The translations under genes were made by a program, and so were the position numbers. Positions 1-57,145 of a stretch of 57,145 nucleotides of DNA are shown here, in pieces. The DNA is from a virus, in the IMG/VR virus record IMGVR_UViG_3300023110_001858, positions 1 to 57,145 of that record; one strand, 5' to 3'. Every line of letters starts with the position of its first letter. Within the stretch, counting starts at the first letter, position 1. The notes below the pieces were generated by a model. It was not told the DNA's origin, did no database searches, and was given only the letters and a program-made list of their open reading frames with translations.

Positions 1-1
1 A

Positions 2-3000
2 AATGGAAAAACACTAGAGCTACAGGATGGCATGCGTGTCAGATTTAGTGGAAGCAATGCAACAGGCACAGCAACATATCCAACTAATGACATTTATATT
101 GTTGATGGTGTTGGTACTAGTATTTCATTTACTAAACAATTTGAATATACTGGTACTGGTTATGGAAAACGTGTGTGGTTTAATGACACTGTATATGGAT
201 CACAAGAGCCAAGCCAATGGGAGGGTTCAGAAAGTAACTTTGTATATCCAACATATGACTTAACCGAATATGAAGTATACGGACGTGAATACACAGTGGA
301 ACAACGTCATACCAGAGATCAAAGTGCTTGGTCTAGAAAGAACCTGTGGATACATGAAGAGGCAGCAATTGCAGTATGTGTTTACAATGATTTAGACCTT
401 ACTGACTTTTTACTTGATAAATTCCGTGGAATACGTCCTATTATTGAATTCCGTGCAAATATTGAAAAGTTTAATTTTGCAACACAGAGTCTGGGAAGTA
501 TAACACATGTTTATGACAATGTTGACGATCCAGCATCTAGTATTATTGGCAATAATTTTGACCTTGTAAGTTATACTGTTACTACTAACTGGTCAAATGT
601 TGGATATGATTTTGGAGATCATGTTAAAGTTGTTTCTAATGGTGTTACGTCATTTTGGAATTGTATTAAATCTCATACACAAGCATTAAATCCAACATAT
701 TCAGAAAACCGAGAATACTGGGTAGAAATACAATCACGTGATATTGTAGACGGCGACACAATTTTGTTTTTAAACTCAACAAACCCAGTTTACAATAATA
801 GAATTTTTACTGCAAGTGTAAGTGGTAATGGTCAAGTTACTGCACTAACAGAACTATATGGTGCAAGCTCAACTCCGTTAGTAACAGGTGACGGGATTAA
901 AGTACGTATAGGTTACAACAATGTATTTGGAGAGAGCTATCCAAACGACATTTATAGTGGAAGTGAATGGCACTGGAATGGAACAAGCTGGGTATACAGT
1001 CAACAAAAAGATACACGCAACGACAGTATTATGTTCCAACTGTATGATATTAACAGTGTAAAGTTGGATAATGAAACTTTATATCCTAACAATAATTTCC
1101 AAGGCGATTTTATTTTTAAATATGGTACTAGTGAAACTACTAAAGTAGACAATGCACTAGGCATCCAGCCACGTTATGTTGATTACGGCAATGAGCCAGG
1201 CCTGAGTTTTGATTTGGGATTGGGAAGTGTTCGTTATGAATATAATGCAAGAAATACAACTGATGATCCTGAAAACACCAATGCTTCTATTATAAGTGAA
1301 ATATTAGGATACTATTATTACAAGCGTTTAGACAACAGTCAATATTATAATGGTTGGGTCGAAGTTAGAGAAAGTCAGCCAGTTTGGAAACACGCACAAA
1401 AAATTGTTACTGATGCAACAAAACCAGTATTGTTTAATTTAGGTACTGACAAGTTGCTATCAGATGAAACAATTAAAATAACAAAAAGAAATAATAAACT
1501 TGAATTTTATGAAGGTAGTTACAGTCATATAACACGTGTTAACGGCCTAAATCCAATCTTGTTTTTTGATAAGACAAAAGAGTATATAGTCACAACTTAC
1601 TTTGATAGCACAGACATTGAATTTGTTAATGTTGATGGCAGTGCACTTAGTGGTGTTACTGTTGGAACTGCAACAAATAATGTGTTTACAATTGTTGTTG
1701 GTAATTCTTTTGTTCCTGATGTTTTTAGATATCGCTTAGTAAGTGACAACACTGTTACAGGATTAATTTATGTTAATGAAAGCCAGCCTAGTTATATTGA
1801 CAATGACTATGTTGATCCTGGATTTGTACAAAACCAAAACAGTGTTAATGTTGTAGTAAAAATAAATGGAACAGAAACTACAAACTATGCACTTAGAGAA
1901 AAGCAAGTTATTATTTCTAATGGACATTCTGTTGACGATGTGATTGATGTAACCTGGTACACAGACGATAAAATTACTGACAGCGACGGTGTTGATTTGC
2001 CAGCTGACACACATATTTTAAATCCACAAAATGAACTGCTAACACAAGTAAGTTTTGGAGATATACTTTCACACATCAAAGAACAAATGACAGGATATCC
2101 TGGTCTAACTGGTAATTTCTTTGGAATTAATAACTATAGAAACTTGCCACGTGTGCATGAATTTGGTGGTACAATTAGACAACAGCCATACAGTACAGAG
2201 CTTTTAGCACAACTTGTTATGCACAATGATACTAACATTTTTAGCAGTTTGAAACATGCTGCAAATAGTTACGGAAGTTTTAAAAAGCAATTTTTACAAA
2301 AATGTATTCAACTGCATAATACAATGGACAGTTCAAAATCTGTGTATGAAGTTGTTGATGAAGCGTTGAAAAGTATTACTATTGGTAAAACAGCTAATGA
2401 TGTTTTTGCTAACAGTAATATGTTAAAGTTTAGCGATTATGAAGAGTTTAATGGTTACTGGACTGCGACATTAACACCTGTATTTGATATACCACAAACC
2501 GTAAACACATATGATGATACTAAAAATCATGTAAATGTTTATGTGAGAGACGATGATGGTTCTGGAAACCTTCGTTGGAGAAATTTAATTAAAGATGTTG
2601 ATTACACTATAACTGAAAATCAAGTTACAGTAACAACAAGTGTGACATATGATAGTAGTGGACAAGCTCTTATTAAAATTCGTTGGTATCCATTAACTAG
2701 CTCAAGTTTTGTTCCTCCGAGTGCAGTTAAACTTGGCTTGTTAAATGCAAGTCCCCCTGCACTAAATGCTAAACATCTTTTTGGACACGACGGTAGCATA
2801 TCAATACGTAAAGGATCTGAATTATATAATCGTAATTCGGCTAATTTTAATATTGAAGATGCTGTGTTGTGGGAATTCGAAACTAGAATTTATAATAACT
2901 TGATTGCATCTCAGGTTGTTGATTACAAAAAAATTATGCCTAACGCACATCGACCAACTGTATACAATTGGGCAGACTTAACAGAAGCATTACGTACAGA

Positions 3001-3985
3001 CTTTAATAAATGGAAACTTAGAAACAATATATCTACGTTGCATGATGCCAGCAGTTATGATGCAAGTGATGAGTTTACATATAACTACAGTGATGTTGGA
3101 CCAGGTATAGGTGGCTGGAGAGGGTTGTATACTTACTACTTTAACACTGATAGACCACATTCAAACCCGTGGGAAATGTTAGGACATAACACACAGCCAA
3201 GTTGGTGGGATACTTATTATAGTTGGACAGATCCAACAAAACGTGCTGCATTTATTGCTGCACTTAAAGTTGGACATTATAATGATCCTAGCCAAGTACC
3301 AGAGTATGATTTGGCATATGCATATACTGCATACGATTGGGATAACAATAATATAGTAGACAACGCTGGTTTGCTAATTGGTCCGGTTACAGCAGGCGTA
3401 ATTACAACACCAACAAACCCTGCAAAAGAATTTGTATTTGGCGATTGGGGAGATATTGAAGATGCTTGGAGACGCAGTTCTGAGTATAAAATATCGTTGT
3501 TTACTGCATTAACAAAACTAAGACCTTTACGTATAGTAAACGATTATTTTAGAAGTAATACTAGAACAGAATATAATTTTAATACTCGTCAAGTTGCATT
3601 TACTGATACACGCCAATTAGGTAACAATCGAAATCTAGTGCTAACTAATGAATCATATGAAAATAGTATTGTAGAGTCAGTTAGTGTAAAGACTGGCGGT
3701 ACTGGGTATACTAGTGCACCATCACTGTCATTGTATAGCAACTTTGGAACAGGTGCAACATTATTAGCAAAAATTTCCAATGGTGTAGTTGTTGCGGCGT
3801 CTGTAACCAATCCTGGAAGTGGATATCAAACAAAACCAAGTATTGTTCCTTCAACAGGCAGTGCCACATTTGATGTTGTGTTAGCAAATGATGTTAAAAA
3901 ATATGTAGACGGTTTAAGCAATGCTATAATTAATTATTCTCAACGTAACGGTACTACAGCACTTACCTTAAAGAATAGATTGTAA
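2..3985 (+). CDS. Giant phage structural (tail/baseplate-associated) protein, N-terminal part, 5' partial
   Basis: The frame is open to the left edge: ten codons precede the first ATG at 32, so the gene starts outside the window. At least 1327 residues are visible. The composition is typical of virion proteins: rich in Asn, Thr, Ser, Tyr and Asp, with no membrane segment and almost no Cys. Near the C-terminus (nt 3690-3850) there is a duplicated glycine-rich unit of the type GGTGYTSAP / GSGYQTKP, which recurs in large structural proteins of marine T4-like phages. The frame ends at TAA 3983-3985, but the same frame continues at once as convincing coding sequence into the next gene. The two are therefore probably one polypeptide of more than 3,580 residues. 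The structural role is inferred from composition, size and neighbours; the exact position in the particle is unknown. Confidence 0.8.
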   Translation, partial: NGKTLELQDGMRVRFSGSNATGTATYPTNDIYIVDGVGTSISFTKQFEYTGTGYGKRVWFNDTVYGSQEPSQWEGSESNFVYPTYDLTEYEVYGREYTVEQRHTRDQSAWSRKNLWIHEEAAIAVCVYNDLDLTDFLLDKFRGIRPIIEFRANIEKFNFATQSLGSITHVYDNVDDPASSIIGNNFDLVSYTVTTNWSNVGYDFGDHVKVVSNGVTSFWNCIKSHTQALNPTYSENREYWVEIQSRDIVDGDTILFLNSTNPVYNNRIFTASVSGNGQVTALTELYGASSTPLVTGDGIKVRIGYNNVFGESYPNDIYSGSEWHWNGTSWVYSQQKDTRNDSIMFQLYDINSVKLDNETLYPNNNFQGDFIFKYGTSETTKVDNALGIQPRYVDYGNEPGLSFDLGLGSVRYEYNARNTTDDPENTNASIISEILGYYYYKRLDNSQYYNGWVEVRESQPVWKHAQKIVTDATKPVLFNLGTDKLLSDETIKITKRNNKLEFYEGSYSHITRVNGLNPILFFDKTKEYIVTTYFDSTDIEFVNVDGSALSGVTVGTATNNVFTIVVGNSFVPDVFRYRLVSDNTVTGLIYVNESQPSYIDNDYVDPGFVQNQNSVNVVVKINGTETTNYALREKQVIISNGHSVDDVIDVTWYTDDKITDSDGVDLPADTHILNPQNELLTQVSFGDILSHIKEQMTGYPGLTGNFFGINNYRNLPRVHEFGGTIRQQPYSTELLAQLVMHNDTNIFSSLKHAANSYGSFKKQFLQKCIQLHNTMDSSKSVYEVVDEALKSITIGKTANDVFANSNMLKFSDYEEFNGYWTATLTPVFDIPQTVNTYDDTKNHVNVYVRDDDGSGNLRWRNLIKDVDYTITENQVTVTTSVTYDSSGQALIKIRWYPLTSSSFVPPSAVKLGLLNASPPALNAKHLFGHDGSISIRKGSELYNRNSANFNIEDAVLWEFETRIYNNLIASQVVDYKKIMPNAHRPTVYNWADLTEALRTDFNKWKLRNNISTLHDASSYDASDEFTYNYSDVGPGIGGWRGLYTYYFNTDRPHSNPWEMLGHNTQPSWWDTYYSWTDPTKRAAFIAALKVGHYNDPSQVPEYDLAYAYTAYDWDNNNIVDNAGLLIGPVTAGVITTPTNPAKEFVFGDWGDIEDAWRRSSEYKISLFTALTKLRPLRIVNDYFRSNTRTEYNFNTRQVAFTDTRQLGNNRNLVLTNESYENSIVESVSVKTGGTGYTSAPSLSLYSNFGTGATLLAKISNGVVVAASVTNPGSGYQTKPSIVPSTGSATFDVVLANDVKKYVDGLSNAIINYSQRNGTTALTLKNRL
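3983..3985 (+). other. Single in-frame TAA interrupting the giant structural gene
   Basis: The upstream frame ends in LKNRL-stop. The next 55 codons in the same frame (3986-4150, starting NYTNNPIIKTGGF) have the composition of the flanking protein and run without a stop into the 2204-residue frame. The first possible initiator there is the GTG at 4151, which has no purine-rich ribosome binding site. One base change, for example from TAT or TAC, would create this stop. Nonsense mutation, readthrough and base-call error cannot be told apart from sequence alone. Confidence 0.75.
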
Positions 3986-4150
3986 AATTACACCAATAAT
4001 CCAATTATTAAAACTGGTGGCTTTGTAAACAGTAATCAAACTTTAATTTTAGAAAGCAGCCAAGACAAAGGCCGTGTTGTTGTTCCAGAAGAAGATATTA
4101 CAACAGTATTATACACAAGTCAACCAAAAGAAGAAGTATTCTTTGGTGCA

Positions 4151-7100
4151 GTGAAAGTAACTAAGTTGTCAACAGGATATCGTGTTGCTGGTTATGACAA
4201 TGCAAAGCAATATTTTTCATATTTTAAACCAAATCAAAGCGCCGGAAAAATAGTTGTTAACGTTGGAAACAAACAAGTTTATAGATATAAGAATTTTGAA
4301 TCAACTGCAACTGTCTTAGATTATAACACTGTATTAACAGGAGATCAAGCACTTTATGAATTCTTACTTGGCTATGGTGAATATTTAAATTCACAAGGTT
4401 GGAATGCAACTTGGCGTAGCACAGCAGGCAATACAATACTGTGGACAGAAACAGCCAAAGTAGACGACATTTATTACGCAACTCCGAGTACGTCACGTAT
4501 TGAAATTGATGAAACAAAAAATGGATATTTTAGTAATGTTGCAAATAAATTTGACGGTGAATATAATGTTATTAACCAAAATGGTTATCAAATTTTAAAT
4601 AACCGTTTAACAATAACACGTGATGTTATTAGTAGCGAAAATGGAAAAACAATTGTTGAAGCAAGAGATGACACAGCTATCTATGGACTAAGACTTTATA
4701 GAGTAGAAGTAGAACATGCATTTGTTGTAAACAATAGTACAAATTTTGATGATATGATATATGATCCAGTACTGGGCATTAGACATAGTCGAGTAATTTG
4801 GAGAGGCAGCAGAACAAAAAATTGGAATGGTAAGTTTTACGCTCCTGGTTTCATTATTAATGGAAATGGTGTAATAGCAAACTTTGACACAGTTGCAAAT
4901 GAGATCGGTAATTATTATGGTCCTGGTAATGTGTTAAGTAATCAACAGCAAGTAGATACTGCACGTTTTAACATTGGCTATAATAAGCCGCTGTGGAATG
5001 AAGTTGCAGGATTAGATGATGATACACTGTTTAAATTTATAAAAGGCACACGCAAGTACAAAGGTACTCGCCATGCGCTCAATGCATTTATGCGTAATAC
5101 TTCTTTATTTGGTACTCTTGCAAGTGCTAAAGTACATGAAGAGTGGGCAATACGCACAGCAGATTATGGTGATACACGTAGCCGTGACACACTTGAATTT
5201 GAAATTAATAAAGAATTGCTAAAAACAAATCCACAACCTGTTCGTTTTAGTGCAACTGAACTTAATGACGTGCTTAGTGATATTGTTATTGATGTTGACT
5301 TTAACAGTCCATTGTTAGTTACTGGTACACCAGGAAACAATTTCCAAACACGCTGGGCAAAAACATTTAATTACACAACAATTAGTGAAGAATCAGTATA
5401 TGCAAATGATCTTATTTCAGCAGGACTTCCTTTATTAACAGAAACAGACTACCGTGTTCTTAACAAGGAAGACTTTGCATATTTTCCAGAAGAAGTAAAA
5501 GACGATTACAGCTTTGAAGGAGAATGGCAAACAATTGAACACTGGGATAATAAGACAGCATACAAGTTCAAAGATAAAGTAATTTATCAGGGCAAAGTTT
5601 GGGAAATGTTAGATCCGGATGGTACAAGTGGACTAACAAGACCAAATGACATTATTACTGCAACTGGTACAGTATCGTTGCCAGTAATTCCAGCATCAGA
5701 CCCTAATGAAACACTTGTTATTGACGGTAACACAATTGTAATTCAGAGATCAACAAATTCTGATACATTTAACCCAATTATAGTTGACGGTACACAAGAT
5801 ATTTTGTCAAATGATGTTGTTACAGATAATAGTACAATTGTATTGGGCACTACTTCTTCTACTGCAATTTCTGTAACATTTGATACAACAACATCAACTA
5901 CTGTTTACAACAATGCACAAATTCAGGGCAATGTTACAAACCCTATAATTGCAGGCGGAGCCAGTAAAGAACTAATCATTGAAAGTACTAGTGTATTATT
6001 TGACGAAGTTACTAGTGGCACACAGAATATTACAATGCAAGCAGCATTTGAAAATGCATTTAGTCTTGCTAGCTATCCACAACCAACAAATCTTGCACAA
6101 GCAAGAATTACTGCACTTGAAGAATTAAGATCAACATACGGTAGTGCTAAATTCTTTACATACAAAGGTTACTTTATGAGTACCTTCCAGACAACAGGAA
6201 CTGGATTTACACCAACTCAAACTGGAGCACAAACTGTAGATATTGCATGTCCAACAGACGCATTTGATTTGTATGTTGATGGAGTATATCAATCTACTCT
6301 TACTAGACCAAGCGGAGTTTACACATATACAACCAACTTTACAGCAAATGACAATGTGTCAACACAATTGCTTGAATTTGTACATCCGTCAACAGGAACA
6401 ACCAGTCCAGCAACAGCGTCTATTAATATAGTATATTCGTTTAGCTTCCAAGATCCAAATTTTGCATGGCAAGGTCTACAAAACCCAGTTAGATCCTGGG
6501 ACTTGTTTATGTTTGACTACTTTGGAGAAAGCCATGCGGGATTTGATTTGCCACTTTTACTTACTGAATACAATACTAGTCCTAGTTACACTACAGAACT
6601 TGAAGCACTAATTTCTAGTGATTTGGCATTAATTAATGAACAAACAAATACTGGTTATGTTTTACAAGATGTACTAGATGGTATTCAAACTGTATCAAAT
6701 GCTGATATTAGTGCAACGAGATCTGCTGTAGAGGTCGGACAATATATAACTGACACTAAAACATTTATAACTATAAATCCTACTACTGCTATTACAAATA
6801 CAACTATTGTAACAACGACAACTAGTTCAGGATTTAAGCAATACTCGTTGTCAGATATAGTTGATAAAATCAATCAAGCTAGCATTCCAAATATAACAGC
6901 AAGTGCTAATAACAGCCGTTTGCTGATAACAAAAACAACAAATACACCAAGTATTGAGTTTACGCTAACAATAAGTGTAGCAAGTGCAAATGCTGAAGCT
7001 GGATTTGAAACTAGCGGACCTACAATTGTAACAAGTCCTGGAAACGTAGTAACAGTAAGTCCAAATCTTACATTACAACAAGTAATTGACCAGATTAACG

Positions 7101-10100
7101 CTGCACAAATTTCAGGCATTTCAGCAAGTAGAGGCGGTACTAATAGTAACTTATTGAGAATTACAAGTACAAACCAAACACTTTATATTGGGGCTGGTAC
7201 TGCCAACAGTGCTATTGGTTTATCAGTAGGCTCAACAACTGCACCAACTACAACCACAACAATTAAAACAAACGTTGATTTGTCAAGTATTATTGACATT
7301 ATCAACGCTGCAGCACTTCCTGGTATTACAGCAAGTAATAGTAATAACCGTTTACGTTTAACAAGTACTAATAGCACACTTGTTATAGGAGCAGGAACAG
7401 CAAATACTAAAATTGGATTAACAGCACAAACTCTTAGTGCAACACAAACTGAAATTGCAAACGTGTTTAATGCATTTGTTGGTAGTGACGGTAATCAAAT
7501 ATTCCAAGAAATGGAAAACGATCCCAATGTGTTTAGTATTTGGGTTGCTGACAACAAAGACTCTGATGTGGGTTCAGGAAGCGGTTATAATGTGTACCAA
7601 ACAATGGACTTTGGTATGTATATTACTCGTGCTTGTGCAGGTATTAACGATGCTGACGATGCACAAATTACAATTGCTCTAGCAGATAGTAATGTACAAG
7701 CGCATAACTTGTCTGAAGGAGACTATGTGTTTATTACTGGTAGTAACACTGTGCCAAGTATAGACGGTGTACATAAAGTTACTACAGTTGATGTAAACAA
7801 CATAACATTCTATATTGACGAATACATTCAAGAAGAAGGTAACGTTGGTAATGTTTATCCGTTACGTAGTGTCCGCTTTGCTGATTACACAACACTTATT
7901 AATAACTATGACTCACAAACAAACGGTGTGTTTAACTATAACTTTGCAGGCCTTAGACAAAATAATCAACAAACACCTAAATTAGCATTTGTTGATGATG
8001 ACGGAACTGGTGCACCAGCAGTGTATAAGTTTAATGGATCATTTACAAACAACACTGGACACACAGGTAGTGGTTGGTTTAAACTTCGTACAAGTCCACG
8101 ACAAGCAAGAAATGATTTATTAGAAAGTGTTAAACTATATGACGCTACATCTAGAAGTTTAATAACACAACTAGAAGTTTATGACCCTGCTAAAGGAATT
8201 ATACCAGGATTTATTGATGAAGAAATAGATTTAATCTTAACAACTGACTTGGCAAGTTATAACTATAATACACTTGATGGATTTAGCGAAAACACCAAGG
8301 CGTGGACTAGTGACAAAGTAGGTGTCCGTTGGTGGGATATTAATAATGCAATATATGTAGACTATGAACAAGGCAGTATTGATTACAAACAAGCATACTG
8401 GGGAAGATTGTTTGACGGTGCAAGTATTGATGTTTATGAATGGACACGTAGTAGTGTATTACCAGAAGAATGGACAGCACTTGTAGAACGTGGTGGTTAT
8501 GTTGATGGTAAACCAGCGTCTGGTGAACCACTTAGTGTAACAATTGAAGAAGAAACTGTCTATCAATGGGTTGAAGAAAACTGGTACAATCCAAGAAACA
8601 AACGTACAGAAACAAGTTATTATTTCTGGGTTAAAAACAAACTAAACAGCTTTGGACAAAGAAATTATAACACATATCAACTTGCAAGATTGTTAGAAAA
8701 TCCAACTGCATTTGATATTAGTTGGTGCGCTGCATGTAGTTCACAAGAGCTAATTGTAGCTAATATTGAGCAATATGTTACAAACAACAGTGTTGTGCAA
8801 GTAAACCAAAGATATGAAAGCAATGCATTGCCAATGAGTGAATGGACACTACTAGCTGAAAACGATCCAGTAAGTATAATTCCAGAACAGCTACATATTA
8901 AAATGCGTGATAGTTTAACAGGTTATAACAGACACGCAGAAACATACCTATGGACTTATTGGAATGCTGCCACAGTATATCCAGCTAACAAGGTTGTAGA
9001 AACATCAAACGGAAATTTCTATATATCCGTGGCAGAAAATACTAACGTTGATCCAGATACAGACACATCTATGTCTTATTGGAATAGAATCTATGATTAT
9101 AGTTTTATAGATGGAACACCACAGCAAGACATTTCAATATCAAGACCACATGCACTTCCTGATTTAGATTTGCATCCATATAATAGATATGGTCACTTAA
9201 CTAGACCTCGACAAAGTTTAGTAAGAGAACTTCCAATTGCAAGACAAAACTTTGTTGAAACTGTAAATAAATTACTTGCTGAAATGAACTTAATAGAAGA
9301 AGTTACTGATTGGGATACAGTATTAACATCAACATATGTTGAAGGTGTTATAACTTATAACATTAACAATTATTGGAGTTATATTGATTATGTAAGAGGC
9401 TCGTATAATACTAGTATACCTACAAAATACACAGTACGTACAAAAGATGAAATTATTGGTCAACTGGGTATATTATTCCCTTATGTAAATGGCGACACTG
9501 TGCTGGTTACAGATGTTATGCACAATGACGGCATTAATAGACCTGAAATTTACAGTAGAATTAACGACGAGTGGGTACTTGAGTATAAAGAAAAGTCAAC
9601 TATTAAATTGAGCGAAGAACTTTGGAATAATGAAAAGTTTGGACTTGGATATGATTTGTCAGGATTTGATACTGATGGATTTGATAATAGTGTTGACGGT
9701 GCGTTAACTAGAATATTTGACGACCTACGTAATAGAATATTTACAGGCAAGCATAAAGTTAAATATAATCAACTTTGGTTTAAGTTATTGTATCAAGCAG
9801 TTGCTGATAACACAGTAGATGATTTTGCATTTAAAACAACGTTTGTTAAATTAAACGTAGAACATGCACTGCAAACTGCAAGAGAAAAATATATGGGATA
9901 CAAAATTAACATTATTGAAGATTTCTTCAATAGTATTAAACCTTTCCATACAAAACTACACAGTGTTGTAGATAGTAATACACATATAGAAAGTTTTGAA
10001 ACAGAGATACAAGAGCTTGATCGTGATGCTGTCATTACACTAAGATATAACGATCATAGTAGTCGTGAATTTGATAGTTGGGCCGGAGACTTGGCTGTTG

Positions 10101-10765
10101 ATGGTGGTACATTTACAGAAGAGCCTACACATATTGATCAAAATGGATTTACAACTGACCAAGACAATGATATTGAATACATTTATGATGGTAATGTGTT
10201 TATTCAACCAGTCGAAGAAGGTTGGGGCAGTGAAGTTTATCCGCTCGACGTAATGGAAAATTTACGTATACGTGTTCAAACTAATCCAAGTGGAAGTACT
10301 GTAGACAATACAAATACACGTACATTCCAAATGAATATATACGAACAATATAACATTGAAGAAAGTATTGCATTACCACAAACAAGTGTTGCAGTAACAG
10401 CATCAACTATAGCAGTAAATGCAACAACTATTTCGCTTGTTGATGCTAGTATGATGACAGTGCCATCTGATGGTGTGTTAGGTGTTGCTTGGATTGGAAC
10501 AGAGCGTGTAACATACGGTGCAATTGACGGTAATAACTTAGTATACGTTACTAGAGGAACATATTCAACACCTCCACAAGAACATGCTGGTGGTGTAAAT
10601 GTGCGTGATGCAAGTTCACCATTGCGTGTTCCGTCATTAAGCGAATTTGGTCACTATGGTGACAATTTAAGACTTGCATATAACGACAGTGGTGTAAGTT
10701 TAGCAGCCAACGGTACTACTCCTGAACATGAGTTCATAAGAAATGCCGGTTTTGGAACGTTATAA
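4151..10765 (+). CDS. Giant phage structural (tail/baseplate-associated) protein, C-terminal part
   Basis: This is a 2204-residue frame in phase with the preceding gene. GTG 4151 is only a formal start: it lacks a Shine-Dalgarno sequence, the first in-frame ATG is far inside, and coding sequence extends back to 3986. It therefore most likely continues the upstream protein past the TAA at 3983. Visible parts are a beta-rich N-terminal half; three degenerate repeats resembling the flagellin-hook IN motif (about residues 870-1095); a motif IKPFHTK (nt about 9937-9957) that I recognise from large structural proteins of marine T4-like phages; and a C-terminal unit WIGTERVTYG...VTRGTYST also typical of them. 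It is a particle component by inference, probably tail or baseplate associated. No enzymatic motif was seen. Confidence 0.8.
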   Translation: MKVTKLSTGYRVAGYDNAKQYFSYFKPNQSAGKIVVNVGNKQVYRYKNFESTATVLDYNTVLTGDQALYEFLLGYGEYLNSQGWNATWRSTAGNTILWTETAKVDDIYYATPSTSRIEIDETKNGYFSNVANKFDGEYNVINQNGYQILNNRLTITRDVISSENGKTIVEARDDTAIYGLRLYRVEVEHAFVVNNSTNFDDMIYDPVLGIRHSRVIWRGSRTKNWNGKFYAPGFIINGNGVIANFDTVANEIGNYYGPGNVLSNQQQVDTARFNIGYNKPLWNEVAGLDDDTLFKFIKGTRKYKGTRHALNAFMRNTSLFGTLASAKVHEEWAIRTADYGDTRSRDTLEFEINKELLKTNPQPVRFSATELNDVLSDIVIDVDFNSPLLVTGTPGNNFQTRWAKTFNYTTISEESVYANDLISAGLPLLTETDYRVLNKEDFAYFPEEVKDDYSFEGEWQTIEHWDNKTAYKFKDKVIYQGKVWEMLDPDGTSGLTRPNDIITATGTVSLPVIPASDPNETLVIDGNTIVIQRSTNSDTFNPIIVDGTQDILSNDVVTDNSTIVLGTTSSTAISVTFDTTTSTTVYNNAQIQGNVTNPIIAGGASKELIIESTSVLFDEVTSGTQNITMQAAFENAFSLASYPQPTNLAQARITALEELRSTYGSAKFFTYKGYFMSTFQTTGTGFTPTQTGAQTVDIACPTDAFDLYVDGVYQSTLTRPSGVYTYTTNFTANDNVSTQLLEFVHPSTGTTSPATASINIVYSFSFQDPNFAWQGLQNPVRSWDLFMFDYFGESHAGFDLPLLLTEYNTSPSYTTELEALISSDLALINEQTNTGYVLQDVLDGIQTVSNADISATRSAVEVGQYITDTKTFITINPTTAITNTTIVTTTTSSGFKQYSLSDIVDKINQASIPNITASANNSRLLITKTTNTPSIEFTLTISVASANAEAGFETSGPTIVTSPGNVVTVSPNLTLQQVIDQINAAQISGISASRGGTNSNLLRITSTNQTLYIGAGTANSAIGLSVGSTTAPTTTTTIKTNVDLSSIIDIINAAALPGITASNSNNRLRLTSTNSTLVIGAGTANTKIGLTAQTLSATQTEIANVFNAFVGSDGNQIFQEMENDPNVFSIWVADNKDSDVGSGSGYNVYQTMDFGMYITRACAGINDADDAQITIALADSNVQAHNLSEGDYVFITGSNTVPSIDGVHKVTTVDVNNITFYIDEYIQEEGNVGNVYPLRSVRFADYTTLINNYDSQTNGVFNYNFAGLRQNNQQTPKLAFVDDDGTGAPAVYKFNGSFTNNTGHTGSGWFKLRTSPRQARNDLLESVKLYDATSRSLITQLEVYDPAKGIIPGFIDEEIDLILTTDLASYNYNTLDGFSENTKAWTSDKVGVRWWDINNAIYVDYEQGSIDYKQAYWGRLFDGASIDVYEWTRSSVLPEEWTALVERGGYVDGKPASGEPLSVTIEEETVYQWVEENWYNPRNKRTETSYYFWVKNKLNSFGQRNYNTYQLARLLENPTAFDISWCAACSSQELIVANIEQYVTNNSVVQVNQRYESNALPMSEWTLLAENDPVSIIPEQLHIKMRDSLTGYNRHAETYLWTYWNAATVYPANKVVETSNGNFYISVAENTNVDPDTDTSMSYWNRIYDYSFIDGTPQQDISISRPHALPDLDLHPYNRYGHLTRPRQSLVRELPIARQNFVETVNKLLAEMNLIEEVTDWDTVLTSTYVEGVITYNINNYWSYIDYVRGSYNTSIPTKYTVRTKDEIIGQLGILFPYVNGDTVLVTDVMHNDGINRPEIYSRINDEWVLEYKEKSTIKLSEELWNNEKFGLGYDLSGFDTDGFDNSVDGALTRIFDDLRNRIFTGKHKVKYNQLWFKLLYQAVADNTVDDFAFKTTFVKLNVEHALQTAREKYMGYKINIIEDFFNSIKPFHTKLHSVVDSNTHIESFETEIQELDRDAVITLRYNDHSSREFDSWAGDLAVDGGTFTEEPTHIDQNGFTTDQDNDIEYIYDGNVFIQPVEEGWGSEVYPLDVMENLRIRVQTNPSGSTVDNTNTRTFQMNIYEQYNIEESIALPQTSVAVTASTIAVNATTISLVDASMMTVPSDGVLGVAWIGTERVTYGAIDGNNLVYVTRGTYSTPPQEHAGGVNVRDASSPLRVPSLSEFGHYGDNLRLAYNDSGVSLAANGTTPEHEFIRNAGFGTL
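6755..7430 (+). repeat. Three degenerate flagellin-hook-IN-like repeats inside the structural protein
   Basis: Three protein-level repeats share the pattern (D/Q)I(V/I)D.IN.A.(I/L).GI.AS...N.RL.ITST, followed by a short beta segment. Their cores start near nt 6850, 7075 and 7285. The second and third also share the run IGAGTAN. The pattern matches what I know of the flagellin hook IN motif, which occurs in flagellar hook-associated proteins and phage tail proteins. Boundaries are approximate because the repeats are too divergent to align at the DNA level by eye. Confidence 0.6.
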
Positions 10766-10768
10766 ATA
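10761..10768 (+). promoter_or_regulatory. T4-type late promoter octamer
   Basis: TATAAATA matches the T4 late promoter -10 consensus exactly. It overlaps the stop codon of the giant structural gene and lies 20 bases before the ATG at 10788. A near copy, TATAAATG, follows at 10770-10777. T4 late promoters need no -35 element. The position, directly before three tail-protein genes, fits late transcription of virion genes. Confidence 0.6.
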
Positions 10769-10787
10769 TTATAAATGGAATAAGAAA

Positions 10788-11387
10788 ATGAGTGTATCTA
10801 AAATTGAAAAATCATTGATAGGAGTAGAAGGTCACATTACTATATGGGATCCAGAAAGCGGTGACGTTTTAGTACGCCGTAGAAATGCTATCAATTTTGA
10901 GAATATGAGTATTGCATTAGCAAACTTACTAGCAAATGAAACTGGATCAACTGGATCATATCACATTGGTTCAATGAGATTCGGTAACGCTGGTACTACT
11001 ATTGATGGTGCAGGTGTAGTTACATACAAAGCACCAAACACAACATTAGCAAGCGGGTCGTTATATAATCAAACGTTTAGTAAAGTGGTTGATGAGGCTG
11101 TAACAGGTAGTGCTGACAATAGTGTTGAGGTTGTACATACTACAACTACACTTTATAGTGATGTAGTAGTTACATGTACACTTGACTACGGCGAGCCAGC
11201 CGGGCAGGATACTTTAGATACTGCCACAAATATGGATGGGGATTATGTTTTTGATGAACTAGCTTTATATACCGCAAATGATGATTTACTAACACATGTT
11301 GTTTTCCATCCAGTACAAAAAAGTGCAAACAGAAAAATACAAGTACTATATACAATTAGATTGCGTACATCTTATAGTGACGTTTAA
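10788..11387 (+). CDS. Phage tail/virion-associated protein
   Basis: The protein has 199 residues from ATG 10788 (MSVSKIEKSL). An upstream in-frame ATG at 10743 would overlap the previous gene and lie before the late promoter, so 10788 is preferred. The sequence starts with a conserved-looking segment (GVEGHITIWDPESGDVLVRRRNAINFENMS is split by a Glu-Ser-Gly turn), followed by a Thr/Ser/Val-rich beta-type region. It contains no Cys-based or nucleotide-binding motif. Its size and its place between a giant structural gene and two fibre-like genes suggest a tail or baseplate component. The specific role is unknown. Confidence 0.7.
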   Translation: MSVSKIEKSLIGVEGHITIWDPESGDVLVRRRNAINFENMSIALANLLANETGSTGSYHIGSMRFGNAGTTIDGAGVVTYKAPNTTLASGSLYNQTFSKVVDEAVTGSADNSVEVVHTTTTLYSDVVVTCTLDYGEPAGQDTLDTATNMDGDYVFDELALYTANDDLLTHVVFHPVQKSANRKIQVLYTIRLRTSYSDV

Positions 11388-11398
11388 TAGGAAAAGAG

Positions 11399-12316
11399 AT
11401 GCCATATACAGTAGATTATTCAGAAAGCGGAAAAACGCCAATAGTTGTAAACGACGGTACAGTAAACACTAGTACTAGTTTAAAATTAATTGGCAAAAAC
11501 TATAACAGGTTTGGTGAATATTTAAATGAAAATATGATGCACCTGTTAGAAAACTTTGCAGCAAATTCGGCACCAGACAATCCTACAGAGGGTCAACTTT
11601 GGTACGATACATCAGAAAGCCAACTTTATTTGTATGAAAGTGGTAATTGGTATCCAATTGGATACCCTGCTGGAAATACAAGAAATTCAGTTAGAAGAAG
11701 ACTTGACACACTAGGTGTTAGCCATTATACTATTGAGACAATTGTGGATAATAATATTGTTGCTATTACAGTTGATGATACAGTAGCATGGACACCAGCA
11801 GCAACAGAGTTTTTAGAAGATGGTGTCACAGCACTAACAACTCAATTTCCAGTTATACAAGCTGGAATAAACATGAACACTACCACAAATTATAAATTTA
11901 GAGGTACAGCAACTAGTGCAGAATATGCTGACCTTGCAGAACGCTATGAAGCAGACAAAGAATATGAGCCAGGTACAGTAGTGATTTTAGGTGGTGCTAA
12001 GGAAGTAACACAAAGTTTACAAGCAAATGATGAATACGTTTTTGGTGTAGTATCAACTGCGCCAGGATTTGAAATGAATAGTGCAGCCGGCACAGATGCT
12101 ACACACCCATATATAGCACTAGCTGGTCGTGTGCCTTGTAAAGTTGTTGGTAAAATTCATAAAGGACAAAGGATAGTTTCAAGTAATACCCCTGGTCATG
12201 CCATGGCAGATGGTGGAGCCGGAGTTTTAGACTACCGTTTGGTTATTGGTAGAGCTCTTGCAGATAAAACAGACGTCGGTGAAGGTATAGTCGAAATAGT
12301 TGTAGGAGCAAAGTAA
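11399..12316 (+). CDS. Phage tail-fibre-like protein
   Basis: This 305-residue protein has the purine-rich ribosome binding site AGGAAAAGAG just before ATG 11399. The N-terminal segment includes LNENMMHLLENFA and the motif GQLWYDT, followed by a Trp-Tyr strand. This is the arrangement I know from proximal fibre proteins of marine T4-like phages. The C-terminal third (from about residue 180, ADLAERYEAD...PGTVVILGG) resembles the conserved C-terminal head seen in many phage fibre proteins. No catalytic residues can be assigned. It abuts the next fibre-like gene with one base between them, so the two are probably co-translated. Assignment as fibre is by pattern, not by close match. Confidence 0.7.
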   Translation: MPYTVDYSESGKTPIVVNDGTVNTSTSLKLIGKNYNRFGEYLNENMMHLLENFAANSAPDNPTEGQLWYDTSESQLYLYESGNWYPIGYPAGNTRNSVRRRLDTLGVSHYTIETIVDNNIVAITVDDTVAWTPAATEFLEDGVTALTTQFPVIQAGINMNTTTNYKFRGTATSAEYADLAERYEADKEYEPGTVVILGGAKEVTQSLQANDEYVFGVVSTAPGFEMNSAAGTDATHPYIALAGRVPCKVVGKIHKGQRIVSSNTPGHAMADGGAGVLDYRLVIGRALADKTDVGEGIVEIVVGAK

Positions 12317-12317
12317 C

Positions 12318-13520
12318 ATGCCAGTATCAGCAGGTACCTTAGTACTAGCCTCAGAATACAATACGGTAGCTGAACTTGTTAACAAAATTTTTGGTGACAA
12401 GTATAGTACTGTTCTGGTGACAGATGCTGATAGATCAAATCATAAATTTGGATGGGGTGCAGTAAATGTTGATGATGCCCTTGTTGAAGGAACATTAATT
12501 ACTGCAGAACGTTTACAGGGTTTGGTTGACCGTACAAATATTATGGTTGACCATGTTAATCTAAGTGATACAATACTTGTATTCGATGTTCCTGCTAATA
12601 GAGTTGATGTACTTAAAAGAACCCTTATACGTGCTGAAGACTTAAATGTTGTAGAAAACAAAGTTGATACTAGTATATTAACTAACAACACACATCTAAC
12701 AATTGATCCCACTAATGCAAGTTCATACTTGGTAGATACCAGTGCAGAGCCATACAGACAAACCGCTGTATGGAATGGACTATTATACGGTGAACACAGA
12801 TGGACATTCAATAACTATAACCATGCACGTTACTTTTTTAACAGTGGCGGACAGCTAAGATTAAACATGGAAATGTCTGGAGGTACAACTGCTGGTTATT
12901 TAAACTGGGCAGATATTGTTAATGAAATTGGTGTACTAAGTTTAACCTGGAACAACGTTGTGCAAAGTAGTAGTAGAACGTTAGGTACTAGCGAAGGCAA
13001 GGGGTTTTATGATTTAACAGACGAATATCAATTATTGTTTACAAGTAGCGGTGTAACTATCCCAGATAATCACAGTGCTTATGGTTATGGTTATGGTTAT
13101 GGATATTTTTCTGGTATATATGTGTATGATGGAGCATTTGAAAGTGCATATCCACTTGGAGATGGTCCTTTTATGTCTGGCGCTTATAGTTCAGGATATG
13201 GTTATGGATATGGGTATGGTGGGTATAGTACATATGCAAACCGTTATTTGAAGTTATATGGCAAGTGGGCAAACAATGGACGTGACGTTGACTTAAAAAT
13301 TACATTAGACGATACAGCGTTTAATCAACCATCTGATGGTACTCTTGATGTAACACCTAGCTACCTTATGCCCGATGTTATTGAAAGAGGTAATGAACCT
13401 GCCAGATTTGACGTCAACCCAGAACCTATTTTTTCTATTGTTACAAACTTTACTGATGTGTTTGACGCCACATACTTAGAAAGCGATTATGTTGATCCTG
13501 ATTATGTAGAAGATCAATAA
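12318..13520 (+). CDS. Phage tail/fibre protein with Gly-Tyr repeat loops
   Basis: This is a 400-residue protein with AGGAG 14 bases before ATG 12318. The N-terminal 130 residues look helical (LASEYNTVAELVNKIFGD, then ITAERLQGLVDRTN). The remainder is beta-rich, with two tyrosine-glycine repeat tracts at residues 255-263 and 293-303, separated by a Tyr/Ser/Ala-rich stretch. Glycine-rich loops in a tail protein recall the receptor-binding glycine-rich motifs of T4-family adhesins, although the sequence is different. It is the last gene of the structural block; a promoter-bearing gap follows. A receptor-contacting role is an inference from the repeats and position. Confidence 0.65.
   Translation: MPVSAGTLVLASEYNTVAELVNKIFGDKYSTVLVTDADRSNHKFGWGAVNVDDALVEGTLITAERLQGLVDRTNIMVDHVNLSDTILVFDVPANRVDVLKRTLIRAEDLNVVENKVDTSILTNNTHLTIDPTNASSYLVDTSAEPYRQTAVWNGLLYGEHRWTFNNYNHARYFFNSGGQLRLNMEMSGGTTAGYLNWADIVNEIGVLSLTWNNVVQSSSRTLGTSEGKGFYDLTDEYQLLFTSSGVTIPDNHSAYGYGYGYGYFSGIYVYDGAFESAYPLGDGPFMSGAYSSGYGYGYGYGGYSTYANRYLKLYGKWANNGRDVDLKITLDDTAFNQPSDGTLDVTPSYLMPDVIERGNEPARFDVNPEPIFSIVTNFTDVFDATYLESDYVDPDYVEDQ
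13080..13106 (+). repeat. Gly-Tyr codon repeat, first tract
   Basis: Alternating TAT and GGT/GGA codons encode YGYGYGYGY. At DNA level this is an almost perfect hexanucleotide repeat (GGTTAT units), so gain or loss of units would keep the frame. Confidence 0.85.
13194..13226 (+). repeat. Gly-Tyr codon repeat, second tract
   Basis: A second tract encodes GYGYGYGYGGY with more varied glycine codons (GGA, GGT, GGG). It is about 90 bases downstream of the first tract in the same gene. Confidence 0.8.
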
Positions 13521-13526
13521 AACTGC

Positions 13527-13555
13527 TTGACTTTTCATTGATAAATAATTATAGT
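13527..13555 (+). promoter_or_regulatory. Sigma70-like promoter for the long modification-gene run
   Basis: TTGACT (13527-13532), a 17-base spacer and TATAGT (13550-13555) each differ from the sigma70 consensus by one base. They lie in the 59-base gap after the tail genes. An ATAAATA element at 13541-13547, one base short of the late octamer, lies within the spacer, so late transcription is also possible. The strong ribosome binding site AGGAGAAA follows at 13569-13576, before ATG 13580. Confidence 0.55.
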
Positions 13556-13579
13556 AGTATATAACTATAGGAGAAATTC

Positions 13580-13927
13580 ATGGACGAGCGACTAGAAAAA
13601 GCCCTCGAATTTGGAAACTATCGTACTACACTAGCTAATCAAAAACGTAACGTTATTTCCAGAATGCAAAACTTGCAAAAAGTTCACTATAAAGGCGGAT
13701 CTTTTAATGCAAACCCAACAACAATTGCCTTTGTTCAATCATTGGTTTCAGTAAAAAAGAAGTCAAGTGTTATTGTAGATACAAAAGAAAATCCAATTGA
13801 AATTGAAGATCTTGAAGATTTTTTAGATACATTAATAAGTGCATATACTGAAGGTGTAAACGAATATAAAGTACAAATGGATAAGATTACAAAAGCAAGA
13901 AATATTAAGAAAATTATGGATTGGTAA
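13580..13927 (+). CDS. Small conserved phage protein of unknown function
   Basis: The 115-residue product is highly charged and predicted to be mostly helical. It has no Cys-based site, no membrane segment and no recognised catalytic motif. AGGAGAAA lies four bases before the ATG, the clearest ribosome binding site in the first half of the window. The N-terminal pattern (DERLEKALEF...Y..T..NQK) resembles a small uncharacterised protein I associate with T4-like marine phages at the end of structural blocks. It shares one base with the next ATG (TAATG). It is the first gene of a run that continues without a clear break to 43561. Confidence 0.7.
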   Translation: MDERLEKALEFGNYRTTLANQKRNVISRMQNLQKVHYKGGSFNANPTTIAFVQSLVSVKKKSSVIVDTKENPIEIEDLEDFLDTLISAYTEGVNEYKVQMDKITKARNIKKIMDW

Positions 13928-14832
13928 TGAGCGAAGAAGAACGTGGCGTATGCATGTTTGCATACAATAATGAAAAAATGGATTATGTTCAATTTGCTCA
14001 TGCAGCGGCGGCATATGTAAAAAGAAACATGCCTGGAATGAAAACTTGTCTAATTACTGACGATGGCACATATGCATATCTTAAAGATTCATTACCAGCA
14101 AACTTACATAACAAATGTTTTGATACTGTTATAACACAAGATATTGACCATCCTAGCAATCCACGTAGACACTTTGATAGCCCATGGACTGAATTTAGTA
14201 CACAATTTAGTAACAGTAACAAGCACGATATTTTTGAACTTACTCCTTTCGAAAAGACTATGTTGATTGATACTGACTACTTTATCATGAATAATGATTA
14301 TGCATATCTTTTTGATACTGACATTTCAGTTGGTATGCACAAGTATGCACGTTACTTGGAAGGTCAACCACCGTATATGAACGAACAACAACTTTCAGAT
14401 GCTGGAATTCATCACTGGTGGAGTACAGTTGTTTATTTTGATCAAAGTCCTGAAAGTAAATTATTTTTTGATATTTGGGCGCATGTTAAAGAAAATTGGG
14501 ATTACTATCATCTGTTATACCAGTTTCCTCCTGGATTATTTCGTACAGACTTCTGTGTGAGTATTGCAGCACACATATTAAATGGTTTTAATGAAAATAA
14601 TTTTGTGCATGACTTTGACGGAATTCCATTAATCAATATGGATCAAAAAGATGACATTATTGAAATTAAAAGCGCAAATGATATAATCTTTTTAAGTCAT
14701 AATAGAAAAGAGCAATGGAAAAACATTCTAGCTAGGTATCAAAATACTAATTTACATCTAATGAACAAACTTGCAATATCTAGACATATCCAAGATATTA
14801 TTGACAATGTTACAATGGGGTGGGAGTTATGA
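13927..14832 (+). CDS. Glycosyltransferase-like protein (GT-A fold, DxD motif)
   Basis: This 301-residue protein starts at ATG 13927, overlapping the previous stop as TAATG; the in-frame TTG at 13921 is less likely. The N-terminal half alternates strands and helices. It leads to MLIDTDYFI, where D115-T-D117 is the metal- and nucleotide-sugar-binding DxD of GT-A glycosyltransferases. The wider pattern (EKTMLIDTDYF, then a later aromatic stretch HHWWSTVVYFD) fits GT8-like enzymes. It is followed by a second, related DxD protein, so the two may act in sequence on one glycan. Donor and acceptor are unknown. Confidence 0.7.
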   Translation: MSEEERGVCMFAYNNEKMDYVQFAHAAAAYVKRNMPGMKTCLITDDGTYAYLKDSLPANLHNKCFDTVITQDIDHPSNPRRHFDSPWTEFSTQFSNSNKHDIFELTPFEKTMLIDTDYFIMNNDYAYLFDTDISVGMHKYARYLEGQPPYMNEQQLSDAGIHHWWSTVVYFDQSPESKLFFDIWAHVKENWDYYHLLYQFPPGLFRTDFCVSIAAHILNGFNENNFVHDFDGIPLINMDQKDDIIEIKSANDIIFLSHNRKEQWKNILARYQNTNLHLMNKLAISRHIQDIIDNVTMGWEL

Positions 14833-15707
14833 GCGAAAGAGGATTTGTTTTACTAGCAATTAACACAGATCATGACATGTTACAGTATGCATACACCACT
14901 GCTATGAGTATTAAAATGTCTGACCCAGAAGCAAGTTTGTGTATTGTGATAGACAAAGGATTAGAATTACCTAAAGCATATTCAGCAGTTTTTGATTATG
15001 TTACAGAGTTGCCATTTGGTAACAGTGCATATAAAGATGGTTTTCATGGCATGAATGTTTGGCAAATGATTCATGCTAGTCCATATGAAGAAACAATATA
15101 TGTTGACTTTGACACTATTTTTATTAATGTTGACTGTGATTTGCTTTGGGAAACATTTAGTAATTATGACATTGCAATTCCAGGATATGCACGTACATAT
15201 CGTCAAGGACTATTAAATGCAAATCAAAATTTGTTTGAGTATGAGTCGAACTATGACATGCCAAAACTTTATAATAGTTTAATCTACTTCAAGCGTGATA
15301 GTAAACTTGCTATAGAATGGTTTAAAATGGCAGACGCTGTATTACAAAACTGGAGAGAGATTTATACAAACCTAATGTCTGAAAAAAAACCTCCAACATT
15401 TAGTAAAAATATTTTATGTAATATAGTAACACATTTGCTTGACGTTGAACAAGAAGTAAAAGTAAACATTAACAACTTTTATGATTTAAACATAACAAGT
15501 CAATGGTTATGGAACAATGATGTTCCTAATGAATGGACTGAAGTCTTAAATTACTGGTTTCCTGAAAATCGCAAACTTATAATCGAGAATAGCATTATAA
15601 GCTCAGGCATTGTACATTTTAGAGACTTAAACTTTATAAACGAAGATATTATTAATGAATACAGAACCAAGATTGATATCAGTAGTAGGAGAAAAACCGC
15701 TTCCTAA
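14829..15707 (+). CDS. Glycosyltransferase-like protein (GT-A fold, DxD motif), relative of the preceding gene
   Basis: The 292-residue protein starts at ATG 14829 in an ATGA overlap with the upstream stop; GTG 14820 is the alternative. It shares the layout of its neighbour: an N-terminal sensing strand (FVLLAINTDHD), then EETIYVDFDTIF with D93-F-D95, then a single-residue match region NSLIYFKRDS in the position of the neighbour's VVYFDQSP. This supports a diverged duplication. It is probably a nucleotide-sugar-dependent transferase. The C-terminal tail overlaps the next gene. Confidence 0.7.
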   Translation: MSERGFVLLAINTDHDMLQYAYTTAMSIKMSDPEASLCIVIDKGLELPKAYSAVFDYVTELPFGNSAYKDGFHGMNVWQMIHASPYEETIYVDFDTIFINVDCDLLWETFSNYDIAIPGYARTYRQGLLNANQNLFEYESNYDMPKLYNSLIYFKRDSKLAIEWFKMADAVLQNWREIYTNLMSEKKPPTFSKNILCNIVTHLLDVEQEVKVNINNFYDLNITSQWLWNNDVPNEWTEVLNYWFPENRKLIIENSIISSGIVHFRDLNFINEDIINEYRTKIDISSRRKTAS

Positions 15708-16659
15708 ATACTACATTTATTATGATGAATGGACTGGAGAGATCATTAACATAACAAACAAGTATAAAGCGTCAACTAATCCACACTTACTGACTGAAGA
15801 CAACACAGCAGCAGAACTTTTAATGGGACACTTAAACCCTAAAAAGTTTATTATTAGTGACACACCAAATGGTACTGTTCTAATTGAAAAATCAGCACAG
15901 TTGCGTCTTAAAGCAGAAGAAGACAAGCTCAGTAAAGTATCTGAAATACCACTGACAATTGATCGAGAAATCAATATCATCAAATATATCAACAGTTTTA
16001 TGCTAGAAGTTAACATCAGTAATGATGCTGTTTGGAAGTTAACTGGTAGACGTGCTAATAGAAAATTTTCTAAAAAAGAAAATGTAAACAACAGTGTTAT
16101 ATACTTTTACATTACAGAAAAAAATAATCCACTCAAACTTCTTAAGACAATAAAAATTGATCCCATTGATTTAATTAACAAAGGGTATCAATTGTTTAAC
16201 CTTTCCGACTTGCAAAATGTGATCGGACTGAATAACATTGATATTTTAACACGTAGAATTTTTAAAAGTTATGGCTTGAAATCTAAAGAAAACTATGTTA
16301 ATGTAGAGTATCTTAGACGTAAAAATTCAAGGCGTAACCACTGCGTTATTACAGCAAACAACAAGGAGTCTACATTTTACATTAGTAAAAGTACAGAAGG
16401 ATGGATTTTTAGAAGTAATTTTAAAGATCCAGATGAGTTTAAAATTTATAGTAATATAAAAATATATATTACTGGAAACTCGCCATTTGAATTACGGGAT
16501 CAAATTGTACTTCCCTTATCCGAGTTAGGAGAGTACAAAGAACTTTATGTTAAAACAAACGCCGATCTTTTAACATCAAAATTACTAATCGGCGAAGAAG
16601 GCAAGCACCTGACTTTTAATTATGAGGATTTAGAATATGTCAAACCTGGTAAGTATTAA
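15655..16659 (+). CDS. Phage protein of unknown function
   Basis: I do not recognise this 334-residue protein. It begins with KYYIYYDEWTGEIINI, a strand pattern seen in phage proteins that bind other virion parts, and is rich in Lys, Asn and Ile, with no Cys cluster or nucleotide-binding motif. The start is uncertain. ATG 15655 overlaps the previous gene by 53 bases, and an AGGAG at 15686-15690 lies inside the overlap without a standard start codon at the right distance downstream. Its position between glycosyltransferase-like genes suggests only that it belongs to the same transcription unit. Confidence 0.6.
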   Translation: MNTEPRLISVVGEKPLPKYYIYYDEWTGEIINITNKYKASTNPHLLTEDNTAAELLMGHLNPKKFIISDTPNGTVLIEKSAQLRLKAEEDKLSKVSEIPLTIDREINIIKYINSFMLEVNISNDAVWKLTGRRANRKFSKKENVNNSVIYFYITEKNNPLKLLKTIKIDPIDLINKGYQLFNLSDLQNVIGLNNIDILTRRIFKSYGLKSKENYVNVEYLRRKNSRRNHCVITANNKESTFYISKSTEGWIFRSNFKDPDEFKIYSNIKIYITGNSPFELRDQIVLPLSELGEYKELYVKTNADLLTSKLLIGEEGKHLTFNYEDLEYVKPGKY

Positions 16660-17620
16660 CGAATTTGACATAGTGTATATCAGTTACGACGAGCCCAATG
16701 CTGATGAAAACTATGCAGACTTGTTAGACAAATGCCCATGGGCTAAACGTAGTCATGGAGTATGGGGCAGCGATGCAGCACACAAAGCCGCTGCAGCACT
16801 AAGCGAAACAGATCGTTTTATTACAGTTGATGCTGATAATATTGTTAACGATGATTTTTTTAATATTGAACTTGATATGGATCGGATTGCTGACAATCAT
16901 GTTATTAGTTTTGCAGCAAAAAACAAAATTAATGGTTTAGTATACGGCAACGGCGGTATTAAAATGTGGCCAGTCGATGTTGTTAACCGTATGCGTACAC
17001 ATGAAGCAGCGCCAGTAACAGATAAACGTGCACAGGTAGACTTTTGTTGGAACATTCACTATGTACAAATGAATAACTGGTACAGTTGGGTACACAATAA
17101 TGGAAGTCCACTACAAGCATGGAGAGCTGGGTTCCGTGAAGGTGTTAAGATGGGATTGGAAAACGGTGATGTTGTAGACCCTAGCAACTTAAAACGTATT
17201 CATAGAGAAAATTATAGACGTCTTATGGTATGGATGACTGTCGGAGAAGATACAACAAATGGGCTTTGGGCAATGTATGGTGCAAGACTAGGATGTTATA
17301 TGACAAATGTCCAAAGACATGATTGGGACTGGCGTAATGTTCGTGATTTTGATTGGTTAACTAATTATTTCAATGAAGAGTTATCACCACAGTTTGCTGA
17401 CGGTACAGAGTTGTGTCCACGCACTGGTTATAGTTGGGACATTACAAAACTTAAAAATGAGACTGTTCGTATAGGTAAAGAATTACGTAGTGAACTTGAT
17501 TTGGAAATTGCTGATATTGGATGGGAAGGTTCTAGATTTTTCAAAACTGTATATCGTAACCCAAGCAGACTTGGTCCACAAGTACGTGAAGACCAAGTCG
17601 ATGATAAAATAGAGAACTAA
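16637..17620 (+). CDS. Glycosyltransferase-like protein, paralogue of the gene at 48512
   Basis: The protein has 327 residues. The N-terminus DIVYISYDEPNADENY and the motif FITVDADNIV (D65-A-D67) suggest a GT-A-type fold with a DxD metal site. The gene at 48512 encodes the same opening pattern (ISYHEPEADENF), the same AHKAAA..L.ET segment and IDADA, so the two are clear paralogues more than 30 kb apart. The C-terminal 90 residues have no counterpart in the shorter copy. It probably transfers a sugar, but the enzyme class is inferred only from the DxD context. Confidence 0.65.
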   Translation: MSNLVSINEFDIVYISYDEPNADENYADLLDKCPWAKRSHGVWGSDAAHKAAAALSETDRFITVDADNIVNDDFFNIELDMDRIADNHVISFAAKNKINGLVYGNGGIKMWPVDVVNRMRTHEAAPVTDKRAQVDFCWNIHYVQMNNWYSWVHNNGSPLQAWRAGFREGVKMGLENGDVVDPSNLKRIHRENYRRLMVWMTVGEDTTNGLWAMYGARLGCYMTNVQRHDWDWRNVRDFDWLTNYFNEELSPQFADGTELCPRTGYSWDITKLKNETVRIGKELRSELDLEIADIGWEGSRFFKTVYRNPSRLGPQVREDQVDDKIEN

Positions 17621-17621
17621 T

Positions 17622-19097
17622 ATGTCAATTGAAGAAGAAAAACCAAAGTTTCCAGATGATTTGAGTATAGATCCACAAGCCGCCGCTGAGCAAATACGTC
17701 CAGTTTTAGACAAGATTAGCCCTAGCATGTGTATGGCTAAGTGGCTATGGTCAAGTATTCATCTAACTAATGGTTTAACTAACAGTTGCTTTTTGCCACC
17801 TGTGCATAAAATTAAGCCAGGTGCAGTAAAAAATAATCCAAAAGCACTGCATAATACTCCAGAGAAAAAAGAACAGCGGGCTATGATGCTCAAAGGTGAA
17901 CAGCCTGATGGTTGTTCTTATTGCTGGAATATTGAAAAAATGGATAGACAATTTCTTAGTGATAGACACTACCGTAGTAGTGAACCCTGGGCGGCCGCAG
18001 GTTGGGAAGATGCACTGGAAGCAGGCGCAGACGGTGATGTTGAACCACGTTACTTGGAAATTAATTTTAATCATGCTTGTAACCTAGCATGTAGCTATTG
18101 TAGTCCACACTTGAGTTCAAAATGGGCAGAAGATATTGAACAAAATGGTCCGTATAATACTATTGTTCCTCATAATAGTATTGACTACTTTAAGCAAATC
18201 GGTCACTATCCTATTCCCAATCGTGAAACCAATCCATATGTAGATGCATTTTGGGAATGGTGGCCTGAGCTATATCCAAAACTAAAGAGCTTTAGAATGA
18301 CTGGTGGTGAACCACTAATGGATCGTAATACATTCCGTGTACTTGATTATATTATTGAAAACGGAAGAGAGGATTTGGAAGTTGCAGTTACTACAAATGC
18401 AAGTGTTCCTGAAAAACTGTGGAACAATTTTGTAGACAAAGTTAGTTTTATCAGCGAGTTTAACAAAGTTAAACGTTTTAGAATGTTTGTTAGTGTTGAT
18501 GGTTGGGGAGAACAAGCCGAGTACATGCGTGATGGTTTGGACTTTGATCGTATGTGGAACAATGTACATAACTATCTAACCAGAGTTGATGAAGGACTTG
18601 TTACTTTTATTGTTACGTTTAACATGTTAAGTTTGCCTAGCATTCAAAAACTTCTTGAAGGTATTATTGAATTACAAAAAACACACAATGTAAGTAAAAC
18701 TAGACGTGAAGCAGATGGTAGTTTAAAAGTATACGGTCATCATAAAGTTTTCTTAGACACACCTATGTTACGTTATCCACATTGGCAAAGTTTACAGTTG
18801 GTACCACAAGAGTACTGGCATTATGGAGATAGTGCACTTGAATATATGAAAGCAAACACTGACAAAGGAAGAGATAGTCGTTGGGTTGGATTTAAACCGC
18901 ATCAGATTGAAAGATTTGATCGCAGTTTAGAGTTCATGAAAAATGGATTTGATAATGAAGAACAACTTAATGAAGCACAGGAAAACTTTGTTAGGTTTTT
19001 TGGAGATTATGACCAAAGAAGAGGAAGAGATTTTAATAAATCTTTTCCTGAGTTTAGTAATTTGATGGATAATTGGAGCGAGAATTATAATGTATAA
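17622..19097 (+). CDS. Radical SAM enzyme with N-terminal twitch/SPASM-like domain
   Basis: The 491-residue enzyme has two recognisable parts. Residues 35-110 carry cysteines at C56, C98 and C101 (GCSYCWNIEKMD) in the place of the N-terminal twitch domain of the N_Twi radical SAM family. Then CNLACSYC (C153, C157, C160) ligates the SAM-cleaving [4Fe-4S] cluster, followed by RMTGGEPL, the SAM-contacting glycine-rich motif. Such enzymes generate a 5'-deoxyadenosyl radical to modify an otherwise unreactive substrate, and the extra Cys domain usually holds an auxiliary cluster. It overlaps the next gene by 8 bases. The two are close relatives: both have NPYV.AFW.WWP before the GGEP motif. The substrate is unknown. 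Confidence 0.85.
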   Translation: MSIEEEKPKFPDDLSIDPQAAAEQIRPVLDKISPSMCMAKWLWSSIHLTNGLTNSCFLPPVHKIKPGAVKNNPKALHNTPEKKEQRAMMLKGEQPDGCSYCWNIEKMDRQFLSDRHYRSSEPWAAAGWEDALEAGADGDVEPRYLEINFNHACNLACSYCSPHLSSKWAEDIEQNGPYNTIVPHNSIDYFKQIGHYPIPNRETNPYVDAFWEWWPELYPKLKSFRMTGGEPLMDRNTFRVLDYIIENGREDLEVAVTTNASVPEKLWNNFVDKVSFISEFNKVKRFRMFVSVDGWGEQAEYMRDGLDFDRMWNNVHNYLTRVDEGLVTFIVTFNMLSLPSIQKLLEGIIELQKTHNVSKTRREADGSLKVYGHHKVFLDTPMLRYPHWQSLQLVPQEYWHYGDSALEYMKANTDKGRDSRWVGFKPHQIERFDRSLEFMKNGFDNEEQLNEAQENFVRFFGDYDQRRGRDFNKSFPEFSNLMDNWSENYNV

Positions 19098-20757
19098 AGA
19101 CATAGACTATCATAATGAACGTGTTCGTATGCAAAAGATTTACGAAAACGATACTATGTGTACAGCTAAGTTTTTTACTAGCACATTATACTTGCAAAGT
19201 GGGCAAACACATAGTTGTTATCATCCTTTGCCACACCAAGTGGGACTAGATGAAATTGTAGATAATCCAAGTGCTATTCATAATAGTGCACACAAGAAAA
19301 AACAGCGTAAAAAAATGCTCTGTGGTGACAGGCCAGAAGAGTGTAATTACTGTTGGCGTGTAGAAGATATTGGTACAGATGTTCTCAGTGATCGCATTAT
19401 TAAAAGTAAAAATGAAATACTACTAACACCAAACGCACATGAAATTATTTTAGAAAATGGACACGAGCACAACTATGATCCAACATACTTGGAAATTAGC
19501 TTTGGTAACGAGTGTAATATGAAGTGTGCATACTGCCATCCTAAAGCAAGTAGTGCTTGGATGAAAGAAATGGACTTATTTGGTAAGTTCGAAAGTGCTC
19601 CACACTTACAGATACTTGAAGAAAAGATTTATCCAGAAGAAGAAAATCCATATGTTGAAGCCTTTTGGAAATGGTGGCCTGATTTACGCAAAAATTTGAA
19701 AGTGCTACGCTTAACTGGTGGTGAACCATTGCTGCAACAAAACACTTGGAAGTTTTTAGATATGCTAGAAGAAACAGACGATTGTAGCGATATGATTTTT
19801 CAGTTAAACACAAATCTAAATGTTAAAAATATTCTAGTGCAGCGTCTTGTTAAAAAAATGGACAGTATTCTTAAAAACAAAAAGATTAAAAAGTTTGCAT
19901 TGTTTAGCAGTGTTGAAAGTTGGGGAGAACGTGCACAATATGCTCGCAGTGGATTAGATTGTGACTTATTTGAAAAAAATGTAGAAACTATAATGCTAGG
20001 TTTAAATCATTACCCAAGTACTGAATTTTCTGGCATACAGATTATGAACACATTTAATATTATGTGTGTTACAAGCTATACAGCTTTTCTTAAAAAGATT
20101 TTAGAATGGAGAGAAAAGTTTACACTAGGACGTCATAAGCCATACTTGTCATTTGATATTCCACATTGTACTGAGCCCAATCACTGGACGCTTGTCGGAC
20201 TACCTGATGAATATGCTGTTTACTTTGAAGAAACTACCAAGTTTATATACAAGCACAGTTGGGTTAATAACTGGAACAAGTATCCAGCAGAAACACATGA
20301 TTTTTATTATGGTAAATACTTTTCTGAAGAAGAACAACGTGCCTGGGATCGTGTAATTAAAGTTTGGGAAAGTATTGTAGAGGGTCGTGCTAAAATTGAT
20401 TGTGATGATTACTTAGAGCCAAGACAAGTAGACGATGCTCGTCGTAATTGGTTTTTGTTTATCAAAGAAACAGATGCTAGACGTGGTACTAACTTTTTAG
20501 ATATATTTCCAGAAATGGAGCCGTACTATAAAATTTGTGCGGGATTGGAAGATATTGAAAACATGAGTTATAATCAAAGTTGCAAAGATGAAATGGTAAA
20601 ACTAAAAAACACTGTGGAAATTCACTGGGACGATGATTTTGTTTGGCACTATCCGGCACTTGCCAATAATATAGTTGAGTTAAGAAAAAGCAGCAACGCA
20701 CCTACTGAATTATATTATGAAGACAAGTTAACTGACAAATTTGGAATTGAAGAATAA
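19090..20757 (+). CDS. Radical SAM enzyme with N-terminal twitch/SPASM-like domain, tandem relative
   Basis: At 555 residues this is the longest of the twitch-type enzymes in the window. N-terminal cysteines are C24, C43, C85 and C88 (ECNYCWRVED). The radical SAM site is CNMKCAYC (C142, C146, C149), followed by RLTGGEPLL. The stretch before that motif, NPYVEAFWKWWPDL, nearly repeats that of the upstream enzyme, so the pair probably arose by tandem duplication. The C-terminal 100 residues extend past the family's usual length and hold a Glu/Lys-rich segment of unknown purpose. It probably acts on the same or a related substrate as its neighbour. Confidence 0.85.
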   Translation: MYKDIDYHNERVRMQKIYENDTMCTAKFFTSTLYLQSGQTHSCYHPLPHQVGLDEIVDNPSAIHNSAHKKKQRKKMLCGDRPEECNYCWRVEDIGTDVLSDRIIKSKNEILLTPNAHEIILENGHEHNYDPTYLEISFGNECNMKCAYCHPKASSAWMKEMDLFGKFESAPHLQILEEKIYPEEENPYVEAFWKWWPDLRKNLKVLRLTGGEPLLQQNTWKFLDMLEETDDCSDMIFQLNTNLNVKNILVQRLVKKMDSILKNKKIKKFALFSSVESWGERAQYARSGLDCDLFEKNVETIMLGLNHYPSTEFSGIQIMNTFNIMCVTSYTAFLKKILEWREKFTLGRHKPYLSFDIPHCTEPNHWTLVGLPDEYAVYFEETTKFIYKHSWVNNWNKYPAETHDFYYGKYFSEEEQRAWDRVIKVWESIVEGRAKIDCDDYLEPRQVDDARRNWFLFIKETDARRGTNFLDIFPEMEPYYKICAGLEDIENMSYNQSCKDEMVKLKNTVEIHWDDDFVWHYPALANNIVELRKSSNAPTELYYEDKLTDKFGIEE

Positions 20758-20760
20758 AAT

Positions 20761-22059
20761 ATGAGTACATTATGTATATACCCGTTCGTAAACTTGAATA
20801 GCAACACTGAAGGAAGTATCAAGTTGTGTTGCGCTATTCCCGATAACACTCACATCACAGATAAAGACGGTGTAGCTCTTAATTTTCAAGACGCTGCAAT
20901 TGAAGATATCTGGTATGGGGAATACATGACAGAAATACGTAAGAAAATGTTAGCAGGTGAACGTCCCAGAGCATGTAAAACGTGCTGGAAACTTGAAGAC
21001 ATGGGAATACAAAGTCCTAGACAAAGTGGGTGGCACGAATTTAAAGTCATCGACGATGAGTATGTTAAGACAGTTGAGTTTAGCGAAACTCCTGAACTTC
21101 CAACTAGTTTAGAATTAAGATTGGGTAATTTTTGTAATCTTAGATGTAACAGTTGTTGGAGTTTAAGTAGTGACCGCATTGCAGATGAAAGACGCCGCAT
21201 TACAGAAAAAGACCCTGACTTGCCACAGTGGTTAAGAGACAGCTGGAATTATGAATTAGACATGTCTGACAACAGCAATTGGTTATGGTGGGAAAGTGAA
21301 GAGTTTGAGCGCACAATTGATGAGGTTGCACCCAAGTTAAAGCGTTTGTATTTAACTGGAGGAGAACCAACACTAATACAAAAAAATATTGAAATTATGC
21401 AAAAAATCTTAGACTCTGGTAATAATAGATGTTATATTGCACTTACAACGAACTTAACTAAATTCAATGAAGTATTTTATAGTACGATGTCTAGATTTAT
21501 ACACGGCGAAGTACAGATAAGTATTGATGATGTATATGATAAGAATCATTATATAAGATACCCAACACAATGGGAACATATCGAAGAGAACTTACCAAAA
21601 CTATACTATACTCTTCCGGTTAACTGGAAAATTAAACACTACACAGTGTTCCAAACATTTAATTATAACAGCGTTCCTGAAATAATTAAGTGGATTAATT
21701 TACATAGATCTTATCATGAAAATGAAAAGCACCGTCATTATATTTGGAGCCCTATATTGTTGGATAATACATCATTCCTAGATGCACGTATTGTTCAAAA
21801 AGAGTACAGAGAAGAAGCTCTTGCAAGACTAGAGGACTTGTTACAAAATGAAGAAGAAAAACATGGCGCATGGTGGAAACACGGAGTAGTACAAGTAATC
21901 AAGTTTTTAGAAAACGACTTTTACGACAATGAAAATAGTGATAGATTGCGCAAACGTTTTAGAGAGTTTTGCGACACTTTAGATCGAAACCGTAAAAATT
22001 CATGCTGGTACGAAACCTTCGAAGAAGACTTGGCAAGTAAGGTATTAAATGATAGATAA
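20761..22059 (+). CDS. Radical SAM enzyme with N-terminal twitch/SPASM-like domain
   Basis: The 432-residue protein opens almost directly with the auxiliary domain: C5 (LCIYPFVNL), C23/C24 (IKLCCAIP) and C72/C75 (ACKTCWKLED). This layout, with a CC pair about 18 residues after the first Cys and a CxxC-W motif later, is the clearest example of the N-terminal twitch type. The radical SAM site is CNLRCNSC (C125, C129, C132), with YLTGGEPTL downstream. Three bases separate it from the preceding stop, and it overlaps the next radical SAM gene by 11 bases, which suggests coupled translation. Confidence 0.85.
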   Translation: MSTLCIYPFVNLNSNTEGSIKLCCAIPDNTHITDKDGVALNFQDAAIEDIWYGEYMTEIRKKMLAGERPRACKTCWKLEDMGIQSPRQSGWHEFKVIDDEYVKTVEFSETPELPTSLELRLGNFCNLRCNSCWSLSSDRIADERRRITEKDPDLPQWLRDSWNYELDMSDNSNWLWWESEEFERTIDEVAPKLKRLYLTGGEPTLIQKNIEIMQKILDSGNNRCYIALTTNLTKFNEVFYSTMSRFIHGEVQISIDDVYDKNHYIRYPTQWEHIEENLPKLYYTLPVNWKIKHYTVFQTFNYNSVPEIIKWINLHRSYHENEKHRHYIWSPILLDNTSFLDARIVQKEYREEALARLEDLLQNEEEKHGAWWKHGVVQVIKFLENDFYDNENSDRLRKRFREFCDTLDRNRKNSCWYETFEEDLASKVLNDR

Positions 22060-23314
22060 AAACTACATGCTCAAAGAGAGCAAAAACTTTTGTATGGCGC
22101 CGTGGGTGCATATGCACGTATGGCCAAATGGACGAGCCTTCCCTTGCTGTTTAAGTGATCCAGCATTAGATGATTACGGCAACACAAACATGAGTACAAT
22201 TAATGAATTGTGGAATAGTGAACTTGCTCGTAAACTTAGAAAAAACATGCTTGAAGACAAACCAACACAAACATGTCAAAGATGTTATGAGCTTGAAGCA
22301 GATGCAGATGCATATACACTAAGAAAAAACCTAAACAATAAGTTTGGTCATCATTTTGATAAAACTGCTGACACACTTGAAGATGGTACGCACAATGAGC
22401 CTAACTTTGGTTACATGGACTTTCGTTTTAGTAACTTATGTAACATGAAATGTCGTACATGTAGTCCTACTTTTAGCACAATGTGGTATGATGATTACAT
22501 TAAAAAGTTTGGACACGTGGCACCAGATGTTGCTAAGGCTAAATTTTTACAATTAAAAAATAAGCCCGGTTTTATGGACGAGCTTTGGCCATTGCTAGAC
22601 ACAGTTGAAGAAGTTTACTGGGCAGGTGGTGAACCACTTATTACAGACGTACACTGGGAAATTATGAATCACTGGGTAGAAACTGGACAAAGTGAAAATA
22701 TTACTATTAACTATACTACAAACTTTAGCCAACTAGAATACAAGCGTCAAAATATTATTGACTTGTGGAAAAAGTTTAAAACTGTTAACGTAGCAGCAAG
22801 TTTAGATGGTTGTTGGGATCGTGCTGAGTACATACGTGACGGAACTATATGGAACGATATTGTTAAGAACCGTGAACAGCTACTCAAAGAAGCACCTGAA
22901 GTAGACTTTTCTATTACTCCTACAGTTAGTATGATGAATGTATGGCACTTGCCAGATTTCCATATGGAATGGTTACATAAAGGACTAGTGTCGCCAGATG
23001 GGTTTAGGCTCAATAACTTACTTGATCCCAAATACTTCTGTATGCAAGTTTTGCCAAGTAGCTTTAAAGAAATAGTCACTGAAAAATGGGAAAACTATAT
23101 TGACGTTGTATCTAAACACCCAGACTTTCAAAATACAAAAGATCCAAATTGGTATGCAAGTGCACGTGGTACAGTAGAATTTTTAAACAAGCAAGACTTG
23201 TCTTACTTATTGCCTGAAACCCTGCGTGAATGGGAACTGTGGGACGGTGTTAGAAACCAAAAGTGGTATGAAGCATTGCCTGAACTTAAATTTTTAGAAG
23301 AATTCAAGGATTAA
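22049..23314 (+). CDS. Radical SAM enzyme with N-terminal twitch/SPASM-like domain
   Basis: This 421-residue enzyme has an N-terminal auxiliary domain with C15 (FCMAPWVHMHV), a GRAFPCC pair (C33/C34) and CQRCYELE (C76/C79). The catalytic cluster motif is CNMKCRTC (C131, C135, C138), and YWAGGEPLI follows. The FCMAPW and PCC patterns are those of a classical C-terminal SPASM domain but lie before the catalytic domain here, a permuted order. One base separates its stop from the cobalamin-type enzyme that follows. Reaction and substrate are unknown. Confidence 0.87.
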   Translation: MIDKNYMLKESKNFCMAPWVHMHVWPNGRAFPCCLSDPALDDYGNTNMSTINELWNSELARKLRKNMLEDKPTQTCQRCYELEADADAYTLRKNLNNKFGHHFDKTADTLEDGTHNEPNFGYMDFRFSNLCNMKCRTCSPTFSTMWYDDYIKKFGHVAPDVAKAKFLQLKNKPGFMDELWPLLDTVEEVYWAGGEPLITDVHWEIMNHWVETGQSENITINYTTNFSQLEYKRQNIIDLWKKFKTVNVAASLDGCWDRAEYIRDGTIWNDIVKNREQLLKEAPEVDFSITPTVSMMNVWHLPDFHMEWLHKGLVSPDGFRLNNLLDPKYFCMQVLPSSFKEIVTEKWENYIDVVSKHPDFQNTKDPNWYASARGTVEFLNKQDLSYLLPETLREWELWDGVRNQKWYEALPELKFLEEFKD

Positions 23315-23315
23315 T

Positions 23316-25460
23316 ATGAACGAAAATACTGGCACATATCAAGAAGACCGTAGTACGCAAACATTAACAGTTATGCAAAAGTATGCAAGTCGTCCGCAGC
23401 GAGGACTGGAACAAATAGATGTTTCATATGATACAAATAGACAAACAACATTATGTTTTGTTATGTGTCCTGAATGGAACCCCGAGTTTCCACCATACAA
23501 CTTAGCAAAACTTGCAGGTATTGCAAAAAGTGCAGGATATAGATGTAAAAGTTATGACCTAAATATTGAAAGTTACAATGCATACATGGAAGAAAAATGG
23601 CCACTGGATGTAAATCCCTGGCATGGTCCATACGATTGGAAATGGATCGGAGAAACATACTGGAACGAGCTACATGAATTTGTACAGCCTATTTTAGACC
23701 GTGCTATTGACGATATTATAAAGTTTGGTCCTGATGTAGTTGGATTCAGTTTATACTATTGTAACATTGAAAGTGTTCATTATATGATAGAACAACTTAA
23801 AGAGCGCAATAGTAGCATTAAGATTTTAATTGGTGGACCCAATACACACTACAGTTATTTTGTTCCTAGAGAAGATTACGATTATGTTATTAATGGTGAA
23901 GGAGAAAAGCCATTATTAAAACTACTAGATGAAATCGAAAGTAGTAAAGAAATTGAATATACTGAGCGTAAAGACAATACTCTAATTATTCGTCAACCGG
24001 AAGAAAGTAGACTGGATTTAAGTAACATGCCATTTCCAGACTATACAGACTTTCCAATGGACAAGTATCGTTTCCCAAATGGTGCATTGTGTGCTATTAG
24101 CCGTGGGTGTGTTGCTAAATGTACATTTTGTGAGGAAACACACTACTACAAATATAGACAACGTACTGCAGTAAGCACACTAGAAGAAGTCAAGTTTATG
24201 TACGATAACTATGGTACAAATGTTTTTTACTTTACTGATAGTTTAGTAAATGGCAATTTACGTGAATTACGTGCATTTGTTGAAGGTGTCAAAAGTGAAG
24301 GCATGGACATTAAGTGGAGTGGTTATGCACGTTGTGATGGTCGTATGGATCTAGAATACATGCAAGCATTATATGATGGCGGATGCGAAGTTTTAAGTTA
24401 TGGTATTGAAAGTGGAAGTCAAAAAGTACTTGATGACATGGACAAAAAAGTAACTATTGAAGAAATGGAAGCAAACTTTAGAGATGGACACAAAGTTGGT
24501 ATAAGTGCAAACACTAGTTGGATTTGCGGTTTTCCAACAGAGCGTCCAGTTGACTTTGAAGACACACTTACATTTATGTGGCGTGTAAGAAACTTGGGAC
24601 TAATGAGTGTTGGACAAGGGCCTGGCTTTAGTGTTGGTGTTGATAGTATTGTTGGCCAAAATTTGGAAAAATTTGAATTAAGCTGTAACTATTATTACGA
24701 CCACTGGATTAGAAAAGACTTTACTGCTAGTATTGTGCACAAGATGCAAAAGCAAAAAATGTTTAGTATCTTTACTGACTTGCTAACAGATTTGCATCCT
24801 GATTGTAGTTTGCCAACACGTTGGAATTTGCGTGAGCGTCATTACAATATTGAGTTTACAAACCCTGACTTTACACGTGATATAGATTACAACTATCATG
24901 ACTTTGATTATAATATTATTGACACTGGACTTGAAGGACATGTTGGTAATTTTGCTAACAGCATTGCAAATGATATTTGGCCGTTTTTACGAGTTGTATG
25001 GAGAGCACGTGGTGGTTACAAATTAAAATTATTATTTGAGCCAGAATGGGAAAAGCAAGAGTGGGGAGAACGTGGAGCAGCACCATTAACAGCATCTTAT
25101 TTGTTTGACATAGATGATGATGGTAATTGGAAAGCTGATTTTAAATGGGACTATCAACAAACACATCTTGACTATAAGTGGAAAGACGAGTATTATATAG
25201 AAGATGGTATAGAATGTTATGCTCCTGAAACTTGGGGACCGGTTTGGGGCCTGGTTAACTTTTATGGCAATAATAGTAATGGTGCTGTAAGAGCACGTAG
25301 ACTTGCTTGGAAAGGTGATCCAACTTATGATGGTAGAGATCCGTGGGAAAGTTTTGACATGGAGCAGTTTTTGGAACGCAAAGAGCAATTTAAAGAAGAC
25401 CGTATGGTGGATTTAAGTTACTGGTACGAATGGCAGGGCGAAGGAAAATGGAATGTCTGA
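23316..25460 (+). CDS. Radical SAM enzyme with N-terminal cobalamin-binding-like domain
   Basis: The protein is 714 residues long. Residues 45-200 look like the Rossmann-type cobalamin-binding domain of B12-dependent radical SAM enzymes: PPYNLAKLAGIAK, then DVVGFSLYYCN, then ILIGGPNTHY, then VINGEGE. Many such domains lack the DxHxxG base, and none is seen here. The cluster motif CVAKCTFC (C265, C269, C272) follows, with SYGIESGSQKVLDDM later as expected for the Elp3/MiaB-type barrel. About 230 residues follow the catalytic domain and are Trp-, Tyr- and Asp-rich with no recognised domain. B12-type family members often methylate or rearrange inactive carbons. It is the only one of this class in the window. 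Confidence 0.83.
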   Translation: MNENTGTYQEDRSTQTLTVMQKYASRPQRGLEQIDVSYDTNRQTTLCFVMCPEWNPEFPPYNLAKLAGIAKSAGYRCKSYDLNIESYNAYMEEKWPLDVNPWHGPYDWKWIGETYWNELHEFVQPILDRAIDDIIKFGPDVVGFSLYYCNIESVHYMIEQLKERNSSIKILIGGPNTHYSYFVPREDYDYVINGEGEKPLLKLLDEIESSKEIEYTERKDNTLIIRQPEESRLDLSNMPFPDYTDFPMDKYRFPNGALCAISRGCVAKCTFCEETHYYKYRQRTAVSTLEEVKFMYDNYGTNVFYFTDSLVNGNLRELRAFVEGVKSEGMDIKWSGYARCDGRMDLEYMQALYDGGCEVLSYGIESGSQKVLDDMDKKVTIEEMEANFRDGHKVGISANTSWICGFPTERPVDFEDTLTFMWRVRNLGLMSVGQGPGFSVGVDSIVGQNLEKFELSCNYYYDHWIRKDFTASIVHKMQKQKMFSIFTDLLTDLHPDCSLPTRWNLRERHYNIEFTNPDFTRDIDYNYHDFDYNIIDTGLEGHVGNFANSIANDIWPFLRVVWRARGGYKLKLLFEPEWEKQEWGERGAAPLTASYLFDIDDDGNWKADFKWDYQQTHLDYKWKDEYYIEDGIECYAPETWGPVWGLVNFYGNNSNGAVRARRLAWKGDPTYDGRDPWESFDMEQFLERKEQFKEDRMVDLSYWYEWQGEGKWNV

Positions 25461-26448
25461 ACTAGTAAAAATTATACAAGGCGGTGATCCATTTGTAAAC
25501 ATTACTTGGCAAGTAAGTAATTTATGTAACTTTAGATGTTCTTATTGTAATGAATGGAACTGGAACGGTAGCAACAAAAATTTAGATGCTGGTAAAGTAA
25601 AAGCAGGCTTGGACAAAATTATTGATTATGAATTGAGCAGAGGCTATACTAGACTAAAAGTATTTTTTAGTGGCGGTGAACCAGGGTATTGGAAGCCGCT
25701 TATACCTATTATAGAGCACATAAAAAATTCAGGAATGACAGAAGTTAAATTTGCAATTAATACCAACTTGAGTAACAAGCTCAGTTGGTGGGAAGAGCAT
25801 GTTGAATTATTTGACGATGTTGTTGCTAGTTATCATCCAGAATATGTAGACACTGATCACTATTTAAAAATATACAAGTTTTTAAGTGAACGTGTCAACT
25901 ATCTTTGTGGACGTATGATGATGCACGAGCCATGTTGGGATGAAGTTATTGAGTTTAGTAAACGTCTTAAAAGTGAATGTAACAATGAAGATTTAAACTG
26001 GCGCATTGAGTATGTTCCTATATTCGAAGAACTAAGTAACACAACCAGGCCATACAATTATAAAGATCCTGCACACAAAAAATTCTTAGAAGAAACAAAT
26101 TTAGAAGAAAGTATTAAACGTTATATACCTGCTAAAGCTAATGGCATGGGAAGTTTAGAAGTGTATGACGATGGAGAACAACGACCAATCAATTGCAATA
26201 GAATAGTAGCAGAAAACAGAAACTTTTTTAAAGGATGGAAATGTTTAATTCCAACAGAAAGTGTTTTTATTAATTGTGAAGGTAATATTGAAATGGGAAG
26301 TTGTGGAGTAATGCCAGCAGTTGGAAATCTATATGATCCCAACTTAGAACTTGACTTGCCAGAAAGTATAATATGTCCAAAGAGCCATTGTCACTGTGGT
26401 ACTGACATTTATATAACCAAATTTAAAAAAGGACATGAACATGCATAA
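25453..26448 (+). CDS. Radical SAM enzyme with C-terminal auxiliary cysteine cluster
   Basis: The 331-residue enzyme has its cluster motif near the N-terminus, CNFRCSYC (C25, C29, C32), followed by FFSGGEP. At least six cysteines cluster in the last 80 residues (GWKCLIP, INCEG, GSCGVMP, CPKSHCHCG), as in enzymes with a C-terminal SPASM or related auxiliary cluster. Its domain order is thus the usual one, unlike that of its neighbours. It overlaps both adjacent genes by 8 and about 8 bases. The partial gene at the right edge of the window begins with a very similar motif (CNYNCSYC) and may be a relative. Confidence 0.82.
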   Translation: MSELVKIIQGGDPFVNITWQVSNLCNFRCSYCNEWNWNGSNKNLDAGKVKAGLDKIIDYELSRGYTRLKVFFSGGEPGYWKPLIPIIEHIKNSGMTEVKFAINTNLSNKLSWWEEHVELFDDVVASYHPEYVDTDHYLKIYKFLSERVNYLCGRMMMHEPCWDEVIEFSKRLKSECNNEDLNWRIEYVPIFEELSNTTRPYNYKDPAHKKFLEETNLEESIKRYIPAKANGMGSLEVYDDGEQRPINCNRIVAENRNFFKGWKCLIPTESVFINCEGNIEMGSCGVMPAVGNLYDPNLELDLPESIICPKSHCHCGTDIYITKFKKGHEHA

Positions 26449-27655
26449 GAGCACATATTGTGTTTTACCTTATAACCATTTAAGCATTGACCCGGTAGGA
26501 CAAATTCGGCCTTGCTGTAACTATAACTTTCATCATGAAAAGTGGCCAGGCTGGAAATGGAAAAATGTTAAAGATGCTGAAACAGTTGATGAACTACTAG
26601 GCGGTCAAGCACACACAGAACTTAGAAAAGATATTGAAAACAATGTGCGACATGACTTTTGTAATCGTTGTTGGGTGTTAGAAGATGGTGGCGGTGACAG
26701 TTATCGTAACAGTTGGAACAATTACTTTCTAAAAACATCAGATGGTCCTTTTAAACAAGATTTAAGTATTGAATATTTGGAAATGACACTGGGCAATAAA
26801 TGTAATATCCAGTGTCGTATGTGCAATCCATGGAGTAGTAATCTCTGGGCTAAAGATATTGTTAATCATCCTGAACTAAACTACTGGAACACACGTGTTG
26901 ATGATGTTGACTTTGAGTGGTACAACAGTCCTGAGTTTGAACGTTTGTTAGAAAAAATTATTCCAACAGTTAAACATCTTAACATGCTTGGTGGAGAACC
27001 ATTGTTTAATGAGAAGTACTATGAAATATTACAACGTATTGTTGATAGTGGCCGTGCACATGAAGTAAGTTTACAATTTAATACAAACTTGTTAGCATTG
27101 CAAGATAAAAACTTTGACTTATGGCGTGAGTTTAAACATGTTGCAGCTAACATTAGTTGTGACGGAGTTGAAGGTGTAAACGAGTATGTTAGATATCCAG
27201 GAAAGTGGAGTAAATTTTTACGTAACTTGGATAAAATTACTGAATGGCAAAAAGAGATAGGTCAAGACCGACTTATACTGCAAATACACAGTACGTTAAG
27301 TAGTTTAACTTGGTTAAATCTAGGAGAGCTATTTAAGTGGACACAAACACTTCCGTTCGAATGGTTTAAACTACCGTTTATGATTCAAGTTAATCAGCCT
27401 CTATACATGGATGCAATACACTTGCCAGAAGAAATCAAACAACTGGGATACCAAAGACTTACTGAAGGTATGGAAGGGCCAGGTGTTGAAAAATGGCAAA
27501 AAGACAATATTGTAAGTTTAGTAGAACATGTCATGAACACCCAACGTGATCCTGCAATGTGGGACAAGTTTATTGAAGAAACTGACAAACTTGATCTTGT
27601 AAGAAACCAAAGTATTTTTAATTACATCCCAGAATTCCAGGATCACTGGAAATGA
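26441..27655 (+). CDS. Radical SAM enzyme with N-terminal twitch/SPASM-like domain
   Basis: ATG 26441 lies seven bases after AAAAGGA and is preferred to ATG 26435, which is one base after it; the product is 404 residues. Counting from the longer start, the auxiliary cysteines are C9 (YCVLPYNHL), C27/C28 (RPCCNY) and C76/C79 (FCNRCWVLED). The catalytic motif is CNIQCRMC (C123, C127, C130), and NMLGGEPLF follows. It ends the first radical SAM block; the next gene is of a different class and starts in an ATGA overlap with its stop. Confidence 0.85.
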   Translation: MHKSTYCVLPYNHLSIDPVGQIRPCCNYNFHHEKWPGWKWKNVKDAETVDELLGGQAHTELRKDIENNVRHDFCNRCWVLEDGGGDSYRNSWNNYFLKTSDGPFKQDLSIEYLEMTLGNKCNIQCRMCNPWSSNLWAKDIVNHPELNYWNTRVDDVDFEWYNSPEFERLLEKIIPTVKHLNMLGGEPLFNEKYYEILQRIVDSGRAHEVSLQFNTNLLALQDKNFDLWREFKHVAANISCDGVEGVNEYVRYPGKWSKFLRNLDKITEWQKEIGQDRLILQIHSTLSSLTWLNLGELFKWTQTLPFEWFKLPFMIQVNQPLYMDAIHLPEEIKQLGYQRLTEGMEGPGVEKWQKDNIVSLVEHVMNTQRDPAMWDKFIEETDKLDLVRNQSIFNYIPEFQDHWK

Positions 27656-28821
27656 AAATATTAACAGATAGTACTAACTGGATCCAGGATTTGCATGACA
27701 AGCCAGGGTTTATGACATCTGTGCTTACTGATGTTATTGATAGAAGTGTTTTTATTCTCAACACAGACTTTTCAATGCCCAACAGTTATGATAATGTTTT
27801 TAGTCAAAAAACTGTTTTTAAAAATATACGTCCACATATTGAAACACATTTAGATGATATCCGTGCTGGAAGAACAAAGCTAGTATTTTTAATGCAGGAC
27901 TTCTGGGCAACCAGACGTGAGGACGAAATTGATGAGGAAATCAACACTGGTTGTATACACACATATGACATTTACAATTGGATTTATCCACAATTAAAAG
28001 AGCTGGGAATTTTAGAGCACACTAGTTTCAGTGGCCCACTTAATACTGACAATGTAAAGCAACATGATGATTTTCCTATACATCAGTGGAATTATAGTTT
28101 TAGTATATACACTGAAGTAAAAAAACTCAACATTGAACTAAGCACCAAACATGATAAATTATTTTTGTGGTTAAACCGTCGTCCACGAGATCATAGAATT
28201 GTTGCATATTATTACATGCTTAAAGCAGGTCTTTTAAATGAAGACTTTGCTCACTATACATTTCATGCTTATGATGAAAACGATGCATTCGGTGATCCTG
28301 TTGAATTTTTGCGTACTGAAATAAGAAATATGTTTGGCGAAACACTGGAAATAAAACTACCACAGTGTCGAGATCCTTATTGGGACAAAGAACATGATCC
28401 AGAAATATATGGCAAGCAAGCACTGTTGGACTTTGATCAAATATATAAAAACTGTTGGATGCATGTTATTAGTGAATATAACTGCAACGATTTAAAGCCT
28501 TATATTGATGAAAAGATTGCAAAATCAATTGTACTTAAAAAGCCTTTTATTATATTTGGTGACAGAAGATTTTTAGCAGAACTGAAACGACATGGCTTCC
28601 GTACATTTGATGAATTTTGGGACGAAGGATATGATGAGTTACCAACCTATAACGAGCGAGCACAAGCGGCAGTAAACGTTATAGATTGGATTAAAGATAA
28701 CATTGATTGGAACAGCGAGTACTCTCAACGCATGTCAGAAATATTAGAACATAACTATCAACATTACTTTACAACTTATCGAGATGCAGAACTCAATAGA
28801 CTAATAGAGATATTTAAATGA
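27652..28821 (+). CDS. Putative glycosyltransferase-like phage protein
   Basis: I do not place this 389-residue protein with certainty. The centre has LFLWLNRRPRDHRI. The C-terminal third reads VISEYN...DEKIAKSIVLKKPFIIFGDRRFLAELKRHGF, a pattern like the nucleotide-sugar-binding half of exostosin or fucosyltransferase-type (GT-B) enzymes, where a conserved Glu/Lys helix precedes PFI..G. There are no Cys ligands like those of the upstream radical SAM enzymes. Its start overlaps the preceding stop and its end overlaps the sulfotransferase-like gene by four bases. A role in glycan assembly is an inference. Confidence 0.5.
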   Translation: MKILTDSTNWIQDLHDKPGFMTSVLTDVIDRSVFILNTDFSMPNSYDNVFSQKTVFKNIRPHIETHLDDIRAGRTKLVFLMQDFWATRREDEIDEEINTGCIHTYDIYNWIYPQLKELGILEHTSFSGPLNTDNVKQHDDFPIHQWNYSFSIYTEVKKLNIELSTKHDKLFLWLNRRPRDHRIVAYYYMLKAGLLNEDFAHYTFHAYDENDAFGDPVEFLRTEIRNMFGETLEIKLPQCRDPYWDKEHDPEIYGKQALLDFDQIYKNCWMHVISEYNCNDLKPYIDEKIAKSIVLKKPFIIFGDRRFLAELKRHGFRTFDEFWDEGYDELPTYNERAQAAVNVIDWIKDNIDWNSEYSQRMSEILEHNYQHYFTTYRDAELNRLIEIFK

Positions 28822-29438
28822 ATTATTTAATTATGAGCCCTGCCAGATGTGGCAGTAGTTGGCTACAAACGACAATACTTGAAACATTAAAGCTCAATTA
28901 TGTTGCTGACTTTAATCCGGAAAATTATCCCAATTGGACAGCCGAGCAACTTGCATCACAAACAACACCATGGTGCGGTAAGTTATTTACGGATGAGATT
29001 GAAATATATAAAAAGCCTGTAGAATGGTGGCAAGAACATGCACATGTTGTTTTTATATACAGACAAGACATACTAGATCATTTTTTAAGTTTTATATTTG
29101 CAAGAACTAGTAAAGTGTTTAATATTATTGACAACGAGCAACAACCTGTGTATAGTAGTATTACTATACTAGAAGAAGACTATCAGTTCTATAAAAACAT
29201 TTGGGATAAGTTTACAAAGTTTACATTGCCTGAAGATGTAAAGACACTAACTTATGAAAACATGAAATCTGATATACATCAAATATTAGATAACCCAGCT
29301 GAAGTAACAATGAAAAAATTGTTAACATTTGAGCAAAAAGTCAAATTACTTAACACAAACATCAATGTGATAATTGATAGGTTGCAAGAAATTACAGGTA
29401 TAGAAAATATAAGAGAATACAAATGGCAACGTTATTAA
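28818..29438 (+). CDS. Sulfotransferase-like protein
   Basis: The 206-residue protein starts with a strand and then SPARCGSSWLQ, matching the 5'-phosphosulfate-binding loop of PAPS-dependent sulfotransferases. HVVFIYRQDILDHFLSFIFA fits the second, 3'-phosphate-binding motif (strand, Arg, then helix with Ser). It is shorter than typical 250-300-residue members, so part of the acceptor lid may be missing. It probably transfers sulfate from PAPS to a sugar or other hydroxyl. No PAPS synthesis genes are seen, so the donor would come from the host. A second, distinct sulfotransferase-like gene lies at 30265. Confidence 0.65.
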   Translation: MNYLIMSPARCGSSWLQTTILETLKLNYVADFNPENYPNWTAEQLASQTTPWCGKLFTDEIEIYKKPVEWWQEHAHVVFIYRQDILDHFLSFIFARTSKVFNIIDNEQQPVYSSITILEEDYQFYKNIWDKFTKFTLPEDVKTLTYENMKSDIHQILDNPAEVTMKKLLTFEQKVKLLNTNINVIIDRLQEITGIENIREYKWQRY

Positions 29439-30286
29439 CAGGTGCAAATGGTTTTATTGGATCACACTTAAGAAAACAAATAGACTGCGTTACAGTAGAT
29501 AGAATGAACTCAGACTACAATTTAGATTTGTCTGTTGCAAAGCAATGTGACGTACTACCTGATGACATTGATACAGTTATACACTTAGCAGCATTTAACA
29601 GTACTAAAAACTTTTACAGTACACCATTTAGTGTTATAGATAGTATTGTTACACCAACAATGAACTTGCTTAAACGCTATCCACATGCACATTTTGTATA
29701 CGCAGGAAGTAGCGAAGAATATGCTGGCACAGTTAATCTTGGCTGGGCTGATGTGCCTACATCTGAAGACGTTCCTCTATGTATTGAAGACATAACTAAT
29801 CCACGTTGGTGTTATGCTGCAGGAAAAATAGCAATGGAAAGTGCTGTTATAAGTCATAGTATACAAAATGACACTGACTATACTATATTACGTTTTCATA
29901 ATATATATGGCCCAGGACAACAAAACCATTTTATTCCAGAATTTATTGAAAGATTACATCAAGGGTCAGCAGTCTTATATGGACACACTGATACTAGAAG
30001 TTTCTGCTACATTGATGATGCTGTAAAACTAACACAAGAAGCTATAAAATATCCTAGAGAAACGTTTAACATCGGTTCTGACCGTGAAGTAAGTATACTT
30101 GAAGTAGCACACACAATTATGCAACTCATGGAAATCGATCTAGACAGTCTTAAATTACATGACAGTCCAGCTGGAAGTACTCCACGGCGTGCACCTGATA
30201 TAACAAAATTAATCAAGCATGTAGGAGAATTCGAGTTTACTAGTTTAAAACAAGGTCTTACTGAATGCATAACATCTTTATCTTAA
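29423..30286 (+). CDS. NAD-dependent epimerase/dehydratase (extended SDR)
   Basis: The 287-residue enzyme has TGANGFIG (residues 6-13), the NAD(P)-binding turn of extended short-chain dehydrogenases. YAAGK (Y131, K135) supplies the catalytic Tyr and Lys, and RFHNIYGPGQ is the usual nucleotide-sugar-binding segment. Such enzymes epimerise, dehydrate or reduce NDP-sugars in the cytoplasm. The length is a little short of the usual 310-330 residues. It overlaps the sulfotransferase-like genes on both sides, so the three are likely translated together and may act on one sugar. Confidence 0.82.
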   Translation: MATLLTGANGFIGSHLRKQIDCVTVDRMNSDYNLDLSVAKQCDVLPDDIDTVIHLAAFNSTKNFYSTPFSVIDSIVTPTMNLLKRYPHAHFVYAGSSEEYAGTVNLGWADVPTSEDVPLCIEDITNPRWCYAAGKIAMESAVISHSIQNDTDYTILRFHNIYGPGQQNHFIPEFIERLHQGSAVLYGHTDTRSFCYIDDAVKLTQEAIKYPRETFNIGSDREVSILEVAHTIMQLMEIDLDSLKLHDSPAGSTPRRAPDITKLIKHVGEFEFTSLKQGLTECITSLS

Positions 30287-30906
30287 CATTTCCTAGATCA
30301 GGTAGTACTGCATATTCAGGACTATTAATAAATGAATTAAAGTTGGATGACACCCATGGTAATGCACTTATGGTTACTGTAGAAGATGTCTCTTCAGAGT
30401 CATACAAACAGCAATTAAAAAACTATCAAACAGTGTATAGATATTTTCCCTGGAACGAATGGGACGAACACGGCGTGGTAGACTTTATGTATAATAATGT
30501 TACAGACTGCAGAATTTTGCTTAGAGAAATACAAGACTGGATACTAAGTAGATTGTTCTTGGAGCAAACAAAACAATATAACGTATATGATTCTCCTAAA
30601 ATAGATAAAAACGATATTAAGATAGATTTTTGTGATAACGATGTAATAGGATGGATTAACCTTATGTGTGATATGGCAGCAAAATTAGCCGAACTTGGTG
30701 AAAAATATCCAAAATTTCACACTGTAAGATATGAAGATATAAACTATCAAAACAGTAAGTTGCCCAAGCAGTGGGATAAAGATTTTAAAATAAGTAAATG
30801 TGTTAACTACGATAGACTGTTAGAGCAGTTAGATAAAAATAGAAAAACAAACAAATATTTTCAAGAATATTTAAACAAATTTTACAAGGATATGTTATGG
30901 TATTAA
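30265..30906 (+). CDS. Sulfotransferase-like protein, second copy
   Basis: The 213-residue protein begins with ILTFPRSGSTAYSGLL, a good 5'-phosphosulfate loop. CRILLREIQDWILSRLFLE then fits the 3'-phosphate motif (Arg followed by a helix), and VRYEDI late in the protein is a common sulfotransferase segment. It is only loosely similar to the gene at 28818, so it is probably not a recent duplicate. It starts inside the epimerase gene and overlaps the redoxin gene by 10 bases. Kinase-like P-loop proteins are the main alternative; the RSGST form argues for sulfotransferase. Confidence 0.6.
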   Translation: MHNIFILTFPRSGSTAYSGLLINELKLDDTHGNALMVTVEDVSSESYKQQLKNYQTVYRYFPWNEWDEHGVVDFMYNNVTDCRILLREIQDWILSRLFLEQTKQYNVYDSPKIDKNDIKIDFCDNDVIGWINLMCDMAAKLAELGEKYPKFHTVRYEDINYQNSKLPKQWDKDFKISKCVNYDRLLEQLDKNRKTNKYFQEYLNKFYKDMLWY

Positions 30907-31427
30907 AAACAAGCGATAGTATGCTGGGTAAACAGGCTTTTTATCCTGCAGTTGAAGGACAGGTAAACCTAATAATGATTATTTGTAATCATTGTCCTTA
31001 TGTGTTATTTAGAATGCCAGCAATCAGTAAGTTGGTAAAAGATTATAAACATGATGTAAATATTGTTGCAGTAAACAGCAATGATGCAAGTCCTGAAACT
31101 GATGATAGCAATCCTGAAGATGCACCAGAGCACATGCCAGCGTTTGTGGAAAAGTGGGATTTACAGTGTCCTTATATTTTTGATGAAGACCAGAGCATTG
31201 CTGTTGCATATGGTGCTGTGTGTACACCTGAATTTTATGTAACTGATAAAAATGGAATTATTGTGTATCACGGTGAACTTGATCCCAGTCATACCAGTAA
31301 CAACATGGTACCAAATGGTAGTAGTTTACGACATGCGTTAGATTTAACACTAACCAACAAACCAATTAATTGGGCACCCAATCCTAGTTTTGGGTGTAGT
31401 GTAAAATGGAAAAATAATGAGAATTAG
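30897..31427 (+). CDS. AhpC/TSA-type redoxin (thioredoxin fold)
   Basis: The 176-residue protein has a thioredoxin-like core. CNHCPYV (C30-N-H-C33) is the active-site motif. Then come NIVAVNSNDA, the cis-proline segment VCTPEFYVTDKNGIIVYHGELD and a C-terminal GCSVKWK. The pattern matches small redoxin-domain proteins of the AhpC/TSA superfamily that exchange disulfides in the cytoplasm; no signal peptide is present. In this setting it might keep the many radical SAM enzymes or their cysteine-rich clusters reduced, but that link is only contextual. Confidence 0.78.
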   Translation: MVLKTSDSMLGKQAFYPAVEGQVNLIMIICNHCPYVLFRMPAISKLVKDYKHDVNIVAVNSNDASPETDDSNPEDAPEHMPAFVEKWDLQCPYIFDEDQSIAVAYGAVCTPEFYVTDKNGIIVYHGELDPSHTSNNMVPNGSSLRHALDLTLTNKPINWAPNPSFGCSVKWKNNEN

Positions 31428-32169
31428 TAAAAAAACACGTAACGAAAATCTAATTAAATCCAATCAAGAAGCGTTATCTGACTTGGTTGATTTACTTCCA
31501 CAAGACCAGTGGATTAAAGATATAATTTATGATAATATTCCATATACAGTTACAGGTGTAGATGCATTGTATGACCTTGTTAAAACAGTAGAGAATATTG
31601 TTAAAAATAATATAACTGGTGATATTGTTGAATGTGGAGTGTATATGGGCGGGTCATGTAGATTAATAATGGACACGTTAAATTATTTAAATGATAAACG
31701 TAAAATTTGGATGTATGATACATATAACGGTGTTCCTGTTCCTGATGATTCTGACGTATACCATTGGGACGGAAAAGAAAACAAAAATATGAAAGAGTGG
31801 TTTGTTGAGGCAGGACATTATGATGACGGAAGCGGCACAACATGGTGTTATTCTAGCCTAGATGATGTTAAAGAAAATATTAGTAGTGTAAACTATCAGG
31901 GCGAGGTAGAATTCATTAAAGGTAAAGTGGAAGATACTATACCTGAAAATGGACCAAGTAACATTAGTTTATTAAGGATAGATGTTGATCTAGTTCAACC
32001 CACAATGCATGTATTAAAAAACTTTTATGATCGAACACAGCGTCATATTATTTTTGATGACTATGGATTTAATCCAACTTTGCGACATCAAGTTGATGTG
32101 TTTTTTGAAAATAATAACAATCCTTATATGTACAGAGTTGATAAAACAGTTAGACACGTGGTAAAGTAA
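31417..32169 (+). CDS. TylF/macrocin-type O-methyltransferase
   Basis: The 250-residue enzyme has GDIVECGVYMGGSCRLI, the SAM-binding motif I of the TylF/MycF family. IWMYDTYNGVP, the motif II region, follows, and then LLRIDVDLVQPTMHVL...HIIFDDYG, which carries the Asp residues that ligate the metal in MycF-type O-methyltransferases. Family members methylate sugar hydroxyls; many are found in capsule and O-antigen clusters and in phages. It ends one base into the start of the UDP-sugar dehydrogenase. The acceptor is presumably the sugar made by the adjacent genes. Confidence 0.78.
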   Translation: MRISKKTRNENLIKSNQEALSDLVDLLPQDQWIKDIIYDNIPYTVTGVDALYDLVKTVENIVKNNITGDIVECGVYMGGSCRLIMDTLNYLNDKRKIWMYDTYNGVPVPDDSDVYHWDGKENKNMKEWFVEAGHYDDGSGTTWCYSSLDDVKENISSVNYQGEVEFIKGKVEDTIPENGPSNISLLRIDVDLVQPTMHVLKNFYDRTQRHIIFDDYGFNPTLRHQVDVFFENNNNPYMYRVDKTVRHVVK

Positions 32170-32960
32170 TGGATATAGGAATTATTGGTTTAGGGGTTGT
32201 TGGAAAAGCCTGCCGTGCGGGTTTTGAACGCAGTGGATATTCAGTACATGTGCACGATACTGCAATGCATACAGATATTTCAAATGTGCTTAATACGGAA
32301 ATTTGTTACATTTGTGTTCCAACACCAAGTAATTCTGATGGTAGCTGCGATACTAATATTGTTCAAGACGTAGTAGAGCAATTGTTAAATGCAAATTATA
32401 ACGGCGTTATTGCTATCAAAAGCACAGTTACACCTGGAACAACACAAAGTTTAATTGATCTTTACAGTGATAGAATTGTGTTTGTGCCAGAATTTTTAAA
32501 AGAGCGTAGTGCAGAATATGATTTTATTTTTGATCATAAATTACTACTTGTTGGTACAGAAAATGTAAACCATTACTATACAGTAGTACGCAGTCACGGA
32601 GACTTACCTAAAAGTCAAATGCGTGTTTGTCCTAGTGAAGCTGAAATGATGAAATACTATCATAACACATTTAATGCAACACGTGTGGTATTTGCTAATG
32701 TGTTTTATGAAATGTGTCAAAGTTTAAACATAGACTATGATAAAGTAAAAGAAGCATTTTTAACAAACAACAATATGCCAGACGAATACTTGGATGTCAA
32801 GCCAGAACTTCGTGGATATGGTGGTGCTTGTTTACCAAAAGATGTATTAGCAAGTCAACAGTTTTGCGAAGCACATGGACTACCATTTGAGTTTTTTAAA
32901 ATGTTAAATGATGAAAACGATCGTCTTGTCAAAACTGTTTTTGAAGGTATGCGTTTATGA
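32169..32960 (+). CDS. Short UDP-glucose/GDP-mannose dehydrogenase family protein
   Basis: The 263-residue protein begins with IGIIGLGVVGKA, a Rossmann GxGxxG (G7, G9, G12). It continues with CVPTPSNSDGS and FVPEFLKERSA, family hallmarks, and ends with GYGGACLPKD, where C221 is the catalytic cysteine and K224 the conserved lysine. The family usually has 390-450 residues. The C-terminal UDP-binding domain that normally follows is absent, and the protein stops about 38 residues after the cysteine motif. All catalytic residues of the first two domains are present, so it may be an active minimal enzyme or act on a different substrate. Confidence 0.78.
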   Translation: MDIGIIGLGVVGKACRAGFERSGYSVHVHDTAMHTDISNVLNTEICYICVPTPSNSDGSCDTNIVQDVVEQLLNANYNGVIAIKSTVTPGTTQSLIDLYSDRIVFVPEFLKERSAEYDFIFDHKLLLVGTENVNHYYTVVRSHGDLPKSQMRVCPSEAEMMKYYHNTFNATRVVFANVFYEMCQSLNIDYDKVKEAFLTNNNMPDEYLDVKPELRGYGGACLPKDVLASQQFCEAHGLPFEFFKMLNDENDRLVKTVFEGMRL

Positions 32961-33862
32961 TTTTTAAAATACATTTAGATGATGATAGCAACTTTGACGT
33001 TGATTTAATAGACAACGAGTTTGTCGCTTGGTGGGCCAATAATGTTGTTGACTTTGAACTTGCTGAAACAGAACACGCACAGCTTACAGGTGGAGGTCCA
33101 GACCACGAAGAAATGTTTCGTGAAAAGCTCAAAAATTTATTAGAAGGTATTGGTATGATACCAGAAGTACTGGGCTGTAACATACCCAGTGAATTTAAAA
33201 TTAACATTGATGACTATGATTATACTGACCGATTTGATATACAACATCAGATGAATATAATACACAGATGGGTTGTTAGTACAAGTCATCAAGTGCCCTA
33301 TCATATTGACAACAGTGAAGCAATTGCTGCAGTTCAAGTTGATCCAAGTATTAGTCAATATCCTGGATTAATTTGGAAATTAAACAAACTTGTACATGAA
33401 ACTGAAAGCACATATCCTAGACCCAGACATGACGAATGGATATGGGGAAATTACATTTACTGGGATCAGGATTTTGTTTTTGAAGATCGCAGTAAACTAA
33501 GATTTCACTGGGACGAAAAGTACAATAATTTGTTTACTACCAAGCGTCATGACATGTGGTTAGCAAAACGTATACTAGGTAAAGATTATCGTGAAGCATG
33601 GATTGACAACGATGATCCAACAGCGTATGATGTTACAAATATTGACAGTGTAGTCGGTTGGGCATTTGAAATAGACCCATTAACAGACACACAAGGATTT
33701 TATAACAGCAACAGTTTTCAATCGTGGCTAAGTAGTTATGAGAAGGACGGCTCTGATGCAACCATTGGTAGAATACCACTGGGAAATATTGTTAACAGAG
33801 ATTCATATGACTGGCAGAGAATACTAAAAACACGAAAAATTGTCAGGATTGAACTTGTATGA
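32957..33862 (+). CDS. Phage protein of unknown function
   Basis: I do not recognise this 301-residue acidic protein. It opens with FKIHLDDDSNFDVDLIDNEF and has histidine-aspartate-rich stretches (QHQMNIIHRWVVSTSHQVPYHID) that could bind metal. The centre contains GLIWKLNKLVHETES. Similar combinations of a short N-terminal strand, an N-x-LVH helix and late aspartates occur in uncharacterised marine phage proteins, among them possibly the one at 50472. The start is in an ATGA-type overlap with the dehydrogenase gene and the end overlaps the cupin gene by four bases. Confidence 0.55.
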   Translation: MIFKIHLDDDSNFDVDLIDNEFVAWWANNVVDFELAETEHAQLTGGGPDHEEMFREKLKNLLEGIGMIPEVLGCNIPSEFKINIDDYDYTDRFDIQHQMNIIHRWVVSTSHQVPYHIDNSEAIAAVQVDPSISQYPGLIWKLNKLVHETESTYPRPRHDEWIWGNYIYWDQDFVFEDRSKLRFHWDEKYNNLFTTKRHDMWLAKRILGKDYREAWIDNDDPTAYDVTNIDSVVGWAFEIDPLTDTQGFYNSNSFQSWLSSYEKDGSDATIGRIPLGNIVNRDSYDWQRILKTRKIVRIELV

Positions 33863-34233
33863 AAAACTGTCACTTACTAGAAGCAGAAATTTTTGAAGAC
33901 CACAGAGGCACAATACGTAGCTTTTATCCTGACGAAAACATTGTTGAGTGGAACCTGATGATTACAAAGCAAGGCGATGCACGTGGTTATCACTATCATC
34001 CACATTTTAATGAATATATGACAGTAGTTGAAGGACGCTGTATGTTTAAAGAATACAGTGACAAGATATACGAATGTGTATTAGAAGTCGGCGATAGTAT
34101 ACGTATACCAATTGGAACTGCGCATACGTTTATTGCACTAACAGATTTTAAATTTGTAAGTTTATTAACTAAACGCTGGCATGACAGCGATCCTCCCATA
34201 GTAAAGGTAGATGAAAATGGCAAACCCATTTGA
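33859..34233 (+). CDS. Cupin-fold sugar isomerase-like protein
   Basis: This small protein of 124 residues has cupin motifs: YHYHPHFNEYMTVVEGRCMF (HxH, later Glu) and the second half VGDSIRIPIGTAHTFIAL (G.S..IP.GT.H). The DHRGTIRSF near the start is typical of RmlC/WxcM/FdtA-like nucleotide-sugar 3,4-ketoisomerases and epimerases. Those enzymes commonly sit beside a DegT-type aminotransferase, as here. It probably isomerises a keto-sugar nucleotide before transamination. The exact reaction cannot be inferred. Confidence 0.72.
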   Translation: MKNCHLLEAEIFEDHRGTIRSFYPDENIVEWNLMITKQGDARGYHYHPHFNEYMTVVEGRCMFKEYSDKIYECVLEVGDSIRIPIGTAHTFIALTDFKFVSLLTKRWHDSDPPIVKVDENGKPI

Positions 34234-34825
34234 TACAGTACACGAGTTTGAAAATACTATAGCCAAGTATACTGGTGCACCCTGGGCAGTTGCAACAGAT
34301 TGTTGTTCACATGCGATATACTTGAGTTTGTACTGGGAAAAATATAGGAATAACGTAACAAGTATAGTTCTTCCTAAAAACACATATGTAAGTGTAGCAA
34401 TGCAAGCCAAACATTTGGGGCTTGATATAGAATTTAAAAATATAGAATGGAGCGGTGCATATAGTATTGGCGGCACAAATGTTATTGATAGTGCTGCACG
34501 TTTTACTAAAAATTGCTGGCAACCGCAAACAACGACTTGTTTAAGTTTTCAATTTAAAAAGATATTAAGTACAATACGTGGAGGCATGATACTAACAAAC
34601 AACTGGAGTTTTTATCAGTGGGCACAACGTGCAGTACATGATGGCAGAGACATGAGCATACCATATGAAGAAGATAATATAACACATTTGGGTTGGCATT
34701 ATTTTATGACGCCAGAATCAGCACAAATGGGTTTAGATAATTTTGCTAAACTTCCCGAGTATAATGACGACTGTGCAGGAAGTTATACATATCCAGATAT
34801 AAGTTATGTAAAGGATATTGAATGA
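34217..34825 (+). CDS. Short DegT/DnrJ/EryC1/StrS-type aminotransferase
   Basis: The product is 202 residues from ATG 34217, nine bases after AAAGG; ATG 34211 is the alternative. ATDCCSHAIYLSL, LPKNTYVSVAMQAKHLG, VIDSAARF and CLSFQFKKILSTIRGGMILT match the DegT family's PLP-binding large domain. K114 or K115 is in the place of the Schiff-base lysine. Normal members have 360-400 residues; the C-terminal small domain is missing. Because the catalytic half is intact, in frame and translationally coupled to the SGNH-methyltransferase gene (ATGA overlap), it may be functional rather than a decayed remnant. It would transfer an amino group to a keto-sugar. Confidence 0.72.
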   Translation: MANPFDTVHEFENTIAKYTGAPWAVATDCCSHAIYLSLYWEKYRNNVTSIVLPKNTYVSVAMQAKHLGLDIEFKNIEWSGAYSIGGTNVIDSAARFTKNCWQPQTTTCLSFQFKKILSTIRGGMILTNNWSFYQWAQRAVHDGRDMSIPYEEDNITHLGWHYFMTPESAQMGLDNFAKLPEYNDDCAGSYTYPDISYVKDIE

Positions 34826-36681
34826 ATAAACTAGTTGCGTTTGGTTGTAGTCTAACACTAGGAGAAGCATTAGAAAATCCTGAAGATTCATGGCCTGCAG
34901 TGTTAGCAAGATTGGAAAATTTAGAATTAGATAACTGTGGTATATCAGGATTTAGTAACAAACAAATTTATCATTATGCACTTAAATATCCTGACTATCA
35001 GCCCGGAGATTTAGTAGTTATATCTTGGACACACATTCATAGACATACTAAAATAGAAAACTATGCTGAAATAGAACGTAAAGATTTAAATCCAACATAT
35101 CTACCAGGCGAGATAATTGATAGAACTTGGCGAGATCGAATTCGTAATGCACTGGGAAAAGTTAGTGAAAACGATATAAAAACATTTTATTTTGAGCATA
35201 TACACAATCATGAAGAAGAAGTTATAAACTTATATAGCTATATGAATCATTTGCAACTGTATTTGCAAACCCTGGGATGTAGAGTTATACAATTAGTCCA
35301 GGTACCTGACAGTAATTGGAATCGTACAGAGTTGCCAGCTAATAACTGGAATCTGGTTAATGTACCAGGAATATATTTGTCAATGATGCGTAGAAATTAC
35401 GGCAAAGCATTGGACAATTGGCACCCCAATGGTGAGTGCTATCGAGATTATGCCAAAACAATACATAAGTGGAGTAAAATAATGGCAAACGTAAAACATG
35501 TAACAAACTGCAGAAGTTGCGGTACTGAATTATCAAAAACAGTTTTTGATATGGGAGAATTAAAAATTAATGCATTTATGCCAGGAGCACATACAGATAT
35601 TGGTAGTGCGCCACTTACACTAATGCATTGTGAAGAGTGTGATTTGATACAATTAAGTCATACAGTTAGAGAAGAAGACTTATATAAAAATTACTGGTAC
35701 TTGTCAAGTTTAAACAAAAAAATTGTGGATAATTTAAAGAGTATTGTCCAAGACGTTAGTGCAGAAGTAAAACTAAAACAAGATGATATTGTGCTAGATA
35801 TTGGTGCCAATGATGGAACGTTGTTAAGTTTTTATAATAAAAAAATGGTTACACGTGTTGGCTGTGACCCAGCAGAAAATATACACAAGCAACTAAAGAA
35901 AAAATGTGATATTATGATTGGCGATTTTTTTAACTTGGATAACTGGCGTAAAACAGTGGGAAGTCGTAAAGCAAAAATTGTTACCACTGTTGCTATGTTT
36001 TATGACTTGGACGACCCCAACAGCTTTGTAAATGATGTTAAACAAATATTACGTAAAGACGGCGTGTGGCTTTGTCAACTTATGACTGCAAAACCAATGC
36101 TAGATTCAAATGATTTAGGAAATGTTATTCATGAACATATCGAGTATTATACTTACAAAAGTTTAGTTAACCTTATGGAAAGACACGGCTTGGAAATATT
36201 TGATGTACGTGAAAACGACATCAATGGGGGCAGCTATCAGCTGTATATTAGACATCGTAAAACTGGTAGTATTGAATATCCTGAAAACATTAACAGTGAA
36301 GTCATCGACCAGTGGGCAGCAAATATCGAACACAATCGTGATGTAACAAAAGAGTTTATGGCACGTGAAACATATGCTGGTAAGAAAATTTATATCATGG
36401 GTGCTAGCACCAAAGGTAACACTATTATGCAGTATTATGGTTTAGACGAAGAGTGGATTACTGGTGCTGCAGAAATACATCCAGATAAAATTGGTAAATA
36501 TCTTGTAGGAACTAGTATTCCTATTGTACACGAAGACGATGCAAAAGCGGATGCAGATTACTTCCTAGTGTTCCCCTTTCATTTTAAAGAATTATTTGTT
36601 AATAAGATTATGAAAGACTGGATTGATCAGGGTGGTAAACTAATATTTTGTACACCGGAGTTTGAGGTAGTTGGAAAATAA
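34822..36681 (+). CDS. SGNH-hydrolase-like domain fused to a NovU/TylCIII-type C-methyltransferase
   Basis: The protein is 619 residues in a single frame. Residues 1-215 look like an SGNH/GDSL esterase: FGCSLTLGEA places S10 as nucleophile, and WHPNGE (H201) is in the catalytic His position. Residues 221-619 form a separate, complete-looking methyltransferase: CRSCG and later HCEECDL as a zinc site, VLDIGANDGT as SAM motif I, and a C-terminal GASTKGNT segment as in sugar C-methyltransferases of the NovU/TylCIII type. M221 is ATG 35482 with GGAG seven bases upstream, so the methyltransferase could also be made alone (399 residues). C-methylation of a deoxy-keto-sugar fits the cupin and DegT neighbours. 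Confidence 0.75.
   Translation: MNKLVAFGCSLTLGEALENPEDSWPAVLARLENLELDNCGISGFSNKQIYHYALKYPDYQPGDLVVISWTHIHRHTKIENYAEIERKDLNPTYLPGEIIDRTWRDRIRNALGKVSENDIKTFYFEHIHNHEEEVINLYSYMNHLQLYLQTLGCRVIQLVQVPDSNWNRTELPANNWNLVNVPGIYLSMMRRNYGKALDNWHPNGECYRDYAKTIHKWSKIMANVKHVTNCRSCGTELSKTVFDMGELKINAFMPGAHTDIGSAPLTLMHCEECDLIQLSHTVREEDLYKNYWYLSSLNKKIVDNLKSIVQDVSAEVKLKQDDIVLDIGANDGTLLSFYNKKMVTRVGCDPAENIHKQLKKKCDIMIGDFFNLDNWRKTVGSRKAKIVTTVAMFYDLDDPNSFVNDVKQILRKDGVWLCQLMTAKPMLDSNDLGNVIHEHIEYYTYKSLVNLMERHGLEIFDVRENDINGGSYQLYIRHRKTGSIEYPENINSEVIDQWAANIEHNRDVTKEFMARETYAGKKIYIMGASTKGNTIMQYYGLDEEWITGAAEIHPDKIGKYLVGTSIPIVHEDDAKADADYFLVFPFHFKELFVNKIMKDWIDQGGKLIFCTPEFEVVGK
35471..35484 (+). promoter_or_regulatory. Internal ribosome binding site and ATG at the fusion joint
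   Basis: GGAG (35471-35474) is followed after seven bases by ATG 35482-35484, the first codon of the methyltransferase part. The sequence between is TAAAATA. With one A fewer in the A-run, the upstream domain would end in TAATG, a stop-start overlap like that at 13925-13929. This makes separate translation of the second domain plausible. Confidence 0.55.
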
Positions 36682-37684
36682 AACAATACTAGTAATAGGA
36701 TGTAGCTTTAGTGCTAGCGGAAACCACAATGATGCAAACGTAAATGACACCAGTGTTCCTATTCATCCCAGATTTTCATGGCCACGTTTAATAAGCGAAC
36801 GACTAAATTGTCGGGTTGTTAATGCCAGTGTGCCTGGTACTAGTTTGGCCTTCCATGCTAGCATATACGAACGATTAATTGAACAACATAAACCTGATTT
36901 AGTTTTATTTCAAATAACATATTCAACTAGAACTACTATAACAACAAGCAAAAATATTGAACACGATTTGTTACTTGATTGTCAGTGGGAAAACTACCAC
37001 GAAAATTATCAGTATATTTTATATAGTAGTAAACAGTACTTTGATAACAATAGTGATTATCATTTGACAAATGAATTTGATGGCATGGATTGGCAATTGC
37101 CAACAGATTGGACTTTTTTAAGATTTTGCTACAGTTGGACACAACGATATAGAATGATATATCAACTTTTTGATAATTGGATTAACGAAAGCAGTCAGAA
37201 TAAGATATTTGATGTTGATCATCAAAAGAGACCAATTTGGTTAAATGAAATAGAAAAGAATCAATATGTAGAACCAGATTTTTATCGTAAAAAACTTGAG
37301 TTAATGCCTCAAAACCAAATGCAAGAATTAATGGCAATGGCAGTTGTTCATTATTCATTGGCTCATGATGAGGGAAATCACATAACACAAAAAACTTTTG
37401 AGCATATTATTGCTGGTATAAAATATAAACTCAATGCTTTAAAAATTCCTCATGTCATATTTTCCTGGGACAGTTTAACAGAAAAAAATGTAGAAAACAA
37501 AATTGTTCCTATTAATGATACTATCTTGTATCCAGACAATTGTGTAAACTTTAGTGTATATGATAGTATACCAGATCGTGAATTGTATGCCTTGGATCGT
37601 ATGTTACATTTAGATAGACATGGCCATGAAAAGGTTGCTGATTTAGTTAATAAATATATTAAAACGGTACTTAATGATGGATGA
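36671..37684 (+). CDS. SGNH/GDSL-hydrolase-like protein
   Basis: The 337-residue protein starts at TTG 36671, with GAGG (36664-36667) upstream and 11 bases of overlap with the previous gene. VIGCSFSASG provides the nucleophile-block serine. VVNASVPGTS is the Gly block, and MLHLDRHGHEKVADL has the late Asp-x-x-His-like block. The domain order and spacing fit SGNH hydrolases, which remove acyl groups from glycans. The large Trp/Tyr-rich insertion in the middle is unusual. A role in O-acetyl editing of the phage-made glycan is likely but unproven. Confidence 0.65.
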   Translation: MENKTILVIGCSFSASGNHNDANVNDTSVPIHPRFSWPRLISERLNCRVVNASVPGTSLAFHASIYERLIEQHKPDLVLFQITYSTRTTITTSKNIEHDLLLDCQWENYHENYQYILYSSKQYFDNNSDYHLTNEFDGMDWQLPTDWTFLRFCYSWTQRYRMIYQLFDNWINESSQNKIFDVDHQKRPIWLNEIEKNQYVEPDFYRKKLELMPQNQMQELMAMAVVHYSLAHDEGNHITQKTFEHIIAGIKYKLNALKIPHVIFSWDSLTEKNVENKIVPINDTILYPDNCVNFSVYDSIPDRELYALDRMLHLDRHGHEKVADLVNKYIKTVLNDG

Positions 37685-39008
37685 AAAAACAAAAAAAGCA
37701 ATGCATAAAGCCAACGAGGAATATGCAAAAGCTGACCTATTTCACTTTAATGAAAGAGTAAAAACATACATTGATACAAATGTTGACAGGGTATGTATTA
37801 TTTTTTATGGACAGCCCAGGTATCTTGGCACTGAACTCTGGGAAAAAGAAAGTCTTTCGATTTATTTGGAAGCAAAAAAATTACACCCTAAAAAACCAAT
37901 TGATTGCTTTTTTGTCATATGGACACATGATACCATAGATAGACATTTGTTAGCAACTGACAGATTTGATCCTTTAAGAATTGGCTTACCAGTAAGTGAT
38001 ACAAAATTACGTAACATGGATCTTTTAGATGCTTATCATCTTGCTGAAAAAACATTTTTTGATGATTGCTCTGGAGATGATAGAATTTATGGTAAAATAC
38101 CAGTTAAAAAAGATTTAGTTGAAAGGTATATCTATGACAAATTTATTTTTGCTAACAATATAACAATTTGTTGGTATGACCCATATGAACTAAGTCATCT
38201 CTATACCACTGATCTTAAAGCATGGATGCGCAATCGTCCAGAATTTGAAAACTATGATATACAGTATATTAAAGAAAATAGCTTACTTTGGTTAAGTCAA
38301 CATGCGGTTATGGAATGGGTTTTCTATGATAATAGAGAATATTTTGATAGTTTAAGTAGGAATAGTTTAATTTTTAAAACACGTTACGATATACAAAAAA
38401 TGCATAGAGAAAACATTGAATCTCGTTTTAATTTATGGAGTGCATTGGGCTGCTTTATGCTTGGAACAACCGGACAAATTTCAGATGTACATAGATATGA
38501 AGATCCACTTAAAGACAGTTTACATAATTTTGTTGAGCACGAAGGAAACTTAATAGATTTATATCCAGCAGTTGGGTATAGTACTACAACACACGGCGGC
38601 ACTGAAGTATTAAAAGGTTTGGTTGACAGTGTTGATTACTGGTTTGTTTTTGATCCTACTGGATTTTCTCATTATGCTAGAAATTTTAGAAAATGGGTAT
38701 TTGATGATCCTGTGGAAAAATATCCAAAAATACCAAACCCTGTTGCAAAAGTTGCAGGAAGAATAGATGATGGATATGGTATATGGAAACGTACTCCAGA
38801 AAGGTTAATACATAAATTTTTTATTGAAGAGCAATTTACATTAATTCCAATAGCCAATCATTGGAGATGGCAATATCCTGCATTTTGTATGTTTCGACGT
38901 GGCACAGAAACAACAAGAGATTTACATCGTTGGCATTTTTATGATTGGGATGAAGCTCGTGTTAATGAACTCTTTATTTTTGATCCAGAGGTAGTTGATG
39001 ATCTTTAA
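37674..39008 (+). CDS. Unknown protein, paralogue of the gene at 39836
   Basis: The 444-residue protein is of a family I cannot name. Features shared with the gene at 39836 are an early strand (VCIIFYGQPRYL here), a GKIP(V/I)KKD segment, NS(L/V)....R(Y/W)DI, and DYW..FD.TG....Y...F..W..DDP. They appear in the same order, so the two are paralogues. The strand followed by a Gly-x-Pro-Arg turn is also seen in some capsule glycosyltransferase-like proteins. The neighbours, an SGNH hydrolase and sugar-phosphate genes, fit glycan work. No metal or nucleotide site can be pinned down. Confidence 0.55.
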   Translation: MMDEKTKKAMHKANEEYAKADLFHFNERVKTYIDTNVDRVCIIFYGQPRYLGTELWEKESLSIYLEAKKLHPKKPIDCFFVIWTHDTIDRHLLATDRFDPLRIGLPVSDTKLRNMDLLDAYHLAEKTFFDDCSGDDRIYGKIPVKKDLVERYIYDKFIFANNITICWYDPYELSHLYTTDLKAWMRNRPEFENYDIQYIKENSLLWLSQHAVMEWVFYDNREYFDSLSRNSLIFKTRYDIQKMHRENIESRFNLWSALGCFMLGTTGQISDVHRYEDPLKDSLHNFVEHEGNLIDLYPAVGYSTTTHGGTEVLKGLVDSVDYWFVFDPTGFSHYARNFRKWVFDDPVEKYPKIPNPVAKVAGRIDDGYGIWKRTPERLIHKFFIEEQFTLIPIANHWRWQYPAFCMFRRGTETTRDLHRWHFYDWDEARVNELFIFDPEVVDDL

Positions 39009-39852
39009 TTCATTACCATCGTTTTTAAACAAATGCCGTGAATTAGAACCACGTATGCATGACTGTTCAGCTGATTTTGAGAATGATATTAATATTAGAA
39101 CATATGCTAATTTGTATTATGATGATCGAAAACTGTGGCAAGAGCTGCACAACTATCCATTATATGTGCTTAATAAAACTACAAACATTGCATACTTAAT
39201 ATTATGTAGTAGTAGCGAACATGAATTTTTAAGACGTCATTTGGATGATGACGACTACGTTGTAACTCCACAGGTACTTGACGATACAATTGTTTGGACT
39301 TTATTAACACACCCACTTGTTAGATTTTGCAAAGTTTACAAATTTAATTCACACTGGTTAGGAACTCGTATATCTGGACATCCTAGTGGATACTTCCAAT
39401 TGGGAACATCTATTGTTGATCAAGTACTTGATTTTAACACGTGGCCATGGGTAAATCAAGCTGATATTATCGGCCAATCTCGTGTTGATTGTATTATATA
39501 TTCAGATCTTTTAACTTGTCGATTCCCTACACATCCAATTGAAAATAAATTGTTAAATGAAGTAAATTTACTTGCAGAAGCTAGTAATAAATGGAATGAC
39601 GTTTATGATAAAATTGACGTTTGGCCTCCAGGCGATCCATTTCATTGTGTATTAAAAAATCATCCTTACTTGGAAGAAAGTGTTCATGAAATTATTATTC
39701 AAAACCCAGCAATGCTAGATAAATTTCAAAAAAATTATCAAAAAGATTATACATTAATTAACGATCATAATGAAAATCTTATACATAAAACATCATATGA
39801 TCAATATTGGGCATGGTTAGAACACGGGGAAAATTATGACTTATACAACTAA
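38998..39852 (+). CDS. Phage protein of unknown function
   Basis: I do not recognise this 284-residue protein. ATG 38998 is six bases after GAGG and is preferred to TTG 38995. The sequence is acidic, rich in Leu, Asp and His, and contains DYVVTPQVLDDTIVWTLLTHP and RISGHPSGYFQLGTSIVD. It lies between the two paralogues at 37674 and 39836 and overlaps both by 11 and 17 bases. This suggests it works with them. No signal peptide or membrane segment is visible. Confidence 0.55.
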   Translation: MIFNSLPSFLNKCRELEPRMHDCSADFENDINIRTYANLYYDDRKLWQELHNYPLYVLNKTTNIAYLILCSSSEHEFLRRHLDDDDYVVTPQVLDDTIVWTLLTHPLVRFCKVYKFNSHWLGTRISGHPSGYFQLGTSIVDQVLDFNTWPWVNQADIIGQSRVDCIIYSDLLTCRFPTHPIENKLLNEVNLLAEASNKWNDVYDKIDVWPPGDPFHCVLKNHPYLEESVHEIIIQNPAMLDKFQKNYQKDYTLINDHNENLIHKTSYDQYWAWLEHGENYDLYN

Positions 39853-41053
39853 TGAATTAAAACTTAAAGTTGACAAGTTTGTAATTGTGCTTGTAGGATC
39901 ACCACGTGGTGTTTCTACACGAACCTGGGTTAGAAATGTGCCAGATCAGATACGTTATACATTGGATAATCGTAGTACTGTTACAAATAAAAACCGTTAT
40001 AACCTTGAACGTTTAGGACATCATCCAGATAATCGTCCTGAATTACACATATGTTGTGTAACAGGTGAATACGATTCCAGCGATAGGTATTTTGAAGGAG
40101 AAGATCATACTATTGCTGGTTTGGATCCTGATCCGTTTTTTCCAAAAATACATGGAGTTGATCATGTAAGTGATGAGTTATACAGCCGCTGGCAAAAAGC
40201 TAGAGAAGTCAGTGACGAAATGTTTAGAGATATTTCATTTGGCAATGATAAACATAAACTTCCAACAATGCGTGGTAAAATTCCCATTAAAAAAGATAAA
40301 TGGGAAGCCTATCAACGGCGTGTTTGGAACTTTGCTGATAGTGTAAACTTTAGTTATCCTGATCCATATGATGAAGCCAACAGTTGGCAAGAACACTTTA
40401 AATTTAAAAGTCATGTATTACCACAAGGATTAGGAAAAACACCACAAGCAATGAACCAGTTTCTTCATTTTTGTAATGCTTACAGTGACAATTTAGAGCT
40501 TTTTAATAGTTTAACAGAAAACAGTGTTGTATTGAGAATTCGCTGGGATATACATTTAGGTGCCACAATGTGGGAACTTGCACATGGACTATTAAGAGCA
40601 GCGTTCTATAATCAACTAAACGGTGAGAAAAGTCATGTACAACATTTTGAAGGATTTGACGTGACTCCACTTGCACTTTGTCAAGGCTTGACATTTATTA
40701 GAGGATTCTTAACTGCAACTGACTACTGGCATGCTTTTGATGGAACAGGCGCACAGAAATTTGGAAAATATTTTAAACAATGGATGCTTGATGATCCTGA
40801 CAGACGTGCACTACATGCTAACATAACAGACTGGCAAAAACCAATTACAAAACACAATCCGTTTAAAATACCGGAATCAACTGTCATGATGTTTTTGCAA
40901 GATCAAAATTATACTATATATGATTTTAAAGGAAAAACATCTGAGGAAAACTTATTACAAAGTTTTAAAACACTGTTGACTGATCAATGGAGATATGAAT
41001 GGTATGAATGGACACCGGAAATGGTAGAAAGGTTAAGAAAATATGCAACTTAG
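39836..41053 (+). CDS. Unknown protein, paralogue of the gene at 37674
   Basis: This is a 405-residue protein. It starts with a strand and a Gly-x-Pro-Arg turn (VIVLVGSPRGVS), then has GKIPIKKDKWEAYQ, NSVVLRIRWDI and DYWHAFDGTGAQKF...QWMLDDP. Each segment has a counterpart in order at 37674. The C-terminal part is rich in aromatic residues and ends just before the RPE-type epimerase, with which it overlaps by 11 bases. Function is unknown; a role in glycan assembly is suggested by the flanking genes only. Confidence 0.55.
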   Translation: MTYTTNELKLKVDKFVIVLVGSPRGVSTRTWVRNVPDQIRYTLDNRSTVTNKNRYNLERLGHHPDNRPELHICCVTGEYDSSDRYFEGEDHTIAGLDPDPFFPKIHGVDHVSDELYSRWQKAREVSDEMFRDISFGNDKHKLPTMRGKIPIKKDKWEAYQRRVWNFADSVNFSYPDPYDEANSWQEHFKFKSHVLPQGLGKTPQAMNQFLHFCNAYSDNLELFNSLTENSVVLRIRWDIHLGATMWELAHGLLRAAFYNQLNGEKSHVQHFEGFDVTPLALCQGLTFIRGFLTATDYWHAFDGTGAQKFGKYFKQWMLDDPDRRALHANITDWQKPITKHNPFKIPESTVMMFLQDQNYTIYDFKGKTSEENLLQSFKTLLTDQWRYEWYEWTPEMVERLRKYAT

Positions 41054-41669
41054 TCTTAGTTATATTTGCGACAGTTGGCCACGTATACGTGACACATATG
41101 TAGCATTAGATTGTAATACAAAATACGATATGAGCTTACACATGGACTTCATGGATGGCCAGTTTGTACCACGTTTGGGTACACATCCAGAAACTATTGA
41201 CGAAGCTCGTAAGCATTTTGCAGGACACATTGATGTACATGCAATGATACAGAGTAACAGCAATGCTTGGAATGACATATTAGCTAGTAGTGCAGATGTA
41301 ATTTACGCACACTACGAAAGTTTTCATAGTGAGCAACAATGTGTAGATTTTTTAAGTAGAGACACCAGATTAAAACTTGCATTTAAACCTTTCCATACTA
41401 TTGCACAAATAGACAGTATATGCGAACGACTAGATGTAGACGACTTCCTGTTAATGGCATACAACCCTGGCATTAAAGTACAAACAGCGTTTTACAATTT
41501 AGAAACATTGACAGACACTGAACGTTATGTTACAGTAGATGGTGGTGTAACTTATGAGACACTCAAACGCTGGGAAAATGCTCCTAACATACGGTTAGTA
41601 GCAGGTAGCAAAATTATATTCAATGATGACTATGAAGAGAATATGCAAAGGTTAATAGATGGCGTATAA
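41043..41669 (+). CDS. Ribulose-phosphate 3-epimerase family protein
   Basis: The 208-residue TIM-barrel-type enzyme keeps the RPE metal site: HMDFMDGQFVP (H33, D35), HIDVHAMI (H66) and TVDGGV late in the protein (second Asp). LLMAYNPGIKVQ fits the phosphate-binding region. Standard RPE interconverts ribulose-5-phosphate and xylulose-5-phosphate; relatives epimerise hexulose phosphates. It overlaps the nucleotidyltransferase-kinase gene by 11 bases, and an SIS isomerase lies just downstream. It may therefore prepare a ketose phosphate for activation rather than serve the pentose phosphate pathway. Confidence 0.8.
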   Translation: MQLSLSYICDSWPRIRDTYVALDCNTKYDMSLHMDFMDGQFVPRLGTHPETIDEARKHFAGHIDVHAMIQSNSNAWNDILASSADVIYAHYESFHSEQQCVDFLSRDTRLKLAFKPFHTIAQIDSICERLDVDDFLLMAYNPGIKVQTAFYNLETLTDTERYVTVDGGVTYETLKRWENAPNIRLVAGSKIIFNDDYEENMQRLIDGV

Positions 41670-43080
41670 CGTTATTATTCCATGCAGTGGTCCTGGATCA
41701 CGTAGTAGCAGTTATAGTAAGTTTCATAAAGCACTTGTTCGTGTTGGCAAAAAGGCTGTGCTTAGTCATATTATTGATAGTTATCCCGATGCTGAAACAA
41801 TTTATATAATGCTTGGTCACAATGGGGGTTATATTAAACAGTATATAGAGCATTGTCAATATGAAAATATAAAATTTATTAATATTGTTGACTGGGAAGA
41901 AAGCCAGTTTGCAAGTTTAAGACAAATACCCAAGCGTGTGTTTGATAGTAATATTCCGTTTTATCTAAACAGTTGTGATAATTGGACTACACAAATACCC
42001 GTTGTTACTGAAAACACAGCATTCTTTAGTCAACCAAAAAACATGGAATACTATGATACTGTTAATAACAAAGCGTTTGCTGGAATTGGATACGTTAAAG
42101 ATTCTCAAATGTGGTATGATGCATTGCATAATATAGATGCTACACGTAATGATTATTTAATATATAAAAAACTTGACAGCCTGGTTCATCAAGACTTGGA
42201 AGATTGGTATGATGTTGGAAACACAGAAAGTTTAAATGTAACACAGAACCAATTTGTAGATGATTTTGATTTATTAGACAAAACGCATCAGGAAATTTAC
42301 TATGTCAATGATCGTGTCATTAAATTGTTTAAGTCTGAAACTGATTCATTAGTTGATAGTTTAACAAAAAATCAAACGTTCCCACATCCACACCCAGTGT
42401 TGTTTACTGACAATGGATTAAGCTATAAATTTATCAAAGGAAAAACAAACGTTAGTGGTCAAGATTTTGTTGATTTATTTGATAATTTAAACAGTTTGTG
42501 GTCTTATTGTATTAAAAATCACGGACCAGTGTCTGCGAAAAATATGTGGCAGACTAAAACATACGAGCGTTTTGATAAAATGATTAAGAATTATCCTGAG
42601 TTTAGTCGTCCAATAAAAATTAACGGCGTTTTAGTAGACCCTATTCGTGTATTAGAAAGTATTGATTGGAATCTACTTAATAATGGAGTGTCTGGTCAGT
42701 GCCACGGTGATTTAAACTTGGATAACATTATTGTGTACGATAGTGGAATATATTACATTGATCATCGTGCAGGAGAAGTTACTGATGTTTTTTATGACAT
42801 ATGCAAATTTTATCACAGCCTACATTTAAACAACAGTGTTGTAAAAGACTTTAAAATTTTGTCAAATGACAATGAGTACACTATTAATGTTAATTTAGAC
42901 GATCCTTTTAGAAGAGATATCTTTTGTGATAGCAACACATATAAAAACAATAAAAAGAAAATTGAACTGGGCGTAGGCTGTATTTGGTTGAGCATGGCAC
43001 CGCTTAATGTTAGTGACGATTTAAATAAGTTTTTATTCTTGTACAGTATACAGCATTTATACGAGGCTATCAATGAGTAA
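41659..43080 (+). CDS. Nucleotidyltransferase fused to an aminoglycoside-phosphotransferase-type kinase
   Basis: The protein has 473 residues. The first 110 or so (NVIIPCSGPGSRSSSYSKFHKALVRVG) look like a sugar-phosphate or LicC-type nucleotidyltransferase: a Gly-Ser-Arg loop, then a Lys. The C-terminal half has CHGDLNLDNIIV (H349, D351, N356) and YYIDHRAG (D368), the catalytic and metal-binding residues of APH/choline-kinase-fold enzymes. One polypeptide could thus phosphorylate a sugar or choline-like substrate and then attach a nucleotide. The nucleotidyltransferase part is short, so its activity is less certain. It sits between RPE-type and SIS-type enzymes. Confidence 0.72.
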   Translation: MAYNVIIPCSGPGSRSSSYSKFHKALVRVGKKAVLSHIIDSYPDAETIYIMLGHNGGYIKQYIEHCQYENIKFINIVDWEESQFASLRQIPKRVFDSNIPFYLNSCDNWTTQIPVVTENTAFFSQPKNMEYYDTVNNKAFAGIGYVKDSQMWYDALHNIDATRNDYLIYKKLDSLVHQDLEDWYDVGNTESLNVTQNQFVDDFDLLDKTHQEIYYVNDRVIKLFKSETDSLVDSLTKNQTFPHPHPVLFTDNGLSYKFIKGKTNVSGQDFVDLFDNLNSLWSYCIKNHGPVSAKNMWQTKTYERFDKMIKNYPEFSRPIKINGVLVDPIRVLESIDWNLLNNGVSGQCHGDLNLDNIIVYDSGIYYIDHRAGEVTDVFYDICKFYHSLHLNNSVVKDFKILSNDNEYTINVNLDDPFRRDIFCDSNTYKNNKKKIELGVGCIWLSMAPLNVSDDLNKFLFLYSIQHLYEAINE

Positions 43081-43561
43081 CTTTGACACAGTATGGGCAG
43101 ACTATGTTAATCTATATGATCCAGCCAAGCAGCAAGCTATTTTAAATCAAATTAAAATGGCACGTAAAATTGTATTTGTTGCTAAAGGGCGTGTTGGACT
43201 AGCATGTAAAATGTTTATGCAGCGTCTTGTACAAAGCGGACACGAAGCATATCACAGCGAGGACTTGCAAGTACCACGTGTTGACGAGCGTGATCTAATT
43301 ATCTTTGTAACAGCCAGTGGTAACACAGCTAGTAGTTATGCGTATATTGATATAGCCAATCGAACTGGTGCACGTACAATGTGCATTACATTTAATCCAG
43401 ATGGTCGTATTAGTCAAAGTGTTGACTTGATGATAGCGTACAAGGAAAGTGAACTACCACTGTTAATGAAAAGTTATCATGAACTGGGATTTATATATAT
43501 TTTTGAAAGATTGATTAGCGAGTTTCCGGCTGAGGAATTTGTTCATACAAATTTTGAGTAA
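43073..43561 (+). CDS. SIS-domain phosphosugar isomerase
   Basis: The small enzyme, 162 residues, has a single SIS fold. Its pattern VFVAKGRVGLACKMFMQRL, then DLIIFVTASGNTASSY, then GARTMCITFNPDGRISQSVD resembles 6-phospho-3-hexuloisomerase (HxlB/PHI) more than GmhA, but both are possible. Such proteins isomerise a ketose and an aldose phosphate in the cytoplasm. It overlaps the upstream kinase gene by eight bases. Its 3' end overlaps the convergent phosphatase gene by 47 bases. It closes the first + strand run. Confidence 0.78.
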   Translation: MSNFDTVWADYVNLYDPAKQQAILNQIKMARKIVFVAKGRVGLACKMFMQRLVQSGHEAYHSEDLQVPRVDERDLIIFVTASGNTASSYAYIDIANRTGARTMCITFNPDGRISQSVDLMIAYKESELPLLMKSYHELGFIYIFERLISEFPAEEFVHTNFE

Positions 43562-43868
43562 ACCAGTGTTCACTGTTAAAACTTTTATCACAAATGTACA
43601 TGTCAAAATGCGGCTTATTGCCTACATGTAAATGGTGATATTTACAACCCCAATCCGCTAGTTGGCGTTCAGTTAGTTCACGCCAGTCTACTTTACTAGT
43701 AGCACCACGTGCAGTCCAGTAATGTATTTCATGTCCAGCATCATATAGTGAGTTTATTTTTTCAATTCTGTCGTGGAAAGGTTGTGCAGCTTCATAATGT
43801 TTTTGTTTTTTAGGCCTAATAAACAACTCACTACAGATTGTTCCATCGATGTCAACATATATAATCAA
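43515..43868 (-). CDS. HAD-type phosphatase, only minus-strand gene
   Basis: The 117-residue protein starts at TTG (complement of 43866-43868), with AAAGGG nine bases upstream on its strand. VDIDGTIC holds D6 and D8, the nucleophile and acid/base of HAD phosphatases. HYWTARG is the second motif, and YICDKSF near the C-terminus gives the metal-binding Asp. It is a minimal, capless HAD of the kind found in capsule clusters and phages. Removal of phosphate from a sugar bisphosphate would fit the kinase, epimerase and isomerase genes beside it. It is transcribed toward the SIS gene and away from the carbamoyltransferase. Confidence 0.77.
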   Translation of the reverse strand: MIIYVDIDGTICSELFIRPKKQKHYEAAQPFHDRIEKINSLYDAGHEIHYWTARGATSKVDWRELTERQLADWGCKYHHLHVGNKPHFDMYICDKSFNSEHWFTQNLYEQIPQPETR

Positions 43869-43879
43869 TTCTTTTTCCC

Positions 43880-43930
43880 TTTACATTTATAAATATTTAT
43901 GCTATTATAGTAGTACTTAATTAGGAGAAA
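43880..43930 (+). promoter_or_regulatory. Promoter region and strong ribosome binding site for the carbamoyltransferase run
   Basis: The exact late octamer TATAAATA is at 43888-43895. A sigma70-like pair also fits: TTTACA (43880-43885), a 17-base spacer and TATTAT (43903-43908). TATAGTAGTA follows at 43906-43915, and AGGAGAAA at 43923-43930 precedes ATG 43933. The late element is almost palindromic, so it reads as TATAAATG on the minus strand and may also serve the divergent HAD gene. TATAGTAGTA and AGGAGAAA recur with nearly the same spacing before the gene at 13580. Confidence 0.55.
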
Positions 43931-43932
43931 AT

Positions 43933-45444
43933 ATGATTACTTGGGGTTGGACTGGCATGAGTCATGATGCTAGTCTTGCAGTTTTTAACGACAATGGATT
44001 AGAGTTTGCAGCACACAGTGAACGCTATAGCCGCATAAAGAATGACAAAAATTTACACAAAGATTTAATAAAAGAAGCATTGGAATACGGGCACCCTGAT
44101 AAAATTTATTTTTATGAAAATACATTCTTAAAAAAGACACGGCAACTTTATGCAGGACAGTACTCACTACTACGCAAACAATCACCTACTACATATATGC
44201 GCAAATACTTGCCTAAGGCACCTAAAAGCACTAGTACTAGTCATCATTTAGCACACGCAGCCGCAGGTTATTATACACATCCTTTTAAAACTAGTGACGC
44301 TGCAGTACTTGTACTAGACAGCATTGGCGAATGGAATACTATCAGTATTTGGGAAGGCACGAAAAAAGGTAAACTAAAAAAGCGTTGGAGTCAAAATTAT
44401 CCGCACAGTGTAGGTATTTGGTACAGTGCTATGACACAACGTATTGGATTAAAGCCACAGGAACACGAATACATCCTCATGGGCATGGCTGCAATAGGCG
44501 ATCCAGACCGGTATTATGAACTTATAAAGGCTGACTTTATTGATAAGTTACCAAGTTTACAAAATCCATGTATAGTATTCAAACGTAACTGTCATAGAGG
44601 ATGTATGGATTGGCGTCCTGACTTGAACAGTGTACAAGACTATGCTGACATCGCTGCAGCCACCCAACGTATATACGAAGAAATATTTGATCGATACTGT
44701 ATGATTACAGCAGATAAAACTGATAGTCGTAATTTAGTACTAATGGGAGGTTGTGTACTCAATTGTGTAGCAAATCCTATAGCAACTAAATATTTTGATA
44801 ATGTATGGATTATGCCCAATCCTGGCGATGCTGGTAGCGCAATTGGTTGCGTACTAGCACACAAACGAGAATTTATGGAGATGCCACATGCCTTCACAGG
44901 AACAAACATCCAAGGAGAGTACCCACTTGAAGACATTATCACAAACCTCAAAAGAGAAAAAATCACAGCCGTCGCTGCCGGTAGGGCAGAGTTCGGTCCA
45001 AGGGCTCTCGGACACAGAAGCATTCTTGCTGATCCTAGGGGACTAGATGTAAAGGACCGTGTTAATCAAATTAAACATCGAGAAGCATTTAGACCATTTG
45101 CACCAATGATTCTTGAAGAACATGCTGAAGAATATTTTGAGATGCCAGCCGGAATTAAAAGTTCTCCATTTATGCAATTTGTTGTTAAGTGTAAACAGCC
45201 AGACGAGTTTCCTGCTATTATACACTATGATGGAACAAGTCGTATACAAACCGTTGGAATAGAAAATGGAAACGTAAGAATGTTATTAGAAAAATGGTAT
45301 CGTGACACAGGATGCCCAATGTTGTTAAACACAAGCCTTAATATCAAAGGCGAGCCATTAGTTAACACAAGAGAGGACGCCGAGCGTTGGACAGAAAAAT
45401 ATGGAGTGCAAGTATGTTTACCAGAGTTTGGAGATGGATTATAA
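43933..45444 (+). CDS. Carbamoyltransferase (NodU/CmcH/TobZ family)
   Basis: The 503-residue enzyme has both halves of the family. The N-terminal Kae1-like part has SHDASLAVF and HHLAHAA (residues 104-110), which bind metal and the carbamoyl-adenylate. The C-terminal YrdC-like signature is GRAEFGPRALGHRSI (from residue 350). These enzymes carbamoylate a hydroxyl of a sugar or antibiotic using carbamoyl phosphate and ATP. The length is slightly below the common 540-600. Codons 317-372 or so (44881-45047) prefer C-ending codons and AGG, unlike the rest of the gene. It heads a new transcription unit, and its last 31 bases overlap a small reading frame. Confidence 0.87.
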   Translation: MITWGWTGMSHDASLAVFNDNGLEFAAHSERYSRIKNDKNLHKDLIKEALEYGHPDKIYFYENTFLKKTRQLYAGQYSLLRKQSPTTYMRKYLPKAPKSTSTSHHLAHAAAGYYTHPFKTSDAAVLVLDSIGEWNTISIWEGTKKGKLKKRWSQNYPHSVGIWYSAMTQRIGLKPQEHEYILMGMAAIGDPDRYYELIKADFIDKLPSLQNPCIVFKRNCHRGCMDWRPDLNSVQDYADIAAATQRIYEEIFDRYCMITADKTDSRNLVLMGGCVLNCVANPIATKYFDNVWIMPNPGDAGSAIGCVLAHKREFMEMPHAFTGTNIQGEYPLEDIITNLKREKITAVAAGRAEFGPRALGHRSILADPRGLDVKDRVNQIKHREAFRPFAPMILEEHAEEYFEMPAGIKSSPFMQFVVKCKQPDEFPAIIHYDGTSRIQTVGIENGNVRMLLEKWYRDTGCPMLLNTSLNIKGEPLVNTREDAERWTEKYGVQVCLPEFGDGL

Positions 45445-45530
45445 GTCCATATACAAAATATAAGAAGCGTAAAGCAGTTAAAAAGCGTATAGAAGAATTA
45501 AAAAAACAAGACCCGTTTATATATGAATGA
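45414..45530 (+). CDS. Small basic protein between carbamoyltransferase and TctA
   Basis: This 38-residue frame starts at ATG 45414 inside the carbamoyltransferase and ends at TGA 45528-45530, eight bases into the TctA gene. It fills the only gap between the two (45445-45522). The product has an amphipathic or short hydrophobic start (VWRWIISPY), then a Lys/Arg/Glu helix (KAVKKRIEELKK) and ends DPFIYE. The charge pattern and the two short overlaps, the normal style in this genome, support a real gene. It is too short to be TctB, which has four membrane segments. Function is unknown. Confidence 0.55.
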   Translation: MFTRVWRWIISPYTKYKKRKAVKKRIEELKKQDPFIYE

Positions 45531-46959
45531 AATTTTAGCACTATTGTCCGGTACGTTGTACGGACTAATAATTGGAATAATTCCAGCCGCAGGTGCTACC
45601 ACTGGATTGGTAGCCTTGTTTGGCTTTATGAGTTACTTTACAGATCCTTATTTAGGTGTTATTTTTTGTATGGCAGTTGTGGCAGCCAGTACAACAGGTG
45701 ATACTTACACTGGTGTACTATTGGGTATACCTGGTGCTAACAGTGCAGCGGCTACTGTTGTAGATGGTCATCCACTTGCCAAACAAGGATTGGCTACATA
45801 TGCTATTACTTCTGCAATTGTTACTAGCACACTAAACGGAATATTGTGGGGAACACTTACCTTTGCATTGCTTCCTTGGTATACTGGCCTAATTATGATT
45901 TTAGGTATACCCGAGCTTTGGGCATTTACTATATTAGCACTTGCTACTGTTGGATTTATTAGTAATCGTTACTGGGTTAGAAGTTTAATTGCAATTGGAA
46001 TTGGTGTTTTTATTGGAATGATTGGCGTTGATCCCAATACTAATGCAGACCGTTTTACATTTGGCTGGGACTATCTAGCTGACGGTGTGCAGTTGATGGT
46101 GTTTGTAGCAGGGTTATTTGCAATACCGGAAATGCTAGAAGGATTTACTAAAAACAAGCAACTAACAAAAGCAAGAATGAAAGATAATCGCACACAAACA
46201 CTGGACGGTATTCGTGCAGTTTGGCAATACAAATGGGATGCTATACGTGGTGGATTTATTGGAGCATTTGTTGGGCTATTGCCTGGACTTGGTGGTGCAA
46301 TGAGTGACTGGATGGCATATGGTGCAACCGTAGCAGCACATAGAAAAAAAGTATTTGGTACTGGACAAATTGTTGGTGTTATAGGTCCAGAAGGTGCAAA
46401 CAATGCACAAAAAGCAACTAGCATGATCCCAACAGTGTTGTTTGGTATACCAGGTGCAAGTTTTGCTGCAGTACTAATGGCACTGTTTATGTATTTGGGA
46501 TTTGAATTAGGAACACCAGATTTAGCATATGACGATCGTTTCTTTGATAGTTTATTATATGGATTCATGTGGGCAACTGTAATAGTTGGCGTTTTTTGTT
46601 TGGTCTTTACACCATACATAAGTCGTATTGCTTATGTACCTTACAAGTATTATTTTCCAGTATTGTTGGTTTTTATTACTTGGGCATGTGTTCAGTATAC
46701 AGGCGGATGGGAAGATTATGCAATGCTAGTAATTTGTAGTGTATTTGGCGTCTTAGCAAAACGATTTAAATTTAGTAGAGCAGCAATATTAGTTGCATTT
46801 ATACTTGCAGAACGAATTGAAAACTTGACAATACAACTGGCATCGTTGTATACTATTGAAAGTTTAATAGCAAGACCTATCTTTATAACAATTATGTTAT
46901 TAAGTGTAGGCTGTTTGGTATATGGAATATCAAACAAAAATAAATTGGAGTATAGCTAA
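45523..46959 (+). CDS. tctA: TctA-family membrane transporter subunit
   Basis: The 478-residue protein has about twelve hydrophobic segments. LLGIPGANSAAATVVDGHPLAKQG is the TctA signature, and a second inverted-repeat motif (FVGLLPGLGGAMSDWMAYG, later PTVLFGIPGASFAAVL) is present. TctA is the large inner-membrane subunit of tripartite tricarboxylate transporters, which take up citrate and related organic acids with a periplasmic binding protein. Here TctC follows directly (ATG in the TctA stop), but no TctB-like four-helix subunit is seen. It may pair with a host TctB or work without one. Confidence 0.85.
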   Translation: MNEILALLSGTLYGLIIGIIPAAGATTGLVALFGFMSYFTDPYLGVIFCMAVVAASTTGDTYTGVLLGIPGANSAAATVVDGHPLAKQGLATYAITSAIVTSTLNGILWGTLTFALLPWYTGLIMILGIPELWAFTILALATVGFISNRYWVRSLIAIGIGVFIGMIGVDPNTNADRFTFGWDYLADGVQLMVFVAGLFAIPEMLEGFTKNKQLTKARMKDNRTQTLDGIRAVWQYKWDAIRGGFIGAFVGLLPGLGGAMSDWMAYGATVAAHRKKVFGTGQIVGVIGPEGANNAQKATSMIPTVLFGIPGASFAAVLMALFMYLGFELGTPDLAYDDRFFDSLLYGFMWATVIVGVFCLVFTPYISRIAYVPYKYYFPVLLVFITWACVQYTGGWEDYAMLVICSVFGVLAKRFKFSRAAILVAFILAERIENLTIQLASLYTIESLIARPIFITIMLLSVGCLVYGISNKNKLEYS

Positions 46960-47999
46960 TGAAAAAGCTATTAGTCAGCATTGCACTGGTAGCAATTGCG
47001 ACAACTGCACAAGCTGATTATACTATGGTTGTTCCACAAAAGCCTGGCGGCGGAACAAGTGTATGGGCAGAAATTGTGGCAGGTGAACTAGAAAAGTATC
47101 TCGGCGAAGATATTGTAATCACCCACATTCCTGGCGCTCGTGATATTCCTGGATTTAACGCTTGGCACAATGAAATGCGTGACGACGATAAAGTTATTAT
47201 GGTGTCACACGGAGGTAACGGTGTAAGTTTCCTACAAGAAGAAGTAGATTACGATTACAGACAATATCAAAGTATTGGTCTTATGAACTTAAATATTATC
47301 GCTGGTAAAGCCGTTGGCGATGACATGGACGAGATTAGATTTGCAGCAGGTTCAGGTATGGTACCAGAAGCATTTGCAATGACAATGTTAGAGTGTGGTC
47401 CGGATCAAACAGTTGATACATACGTTGCATGTTTTAATGAAAATGTAACTTGGGTCAAAGGCATGAGTGGCGGTGAACGACGACTGGCATTTAGGCGTGG
47501 TGAACTAAACGGTACTCGTGAAAATCCAGCAGCATATTTAAAGCACGTAGCAAGTGACGAAAATGCTGAAGTTTGGTTCCATCATGGTATTTTACAATCA
47601 GATGGCAGTCATGCAGATGATCCAAACTATCCTGGATTTCAATTTGAGATTTTATTTGAACAGCGTTGGGGAGTAGCACCAAGTGGTGAATTTTACGATG
47701 CATATAAACTAGTTAAAAGTTTTCGTGACGGTCTACAAAAAGCATTATGGGTAAGTGCAGATAATCCAAATCGAGATCATTTAGTTGATGCAATGCAGCG
47801 CATGGCTGCAAACCCAACCAGCCGACAAGTGTTTTTAGAAAAAGTTGGTAACTATGAATGGTTAATGGGTGACGCTGGAGATGCACAACGTGACACGTTA
47901 ATGACATTTATTACACTAGAAGCATTATCAACACTTGTTGAATTTAACACTCGTGCACTAGGATTAGAAAGTGTGTTTAAACCTGAACTTGGACTATGA
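46959..47999 (+). CDS. tctC: TctC-like periplasmic solute-binding protein
   Basis: The 346-residue protein has a clear Sec signal: MKKLL, a hydrophobic core and TTAQA before residue 20 as a signal peptidase I site. The mature protein starts with YTMVVPQKPGGGTSVWAEIVA, then ITHIPGARDIPGFNAW, matching TctC/Bug-type binding proteins, in which the PGG loop contacts a carboxylate ligand. A signal peptide in a phage gene implies export to the periplasm of a Gram-negative host. The ligand cannot be named. The start codon overlaps the TctA stop by one base. Confidence 0.8.
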   Translation: MKKLLVSIALVAIATTAQADYTMVVPQKPGGGTSVWAEIVAGELEKYLGEDIVITHIPGARDIPGFNAWHNEMRDDDKVIMVSHGGNGVSFLQEEVDYDYRQYQSIGLMNLNIIAGKAVGDDMDEIRFAAGSGMVPEAFAMTMLECGPDQTVDTYVACFNENVTWVKGMSGGERRLAFRRGELNGTRENPAAYLKHVASDENAEVWFHHGILQSDGSHADDPNYPGFQFEILFEQRWGVAPSGEFYDAYKLVKSFRDGLQKALWVSADNPNRDHLVDAMQRMAANPTSRQVFLEKVGNYEWLMGDAGDAQRDTLMTFITLEALSTLVEFNTRALGLESVFKPELGL

Positions 48000-48511
48000 G
48001 TAAATTAATTGATTATTTTAAAGAAAGTTGGCAACCTGATTACAGTAAATTTAAATATTCGGGTTGGCAACTTCTTGACAGAATAGAAAAAAATGCTAGT
48101 ATACTAGATGTAGGTTGTGGATACAATTTACTAAAGCCGCACTTTGAAAACTTGTACGGAATCGACCCAGCTAATGATGCAGCTGATGAAGTTGTAAGTA
48201 TTGAAGATTTCAACAGTGTTGGCAATCAATGGGACTATGTGTTGTGCCTTGGTAGTTTAAACTTTGGCTCATATGACGATGTTGAAGCACAAGTAGAAAA
48301 AGCAGCAAGTCTATGTAAAAAAGATGGATTGATAATATGGAGACAAAATCCTGGCATAGGAGATCATCCATGGCAAGGTGTAGAAAATGTTAAATTTTTT
48401 CCATGGACATTTGAAGACAACTACTTTTGGGCAACAAAATATAAATGTAGAATAATAGATTGCCGTTGGGATACAGGCAATAGAATATACTCTGAGTGGA
48501 GAAAATTATAA
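47996..48511 (+). CDS. Class I SAM-dependent methyltransferase
   Basis: The 171-residue protein has ASILDVGCGYNLLKPHF as motif I. LYGIDPANDAADEV is the acidic-loop motif II, and WDYVLCLGSLNFGSYDDV the motif IV region. It is small for the fold, with a reduced C-terminal part. An ATGA overlap with TctC couples the two. Target unknown; glycan or small-molecule methylation fits the neighbourhood, with the GT-like gene starting one base downstream. Confidence 0.75.
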   Translation: MSKLIDYFKESWQPDYSKFKYSGWQLLDRIEKNASILDVGCGYNLLKPHFENLYGIDPANDAADEVVSIEDFNSVGNQWDYVLCLGSLNFGSYDDVEAQVEKAASLCKKDGLIIWRQNPGIGDHPWQGVENVKFFPWTFEDNYFWATKYKCRIIDCRWDTGNRIYSEWRKL

Positions 48512-49234
48512 ATGCTAGATGTAATTCAAATCAGCTATCATGAGCCCGAAGCTGATGAAAATTTTGAAATATTACAATATTATGCACCACATGCAAAGCG
48601 TGTACAGGGTGTTAAAGGTATTTTTGAAGCACACAAAGCTGCAGCTGAACTAGCTGAAACCAACAACTTCTATGTAATTGATGCTGATGCTGTATTAGAA
48701 GAAGACTTTGGATTTAATTTTAGACCTGACGCTAACAAAATGGAATATGGTCACGTAGCACAAACAGATTGTGTATATACTTGGCGCAGTCGTAACCCTA
48801 TAAATGATCTAGTATACGGATATGGCGGTGCAAAATTATTTCCAAGAAAAGCATTACTAAAAGCCAAGAGATGGAATGTTGATATGACTACAACTATTGG
48901 TGCTAGTTTTGTTCCCAAGTTTCAGATTTCAAATATTACAGCATTTAATACAAGTCCTTTTGACACCTGGAAAAGTGCTTTTAGAGAATGTACAAAACTT
49001 GCAAGTAGTATTATTCCCAACGGTGATAATATAGACAATCAATACAGACTGGATATTTGGTGCACACGTGGTTCTGACCGTCCTTACGGAAAGTTTGCAA
49101 TTTTAGGAGCAAACCAAGGAAGAGAATTTGGTACACATTATCGTAATGATACCAAAGTCCTTAAAAAAATTAATGACTTTGAATGGCTACGTGAAACGTT
49201 TGAAAAGGCAATAGATGATGAGCAACTTAGCTGA
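48512..49234 (+). CDS. Glycosyltransferase-like protein, shorter paralogue of the gene at 16637
   Basis: The product has 240 residues. IQISYHEPEADENF, AHKAAAELAET and FYVIDADAV (D57-A-D59) repeat the order found in the gene at 16637, as do PINDLVYGYGGAKLFP and FDTWKSAFRECTKLAS. It lacks about 90 C-terminal residues of that copy. It is probably a GT-A-type transferase with a DxD metal site. It overlaps the next gene by 20 bases. Confidence 0.65.
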   Translation: MLDVIQISYHEPEADENFEILQYYAPHAKRVQGVKGIFEAHKAAAELAETNNFYVIDADAVLEEDFGFNFRPDANKMEYGHVAQTDCVYTWRSRNPINDLVYGYGGAKLFPRKALLKAKRWNVDMTTTIGASFVPKFQISNITAFNTSPFDTWKSAFRECTKLASSIIPNGDNIDNQYRLDIWCTRGSDRPYGKFAILGANQGREFGTHYRNDTKVLKKINDFEWLRETFEKAIDDEQLS

Positions 49235-50261
49235 AAAGTTAGAAGTAGAAGAAAATATTTTACCACTGGAAATACACGAGCTACTAGACAGATATGAACT
49301 TTTATATCCAGATGTTACTGAATTATCTGATTTACGCCGTATAATAGTTGACCACGATCTTAGCAGCATTTTTAGAATTGCTGATGAAAATGACGAGTTA
49401 CGCAAAGCAGTTATCGAAGAAAATTTACATAGCATTTTTAGAGTATTGGAAAGTAAGAGTTGTTTTGAAGTTGATGACTTGTACAACTATATGGAAGACG
49501 TGCGCAAAGCAGTTGTTAATAAAAATTTACGCAGTCTTTTTAAATTACTTAATGCTGACGATTTAAGGAAAATTTGTTTAGATAAAAATTACTGGAAACT
49601 TTGGCCTTTACTAGAACAGTATACTGATACAAGATTTACTGCAGCATTCAAAAACTTTTATGTAAACAACACAGTAATTGATGCTGATTGCTTTAGCAGA
49701 GGTCAGTTAAAAAGTAAACTTTGGATAATTGAAGAATTAGAAAAACTAAACATGCCATTGGGTATGACGTACCTGTGTGCAGGGTGGTATGCTACACTTG
49801 CTACTATGTTATTTGAAAGTAACATTGTCGTAGATAAAGTTAGATCTTTTGACATTGATCCCAGTGTTGTAGATATTGCAAAAACATTTAACAAGCCTTG
49901 GGTAATGGATAGTTGGAAGTTTCAAGCAGCTACATTAGATATACATGATATTGACTTTTTATCACATACTTACAATGTAAAACGAGCAGATGGATCTCTG
50001 TGTTCACAAACCACTGTTCCAGATACAATTATCAATACAAGTTGTGAACACATAGAGCACTTTGAAGATTGGTACGAAAAAATACCCCAAGGCAAACTAC
50101 TAATTTTACAAAGTAATAATTTTCGAGAAATTAAAGAACATGTAAATTGTGTTGACAATTTGTTTGAATTTAAACGTATAGCACATATGAGTATTTTGTT
50201 ATATGAAGGTGAACTTGACCTGGGAAAATACAAAAGGTTTATGTTAATTGGACGTAAGTAA
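49215..50261 (+). CDS. SAM-dependent methyltransferase-like protein with N-terminal short repeats
   Basis: This is a 348-residue protein; ATG 49215 and ATG 49218 are adjacent candidates. The C-terminal part (from about residue 180) looks like a methyltransferase: MTYLCAGWYATLATML as motif I without the usual Gly-rich signature, VRSFDIDPSVVDIA as motif II, and DTIINTSCEHIEHFEDW as motif IV. Before it, residues 40-133 hold four copies of a 17-20 residue unit of the form LR(K/R)a(V/I)...NL.S(I/L)F.LL. The repeats may form a small helical scaffold. Together they suggest binding to a protein or RNA partner, but that is inference. Confidence 0.65.
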   Translation: MMSNLAEKLEVEENILPLEIHELLDRYELLYPDVTELSDLRRIIVDHDLSSIFRIADENDELRKAVIEENLHSIFRVLESKSCFEVDDLYNYMEDVRKAVVNKNLRSLFKLLNADDLRKICLDKNYWKLWPLLEQYTDTRFTAAFKNFYVNNTVIDADCFSRGQLKSKLWIIEELEKLNMPLGMTYLCAGWYATLATMLFESNIVVDKVRSFDIDPSVVDIAKTFNKPWVMDSWKFQAATLDIHDIDFLSHTYNVKRADGSLCSQTTVPDTIINTSCEHIEHFEDWYEKIPQGKLLILQSNNFREIKEHVNCVDNLFEFKRIAHMSILLYEGELDLGKYKRFMLIGRK

Positions 50262-50475
50262 ACTATCAGTTAGAGAACTTCAGCTTGAAGCCGTACGAGC
50301 AATAAGCACAATGGAAGCAACTAACAATAACATTTACAAGTTTAATAAACAAGCGCATCACGACAGTCATGCATGGTATCGTGCTGTAATTGAATGGTAT
50401 ATTGACGAATATGGAGACTTGCCTAGTAAGTACGGACCTGGAAAGGACGTAAAACTATTAATGGATGATCAATGA
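50248..50475 (+). CDS. Small phage protein of unknown function
   Basis: This 75-residue frame starts at TTG 50248, 14 bases before the end of the methyltransferase, and ends four bases into the next gene, so it fills the gap exactly. The sequence is helical and His/Tyr-rich (AISTMEATNNNIYKFNK, AWYRAVIEWYIDEYG), with no motif I recognise. No signal or membrane segment is seen. It is a possible small partner or precursor peptide for the downstream radical SAM enzymes, but nothing in the sequence shows a leader/core arrangement. Confidence 0.5.
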   Translation: MDVSKLSVRELQLEAVRAISTMEATNNNIYKFNKQAHHDSHAWYRAVIEWYIDEYGDLPSKYGPGKDVKLLMDDQ

Positions 50476-51320
50476 ATTTTTCTCTTGACTTTGGAGAAAG
50501 TGACACATATACACTAGAGCTTTGTGCTAGAGATACCAGTGTTGGACGCCGCTGGTATCAATTGTTGTCTGAACATGTAGAACGTGACAACCGCTGCAGT
50601 GAACCACAGCGTTTATATAACTTTCCAAAAGATCCCTGGGACGAAGAAGCACTTGTGCAGGAACTCAATCGCTGCATTAGTATAGTTAATGATTATCAAA
50701 AAGTAATCAATCATAATGCAAGCGTGGGCATGAGTCAAGAAACATTTAATGAATTGCATCATTATTTTGAAGTGCTTCGTGGTGAAGTCATTGAGGGCAC
50801 CGAATTTTTTAATAAAGCCCCACGTGTTGTACAAGACGCATTAAATGATTACAATGTTTGTATTCATCGCACTGAATCATTTTACATGGGCAAACGTTGG
50901 CAGCGACGAGCACCAAGAATCGTGTGTACATTAAATAACATTGAAAGGCAATTGTTAGAAACTGAAGACTATGAAAACTTTGTAACCGACTTGCCAGCAG
51001 GTACAGCATTTGTAAATTATTGTCAAGTAGGTAAGCCAATATTGGATGTATTCAGAGATGGTGATGAAATAATATTTGATGATACTGTGCGTCCATTAAA
51101 ATACCTGGGTCCTGATTTTAGTTTTTATTTGGCAAATACACAAGAAGAAACTAATGGACTAGCTGAATGGATGTCAGCTAACGGATACGACATTAATGAC
51201 AAAACCAATGCTATCGGAGTATTGCCTGTCGCAGATGTCATTTGGAAAGACGATCCTGAAACAACAATATTAGAAATATCTAAAAGACAGTATATAAAAT
51301 GTATAACTATAAAAACATAA
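50472..51320 (+). CDS. Phage protein of unknown function beside radical SAM genes
   Basis: I do not recognise this 282-residue acidic protein. It opens with short strands (FSLDFGESDTYTLELCARD). A central helical part follows (SIVNDYQKVINHN, FNELHHYFEVLRGEV), and it ends in strand-like segments (FVNYCQVGKPILDVFRDGDEIIFDD). The overall order resembles the unknown protein at 32957, though identity is too low to assert kinship. Its last bases overlap the start of the radical SAM enzyme at 51299, so it is likely made together with that enzyme. Confidence 0.5.
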   Translation: MNFSLDFGESDTYTLELCARDTSVGRRWYQLLSEHVERDNRCSEPQRLYNFPKDPWDEEALVQELNRCISIVNDYQKVINHNASVGMSQETFNELHHYFEVLRGEVIEGTEFFNKAPRVVQDALNDYNVCIHRTESFYMGKRWQRRAPRIVCTLNNIERQLLETEDYENFVTDLPAGTAFVNYCQVGKPILDVFRDGDEIIFDDTVRPLKYLGPDFSFYLANTQEETNGLAEWMSANGYDINDKTNAIGVLPVADVIWKDDPETTILEISKRQYIKCITIKT

Positions 51321-52381
51321 AAATGGTACATTTGGAAGTCACACAGCGTTGCCAAGCAGCGTGTCCTATGTGCGACCGTAATGAGAATGGTGGGCCAGAT
51401 AATCGTCACATTAATAACACAGAATTAACTTTAGATGACTGTAAAAAGATATTCAGCATTGACTTCATAAAGCAATTGTCTACAATGTATATGTGTGGCA
51501 ACTTGGGTGATCCTATTGTTGCACACGACACATTGGAGATATTCAAATACTTTAGGGAACATAACCCTACAATGTGGTTGAGCATGAATACAAACGCAGG
51601 AGCAAGAGATGAAACGTGGTGGACTGAATTGGCTAGAACTTTTGGTCGTAACGGCGCTGTTATTTTCAGTGTTGATGGGCTTATGGATACTAACCACCTT
51701 TATCGTCAGAATGTTAAATGGGACAATGTGGTTCATAGTATGAAATCATTTATCGCAGCGGGCGGCAGGGCTCGTTGGGACTATATTATATTTGGACACA
51801 ACGAACATCAAGTTGACGAAGCTGAAGCACTTGCTAAAGAGTGGGGCTGTGAAAAATTTATACGCAAAAAGAGCGGCCGCTTCTTTACAGCAAGTAATCG
51901 AGGTAAAGATACACACCAAGCACAAAATCGCAAAGGGCAAGAAACGCAGTTACTTGAAAAGCCTAAAGCACTTGACAATCAAAACTTAGCACTACTAAAA
52001 CAAAAAGAAATAGAAAAAACATACGGAAGTATGTTAGAGTATTATAACAAGTGTGATATCATTTGTAAAGCTGTAGATAAAAAAGAAATCTTTATTACAG
52101 CAGAAGGATTGCTAATGCCTTGCTGTTGGACTGCTGGACGTATGTACAAATGGTGGCACAAAGATCCACGTGTAGAACAAATATGGGATCATATAGATGC
52201 AGCTGGTGGCAAAGATGCTATTGACTGTCGTATTAACACAATAGAACAAGTCATGGATGGACCATTACTTGATAGTATTGAAATGAGTTGGCATAAAAAC
52301 ACTGTTGAATCTGGAAAGCTAGGTGTTTGTGCACAAAAATGTGGAAGTGAGTTTGATCCGTTTGGAGCACAATTTGTCTAG
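51299..52381 (+). CDS. Radical SAM enzyme with C-terminal SPASM domain
   Basis: The 360-residue enzyme has CQAACPMC (C18, C22, C25) close to the N-terminus. MYMCGNLGDPI is in the GGEP position, an alternative form of that SAM-binding motif. The C-terminal third has cysteines typical of a SPASM domain: CDIICKAVDKKEIFI, LLMPCCWTAGR and VCAQKCG. Domain order is conventional, unlike the twitch-type enzymes in the window. The next gene is a paralogue with the same CGN.GDPI segment. SPASM enzymes often modify peptides, but sugars and nucleotides are also known targets. Confidence 0.85.
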   Translation: MYNYKNIKMVHLEVTQRCQAACPMCDRNENGGPDNRHINNTELTLDDCKKIFSIDFIKQLSTMYMCGNLGDPIVAHDTLEIFKYFREHNPTMWLSMNTNAGARDETWWTELARTFGRNGAVIFSVDGLMDTNHLYRQNVKWDNVVHSMKSFIAAGGRARWDYIIFGHNEHQVDEAEALAKEWGCEKFIRKKSGRFFTASNRGKDTHQAQNRKGQETQLLEKPKALDNQNLALLKQKEIEKTYGSMLEYYNKCDIICKAVDKKEIFITAEGLLMPCCWTAGRMYKWWHKDPRVEQIWDHIDAAGGKDAIDCRINTIEQVMDGPLLDSIEMSWHKNTVESGKLGVCAQKCGSEFDPFGAQFV

Positions 52382-53150
52382 TTTTAAAAATAAAAAAATT
52401 AGACACTTGCACCTAGGACTCACACATAAATGTGTGTTACAGTGTAGTGAATGTGCTAGAACATATCAAACAGGGCCTACTCGAGATCTACTTGATTGGA
52501 CCAAATACAAACAAGTTATTGATCGAAGCACTGACATTCTTTTATGTGGCAATTGGGGAGACCCCATTTACTATAGTAAATTATTTGAATTGTGCTCTTA
52601 TATAAAAAAGAAATCCTGGTGGCAAAAGCAAGGTCCTCGATCAATACTCATGCACACTAACGGTACAGGACAAACTCCTGAATGGTGGAGTAAATTTGGT
52701 AGTATACTTGATGAACGTGATAATATCATTTTTAGTATAGACGGAACGTTGTCTAGCAGTGCTAATTATCGCATTAATTCAAATCGTATAAGTATAGTAA
52801 ATGGAATTATTCATTTACGGTCGGTGTGTTCAGCACAATTAGTTTGGAAACATCTTGTATTTGCATATAACATAGATACTGTTGGAACAGTAATTGATCA
52901 GGCACGTGCATTAAAATTTGATCGTGTAGAGTTTGTACATGCATTTACAGACAATAAGCCAGAAAATTATATAGCATGGAATGTTGAAGATGTAAAGTCT
53001 CACATTTATCAACATTTTAAATATCTTGAAGATATACATCATACAACTGTTGATAAATTATTGCCAATTAAATCCAGAGAGGACGAGTGGGACAAATGGA
53101 TAAAAGTAGATCTAAGATACTGGCCAAATGCATCGCCGGAAACCATTTAG
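52374..53150 (+). CDS. Radical SAM enzyme, catalytic part of a gene split from its SPASM domain
   Basis: The likely start is TTG 52374, six bases after GGAG and overlapping the previous stop; a frame with GTG 52323 is longer but lies inside the previous gene. The 258 residues include CVLQCSEC, the cluster motif, and LLCGNWGDPI, and match the paralogue at 51299 along most of its catalytic domain. The match ends near DEWDKWIK. The expected SPASM cysteines are not in this frame but in the adjacent one, starting around 53096. Sequence error, true frameshift or two separate chains are all possible. Confidence 0.72.
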   Translation: MSSFKNKKIRHLHLGLTHKCVLQCSECARTYQTGPTRDLLDWTKYKQVIDRSTDILLCGNWGDPIYYSKLFELCSYIKKKSWWQKQGPRSILMHTNGTGQTPEWWSKFGSILDERDNIIFSIDGTLSSSANYRINSNRISIVNGIIHLRSVCSAQLVWKHLVFAYNIDTVGTVIDQARALKFDRVEFVHAFTDNKPENYIAWNVEDVKSHIYQHFKYLEDIHHTTVDKLLPIKSREDEWDKWIKVDLRYWPNASPETI

Positions 53151-53374
53151 TGCAACCTTTTATTGAGTTAGATGGTACTTTTTTGCCTTGCTGTTGGTTA
53201 TCAACTGATGTAGAACGTGTACAAGCACTAAAAGATCTTTATGGCAGCGATTATAAAAATTTAAATGTAAAAGAAAATGACGTTGATAGCATTATTGAAT
53301 TATGGGATCGCATTTCAGATACTTGGGAGCATGACCCTTTTAAAACATGCCAAGTAATGTGTGGGAAAGAATAA
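53096..53374 (+). CDS. SPASM-domain fragment continuing the radical SAM gene at 52374
   Basis: This 92-residue frame from ATG 53096 (GTG 53087 is also in frame) lies -1 relative to the upstream gene and overlaps it by 55 bases. It carries KCIAGNH, FLPCCWLST and CQVMCGKE, corresponding in order to the SPASM cysteines of the paralogue at 51299 (CDIICKAV, LMPCCWTA, CAQKCG). AGAGGA (53077-53082) is a possible but rather distant ribosome binding site. The PP-loop gene begins right after its stop. Either it is the real C-terminus of the radical SAM enzyme after a frameshift, or a separately made cluster-binding protein. Confidence 0.65.
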   Translation: MDKSRSKILAKCIAGNHLVQPFIELDGTFLPCCWLSTDVERVQALKDLYGSDYKNLNVKENDVDSIIELWDRISDTWEHDPFKTCQVMCGKE

Positions 53375-54193
53375 ATGTTTAATAAAACAGAACTTCATAC
53401 TAGATATGATACACCATATGGTGCAGCATACTTTAATCGTGTTGCAAAGCACAATATGGTTAGACTTAGTGGTGGTTTTGATAGTGCAGTTATGTTATAC
53501 TTACTAGCAAAAACACTAAGTGAGTACAGAGATGATGCTGTTATTGAACCATTTACAGTACAACGTAGTAATCCAGTACAAATACCAGAATACGAGCGTG
53601 TATACATTGTTCCTTATGCAAAGCGTATTATTGATTATGTGCGTGAGCGTTTTCCTACTGTTGCTATTAATGATACACTGATAGAAGATGCAAACTACTG
53701 GTGGGTGCATGAGTTTGTAGACGGACGTAACATTAGTAGTTATGGAGGTGCACAAGAAAACGTGAGTGGCTTTTTACGTTGGAGACATCGTGAAAGAATA
53801 GCTGAAGTTACTGATCCTGAGTCGAGATATTATATTGAGTATAATGGTGTGACACGCAACCCTCCATTACAATGTGTAGAGCAAAGTGACGAAGCACATA
53901 GAGACTTATTAGACAATCGTGTGTTATTTGAATCTAGTGCAACAGTGTGTCATGATAGTCTGACTGATTGGATGTATCAATACCAGCCTTGGAGAAATGC
54001 AGACAAGCGTATTGTTTTTTGGTTAGCTGAACAGCATGGCATACTTGATGATATGCTAGTATTAGCTAGAAGCTGTGAAGGTGACCAATGGAATACAGAA
54101 AACTTTACAAAAGCATGTGGTGAATGTTGGTGGTGCTTGGAACGTGACTGGGCACATGACAACTTTAAAAATACAGAGATAGTACATGGATAA
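53375..54193 (+). CDS. QueC-like PP-loop ATPase with C-terminal zinc site
   Basis: The 272-residue protein has VRLSGGFDSAVML, the PP-loop motif SGGFDS (residues 32-37) of N-type ATP pyrophosphatases. The last 40 residues give C234 and CGECWWC (C248, C251, C254), the same order and spacing style as the zinc site of QueC, which makes 7-cyano-7-deazaguanine. Overall length is near QueC's 220-240, with an insertion. PP-loop enzymes adenylate a substrate carbonyl or oxygen to form amides, nitriles or thio groups. No QueD, QueE or FolE partner is seen, so deazaguanine synthesis is not established. It starts one base after the SPASM fragment and overlaps the next radical SAM gene by eight bases. Confidence 0.77.
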   Translation: MFNKTELHTRYDTPYGAAYFNRVAKHNMVRLSGGFDSAVMLYLLAKTLSEYRDDAVIEPFTVQRSNPVQIPEYERVYIVPYAKRIIDYVRERFPTVAINDTLIEDANYWWVHEFVDGRNISSYGGAQENVSGFLRWRHRERIAEVTDPESRYYIEYNGVTRNPPLQCVEQSDEAHRDLLDNRVLFESSATVCHDSLTDWMYQYQPWRNADKRIVFWLAEQHGILDDMLVLARSCEGDQWNTENFTKACGECWWCLERDWAHDNFKNTEIVHG

Positions 54194-55580
54194 ATCAACA
54201 TTTTGTATCTTACCTTGGGTACATTTAAGTACACGACCAGACGGAAGTATGCGAGTATGCTGCACTGCTAATGCCAGTAGTGTTGGCCCTACTAACGATA
54301 AAAGTTTATACGGTGGCATGGTTGGTGTACTTAAAGATGATGAAGGACGACCAAACAACTTAAATGTTACAGATTTCCAAAGTAGTTGGAACAGCAAGTA
54401 TATGAAGAATGTACGCAAGCAAATGATGAACGGAGAAGTACCACCAAGTTGTATAAAATGTTTTAAAGAAGAAAGTGCAGGGCACCGAAGTAAACGTCAA
54501 TGGGAAACTGCATACTGGAGCGAACGTGTTGATGTTGACCGCTTACTGGAAAATACCACTGAAGATGGAGAAGTACCGCCAGAGTTAACTTACATTGATT
54601 TACGTTTTGGCACCAAATGTCAACTTGCTTGTGTAATGTGTAGCCCACATGATAGTTCAGGTTGGATTAAAGATCACAGTAAAATTTTACCACAAGTACA
54701 AAATGAAACATTACGTGATACCATGCAGTGGGTAGATAAGGGCAGTACAAACGGAAGTAGTTATAACTGGCACAAAAATAATCCTGTGTTTTGGGATCAG
54801 TTTTATGAACAAATACCAAACATGAAGCAAATTTATTTTGCAGGTGGTGAAAGTTTAATTATTGAGGAACATTATGAAATACTTGAAGAATGCATACGCC
54901 AAGGCCATGCAAAGAATCTCGAACTACGTTATAACTCAAATGGAGTTGAATGGAGAGAGGATTTATTCGATCTATGGCGAGAATTCAAACTTGTGCGTTT
55001 TCACTATTCGGTAGATAGCATACATGATATGAACGATTACATACGCTATCCCAGTGAATGGAAGCGTACAGAAGAAGTGTTTCATATACTTGACAAAGAC
55101 ACTAGTAATAATGTAGAAGTTACAGTTGCTTGTGCAGTTCAAGCACTTAATGTATATTACTTGCCAGACTTTATTAAATGGAAACTAGAACAAAATTTCC
55201 ATAAAGTAAACATGTGGCCATTTGGTGCAGGTGGTGTAAATTATCATTTTGTCTATCATCCTGCACACTTAAATGTAAAAGTACTGCCTGCTTGGTTTAA
55301 AGCAGAGTGTAGACGCAAATACGAGGAGTTTTATCCCTGGTGGGAAGCCAATTGGGAAAAGTCAATACCTGCTTGGCACAAAGGTAAAGTAGATTACGAT
55401 ACTTGGCGCAATGCTGATTACGGCATAAAGCGTTTAGAAGGTATGCTGAGCTTTATGGAAAGCGAAGACTGGAGCAATCGTTTGCCTGAGCTACAAGAGT
55501 TTTTAACATTGTGTGATGCACAGCGTGGAAATAGTTTTGCAAAGACGTTTCCAGAAATGAAAGGTATATTTGATGGATAA
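54186..55580 (+). CDS. Radical SAM enzyme with N-terminal twitch/SPASM-like domain
   Basis: The 464-residue enzyme has the N-terminal auxiliary pattern C7 (FCILPWVHL), C25/C26 (MRVCCTA) and C89/C92 (CIKCFKEE). The catalytic motif CQLACVMC (C145, C149, C152) follows, and then FAGGESLI, where the usual GGEP is GGES. A Ser for Pro change in this SAM-contacting loop is uncommon but tolerated in some members. It overlaps the PP-loop gene by eight bases and the next twitch-type enzyme by eight, so the three are one coupled unit. Confidence 0.85.
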   Translation: MDKSTFCILPWVHLSTRPDGSMRVCCTANASSVGPTNDKSLYGGMVGVLKDDEGRPNNLNVTDFQSSWNSKYMKNVRKQMMNGEVPPSCIKCFKEESAGHRSKRQWETAYWSERVDVDRLLENTTEDGEVPPELTYIDLRFGTKCQLACVMCSPHDSSGWIKDHSKILPQVQNETLRDTMQWVDKGSTNGSSYNWHKNNPVFWDQFYEQIPNMKQIYFAGGESLIIEEHYEILEECIRQGHAKNLELRYNSNGVEWREDLFDLWREFKLVRFHYSVDSIHDMNDYIRYPSEWKRTEEVFHILDKDTSNNVEVTVACAVQALNVYYLPDFIKWKLEQNFHKVNMWPFGAGGVNYHFVYHPAHLNVKVLPAWFKAECRRKYEEFYPWWEANWEKSIPAWHKGKVDYDTWRNADYGIKRLEGMLSFMESEDWSNRLPELQEFLTLCDAQRGNSFAKTFPEMKGIFDG

Positions 55581-56952
55581 TCCTAAACACAGCGATTGCA
55601 GTACATTTTGTCCATTGCCATGGAATAGTATAAACATTCGTAACAATGGCGATATTAGAATATGTTGTAACGCTAACAGTTATACAGAAAACCGTGGCAT
55701 TGTTAGACACGATGATGGAACCCCATATAATGCCAGCAAAGATAATTTGCAAGACAGTCGTAACAGTGAACTAAGTCGTGATGTACGTGCTACTATGTTG
55801 CGTGGAGAATGGCATCCGGAATGTGAACGTTGTAGACAAGAAGAGTTAAATGGTGTTTTGAGTCGCAGACAAATGGAGTATAACGACTGGGACTTAACGC
55901 CAGAAACGGCTGTTGAACTTACACAAGAAGACGGAACAATTAACACTGACGACTTTGCACTTGAGTTTTTTGATATACGTTATGGTAACTTCTGTAATTT
56001 AAAATGCCGTATGTGCGGACCAACTGATAGTCATAGTTGGTTTGACGATTTTGTTAAACTTAATGATCGTACACATTATAAAGACACACATGAAAAAATA
56101 CAATTGACTAAAAATGAAAAGGGACGTTGGGTTACAGATCAGTATGATTGGTTTAAAGGATCAAATATGTACTGGACTAACTTCGAGGACTATACTAAAG
56201 ATGCTAAAAAACTTTATATTGTTGGTGGTGAGCCACTTATTATTGAAGAGCATGTTGACAGTTTAGAAAGGTTAATACACAACGGCAGTGCAGCAGACAT
56301 GCAAATTGAGTACAATACAAATTTAACAAATGTAACACCTCGCATGTTAGAACTTTGGAAACATTTTAAAGAGATAAGAATCGGTGCTAGTATTGATGCA
56401 TGTAATGAAATATTTGACTATCAACGTGCACCTGCTAAATGGGAACATGTGTATGAAAACTTAAAAAAGATTGAAGCAAATGACGACATTAATTTTAAAT
56501 GTTGGTTTGCATTTACTATTACACCACTAAACGTTTTTCATTTTCCTGAATTTATGCGATGGAAAGTAGAAGAAAGCGGACTTACTAAATTTAATCCTGT
56601 ACACAGTTGGCGACCACTAGCAAGTTTTCATATGTGTCACAGTCCCAAGTATTATAATATTAAAGTGTTACCAGACGATATTAAAGCAGAAGTAAGTCGT
56701 CAGTATAGTGAATGGCGAACTTGGATGATAGAAAGTGATAATATTGATAATATCAAAAAACATTTTGTTAAACATCTTGACAGTGTAGAAAAATTTATGT
56801 TAAGTGAAAGCTATAGCGACCAAGATTGTTGGAGCGGGAGAACATGGCTAGAAGAGTTTGTTTGGATTACACGAGAGTTAGACCAAATACGTGGACAAAA
56901 TATACTAGACATTGTTCCAGAATACAAGAGTTTGTTTGATGAGAATAACTAA
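55573..56952 (+). CDS. Radical SAM enzyme with N-terminal twitch/SPASM-like domain
   Basis: ATG 55573 is chosen over TTG 55570; the product is 459 residues. Auxiliary cysteines are C13 (FCPLPWNSI), C31/C32 (IRICCNA) and C84/C87 (CERCRQEEL). The catalytic motif is CNLKCRMC (C141, C145, C148), followed by YIVGGEPLI. The arrangement, the N-terminal DDGTPYN/DDEGRPNN segment and the late LDQIRGQN/CDAQRGNS segment link it with its upstream neighbour as a tandem pair. It overlaps the partial radical SAM gene by 14 bases. Confidence 0.85.
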   Translation: MDNPKHSDCSTFCPLPWNSINIRNNGDIRICCNANSYTENRGIVRHDDGTPYNASKDNLQDSRNSELSRDVRATMLRGEWHPECERCRQEELNGVLSRRQMEYNDWDLTPETAVELTQEDGTINTDDFALEFFDIRYGNFCNLKCRMCGPTDSHSWFDDFVKLNDRTHYKDTHEKIQLTKNEKGRWVTDQYDWFKGSNMYWTNFEDYTKDAKKLYIVGGEPLIIEEHVDSLERLIHNGSAADMQIEYNTNLTNVTPRMLELWKHFKEIRIGASIDACNEIFDYQRAPAKWEHVYENLKKIEANDDINFKCWFAFTITPLNVFHFPEFMRWKVEESGLTKFNPVHSWRPLASFHMCHSPKYYNIKVLPDDIKAEVSRQYSEWRTWMIESDNIDNIKKHFVKHLDSVEKFMLSESYSDQDCWSGRTWLEEFVWITRELDQIRGQNILDIVPEYKSLFDENN

Positions 56953-57145
56953 TGAAAATCTGGACTGTGCAATTGTTACACTTTTTATTCACAATGTGTG
57001 TAACTACAATTGCAGCTATTGCAGTGACTTTCATAGAGACGGTAGTAATCGTTGGCCTGAAGATTGGCAGCCTTACTTGGACTTTTTAGAACGTGTAAAG
57101 CAAACCAACAAGTACTTGTACGTAGAAGTACTGGGAGGAGAGCCT
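56939..57145 (+). CDS. Radical SAM enzyme, 3' partial at the window edge
   Basis: The frame from ATG 56939 runs open to the right edge (69 codons). It contains CNYNCSYC, the cluster motif, 20 residues from the start, then VEVLGGEP at the very end of the window. The short N-terminus before the motif and the GSNRW segment after it resemble the enzyme at 25453 (CNFRCSYC, GSNKN). This suggests the same subclass with a C-terminal auxiliary domain that lies outside the window. Confidence 0.82.
   Translation, partial: MRITNENLDCAIVTLFIHNVCNYNCSYCSDFHRDGSNRWPEDWQPYLDFLERVKQTNKYLYVEVLGGEP

Follow-up and report, generated by a model that had tools for sequence, protein, structure and literature searches.

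Two conserved radical SAM cassettes with a GT-A fold partner in a candidate host-recognition locus of an aquatic phage

Phages rich in radical SAM (rSAM) genes, and host-recognition regions that carry such genes, have been described. The host-recognition clusters of pelagimyophages hold glycosyltransferases and rSAM cassettes (PMC7029224), and the T4-like ocean phage TARA_ERS488813_N000010, published in 2017, has 12 rSAM genes (PMC5332604). Both the enzyme family and the abundance of rSAM genes in such phages are already known. One family is captured by the profile NF033640 ("N_Twi_rSAM"; curated cut-off, 170 bits), in which a twitch domain lies before the rSAM core. Here we compare with these systems a linear phage fragment of 57,145 bp, an entire IMG/VR record, which we call the window. 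Genes are named by their start positions (Table 1), loci from our scans carry L numbers, and contigs carry G numbers (e.g. G004, G029).

A six-frame scan of the window found the CxxxCxxC motif in twelve long plus-strand ORFs: seven lie at 17622-27655, and the other five begin at 51299 and run up to the end of the contig. Elsewhere the motif occurred only twice, both times in minus-strand frames of 64-65 aa. Pfam Radical_SAM matched 11 of the 12 proteins, three of which (19090, 22049 and the truncated 56939) scored under the gathering threshold. The Pfam scan gave no rSAM match for 52323, which was recognized through phrog_21308 (radical SAM) and through its CxxxCxxC and CGNWGDP motifs. The features of the superfamily, namely CxxxCxxC, GGE(P) and, in the model of 54186, the rSAM fold, were present. 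The last gene is truncated, and its orthologue in L015 is a 306-aa protein with a PF04055 match of 1.2e-8. These results confirm the twelve rSAM genes that a preliminary description had placed here.

Table 1. Features of the window.
Feature	Position	Strand	Evidence and remarks
Giant virion structural protein, two ORFs (2-3985, 4151-10765)	2..10765	+	phrog_10938, E 9e-72 and 1e-144
Conserved tail block: t8 10743-11387, t5 11399-12316, t4 12318-13520, t3 13580-13927	10743..13927	+	order kept across scans
Two GT8-like glycosyltransferase candidates (13921-14832, 14820-15707)	13921..15707	+	paralogues, 25%; slot before GT-A conserved
Slot protein between GT8-like pair and GT-A	15655..16659	+	position conserved; three sequence types, s9/s23/s25
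Putative GT-A fold glycosyltransferase, heads cassette 1	16637..17620	+	AlphaFold pLDDT 90.3; D65/D67; 136/150 loci
N_Twi rSAM	17622..19097	+	NF033640, 342 bits
N_Twi rSAM	19090..20757	+	NF033640, 255 bits; 31% to 17622
N_Twi rSAM	20761..22059	+	NF033640, 287 bits
N_Twi rSAM	22049..23314	+	NF033640, 366 bits; SPASM PF13186 at residues 15-80
B12-binding rSAM	23316..25460	+	PF02310, 3.7e-12; PF04055, 1.6e-14
rSAM without N-terminal twitch	25453..26448	+	PF04055, 3.4e-8
N_Twi rSAM	26435..27655	+	NF033640, 303 bits
Sugar/surface gene block between cassettes	27652..48511	+	Pfam
Second GT-A copy, heads cassette 2	48512..49234	+	34% to 16637; 292 bits to family model
MT6, SAM-methyltransferase-like by motif reading	49215..50261	+	69/150 loci, beside second GT-A
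Conserved protein c13	50472..51320	+	31 loci
rSAM, SPASM-like Cys pattern C-terminal	51299..52381	+	PF04055, 5.1e-7; C...CC...CxxxC read directly
rSAM core without auxiliary domain	52323..53150	+	phrog_21308, 5.5e-16; 26% to 51299
Separate SPASM-like protein, 92 aa	53096..53374	+	C...CC...CxxxC; ATG at 53096
PP-loop (QueC/NAD synthase-like) ATPase	53375..54193	+	phrog_1550, 2.7e-6; PF06508, 0.006; family in 38 loci
N_Twi rSAM	54186..55580	+	NF033640, 415 bits; AlphaFold pLDDT 89.3
N_Twi rSAM	55573..56952	+	NF033640, 357 bits
rSAM truncated by contig end	56939..57145	+	98.6% over 69 aa to L015 orthologue

Seven of the proteins (17622, 19090, 20761, 22049, 26435, 54186 and 55573) matched NF033640 over nearly its full length, at 255-415 bits. 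An alignment of 44 diverse relatives showed C7, C26, C89 and C92 in the N-terminal part, and C145, C149 and C152 in the core, to be invariant, and in several N_Twi proteins the SPASM profile PF13186 matched ahead of the core. The C-terminal twitch of BtrN aligned to the N-terminus of the NF033640 profile (positions 8-83, E 8.6e-5), which supports reading the auxiliary domain as permuted. The preliminary description was therefore right that seven enzymes carry this domain before the core and that one, 23316, is of the cobalamin type. Its account of the auxiliary domains was incomplete in that the SPASM-like cysteines of 51299 stand in the usual C-terminal place and a separate SPASM-like ORF, 53096, was missed.

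This small ORF overlaps the end of 52323, and its cysteine pattern is that of the C-terminus of 51299, the paralogue of 52323. The split between core and SPASM-like part recurs in 13 loci, window included, among them L009, the L030 group, L345, L019, L047, L252, L051 and the bacterial L337. Because it is seen in 13 loci, the split is not a sequencing error of the window contig. In the open-licence papers searched, we found no description of a SPASM-like subunit encoded as a separate gene, as this one appears from its sequence to be.

We considered whether the two rSAM clusters might come from different genomes. Contig G004 holds both in one piece and in the same order as the window, and G029, 99.9% identical, independently confirms positions 1-37 kb. 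A chimeric assembly is therefore unlikely and was rejected, and the assignment of both clusters to one genome and to a phage region stands.

The preliminary description had also called the density of rSAM genes extraordinary. Among 49 related viral contigs, NF033640 matches ranged from 2 to 19 per contig with a median of 11, which is also the count of the window; 25 of the 49 had at least as many and 12 were denser, figures that hold for this phage group only, because each contig was picked for holding a relative. The window is thus ordinary within its group, and we rejected exceptional density. Several Bdellovibrionota MAGs, reached through loci titled Bdellovibrionota, contained 25-33 matches, and 22 of 78 genomes drawn from Bdellovibrionota had a match over the cut-off. 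Among isolate phages, relatives of the N_Twi proteins were found only in Vibrio phages, e.g. K566 and KVP40, at ~23-25% identity, and the GT-A protein 16637 had no match there.

Local expansion had been proposed for the tandem pairs 17622/19090 and 54186/55573. Identity within each pair is ~31%, while each copy has orthologues 58-93% identical in other phage contigs; the duplications are old. In a FastTree analysis of 202 representatives the members of each pair grouped inside a single larger clade (33 rows with support 87; 16 rows with support 98), interspersed with sequences of other phages; FastTree warned of long branches, which leaves the deeper relations unsure. Expansion thus holds as an ancient event, and recent local duplication was rejected.

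A comparison of gene neighbourhoods in other phages, suggested in the preliminary description, revealed conserved cassettes. We clustered the ORFs of 150 rSAM-seeded loci into companion families, and ran two further scans, seeded with the GT-A family and with the tail protein t8, as a guard against circularity. Many of the loci are near-duplicates or related to each other, so that the locus counts given here overstate independence. Cassette 1 has the order t8-t5-t4-t3, two GT8-like genes, slot protein, GT-A and N_Twi array. This order was repeated across loci and recovered in all three scans, up to 457-kb jumbo phages. The giant virion protein ahead of it also has relatives in jumbo phages; in the 99.9% identical G029/L342 its frame is continuous across the ORF junction and a gp25 baseplate gene lies upstream. 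Among the tail genes, t5 had weak PHROG matches to tail-fibre and virion proteins. The GT8-like pair had no Pfam or PHROG match and is so named by motif reading only, and no informative family match was found for the slot protein.

The most constant partner of the rSAM genes is the GT-A gene. Protein 16637 had no Pfam, PHROG or NCBIfam match, but its confident AlphaFold model matched GT-A folds across residues 2-175, and D65 and D67 of the DxD metal site were invariant in 57 relatives. The GT-A fold is also found in IspD/MobA-type nucleotidyltransferases. The DxD favours the reading of 16637 as a probable glycosyltransferase. It or its paralogue 48512 was present in 135-136 of the 150 rSAM-seeded loci. 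In the tail-seeded set N_Twi genes never occurred without a GT-A gene, and by manual count 13 of the 15 tail-seeded loci with at least 2 genes past GT-A carried N_Twi. The GT-A-seeded viral set had N_Twi in 44 of 80 loci; many of the rest end at the contig end or right after GT-A, and in one group, within L259-L273, N_Twi is replaced by MT6 and three copies of GT-A. The distance from GT-A to the nearest N_Twi gene was 84-3808 bp in 11 contigs that measure 135-457 kb (combined p ~1e-4, which is not a true significance because the contigs are related).

Cassette 2 runs from the second GT-A copy through MT6, the rSAM/SPASM genes and the PP-loop gene to the N_Twi pair; no family match was found for MT6. 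The two cassettes abut in several phages (L040, L045, L058, L062 and L072). In the window they are held apart by sugar and surface genes spanning ~20 kb, which is why two clusters were seen in the first place. By Pfam, this block encodes an NAD epimerase, a TylF methyltransferase, a UDPG dehydrogenase, a cupin sugar isomerase, DegT, a C-methyltransferase, a ribulose-P epimerase, SIS, a carbamoyltransferase, TctA and others. The PP-loop gene raises another explanation, a 7-deazaguanine type DNA modification in which 53375 would be QueC and one of the rSAM proteins QueE. The phrog_1550 match of 53375 is indeed QueC-like and there were weak QueE-like matches, but 53375 is far below every curated cut-off and Pfam scans of the window found no FolE, QueD or transglycosylase match. 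As the set of FolE, QueD, QueE and QueC amounted to a weak QueC-like match, the queuosine-type pathway was not supported, and we consider such DNA modification extremely improbable.

Parts of the system also occur in bacteria. In the Bdellovibrionota contigs L177, L178, L190, L193 and L201, GT-A, a 51299-like rSAM gene and N_Twi are found together, with MT6 in most, and the tail block is absent. The bacterial relatives of 54186 (~60% identity) and 51299 (~44%) lie side by side, and L177 is rich in GT2 genes. Some Rhodobacterales have the GT-A gene alone, one plasmid copy of which adjoins type VI secretion genes. The large bacterial N_Twi arrays of L336-L338 have no GT-A gene nearby, an observation that counts against a role in glycan modification.

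We tentatively interpret the region as a tail locus for host recognition in an aquatic phage with a contractile tail, carrying two conserved cassettes for glycan assembly and tailoring. As in pelagimyophage-type clusters, a variable island that combines glycosyltransferase genes with tail fibres stands beside baseplate and tail genes, here gp25 (upstream in G029) and the tail block. Pelagimyophage clusters are placed between VrlC and gp14; the window contig ends before gp14, and no gene was identified as VrlC by name.

Sugar and glycan genes surround both cassettes, a putative glycosyltransferase is the fixed partner, and the bacterial copies lack tail genes. Taken together, these data favour, as the likeliest job of the cassettes, the chemical tailoring of a glycan on a surface or on the tail, a reading that we hold with somewhat less than even confidence. 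The preliminary description had suggested a multi-step pathway or many targets; the genomic setting points to glycans. The GT-A and GT8-like enzymes would build sugars or attach them. In the N_Twi enzymes, SAM would be cleaved at the core cluster, while the auxiliary cluster would relay electrons or serve as the substrate site, and the sugar or glycan may then undergo radical chemistry, e.g. BtrN-type alcohol oxidation or epimerisation. The methyl, carbamoyl and C-methyl transferases of the island could then finish the product, and the decorated glycan would go to phage tail fibres or to the host surface; for cassette 1 the adjacent tail genes make the tail fibre a slightly likelier destination. 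Each N_Twi paralogue may introduce a modification of its own, and this would account for the variation in array content.

The structural comparison does not pick a substrate class. The rSAM core of the 54186 model matched DesII, BlsE, SkfB, CteB, anSME and viperin equally (Z ~11-12), so that sugar-acting (DesII, BlsE), peptide-acting (SkfB, CteB, anSME) and nucleotide-acting (viperin) enzymes tie. Characterised SPASM/twitch enzymes mostly act on peptides, which counts against a glycan substrate. The N_Twi enzymes could instead modify amino-acid side chains of the adjacent tail proteins in a RiPP- or anSME-like manner, the glycosyltransferases then glycosylating the modified residue. The peptide-acting enzymes among the best fold matches, the resemblance of the GT-A model to the peptide S-glycosyltransferase SunS, among others, and the position of t8-t5-t4-t3 immediately before the array in almost every locus that extends so far are consistent with this possibility. 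However, the Bdellovibrionota contigs carry GT-A and N_Twi without a tail block, and no precursor-like repeat is shared: YGYG tracts, present in 12318, are confined to 12 loci and were rejected as a common rSAM substrate. The ORFs examined were of about 80 aa and longer. We therefore regard a tail-protein target as possible but doubtful.

Another explanation differs from the preferred glycan tailoring solely in its target. The cassettes could modify the envelope glycan of the infected host and so block superinfection, with the tail locus serving as a mere collection site of cargo. Such a block has been proposed for the glycosyltransferases of pelagimyophage host-recognition clusters (PMC7029224), and the GT2-rich surroundings in L177 point the same way. 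Nonetheless, a shared insertion site would not require the gene order with the tail block to be fixed across such dissimilar phages, as it is, and we judge this explanation improbable.

A wider extension of glycan tailoring, which we put forward as an unlikely proposal, is that a modular system of GT-A and an interchangeable N_Twi array is common to aquatic phages and some Bdellovibrionota, in some cases with SPASM-like subunits acting in trans, that writes combinatorial radical marks on a surface or tail-fibre glycan. With a constant partner, a constant position after the tail genes and relatives in bacterial contigs, the rSAM genes of unassigned use become a system that can be tested, and so can a second oddity, the separately encoded SPASM-like protein. 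The questions raised are which glycan or tail protein is modified, and whether host range is set or competitors are blocked.

Several known systems resemble parts of the locus. As far as the open-licence papers searched go, the cassette order, the GT-A companion, the tail-block order and the second cassette have no description, and the conserved arrangement in two cassettes, the pairing with GT-A and the detached SPASM-like gene appear to be new. TARA_ERS488813_N000010 equals the window in its number of rSAM genes, 12, and differs in being a whole genome of 183 kb. BtrN, a twitch rSAM aminocyclitol dehydrogenase (PDB 4m7t, 4m7s), shares the auxiliary domain aligned above, but has it after the core, whereas the N_Twi enzymes have it before. 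The glycosyltransferases SunS, WrtF, SpsA and B4GALNT1 resemble 16637 in the GT-A fold and the DxD, although identity is only ~7-14%. NF033640, to which the seven window proteins belong, is named in the library for its domain architecture only and not for a reaction, yet it is repeated in aquatic-phage tail loci and expanded in some Bdellovibrionota. The pelagimyophage host-recognition cluster is, like the window, large and variable, and it too brings together rSAM cassettes, sugar genes, tail fibres and glycosyltransferases; the conserved GT-A/N_Twi cassettes of the window are not in the part of its description considered here (PMC7029224).

The tripartite tricarboxylate transporter gene pair in the surface gene block is predicted from its sequence to be a phage-borne substrate uptake system. 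A homologue of the TctC-like protein, at 57%, precedes the glycosyltransferase (GT-A) gene in the related locus L038. Similar DegT forms of about 200 aa are also present in other phages (loci L091, L092 and L097); the short DegT form is thus conserved. No family match was found for either of the two paralogous proteins.

Features of the tail region and the surface gene block
Position	Feature	Length	Remarks
12318-13520	tail protein		AYGYGYGYGY and GYGYGYGY tracts
32169-32960	short UDP-glucose dehydrogenase	263 aa	
34211-34825	short DegT aminotransferase	204 aa	
37674-39008 and 39836-41053	two paralogous proteins		23% to each other; surface gene block
45523-47999	TctA tripartite tricarboxylate transporter membrane protein, then TctC-like binding protein		TctA, PF01970 2.5e-92; TctC-like by reading

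The tyrosine-glycine tracts of the tail protein are confined to the closest relatives (12 loci). The giant structural protein is interrupted at 3985-4151 of the window. One uninterrupted frame crosses this junction in the 99.9% identical viral contig G029 (L342), and the break is probably an indel from assembly or sequencing.

Among bacteria, a Bdellovibrionia MAG carries about 14 N_Twi genes within 30 kb (G058:C1:745000-775000; L336, L337), and some genomes like it hold 25-33 NF033640 matches. A Rhodobacter plasmid (L326, NZ_CP023549.1 705837-718763) encodes a GT-A relative (39%), near which lie type VI secretion, caspase-family and peptidase genes; N_Twi genes were not found near the related Rhodobacterales GT-A copies. 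Vibrio phage K566, an isolate relative, has three closely spaced annotated radical SAM genes (L327, OZ196521.1 161548-165950). A fourth lies at 177860, and between them is a PagP-like gene.

Follow-up and report, generated by a model that had tools for sequence, protein, structure and literature searches.

A PP-loop protein encoded within a string of radical SAM (rSAM) genes on a viral DNA fragment was assigned, with a probability of roughly 0.5, as an enzyme of the QueC/Cap9 type that uses ATP to activate a carboxylate and would act in a phage multi-rSAM tailoring pathway and not in 7-deazaguanine synthesis. The evidence counted for this assignment was the fold ranking, the Cap9-like motifs, the co-occurrence with the N-terminal-twitch (N-Twi) rSAM family NF033640, the compact same-strand junctions of 0-14 bases, and the recurrent tailoring-type neighbours. 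A wider proposal is more tentative, though still a serious possibility: the virus-borne QueC-superfamily clade, the N-Twi rSAM enzymes and a split rSAM/SPASM enzyme may together form an undescribed pathway that adds an amide-linked or related group to a glycan or peptide, of phage or host, which radical chemistry has modified. The analysed stretch of 57,145 nucleotides (the window) comes from a phage, as both of its giant proteins match virion structural proteins (PHROG 10938). Their nearest relatives, at 26-28% identity, belong to jumbo phages, among them PA5oct, BF and Vibrio phage 2.275, and the fragment itself derives from a large marine phage that has not yet been cultured.

Over the final 6 kb of the window every gene lies on the plus strand and touches or overlaps its neighbour, and the PP-loop gene sits in a same-strand string of five rSAM enzymes. 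The genes of this region and those just upstream are as follows.

48512-49234, plus strand: glycosyltransferase-like protein (by eye), syntenic in the related loci L001, L056 and L226
49215-50261, plus strand: protein with short repeats at its N-terminus and a C-terminal half that by eye looks methyltransferase-like, with homologues in 23 PP-loop loci
50248-50475, plus strand: 75-aa ORF preceding the rSAM genes, conserved in L103 and L226
50472-51320, plus strand: 282-aa partner protein recurring in PP-loop/N-Twi cassettes, a predicted cyclophilin-like barrel with a helical insertion
51299-52381, plus strand: rSAM protein with C-terminal SPASM-type cysteines (PF04055, 30.5 bits against a cut-off of 29.5)
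52323-53150, plus strand: rSAM core half of the predicted split rSAM/SPASM enzyme, starting at GTG 52323 or TTG 52374
53096-53374, plus strand: SPASM half of the predicted split enzyme, a separate ORF in the -1 frame whose ATG is conserved in L001
53375-54193, plus strand: PP-loop ATPase gene, 272 aa, with a predicted QueC/Cap9-like fold and a four-Cys metal site
54186-55580, plus strand: N-Twi rSAM (NF033640, 414.7 bits against a cut-off of 170), directly downstream of the PP-loop gene
55570-56952, plus strand: second N-Twi rSAM (NF033640, 357.6 bits against a cut-off of 170)
56939-57145, plus strand: rSAM truncated at the fragment end (full size about 300 aa), with weak PF04055 and PHROG 13987 matches

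The rSAM gene cut at the fragment end has a full-length homologue in L001 (8866-9786), where the homologues of this unit continue intact as far as 10709, and the protein of 51299-52381 gave weak TIGR04317 and MftC-like profile scores. The protein of 49215-50261 had no Pfam match and no significant PHROG match; the 75-aa ORF, for which no family match and no PHROG were found, might encode a small substrate or an adaptor. A sequence-only reading of this DNA had placed the PP-loop gene between SPASM-type and twitch-type rSAM genes, and this placement holds. The division of the gene just upstream into separate core and SPASM ORFs had been missed. The eight-base overlaps reported there apply to two junctions, namely that of the PP-loop gene with the 54186 gene and, provided that TTG 52374 is the start, that of the 51299 gene with the 52374 gene; the other junctions measure 0 bases (53374/53375), 11 (at 55570) and about 14 (at 56939). 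The unit had also been drawn as confined to 6 kb, and this limit proved too narrow. PF04055 matches occur at eleven places in the window, and with the split core, which was missed by Pfam, the 57-kb fragment holds twelve rSAM enzymes, one of them with a B12-binding domain (23316-25460), together with tailoring genes.

The PP-loop protein carries SGGFDS at residues 32-37 and cysteines 234, 248, 251 and 254 in the arrangement C-x13-C-x2-C-x2-C, both features having been recognised from the sequence alone. A PDB sequence search with this protein alone returned chance matches only, and no close known PP-loop family was found. Its structure was modelled with AlphaFold2 (pLDDT 78, pTM 0.83), with pLDDT below 50 at residues 109-121 and 173-199, including a stretch near the expected substrate site. 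In fold comparison the model was closest to QueC 3bl5 (VIA Z 14.2, 183 residues aligned, rmsd 3.3), followed by QueC 2pg3 (Z 13.5), Cap9 9nto (13.1) and QatC 9y02 (13.0), while NcsA (Z 12.3), LarE (Z 11.6) and NAD synthetase ranked behind. Foldseek likewise put QueC first, and the family-profile matches to Cap9 and QueC span the PP-loop plus the zinc end. The modelled fold is thus QueC/Cap9/QatC-like, as the earlier label of QueC-like had anticipated.

Conserved residues were compared in an alignment of 49 family members (20% mean column identity). K211 and C234 are invariant and P163, P205, T231 and S233 near-invariant; members were chosen partly on SGGxDS and the end motif, and the conservation of these residues is unselected. 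The Cap9-like P-[FW]-x4-K was found in 47 of the 49 members (P205-W-x4-K211 in the window protein) and C-E at the zinc end in 38 (C234-E235 in the window protein). A Cap9/QatC-like protein ligase, which would join a small acid to a protein of phage or host, either at its N-terminus or on a side chain, is an unlikely but credible alternative. It would account for the C-E and P-F-x4-K shared with Cap9 and for fold scores near those of Cap9 and QatC, and the CDG Tyr/Asp pair is lost in QatC too (PMC13279940). However, similar fold scores do not separate such a ligase from QueC, and no CD-NTase, QatA or QatD was found among the neighbours scanned.

The distribution of the family was surveyed with a degenerate DNA pattern for its CGxC-aromatic-aromatic-CxERxW end in viral contigs and cellular genomes. 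At least 119 viral stretches match, and in almost all of them SGGxDS precedes the end motif within one ORF; only six stretches were found in 257 Gb of cellular genomes, in MAGs labelled Bdellovibrionota, Chloroflexi and Gammaproteobacteria. A profile search in the class of one family-bearing Bdellovibrionota MAG detected the family in 7 of 144 genomes. When six members (that of the window and those of L041, L077, L006, L017 and L036) were compared with 50,697 isolate phages by tblastn, none was found at E 0.001 to 0.01, a search that distant members could escape because identity within the family is mostly 20-28%. The PP-loop proteins form a diverse, mostly viral family. When the PP-loop gene was compared with that of the relative L001 (79% identical overall), the two differed by 75 synonymous and 44 non-synonymous codon changes, and 97 of 154 changes fall at third positions. 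This bias and the statistical enrichment of the neighbourhood described below argue that the gene and its surroundings are not a product of chance.

The association with rSAM genes, noticed in the window alone, proved to be real and recurrent across the family. NF033640 was above cut-off in 45 of the 50 longest family-bearing virus contigs against 7 of 31 control contigs (Fisher p = 7e-10), the controls, 22-149 kb long, having been picked by the terminase of a PP-loop-bearing phage and so not representing a random background. In 38 of 104 cases the next gene downstream, on the same strand, is an N-Twi rSAM gene, against 10.3 +/- 2.5 expected from permutation of positions within loci (5000 runs, maximum 23); an upstream N-Twi gene occurs in only 11 cases, so that the order is asymmetric. 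Among 107 dereplicated members, 38 have an N-Twi gene directly downstream, 36 have a different rSAM gene no more than three genes away and 30, including a sub-clade that adjoins a terminase gene, have no rSAM gene at that distance. The downstream arrangement recurs across the family tree, with at least 10 changes forced by the starred branches. The link between the PP-loop family and N-Twi rSAM genes is non-random. Nevertheless, the enzyme may also have a role independent of local rSAM genes, because none lies that close in 30 of the 107 members.

These data also bear on the possibility that the PP-loop gene is unrelated cargo in an rSAM-rich hypervariable phage island, which we regard as improbable. 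Some members adjoin terminase, nrd-like and clp-like genes, and the islands of T4-like marine phages are hypervariable (PMC7029224); against this reading stand the downstream excess and the asymmetric order, and rSAM genes adjoin PP-loop genes in Bdellovibrionota MAGs as well. A sulfur-transfer PP-loop enzyme of the LarE, NcsA/TtuA or ThiI type, whose cysteines would hold an Fe-S cluster while the substrate is thiolated, appears slightly more doubtful. NcsA and LarE stand close behind QueC in the fold ranking and ThiI is the top profile match by E-value, but that match excludes the four-Cys end, which aligns with the zinc ends of QueC and Cap9.

It is very improbable that the protein is a true, if divergent, QueC that would provide phage DNA or tRNA with preQ0 or ADG, with CDG supplied by the host or by off-fragment genes: the fold, PF06508 (QueC) similarity at E<0.001 in 32 of 49 members, a member in L013 near FolE- and QueE-like genes (by eye), and the presence of QueD in 8 of 50 family-bearing contigs and of full-length QueE in 6 would fit, but the window protein scores 16.6 bits with PF06508, below the curated cut-off of 22, FolE and QueD are absent from the window, and YxQxHxxE, VPxRN and YPDC, which contain residues essential in E. 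coli QueC (PMC13329287), each occur in none of the 49 aligned members. The definitions of these canonical motifs were taken from PMC13329287, and the catalytic and CDG-recognition motifs of QueC have been described (PMC13329287, PMC13279940). The exact zinc motif C(x)8CxxCxxC was present in 1 of 49 members, the Cys spacing being x6-27 in the family and x13 in the window protein. Judged by motifs and Pfam score, the protein is not QueC; it may function as a member of the QueC superfamily, yet it falls outside QueC itself. That QueD and FolE are not visible, as the sequence-only reading had stated, was confirmed by scoring the window, an incomplete fragment. The suggestion of a QueE-to-QueC type relay on a purine found no support: the CDG-recognition motif is present in 0 of 49 members, and few of the contigs carry full-length QueE.

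Immediately before the PP-loop gene, an rSAM gene is divided between a core ORF and a separate SPASM ORF in another frame. The two ORFs overlap in a -1 relation in the window, in L001 and in L226, where the overlap is ATGA; a +1 relation was found in L221 and L229-L231, and L103, another relative of the unit, is without the gene pair. Among the loci examined, the best remote match of both halves is one Bdellovibrionales MAG, where two ORFs are again present, overlapping by eight bases (ATGGCTGA) in a +1 relation, with GAGG seven bases before the ATG. In the overlap of the window, compared with L001, 4 of 8 changed codons are synonymous in the SPASM frame and 0 of 8 in the core frame, which suggests that the SPASM frame is probably translated there. 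Programmed -1 frameshifting was considered and rejected: there is no shared slippery heptamer, and the relation changes between loci, from -1 in the window, L001 and L226 to +1 in L221 and L229. Opposite frame relations across lineages point to two genes and not to a programmed frameshift. Sequencing error was also rejected as the origin of the split, because L001 shares the split and shows synonymous changes in its SPASM frame. These facts argue for two genes that are predicted to make a split rSAM/SPASM enzyme.

An AspH-type beta-hydroxylase family recurs in 33 PP-loop loci (7v4f, E 9.5e-21), and PLP-type, epimerase-like and glycosyltransferase-like genes recur near PP-loop genes. For another neighbour family, A8, a two-oxoglutarate oxygenase identity was tried, and the comparison with prolyl 4-hydroxylase reached only E 0.097. 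The glycan-type genes comprise an epimerase, TylF- and NovU-type methyltransferases and a carbamoyltransferase. The model of the 282-aa protein resembles cyclophilins, which make up most of the best forty VIA-align entries (Z about 9-11); this likeness comes from VIA-align alone, Foldseek giving nothing better than E 0.1.

From what is known of PP-loop enzymes, a reaction sequence can be outlined for the proposed carboxylate-activating enzyme. The N-Twi and SPASM rSAM enzymes would prepare or further change a scaffold, the PP-loop enzyme would adenylate a carboxylate (or a similar oxygen) with ATP, and ammonia or another amine would then attack the adenylate to give an amide, although the order of these steps is itself conjectural. 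Our best chemical guess, and no firmer than that, is still the one offered in the sequence-only reading, in which ATP activation may yield an amide or comparable group on a scaffold altered by radical chemistry. For the substrate, a glycan (of a surface or of the virion) and a peptide are both conceivable. The epimerase, the TylF- and NovU-type methyltransferases and the carbamoyltransferase speak for a glycan; a peptide would fit the AspH-type hydroxylase, the cyclophilin-like protein and the SPASM/twitch proteins.

Protein modification by a QueC-type enzyme, Cap9, was recently discovered in anti-phage defence, and QatC is proposed to act likewise. On the phage side, the large branch of the QueC superfamily described here, which is common among uncultured viruses and gave no tblastn match in isolates, suggests that phages perform chemistry of their own on this scaffold, coupled to unusually large rSAM arrays. 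The split rSAM/SPASM pair would, in addition, be a useful model for auxiliary Fe-S domains acting in trans.

In a partial literature search no paper describing the PP-loop family and no description of a split SPASM enzyme were found. It has been reported that pelagimyophage host recognition clusters contain glycosyltransferases and rSAM gene cassettes (PMC7029224) and that a T4-like viral genome carries twelve rSAM genes (PMC5332604). Both resemble the present case in having marine-phage rSAM genes, the former in hypervariable islands with glycosyltransferases, but in their accessible text neither describes a PP-loop partner or a split rSAM enzyme. Phage rSAM arrays are already on record; the PP-loop partner and the split enzyme seem to be undescribed.

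Like QueC (3bl5, 2pg3), the viral family has a PP-loop Rossmann fold, SGGxDS, a C-terminal four-Cys zinc-type end, a conserved Lys after P-[FLW]-x4 and an rSAM enzyme as a partner in the pathway. It differs from QueC in being without the three motifs discussed above, in its Cys spacing (x6-27 against x8), in CE where QueC has CY, and in its N-Twi/SPASM rSAM neighbours, which stand in place of QueD, QueE and FolE. Cap9 of type IV CBASS (9nto) shares C-E at the zinc end, P-F-x4-K and a similar fold score, but the viral protein lacks YxDC and YxQ(x)5E (in the aligned members, YxDC 0/49 and Y/FxQ(x)5E 1/49), and no CD-NTase Pfam match was found among nine neighbouring proteins. QatC of qatABCD (9y01, 9y02) similarly shares the QueC core, the lost CDG Tyr/Asp pair and a long Cys spacer; it is about 400 aa long with N- and C-terminal extensions, compared with 272 aa here, and QatA/D neighbours were not found. 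The 54186 and 55570 genes are clear members of the N_Twi rSAM family NF033640, which reaches up to twenty-one matches per PP-loop-bearing viral contig. We know of no assigned function for this family, and the genes described here provide an expressible set through which the role of N-Twi rSAM enzymes could be probed.

The radical SAM/SPASM enzyme was found to be split into two overlapping ORFs, one for the core and one for the SPASM domain, with a lineage-dependent frame relation between them of either -1 or +1. The copies are:
window, 52323-53374
locus L001, 4256-5289
locus L221, 5192-6182
locus L226, 2980-3983
locus L229, 2941-3928

The other window features considered were:
50248-50475, 75-aa ORF ahead of the first radical SAM gene
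50472-51320, 282-aa family protein
43933-45444, carbamoyltransferase (PF02543/PF16861)

The 75-aa ORF matched no family and is strongly conserved at two other loci (L103 and L226). The 282-aa family, which had no match in Pfam or PHROG, is a repeated member of the cassettes combining the PP-loop gene with N-terminal-twitch radical SAM genes, and modelling predicted a cyclophilin-like barrel with a helical insertion. The substrate of the carbamoyltransferase may be a glycan or some other molecule. The phage fragment also carries a B12-binding radical SAM protein (23316-25460) and, by eye, TctA/TctC-like tripartite tricarboxylate transporter genes (45523-47999).

In one PP-loop sub-clade (L017, L009, L100, L107), the gene adjoins the large terminase gene, with no radical SAM genes nearby. 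FolE-like and QueE-like ORFs were noticed by eye a few genes from the PP-loop member only in L013. In a Bdellovibrionia MAG (L124, 3238-6935), the PP-family gene lies amid CysN/CysD/APS-kinase-like and sulfotransferase-like genes, again by eye.

Densely packed radical SAM arrays were found in Bdellovibrionota (L220-L222, a Bdellovibrionales MAG contig, and L224), where they are accompanied by membrane proteins, PP-loop genes and a gene resembling carbamoyltransferases; matches to the N-terminal-twitch family NF033640 reached 37 in one MAG.
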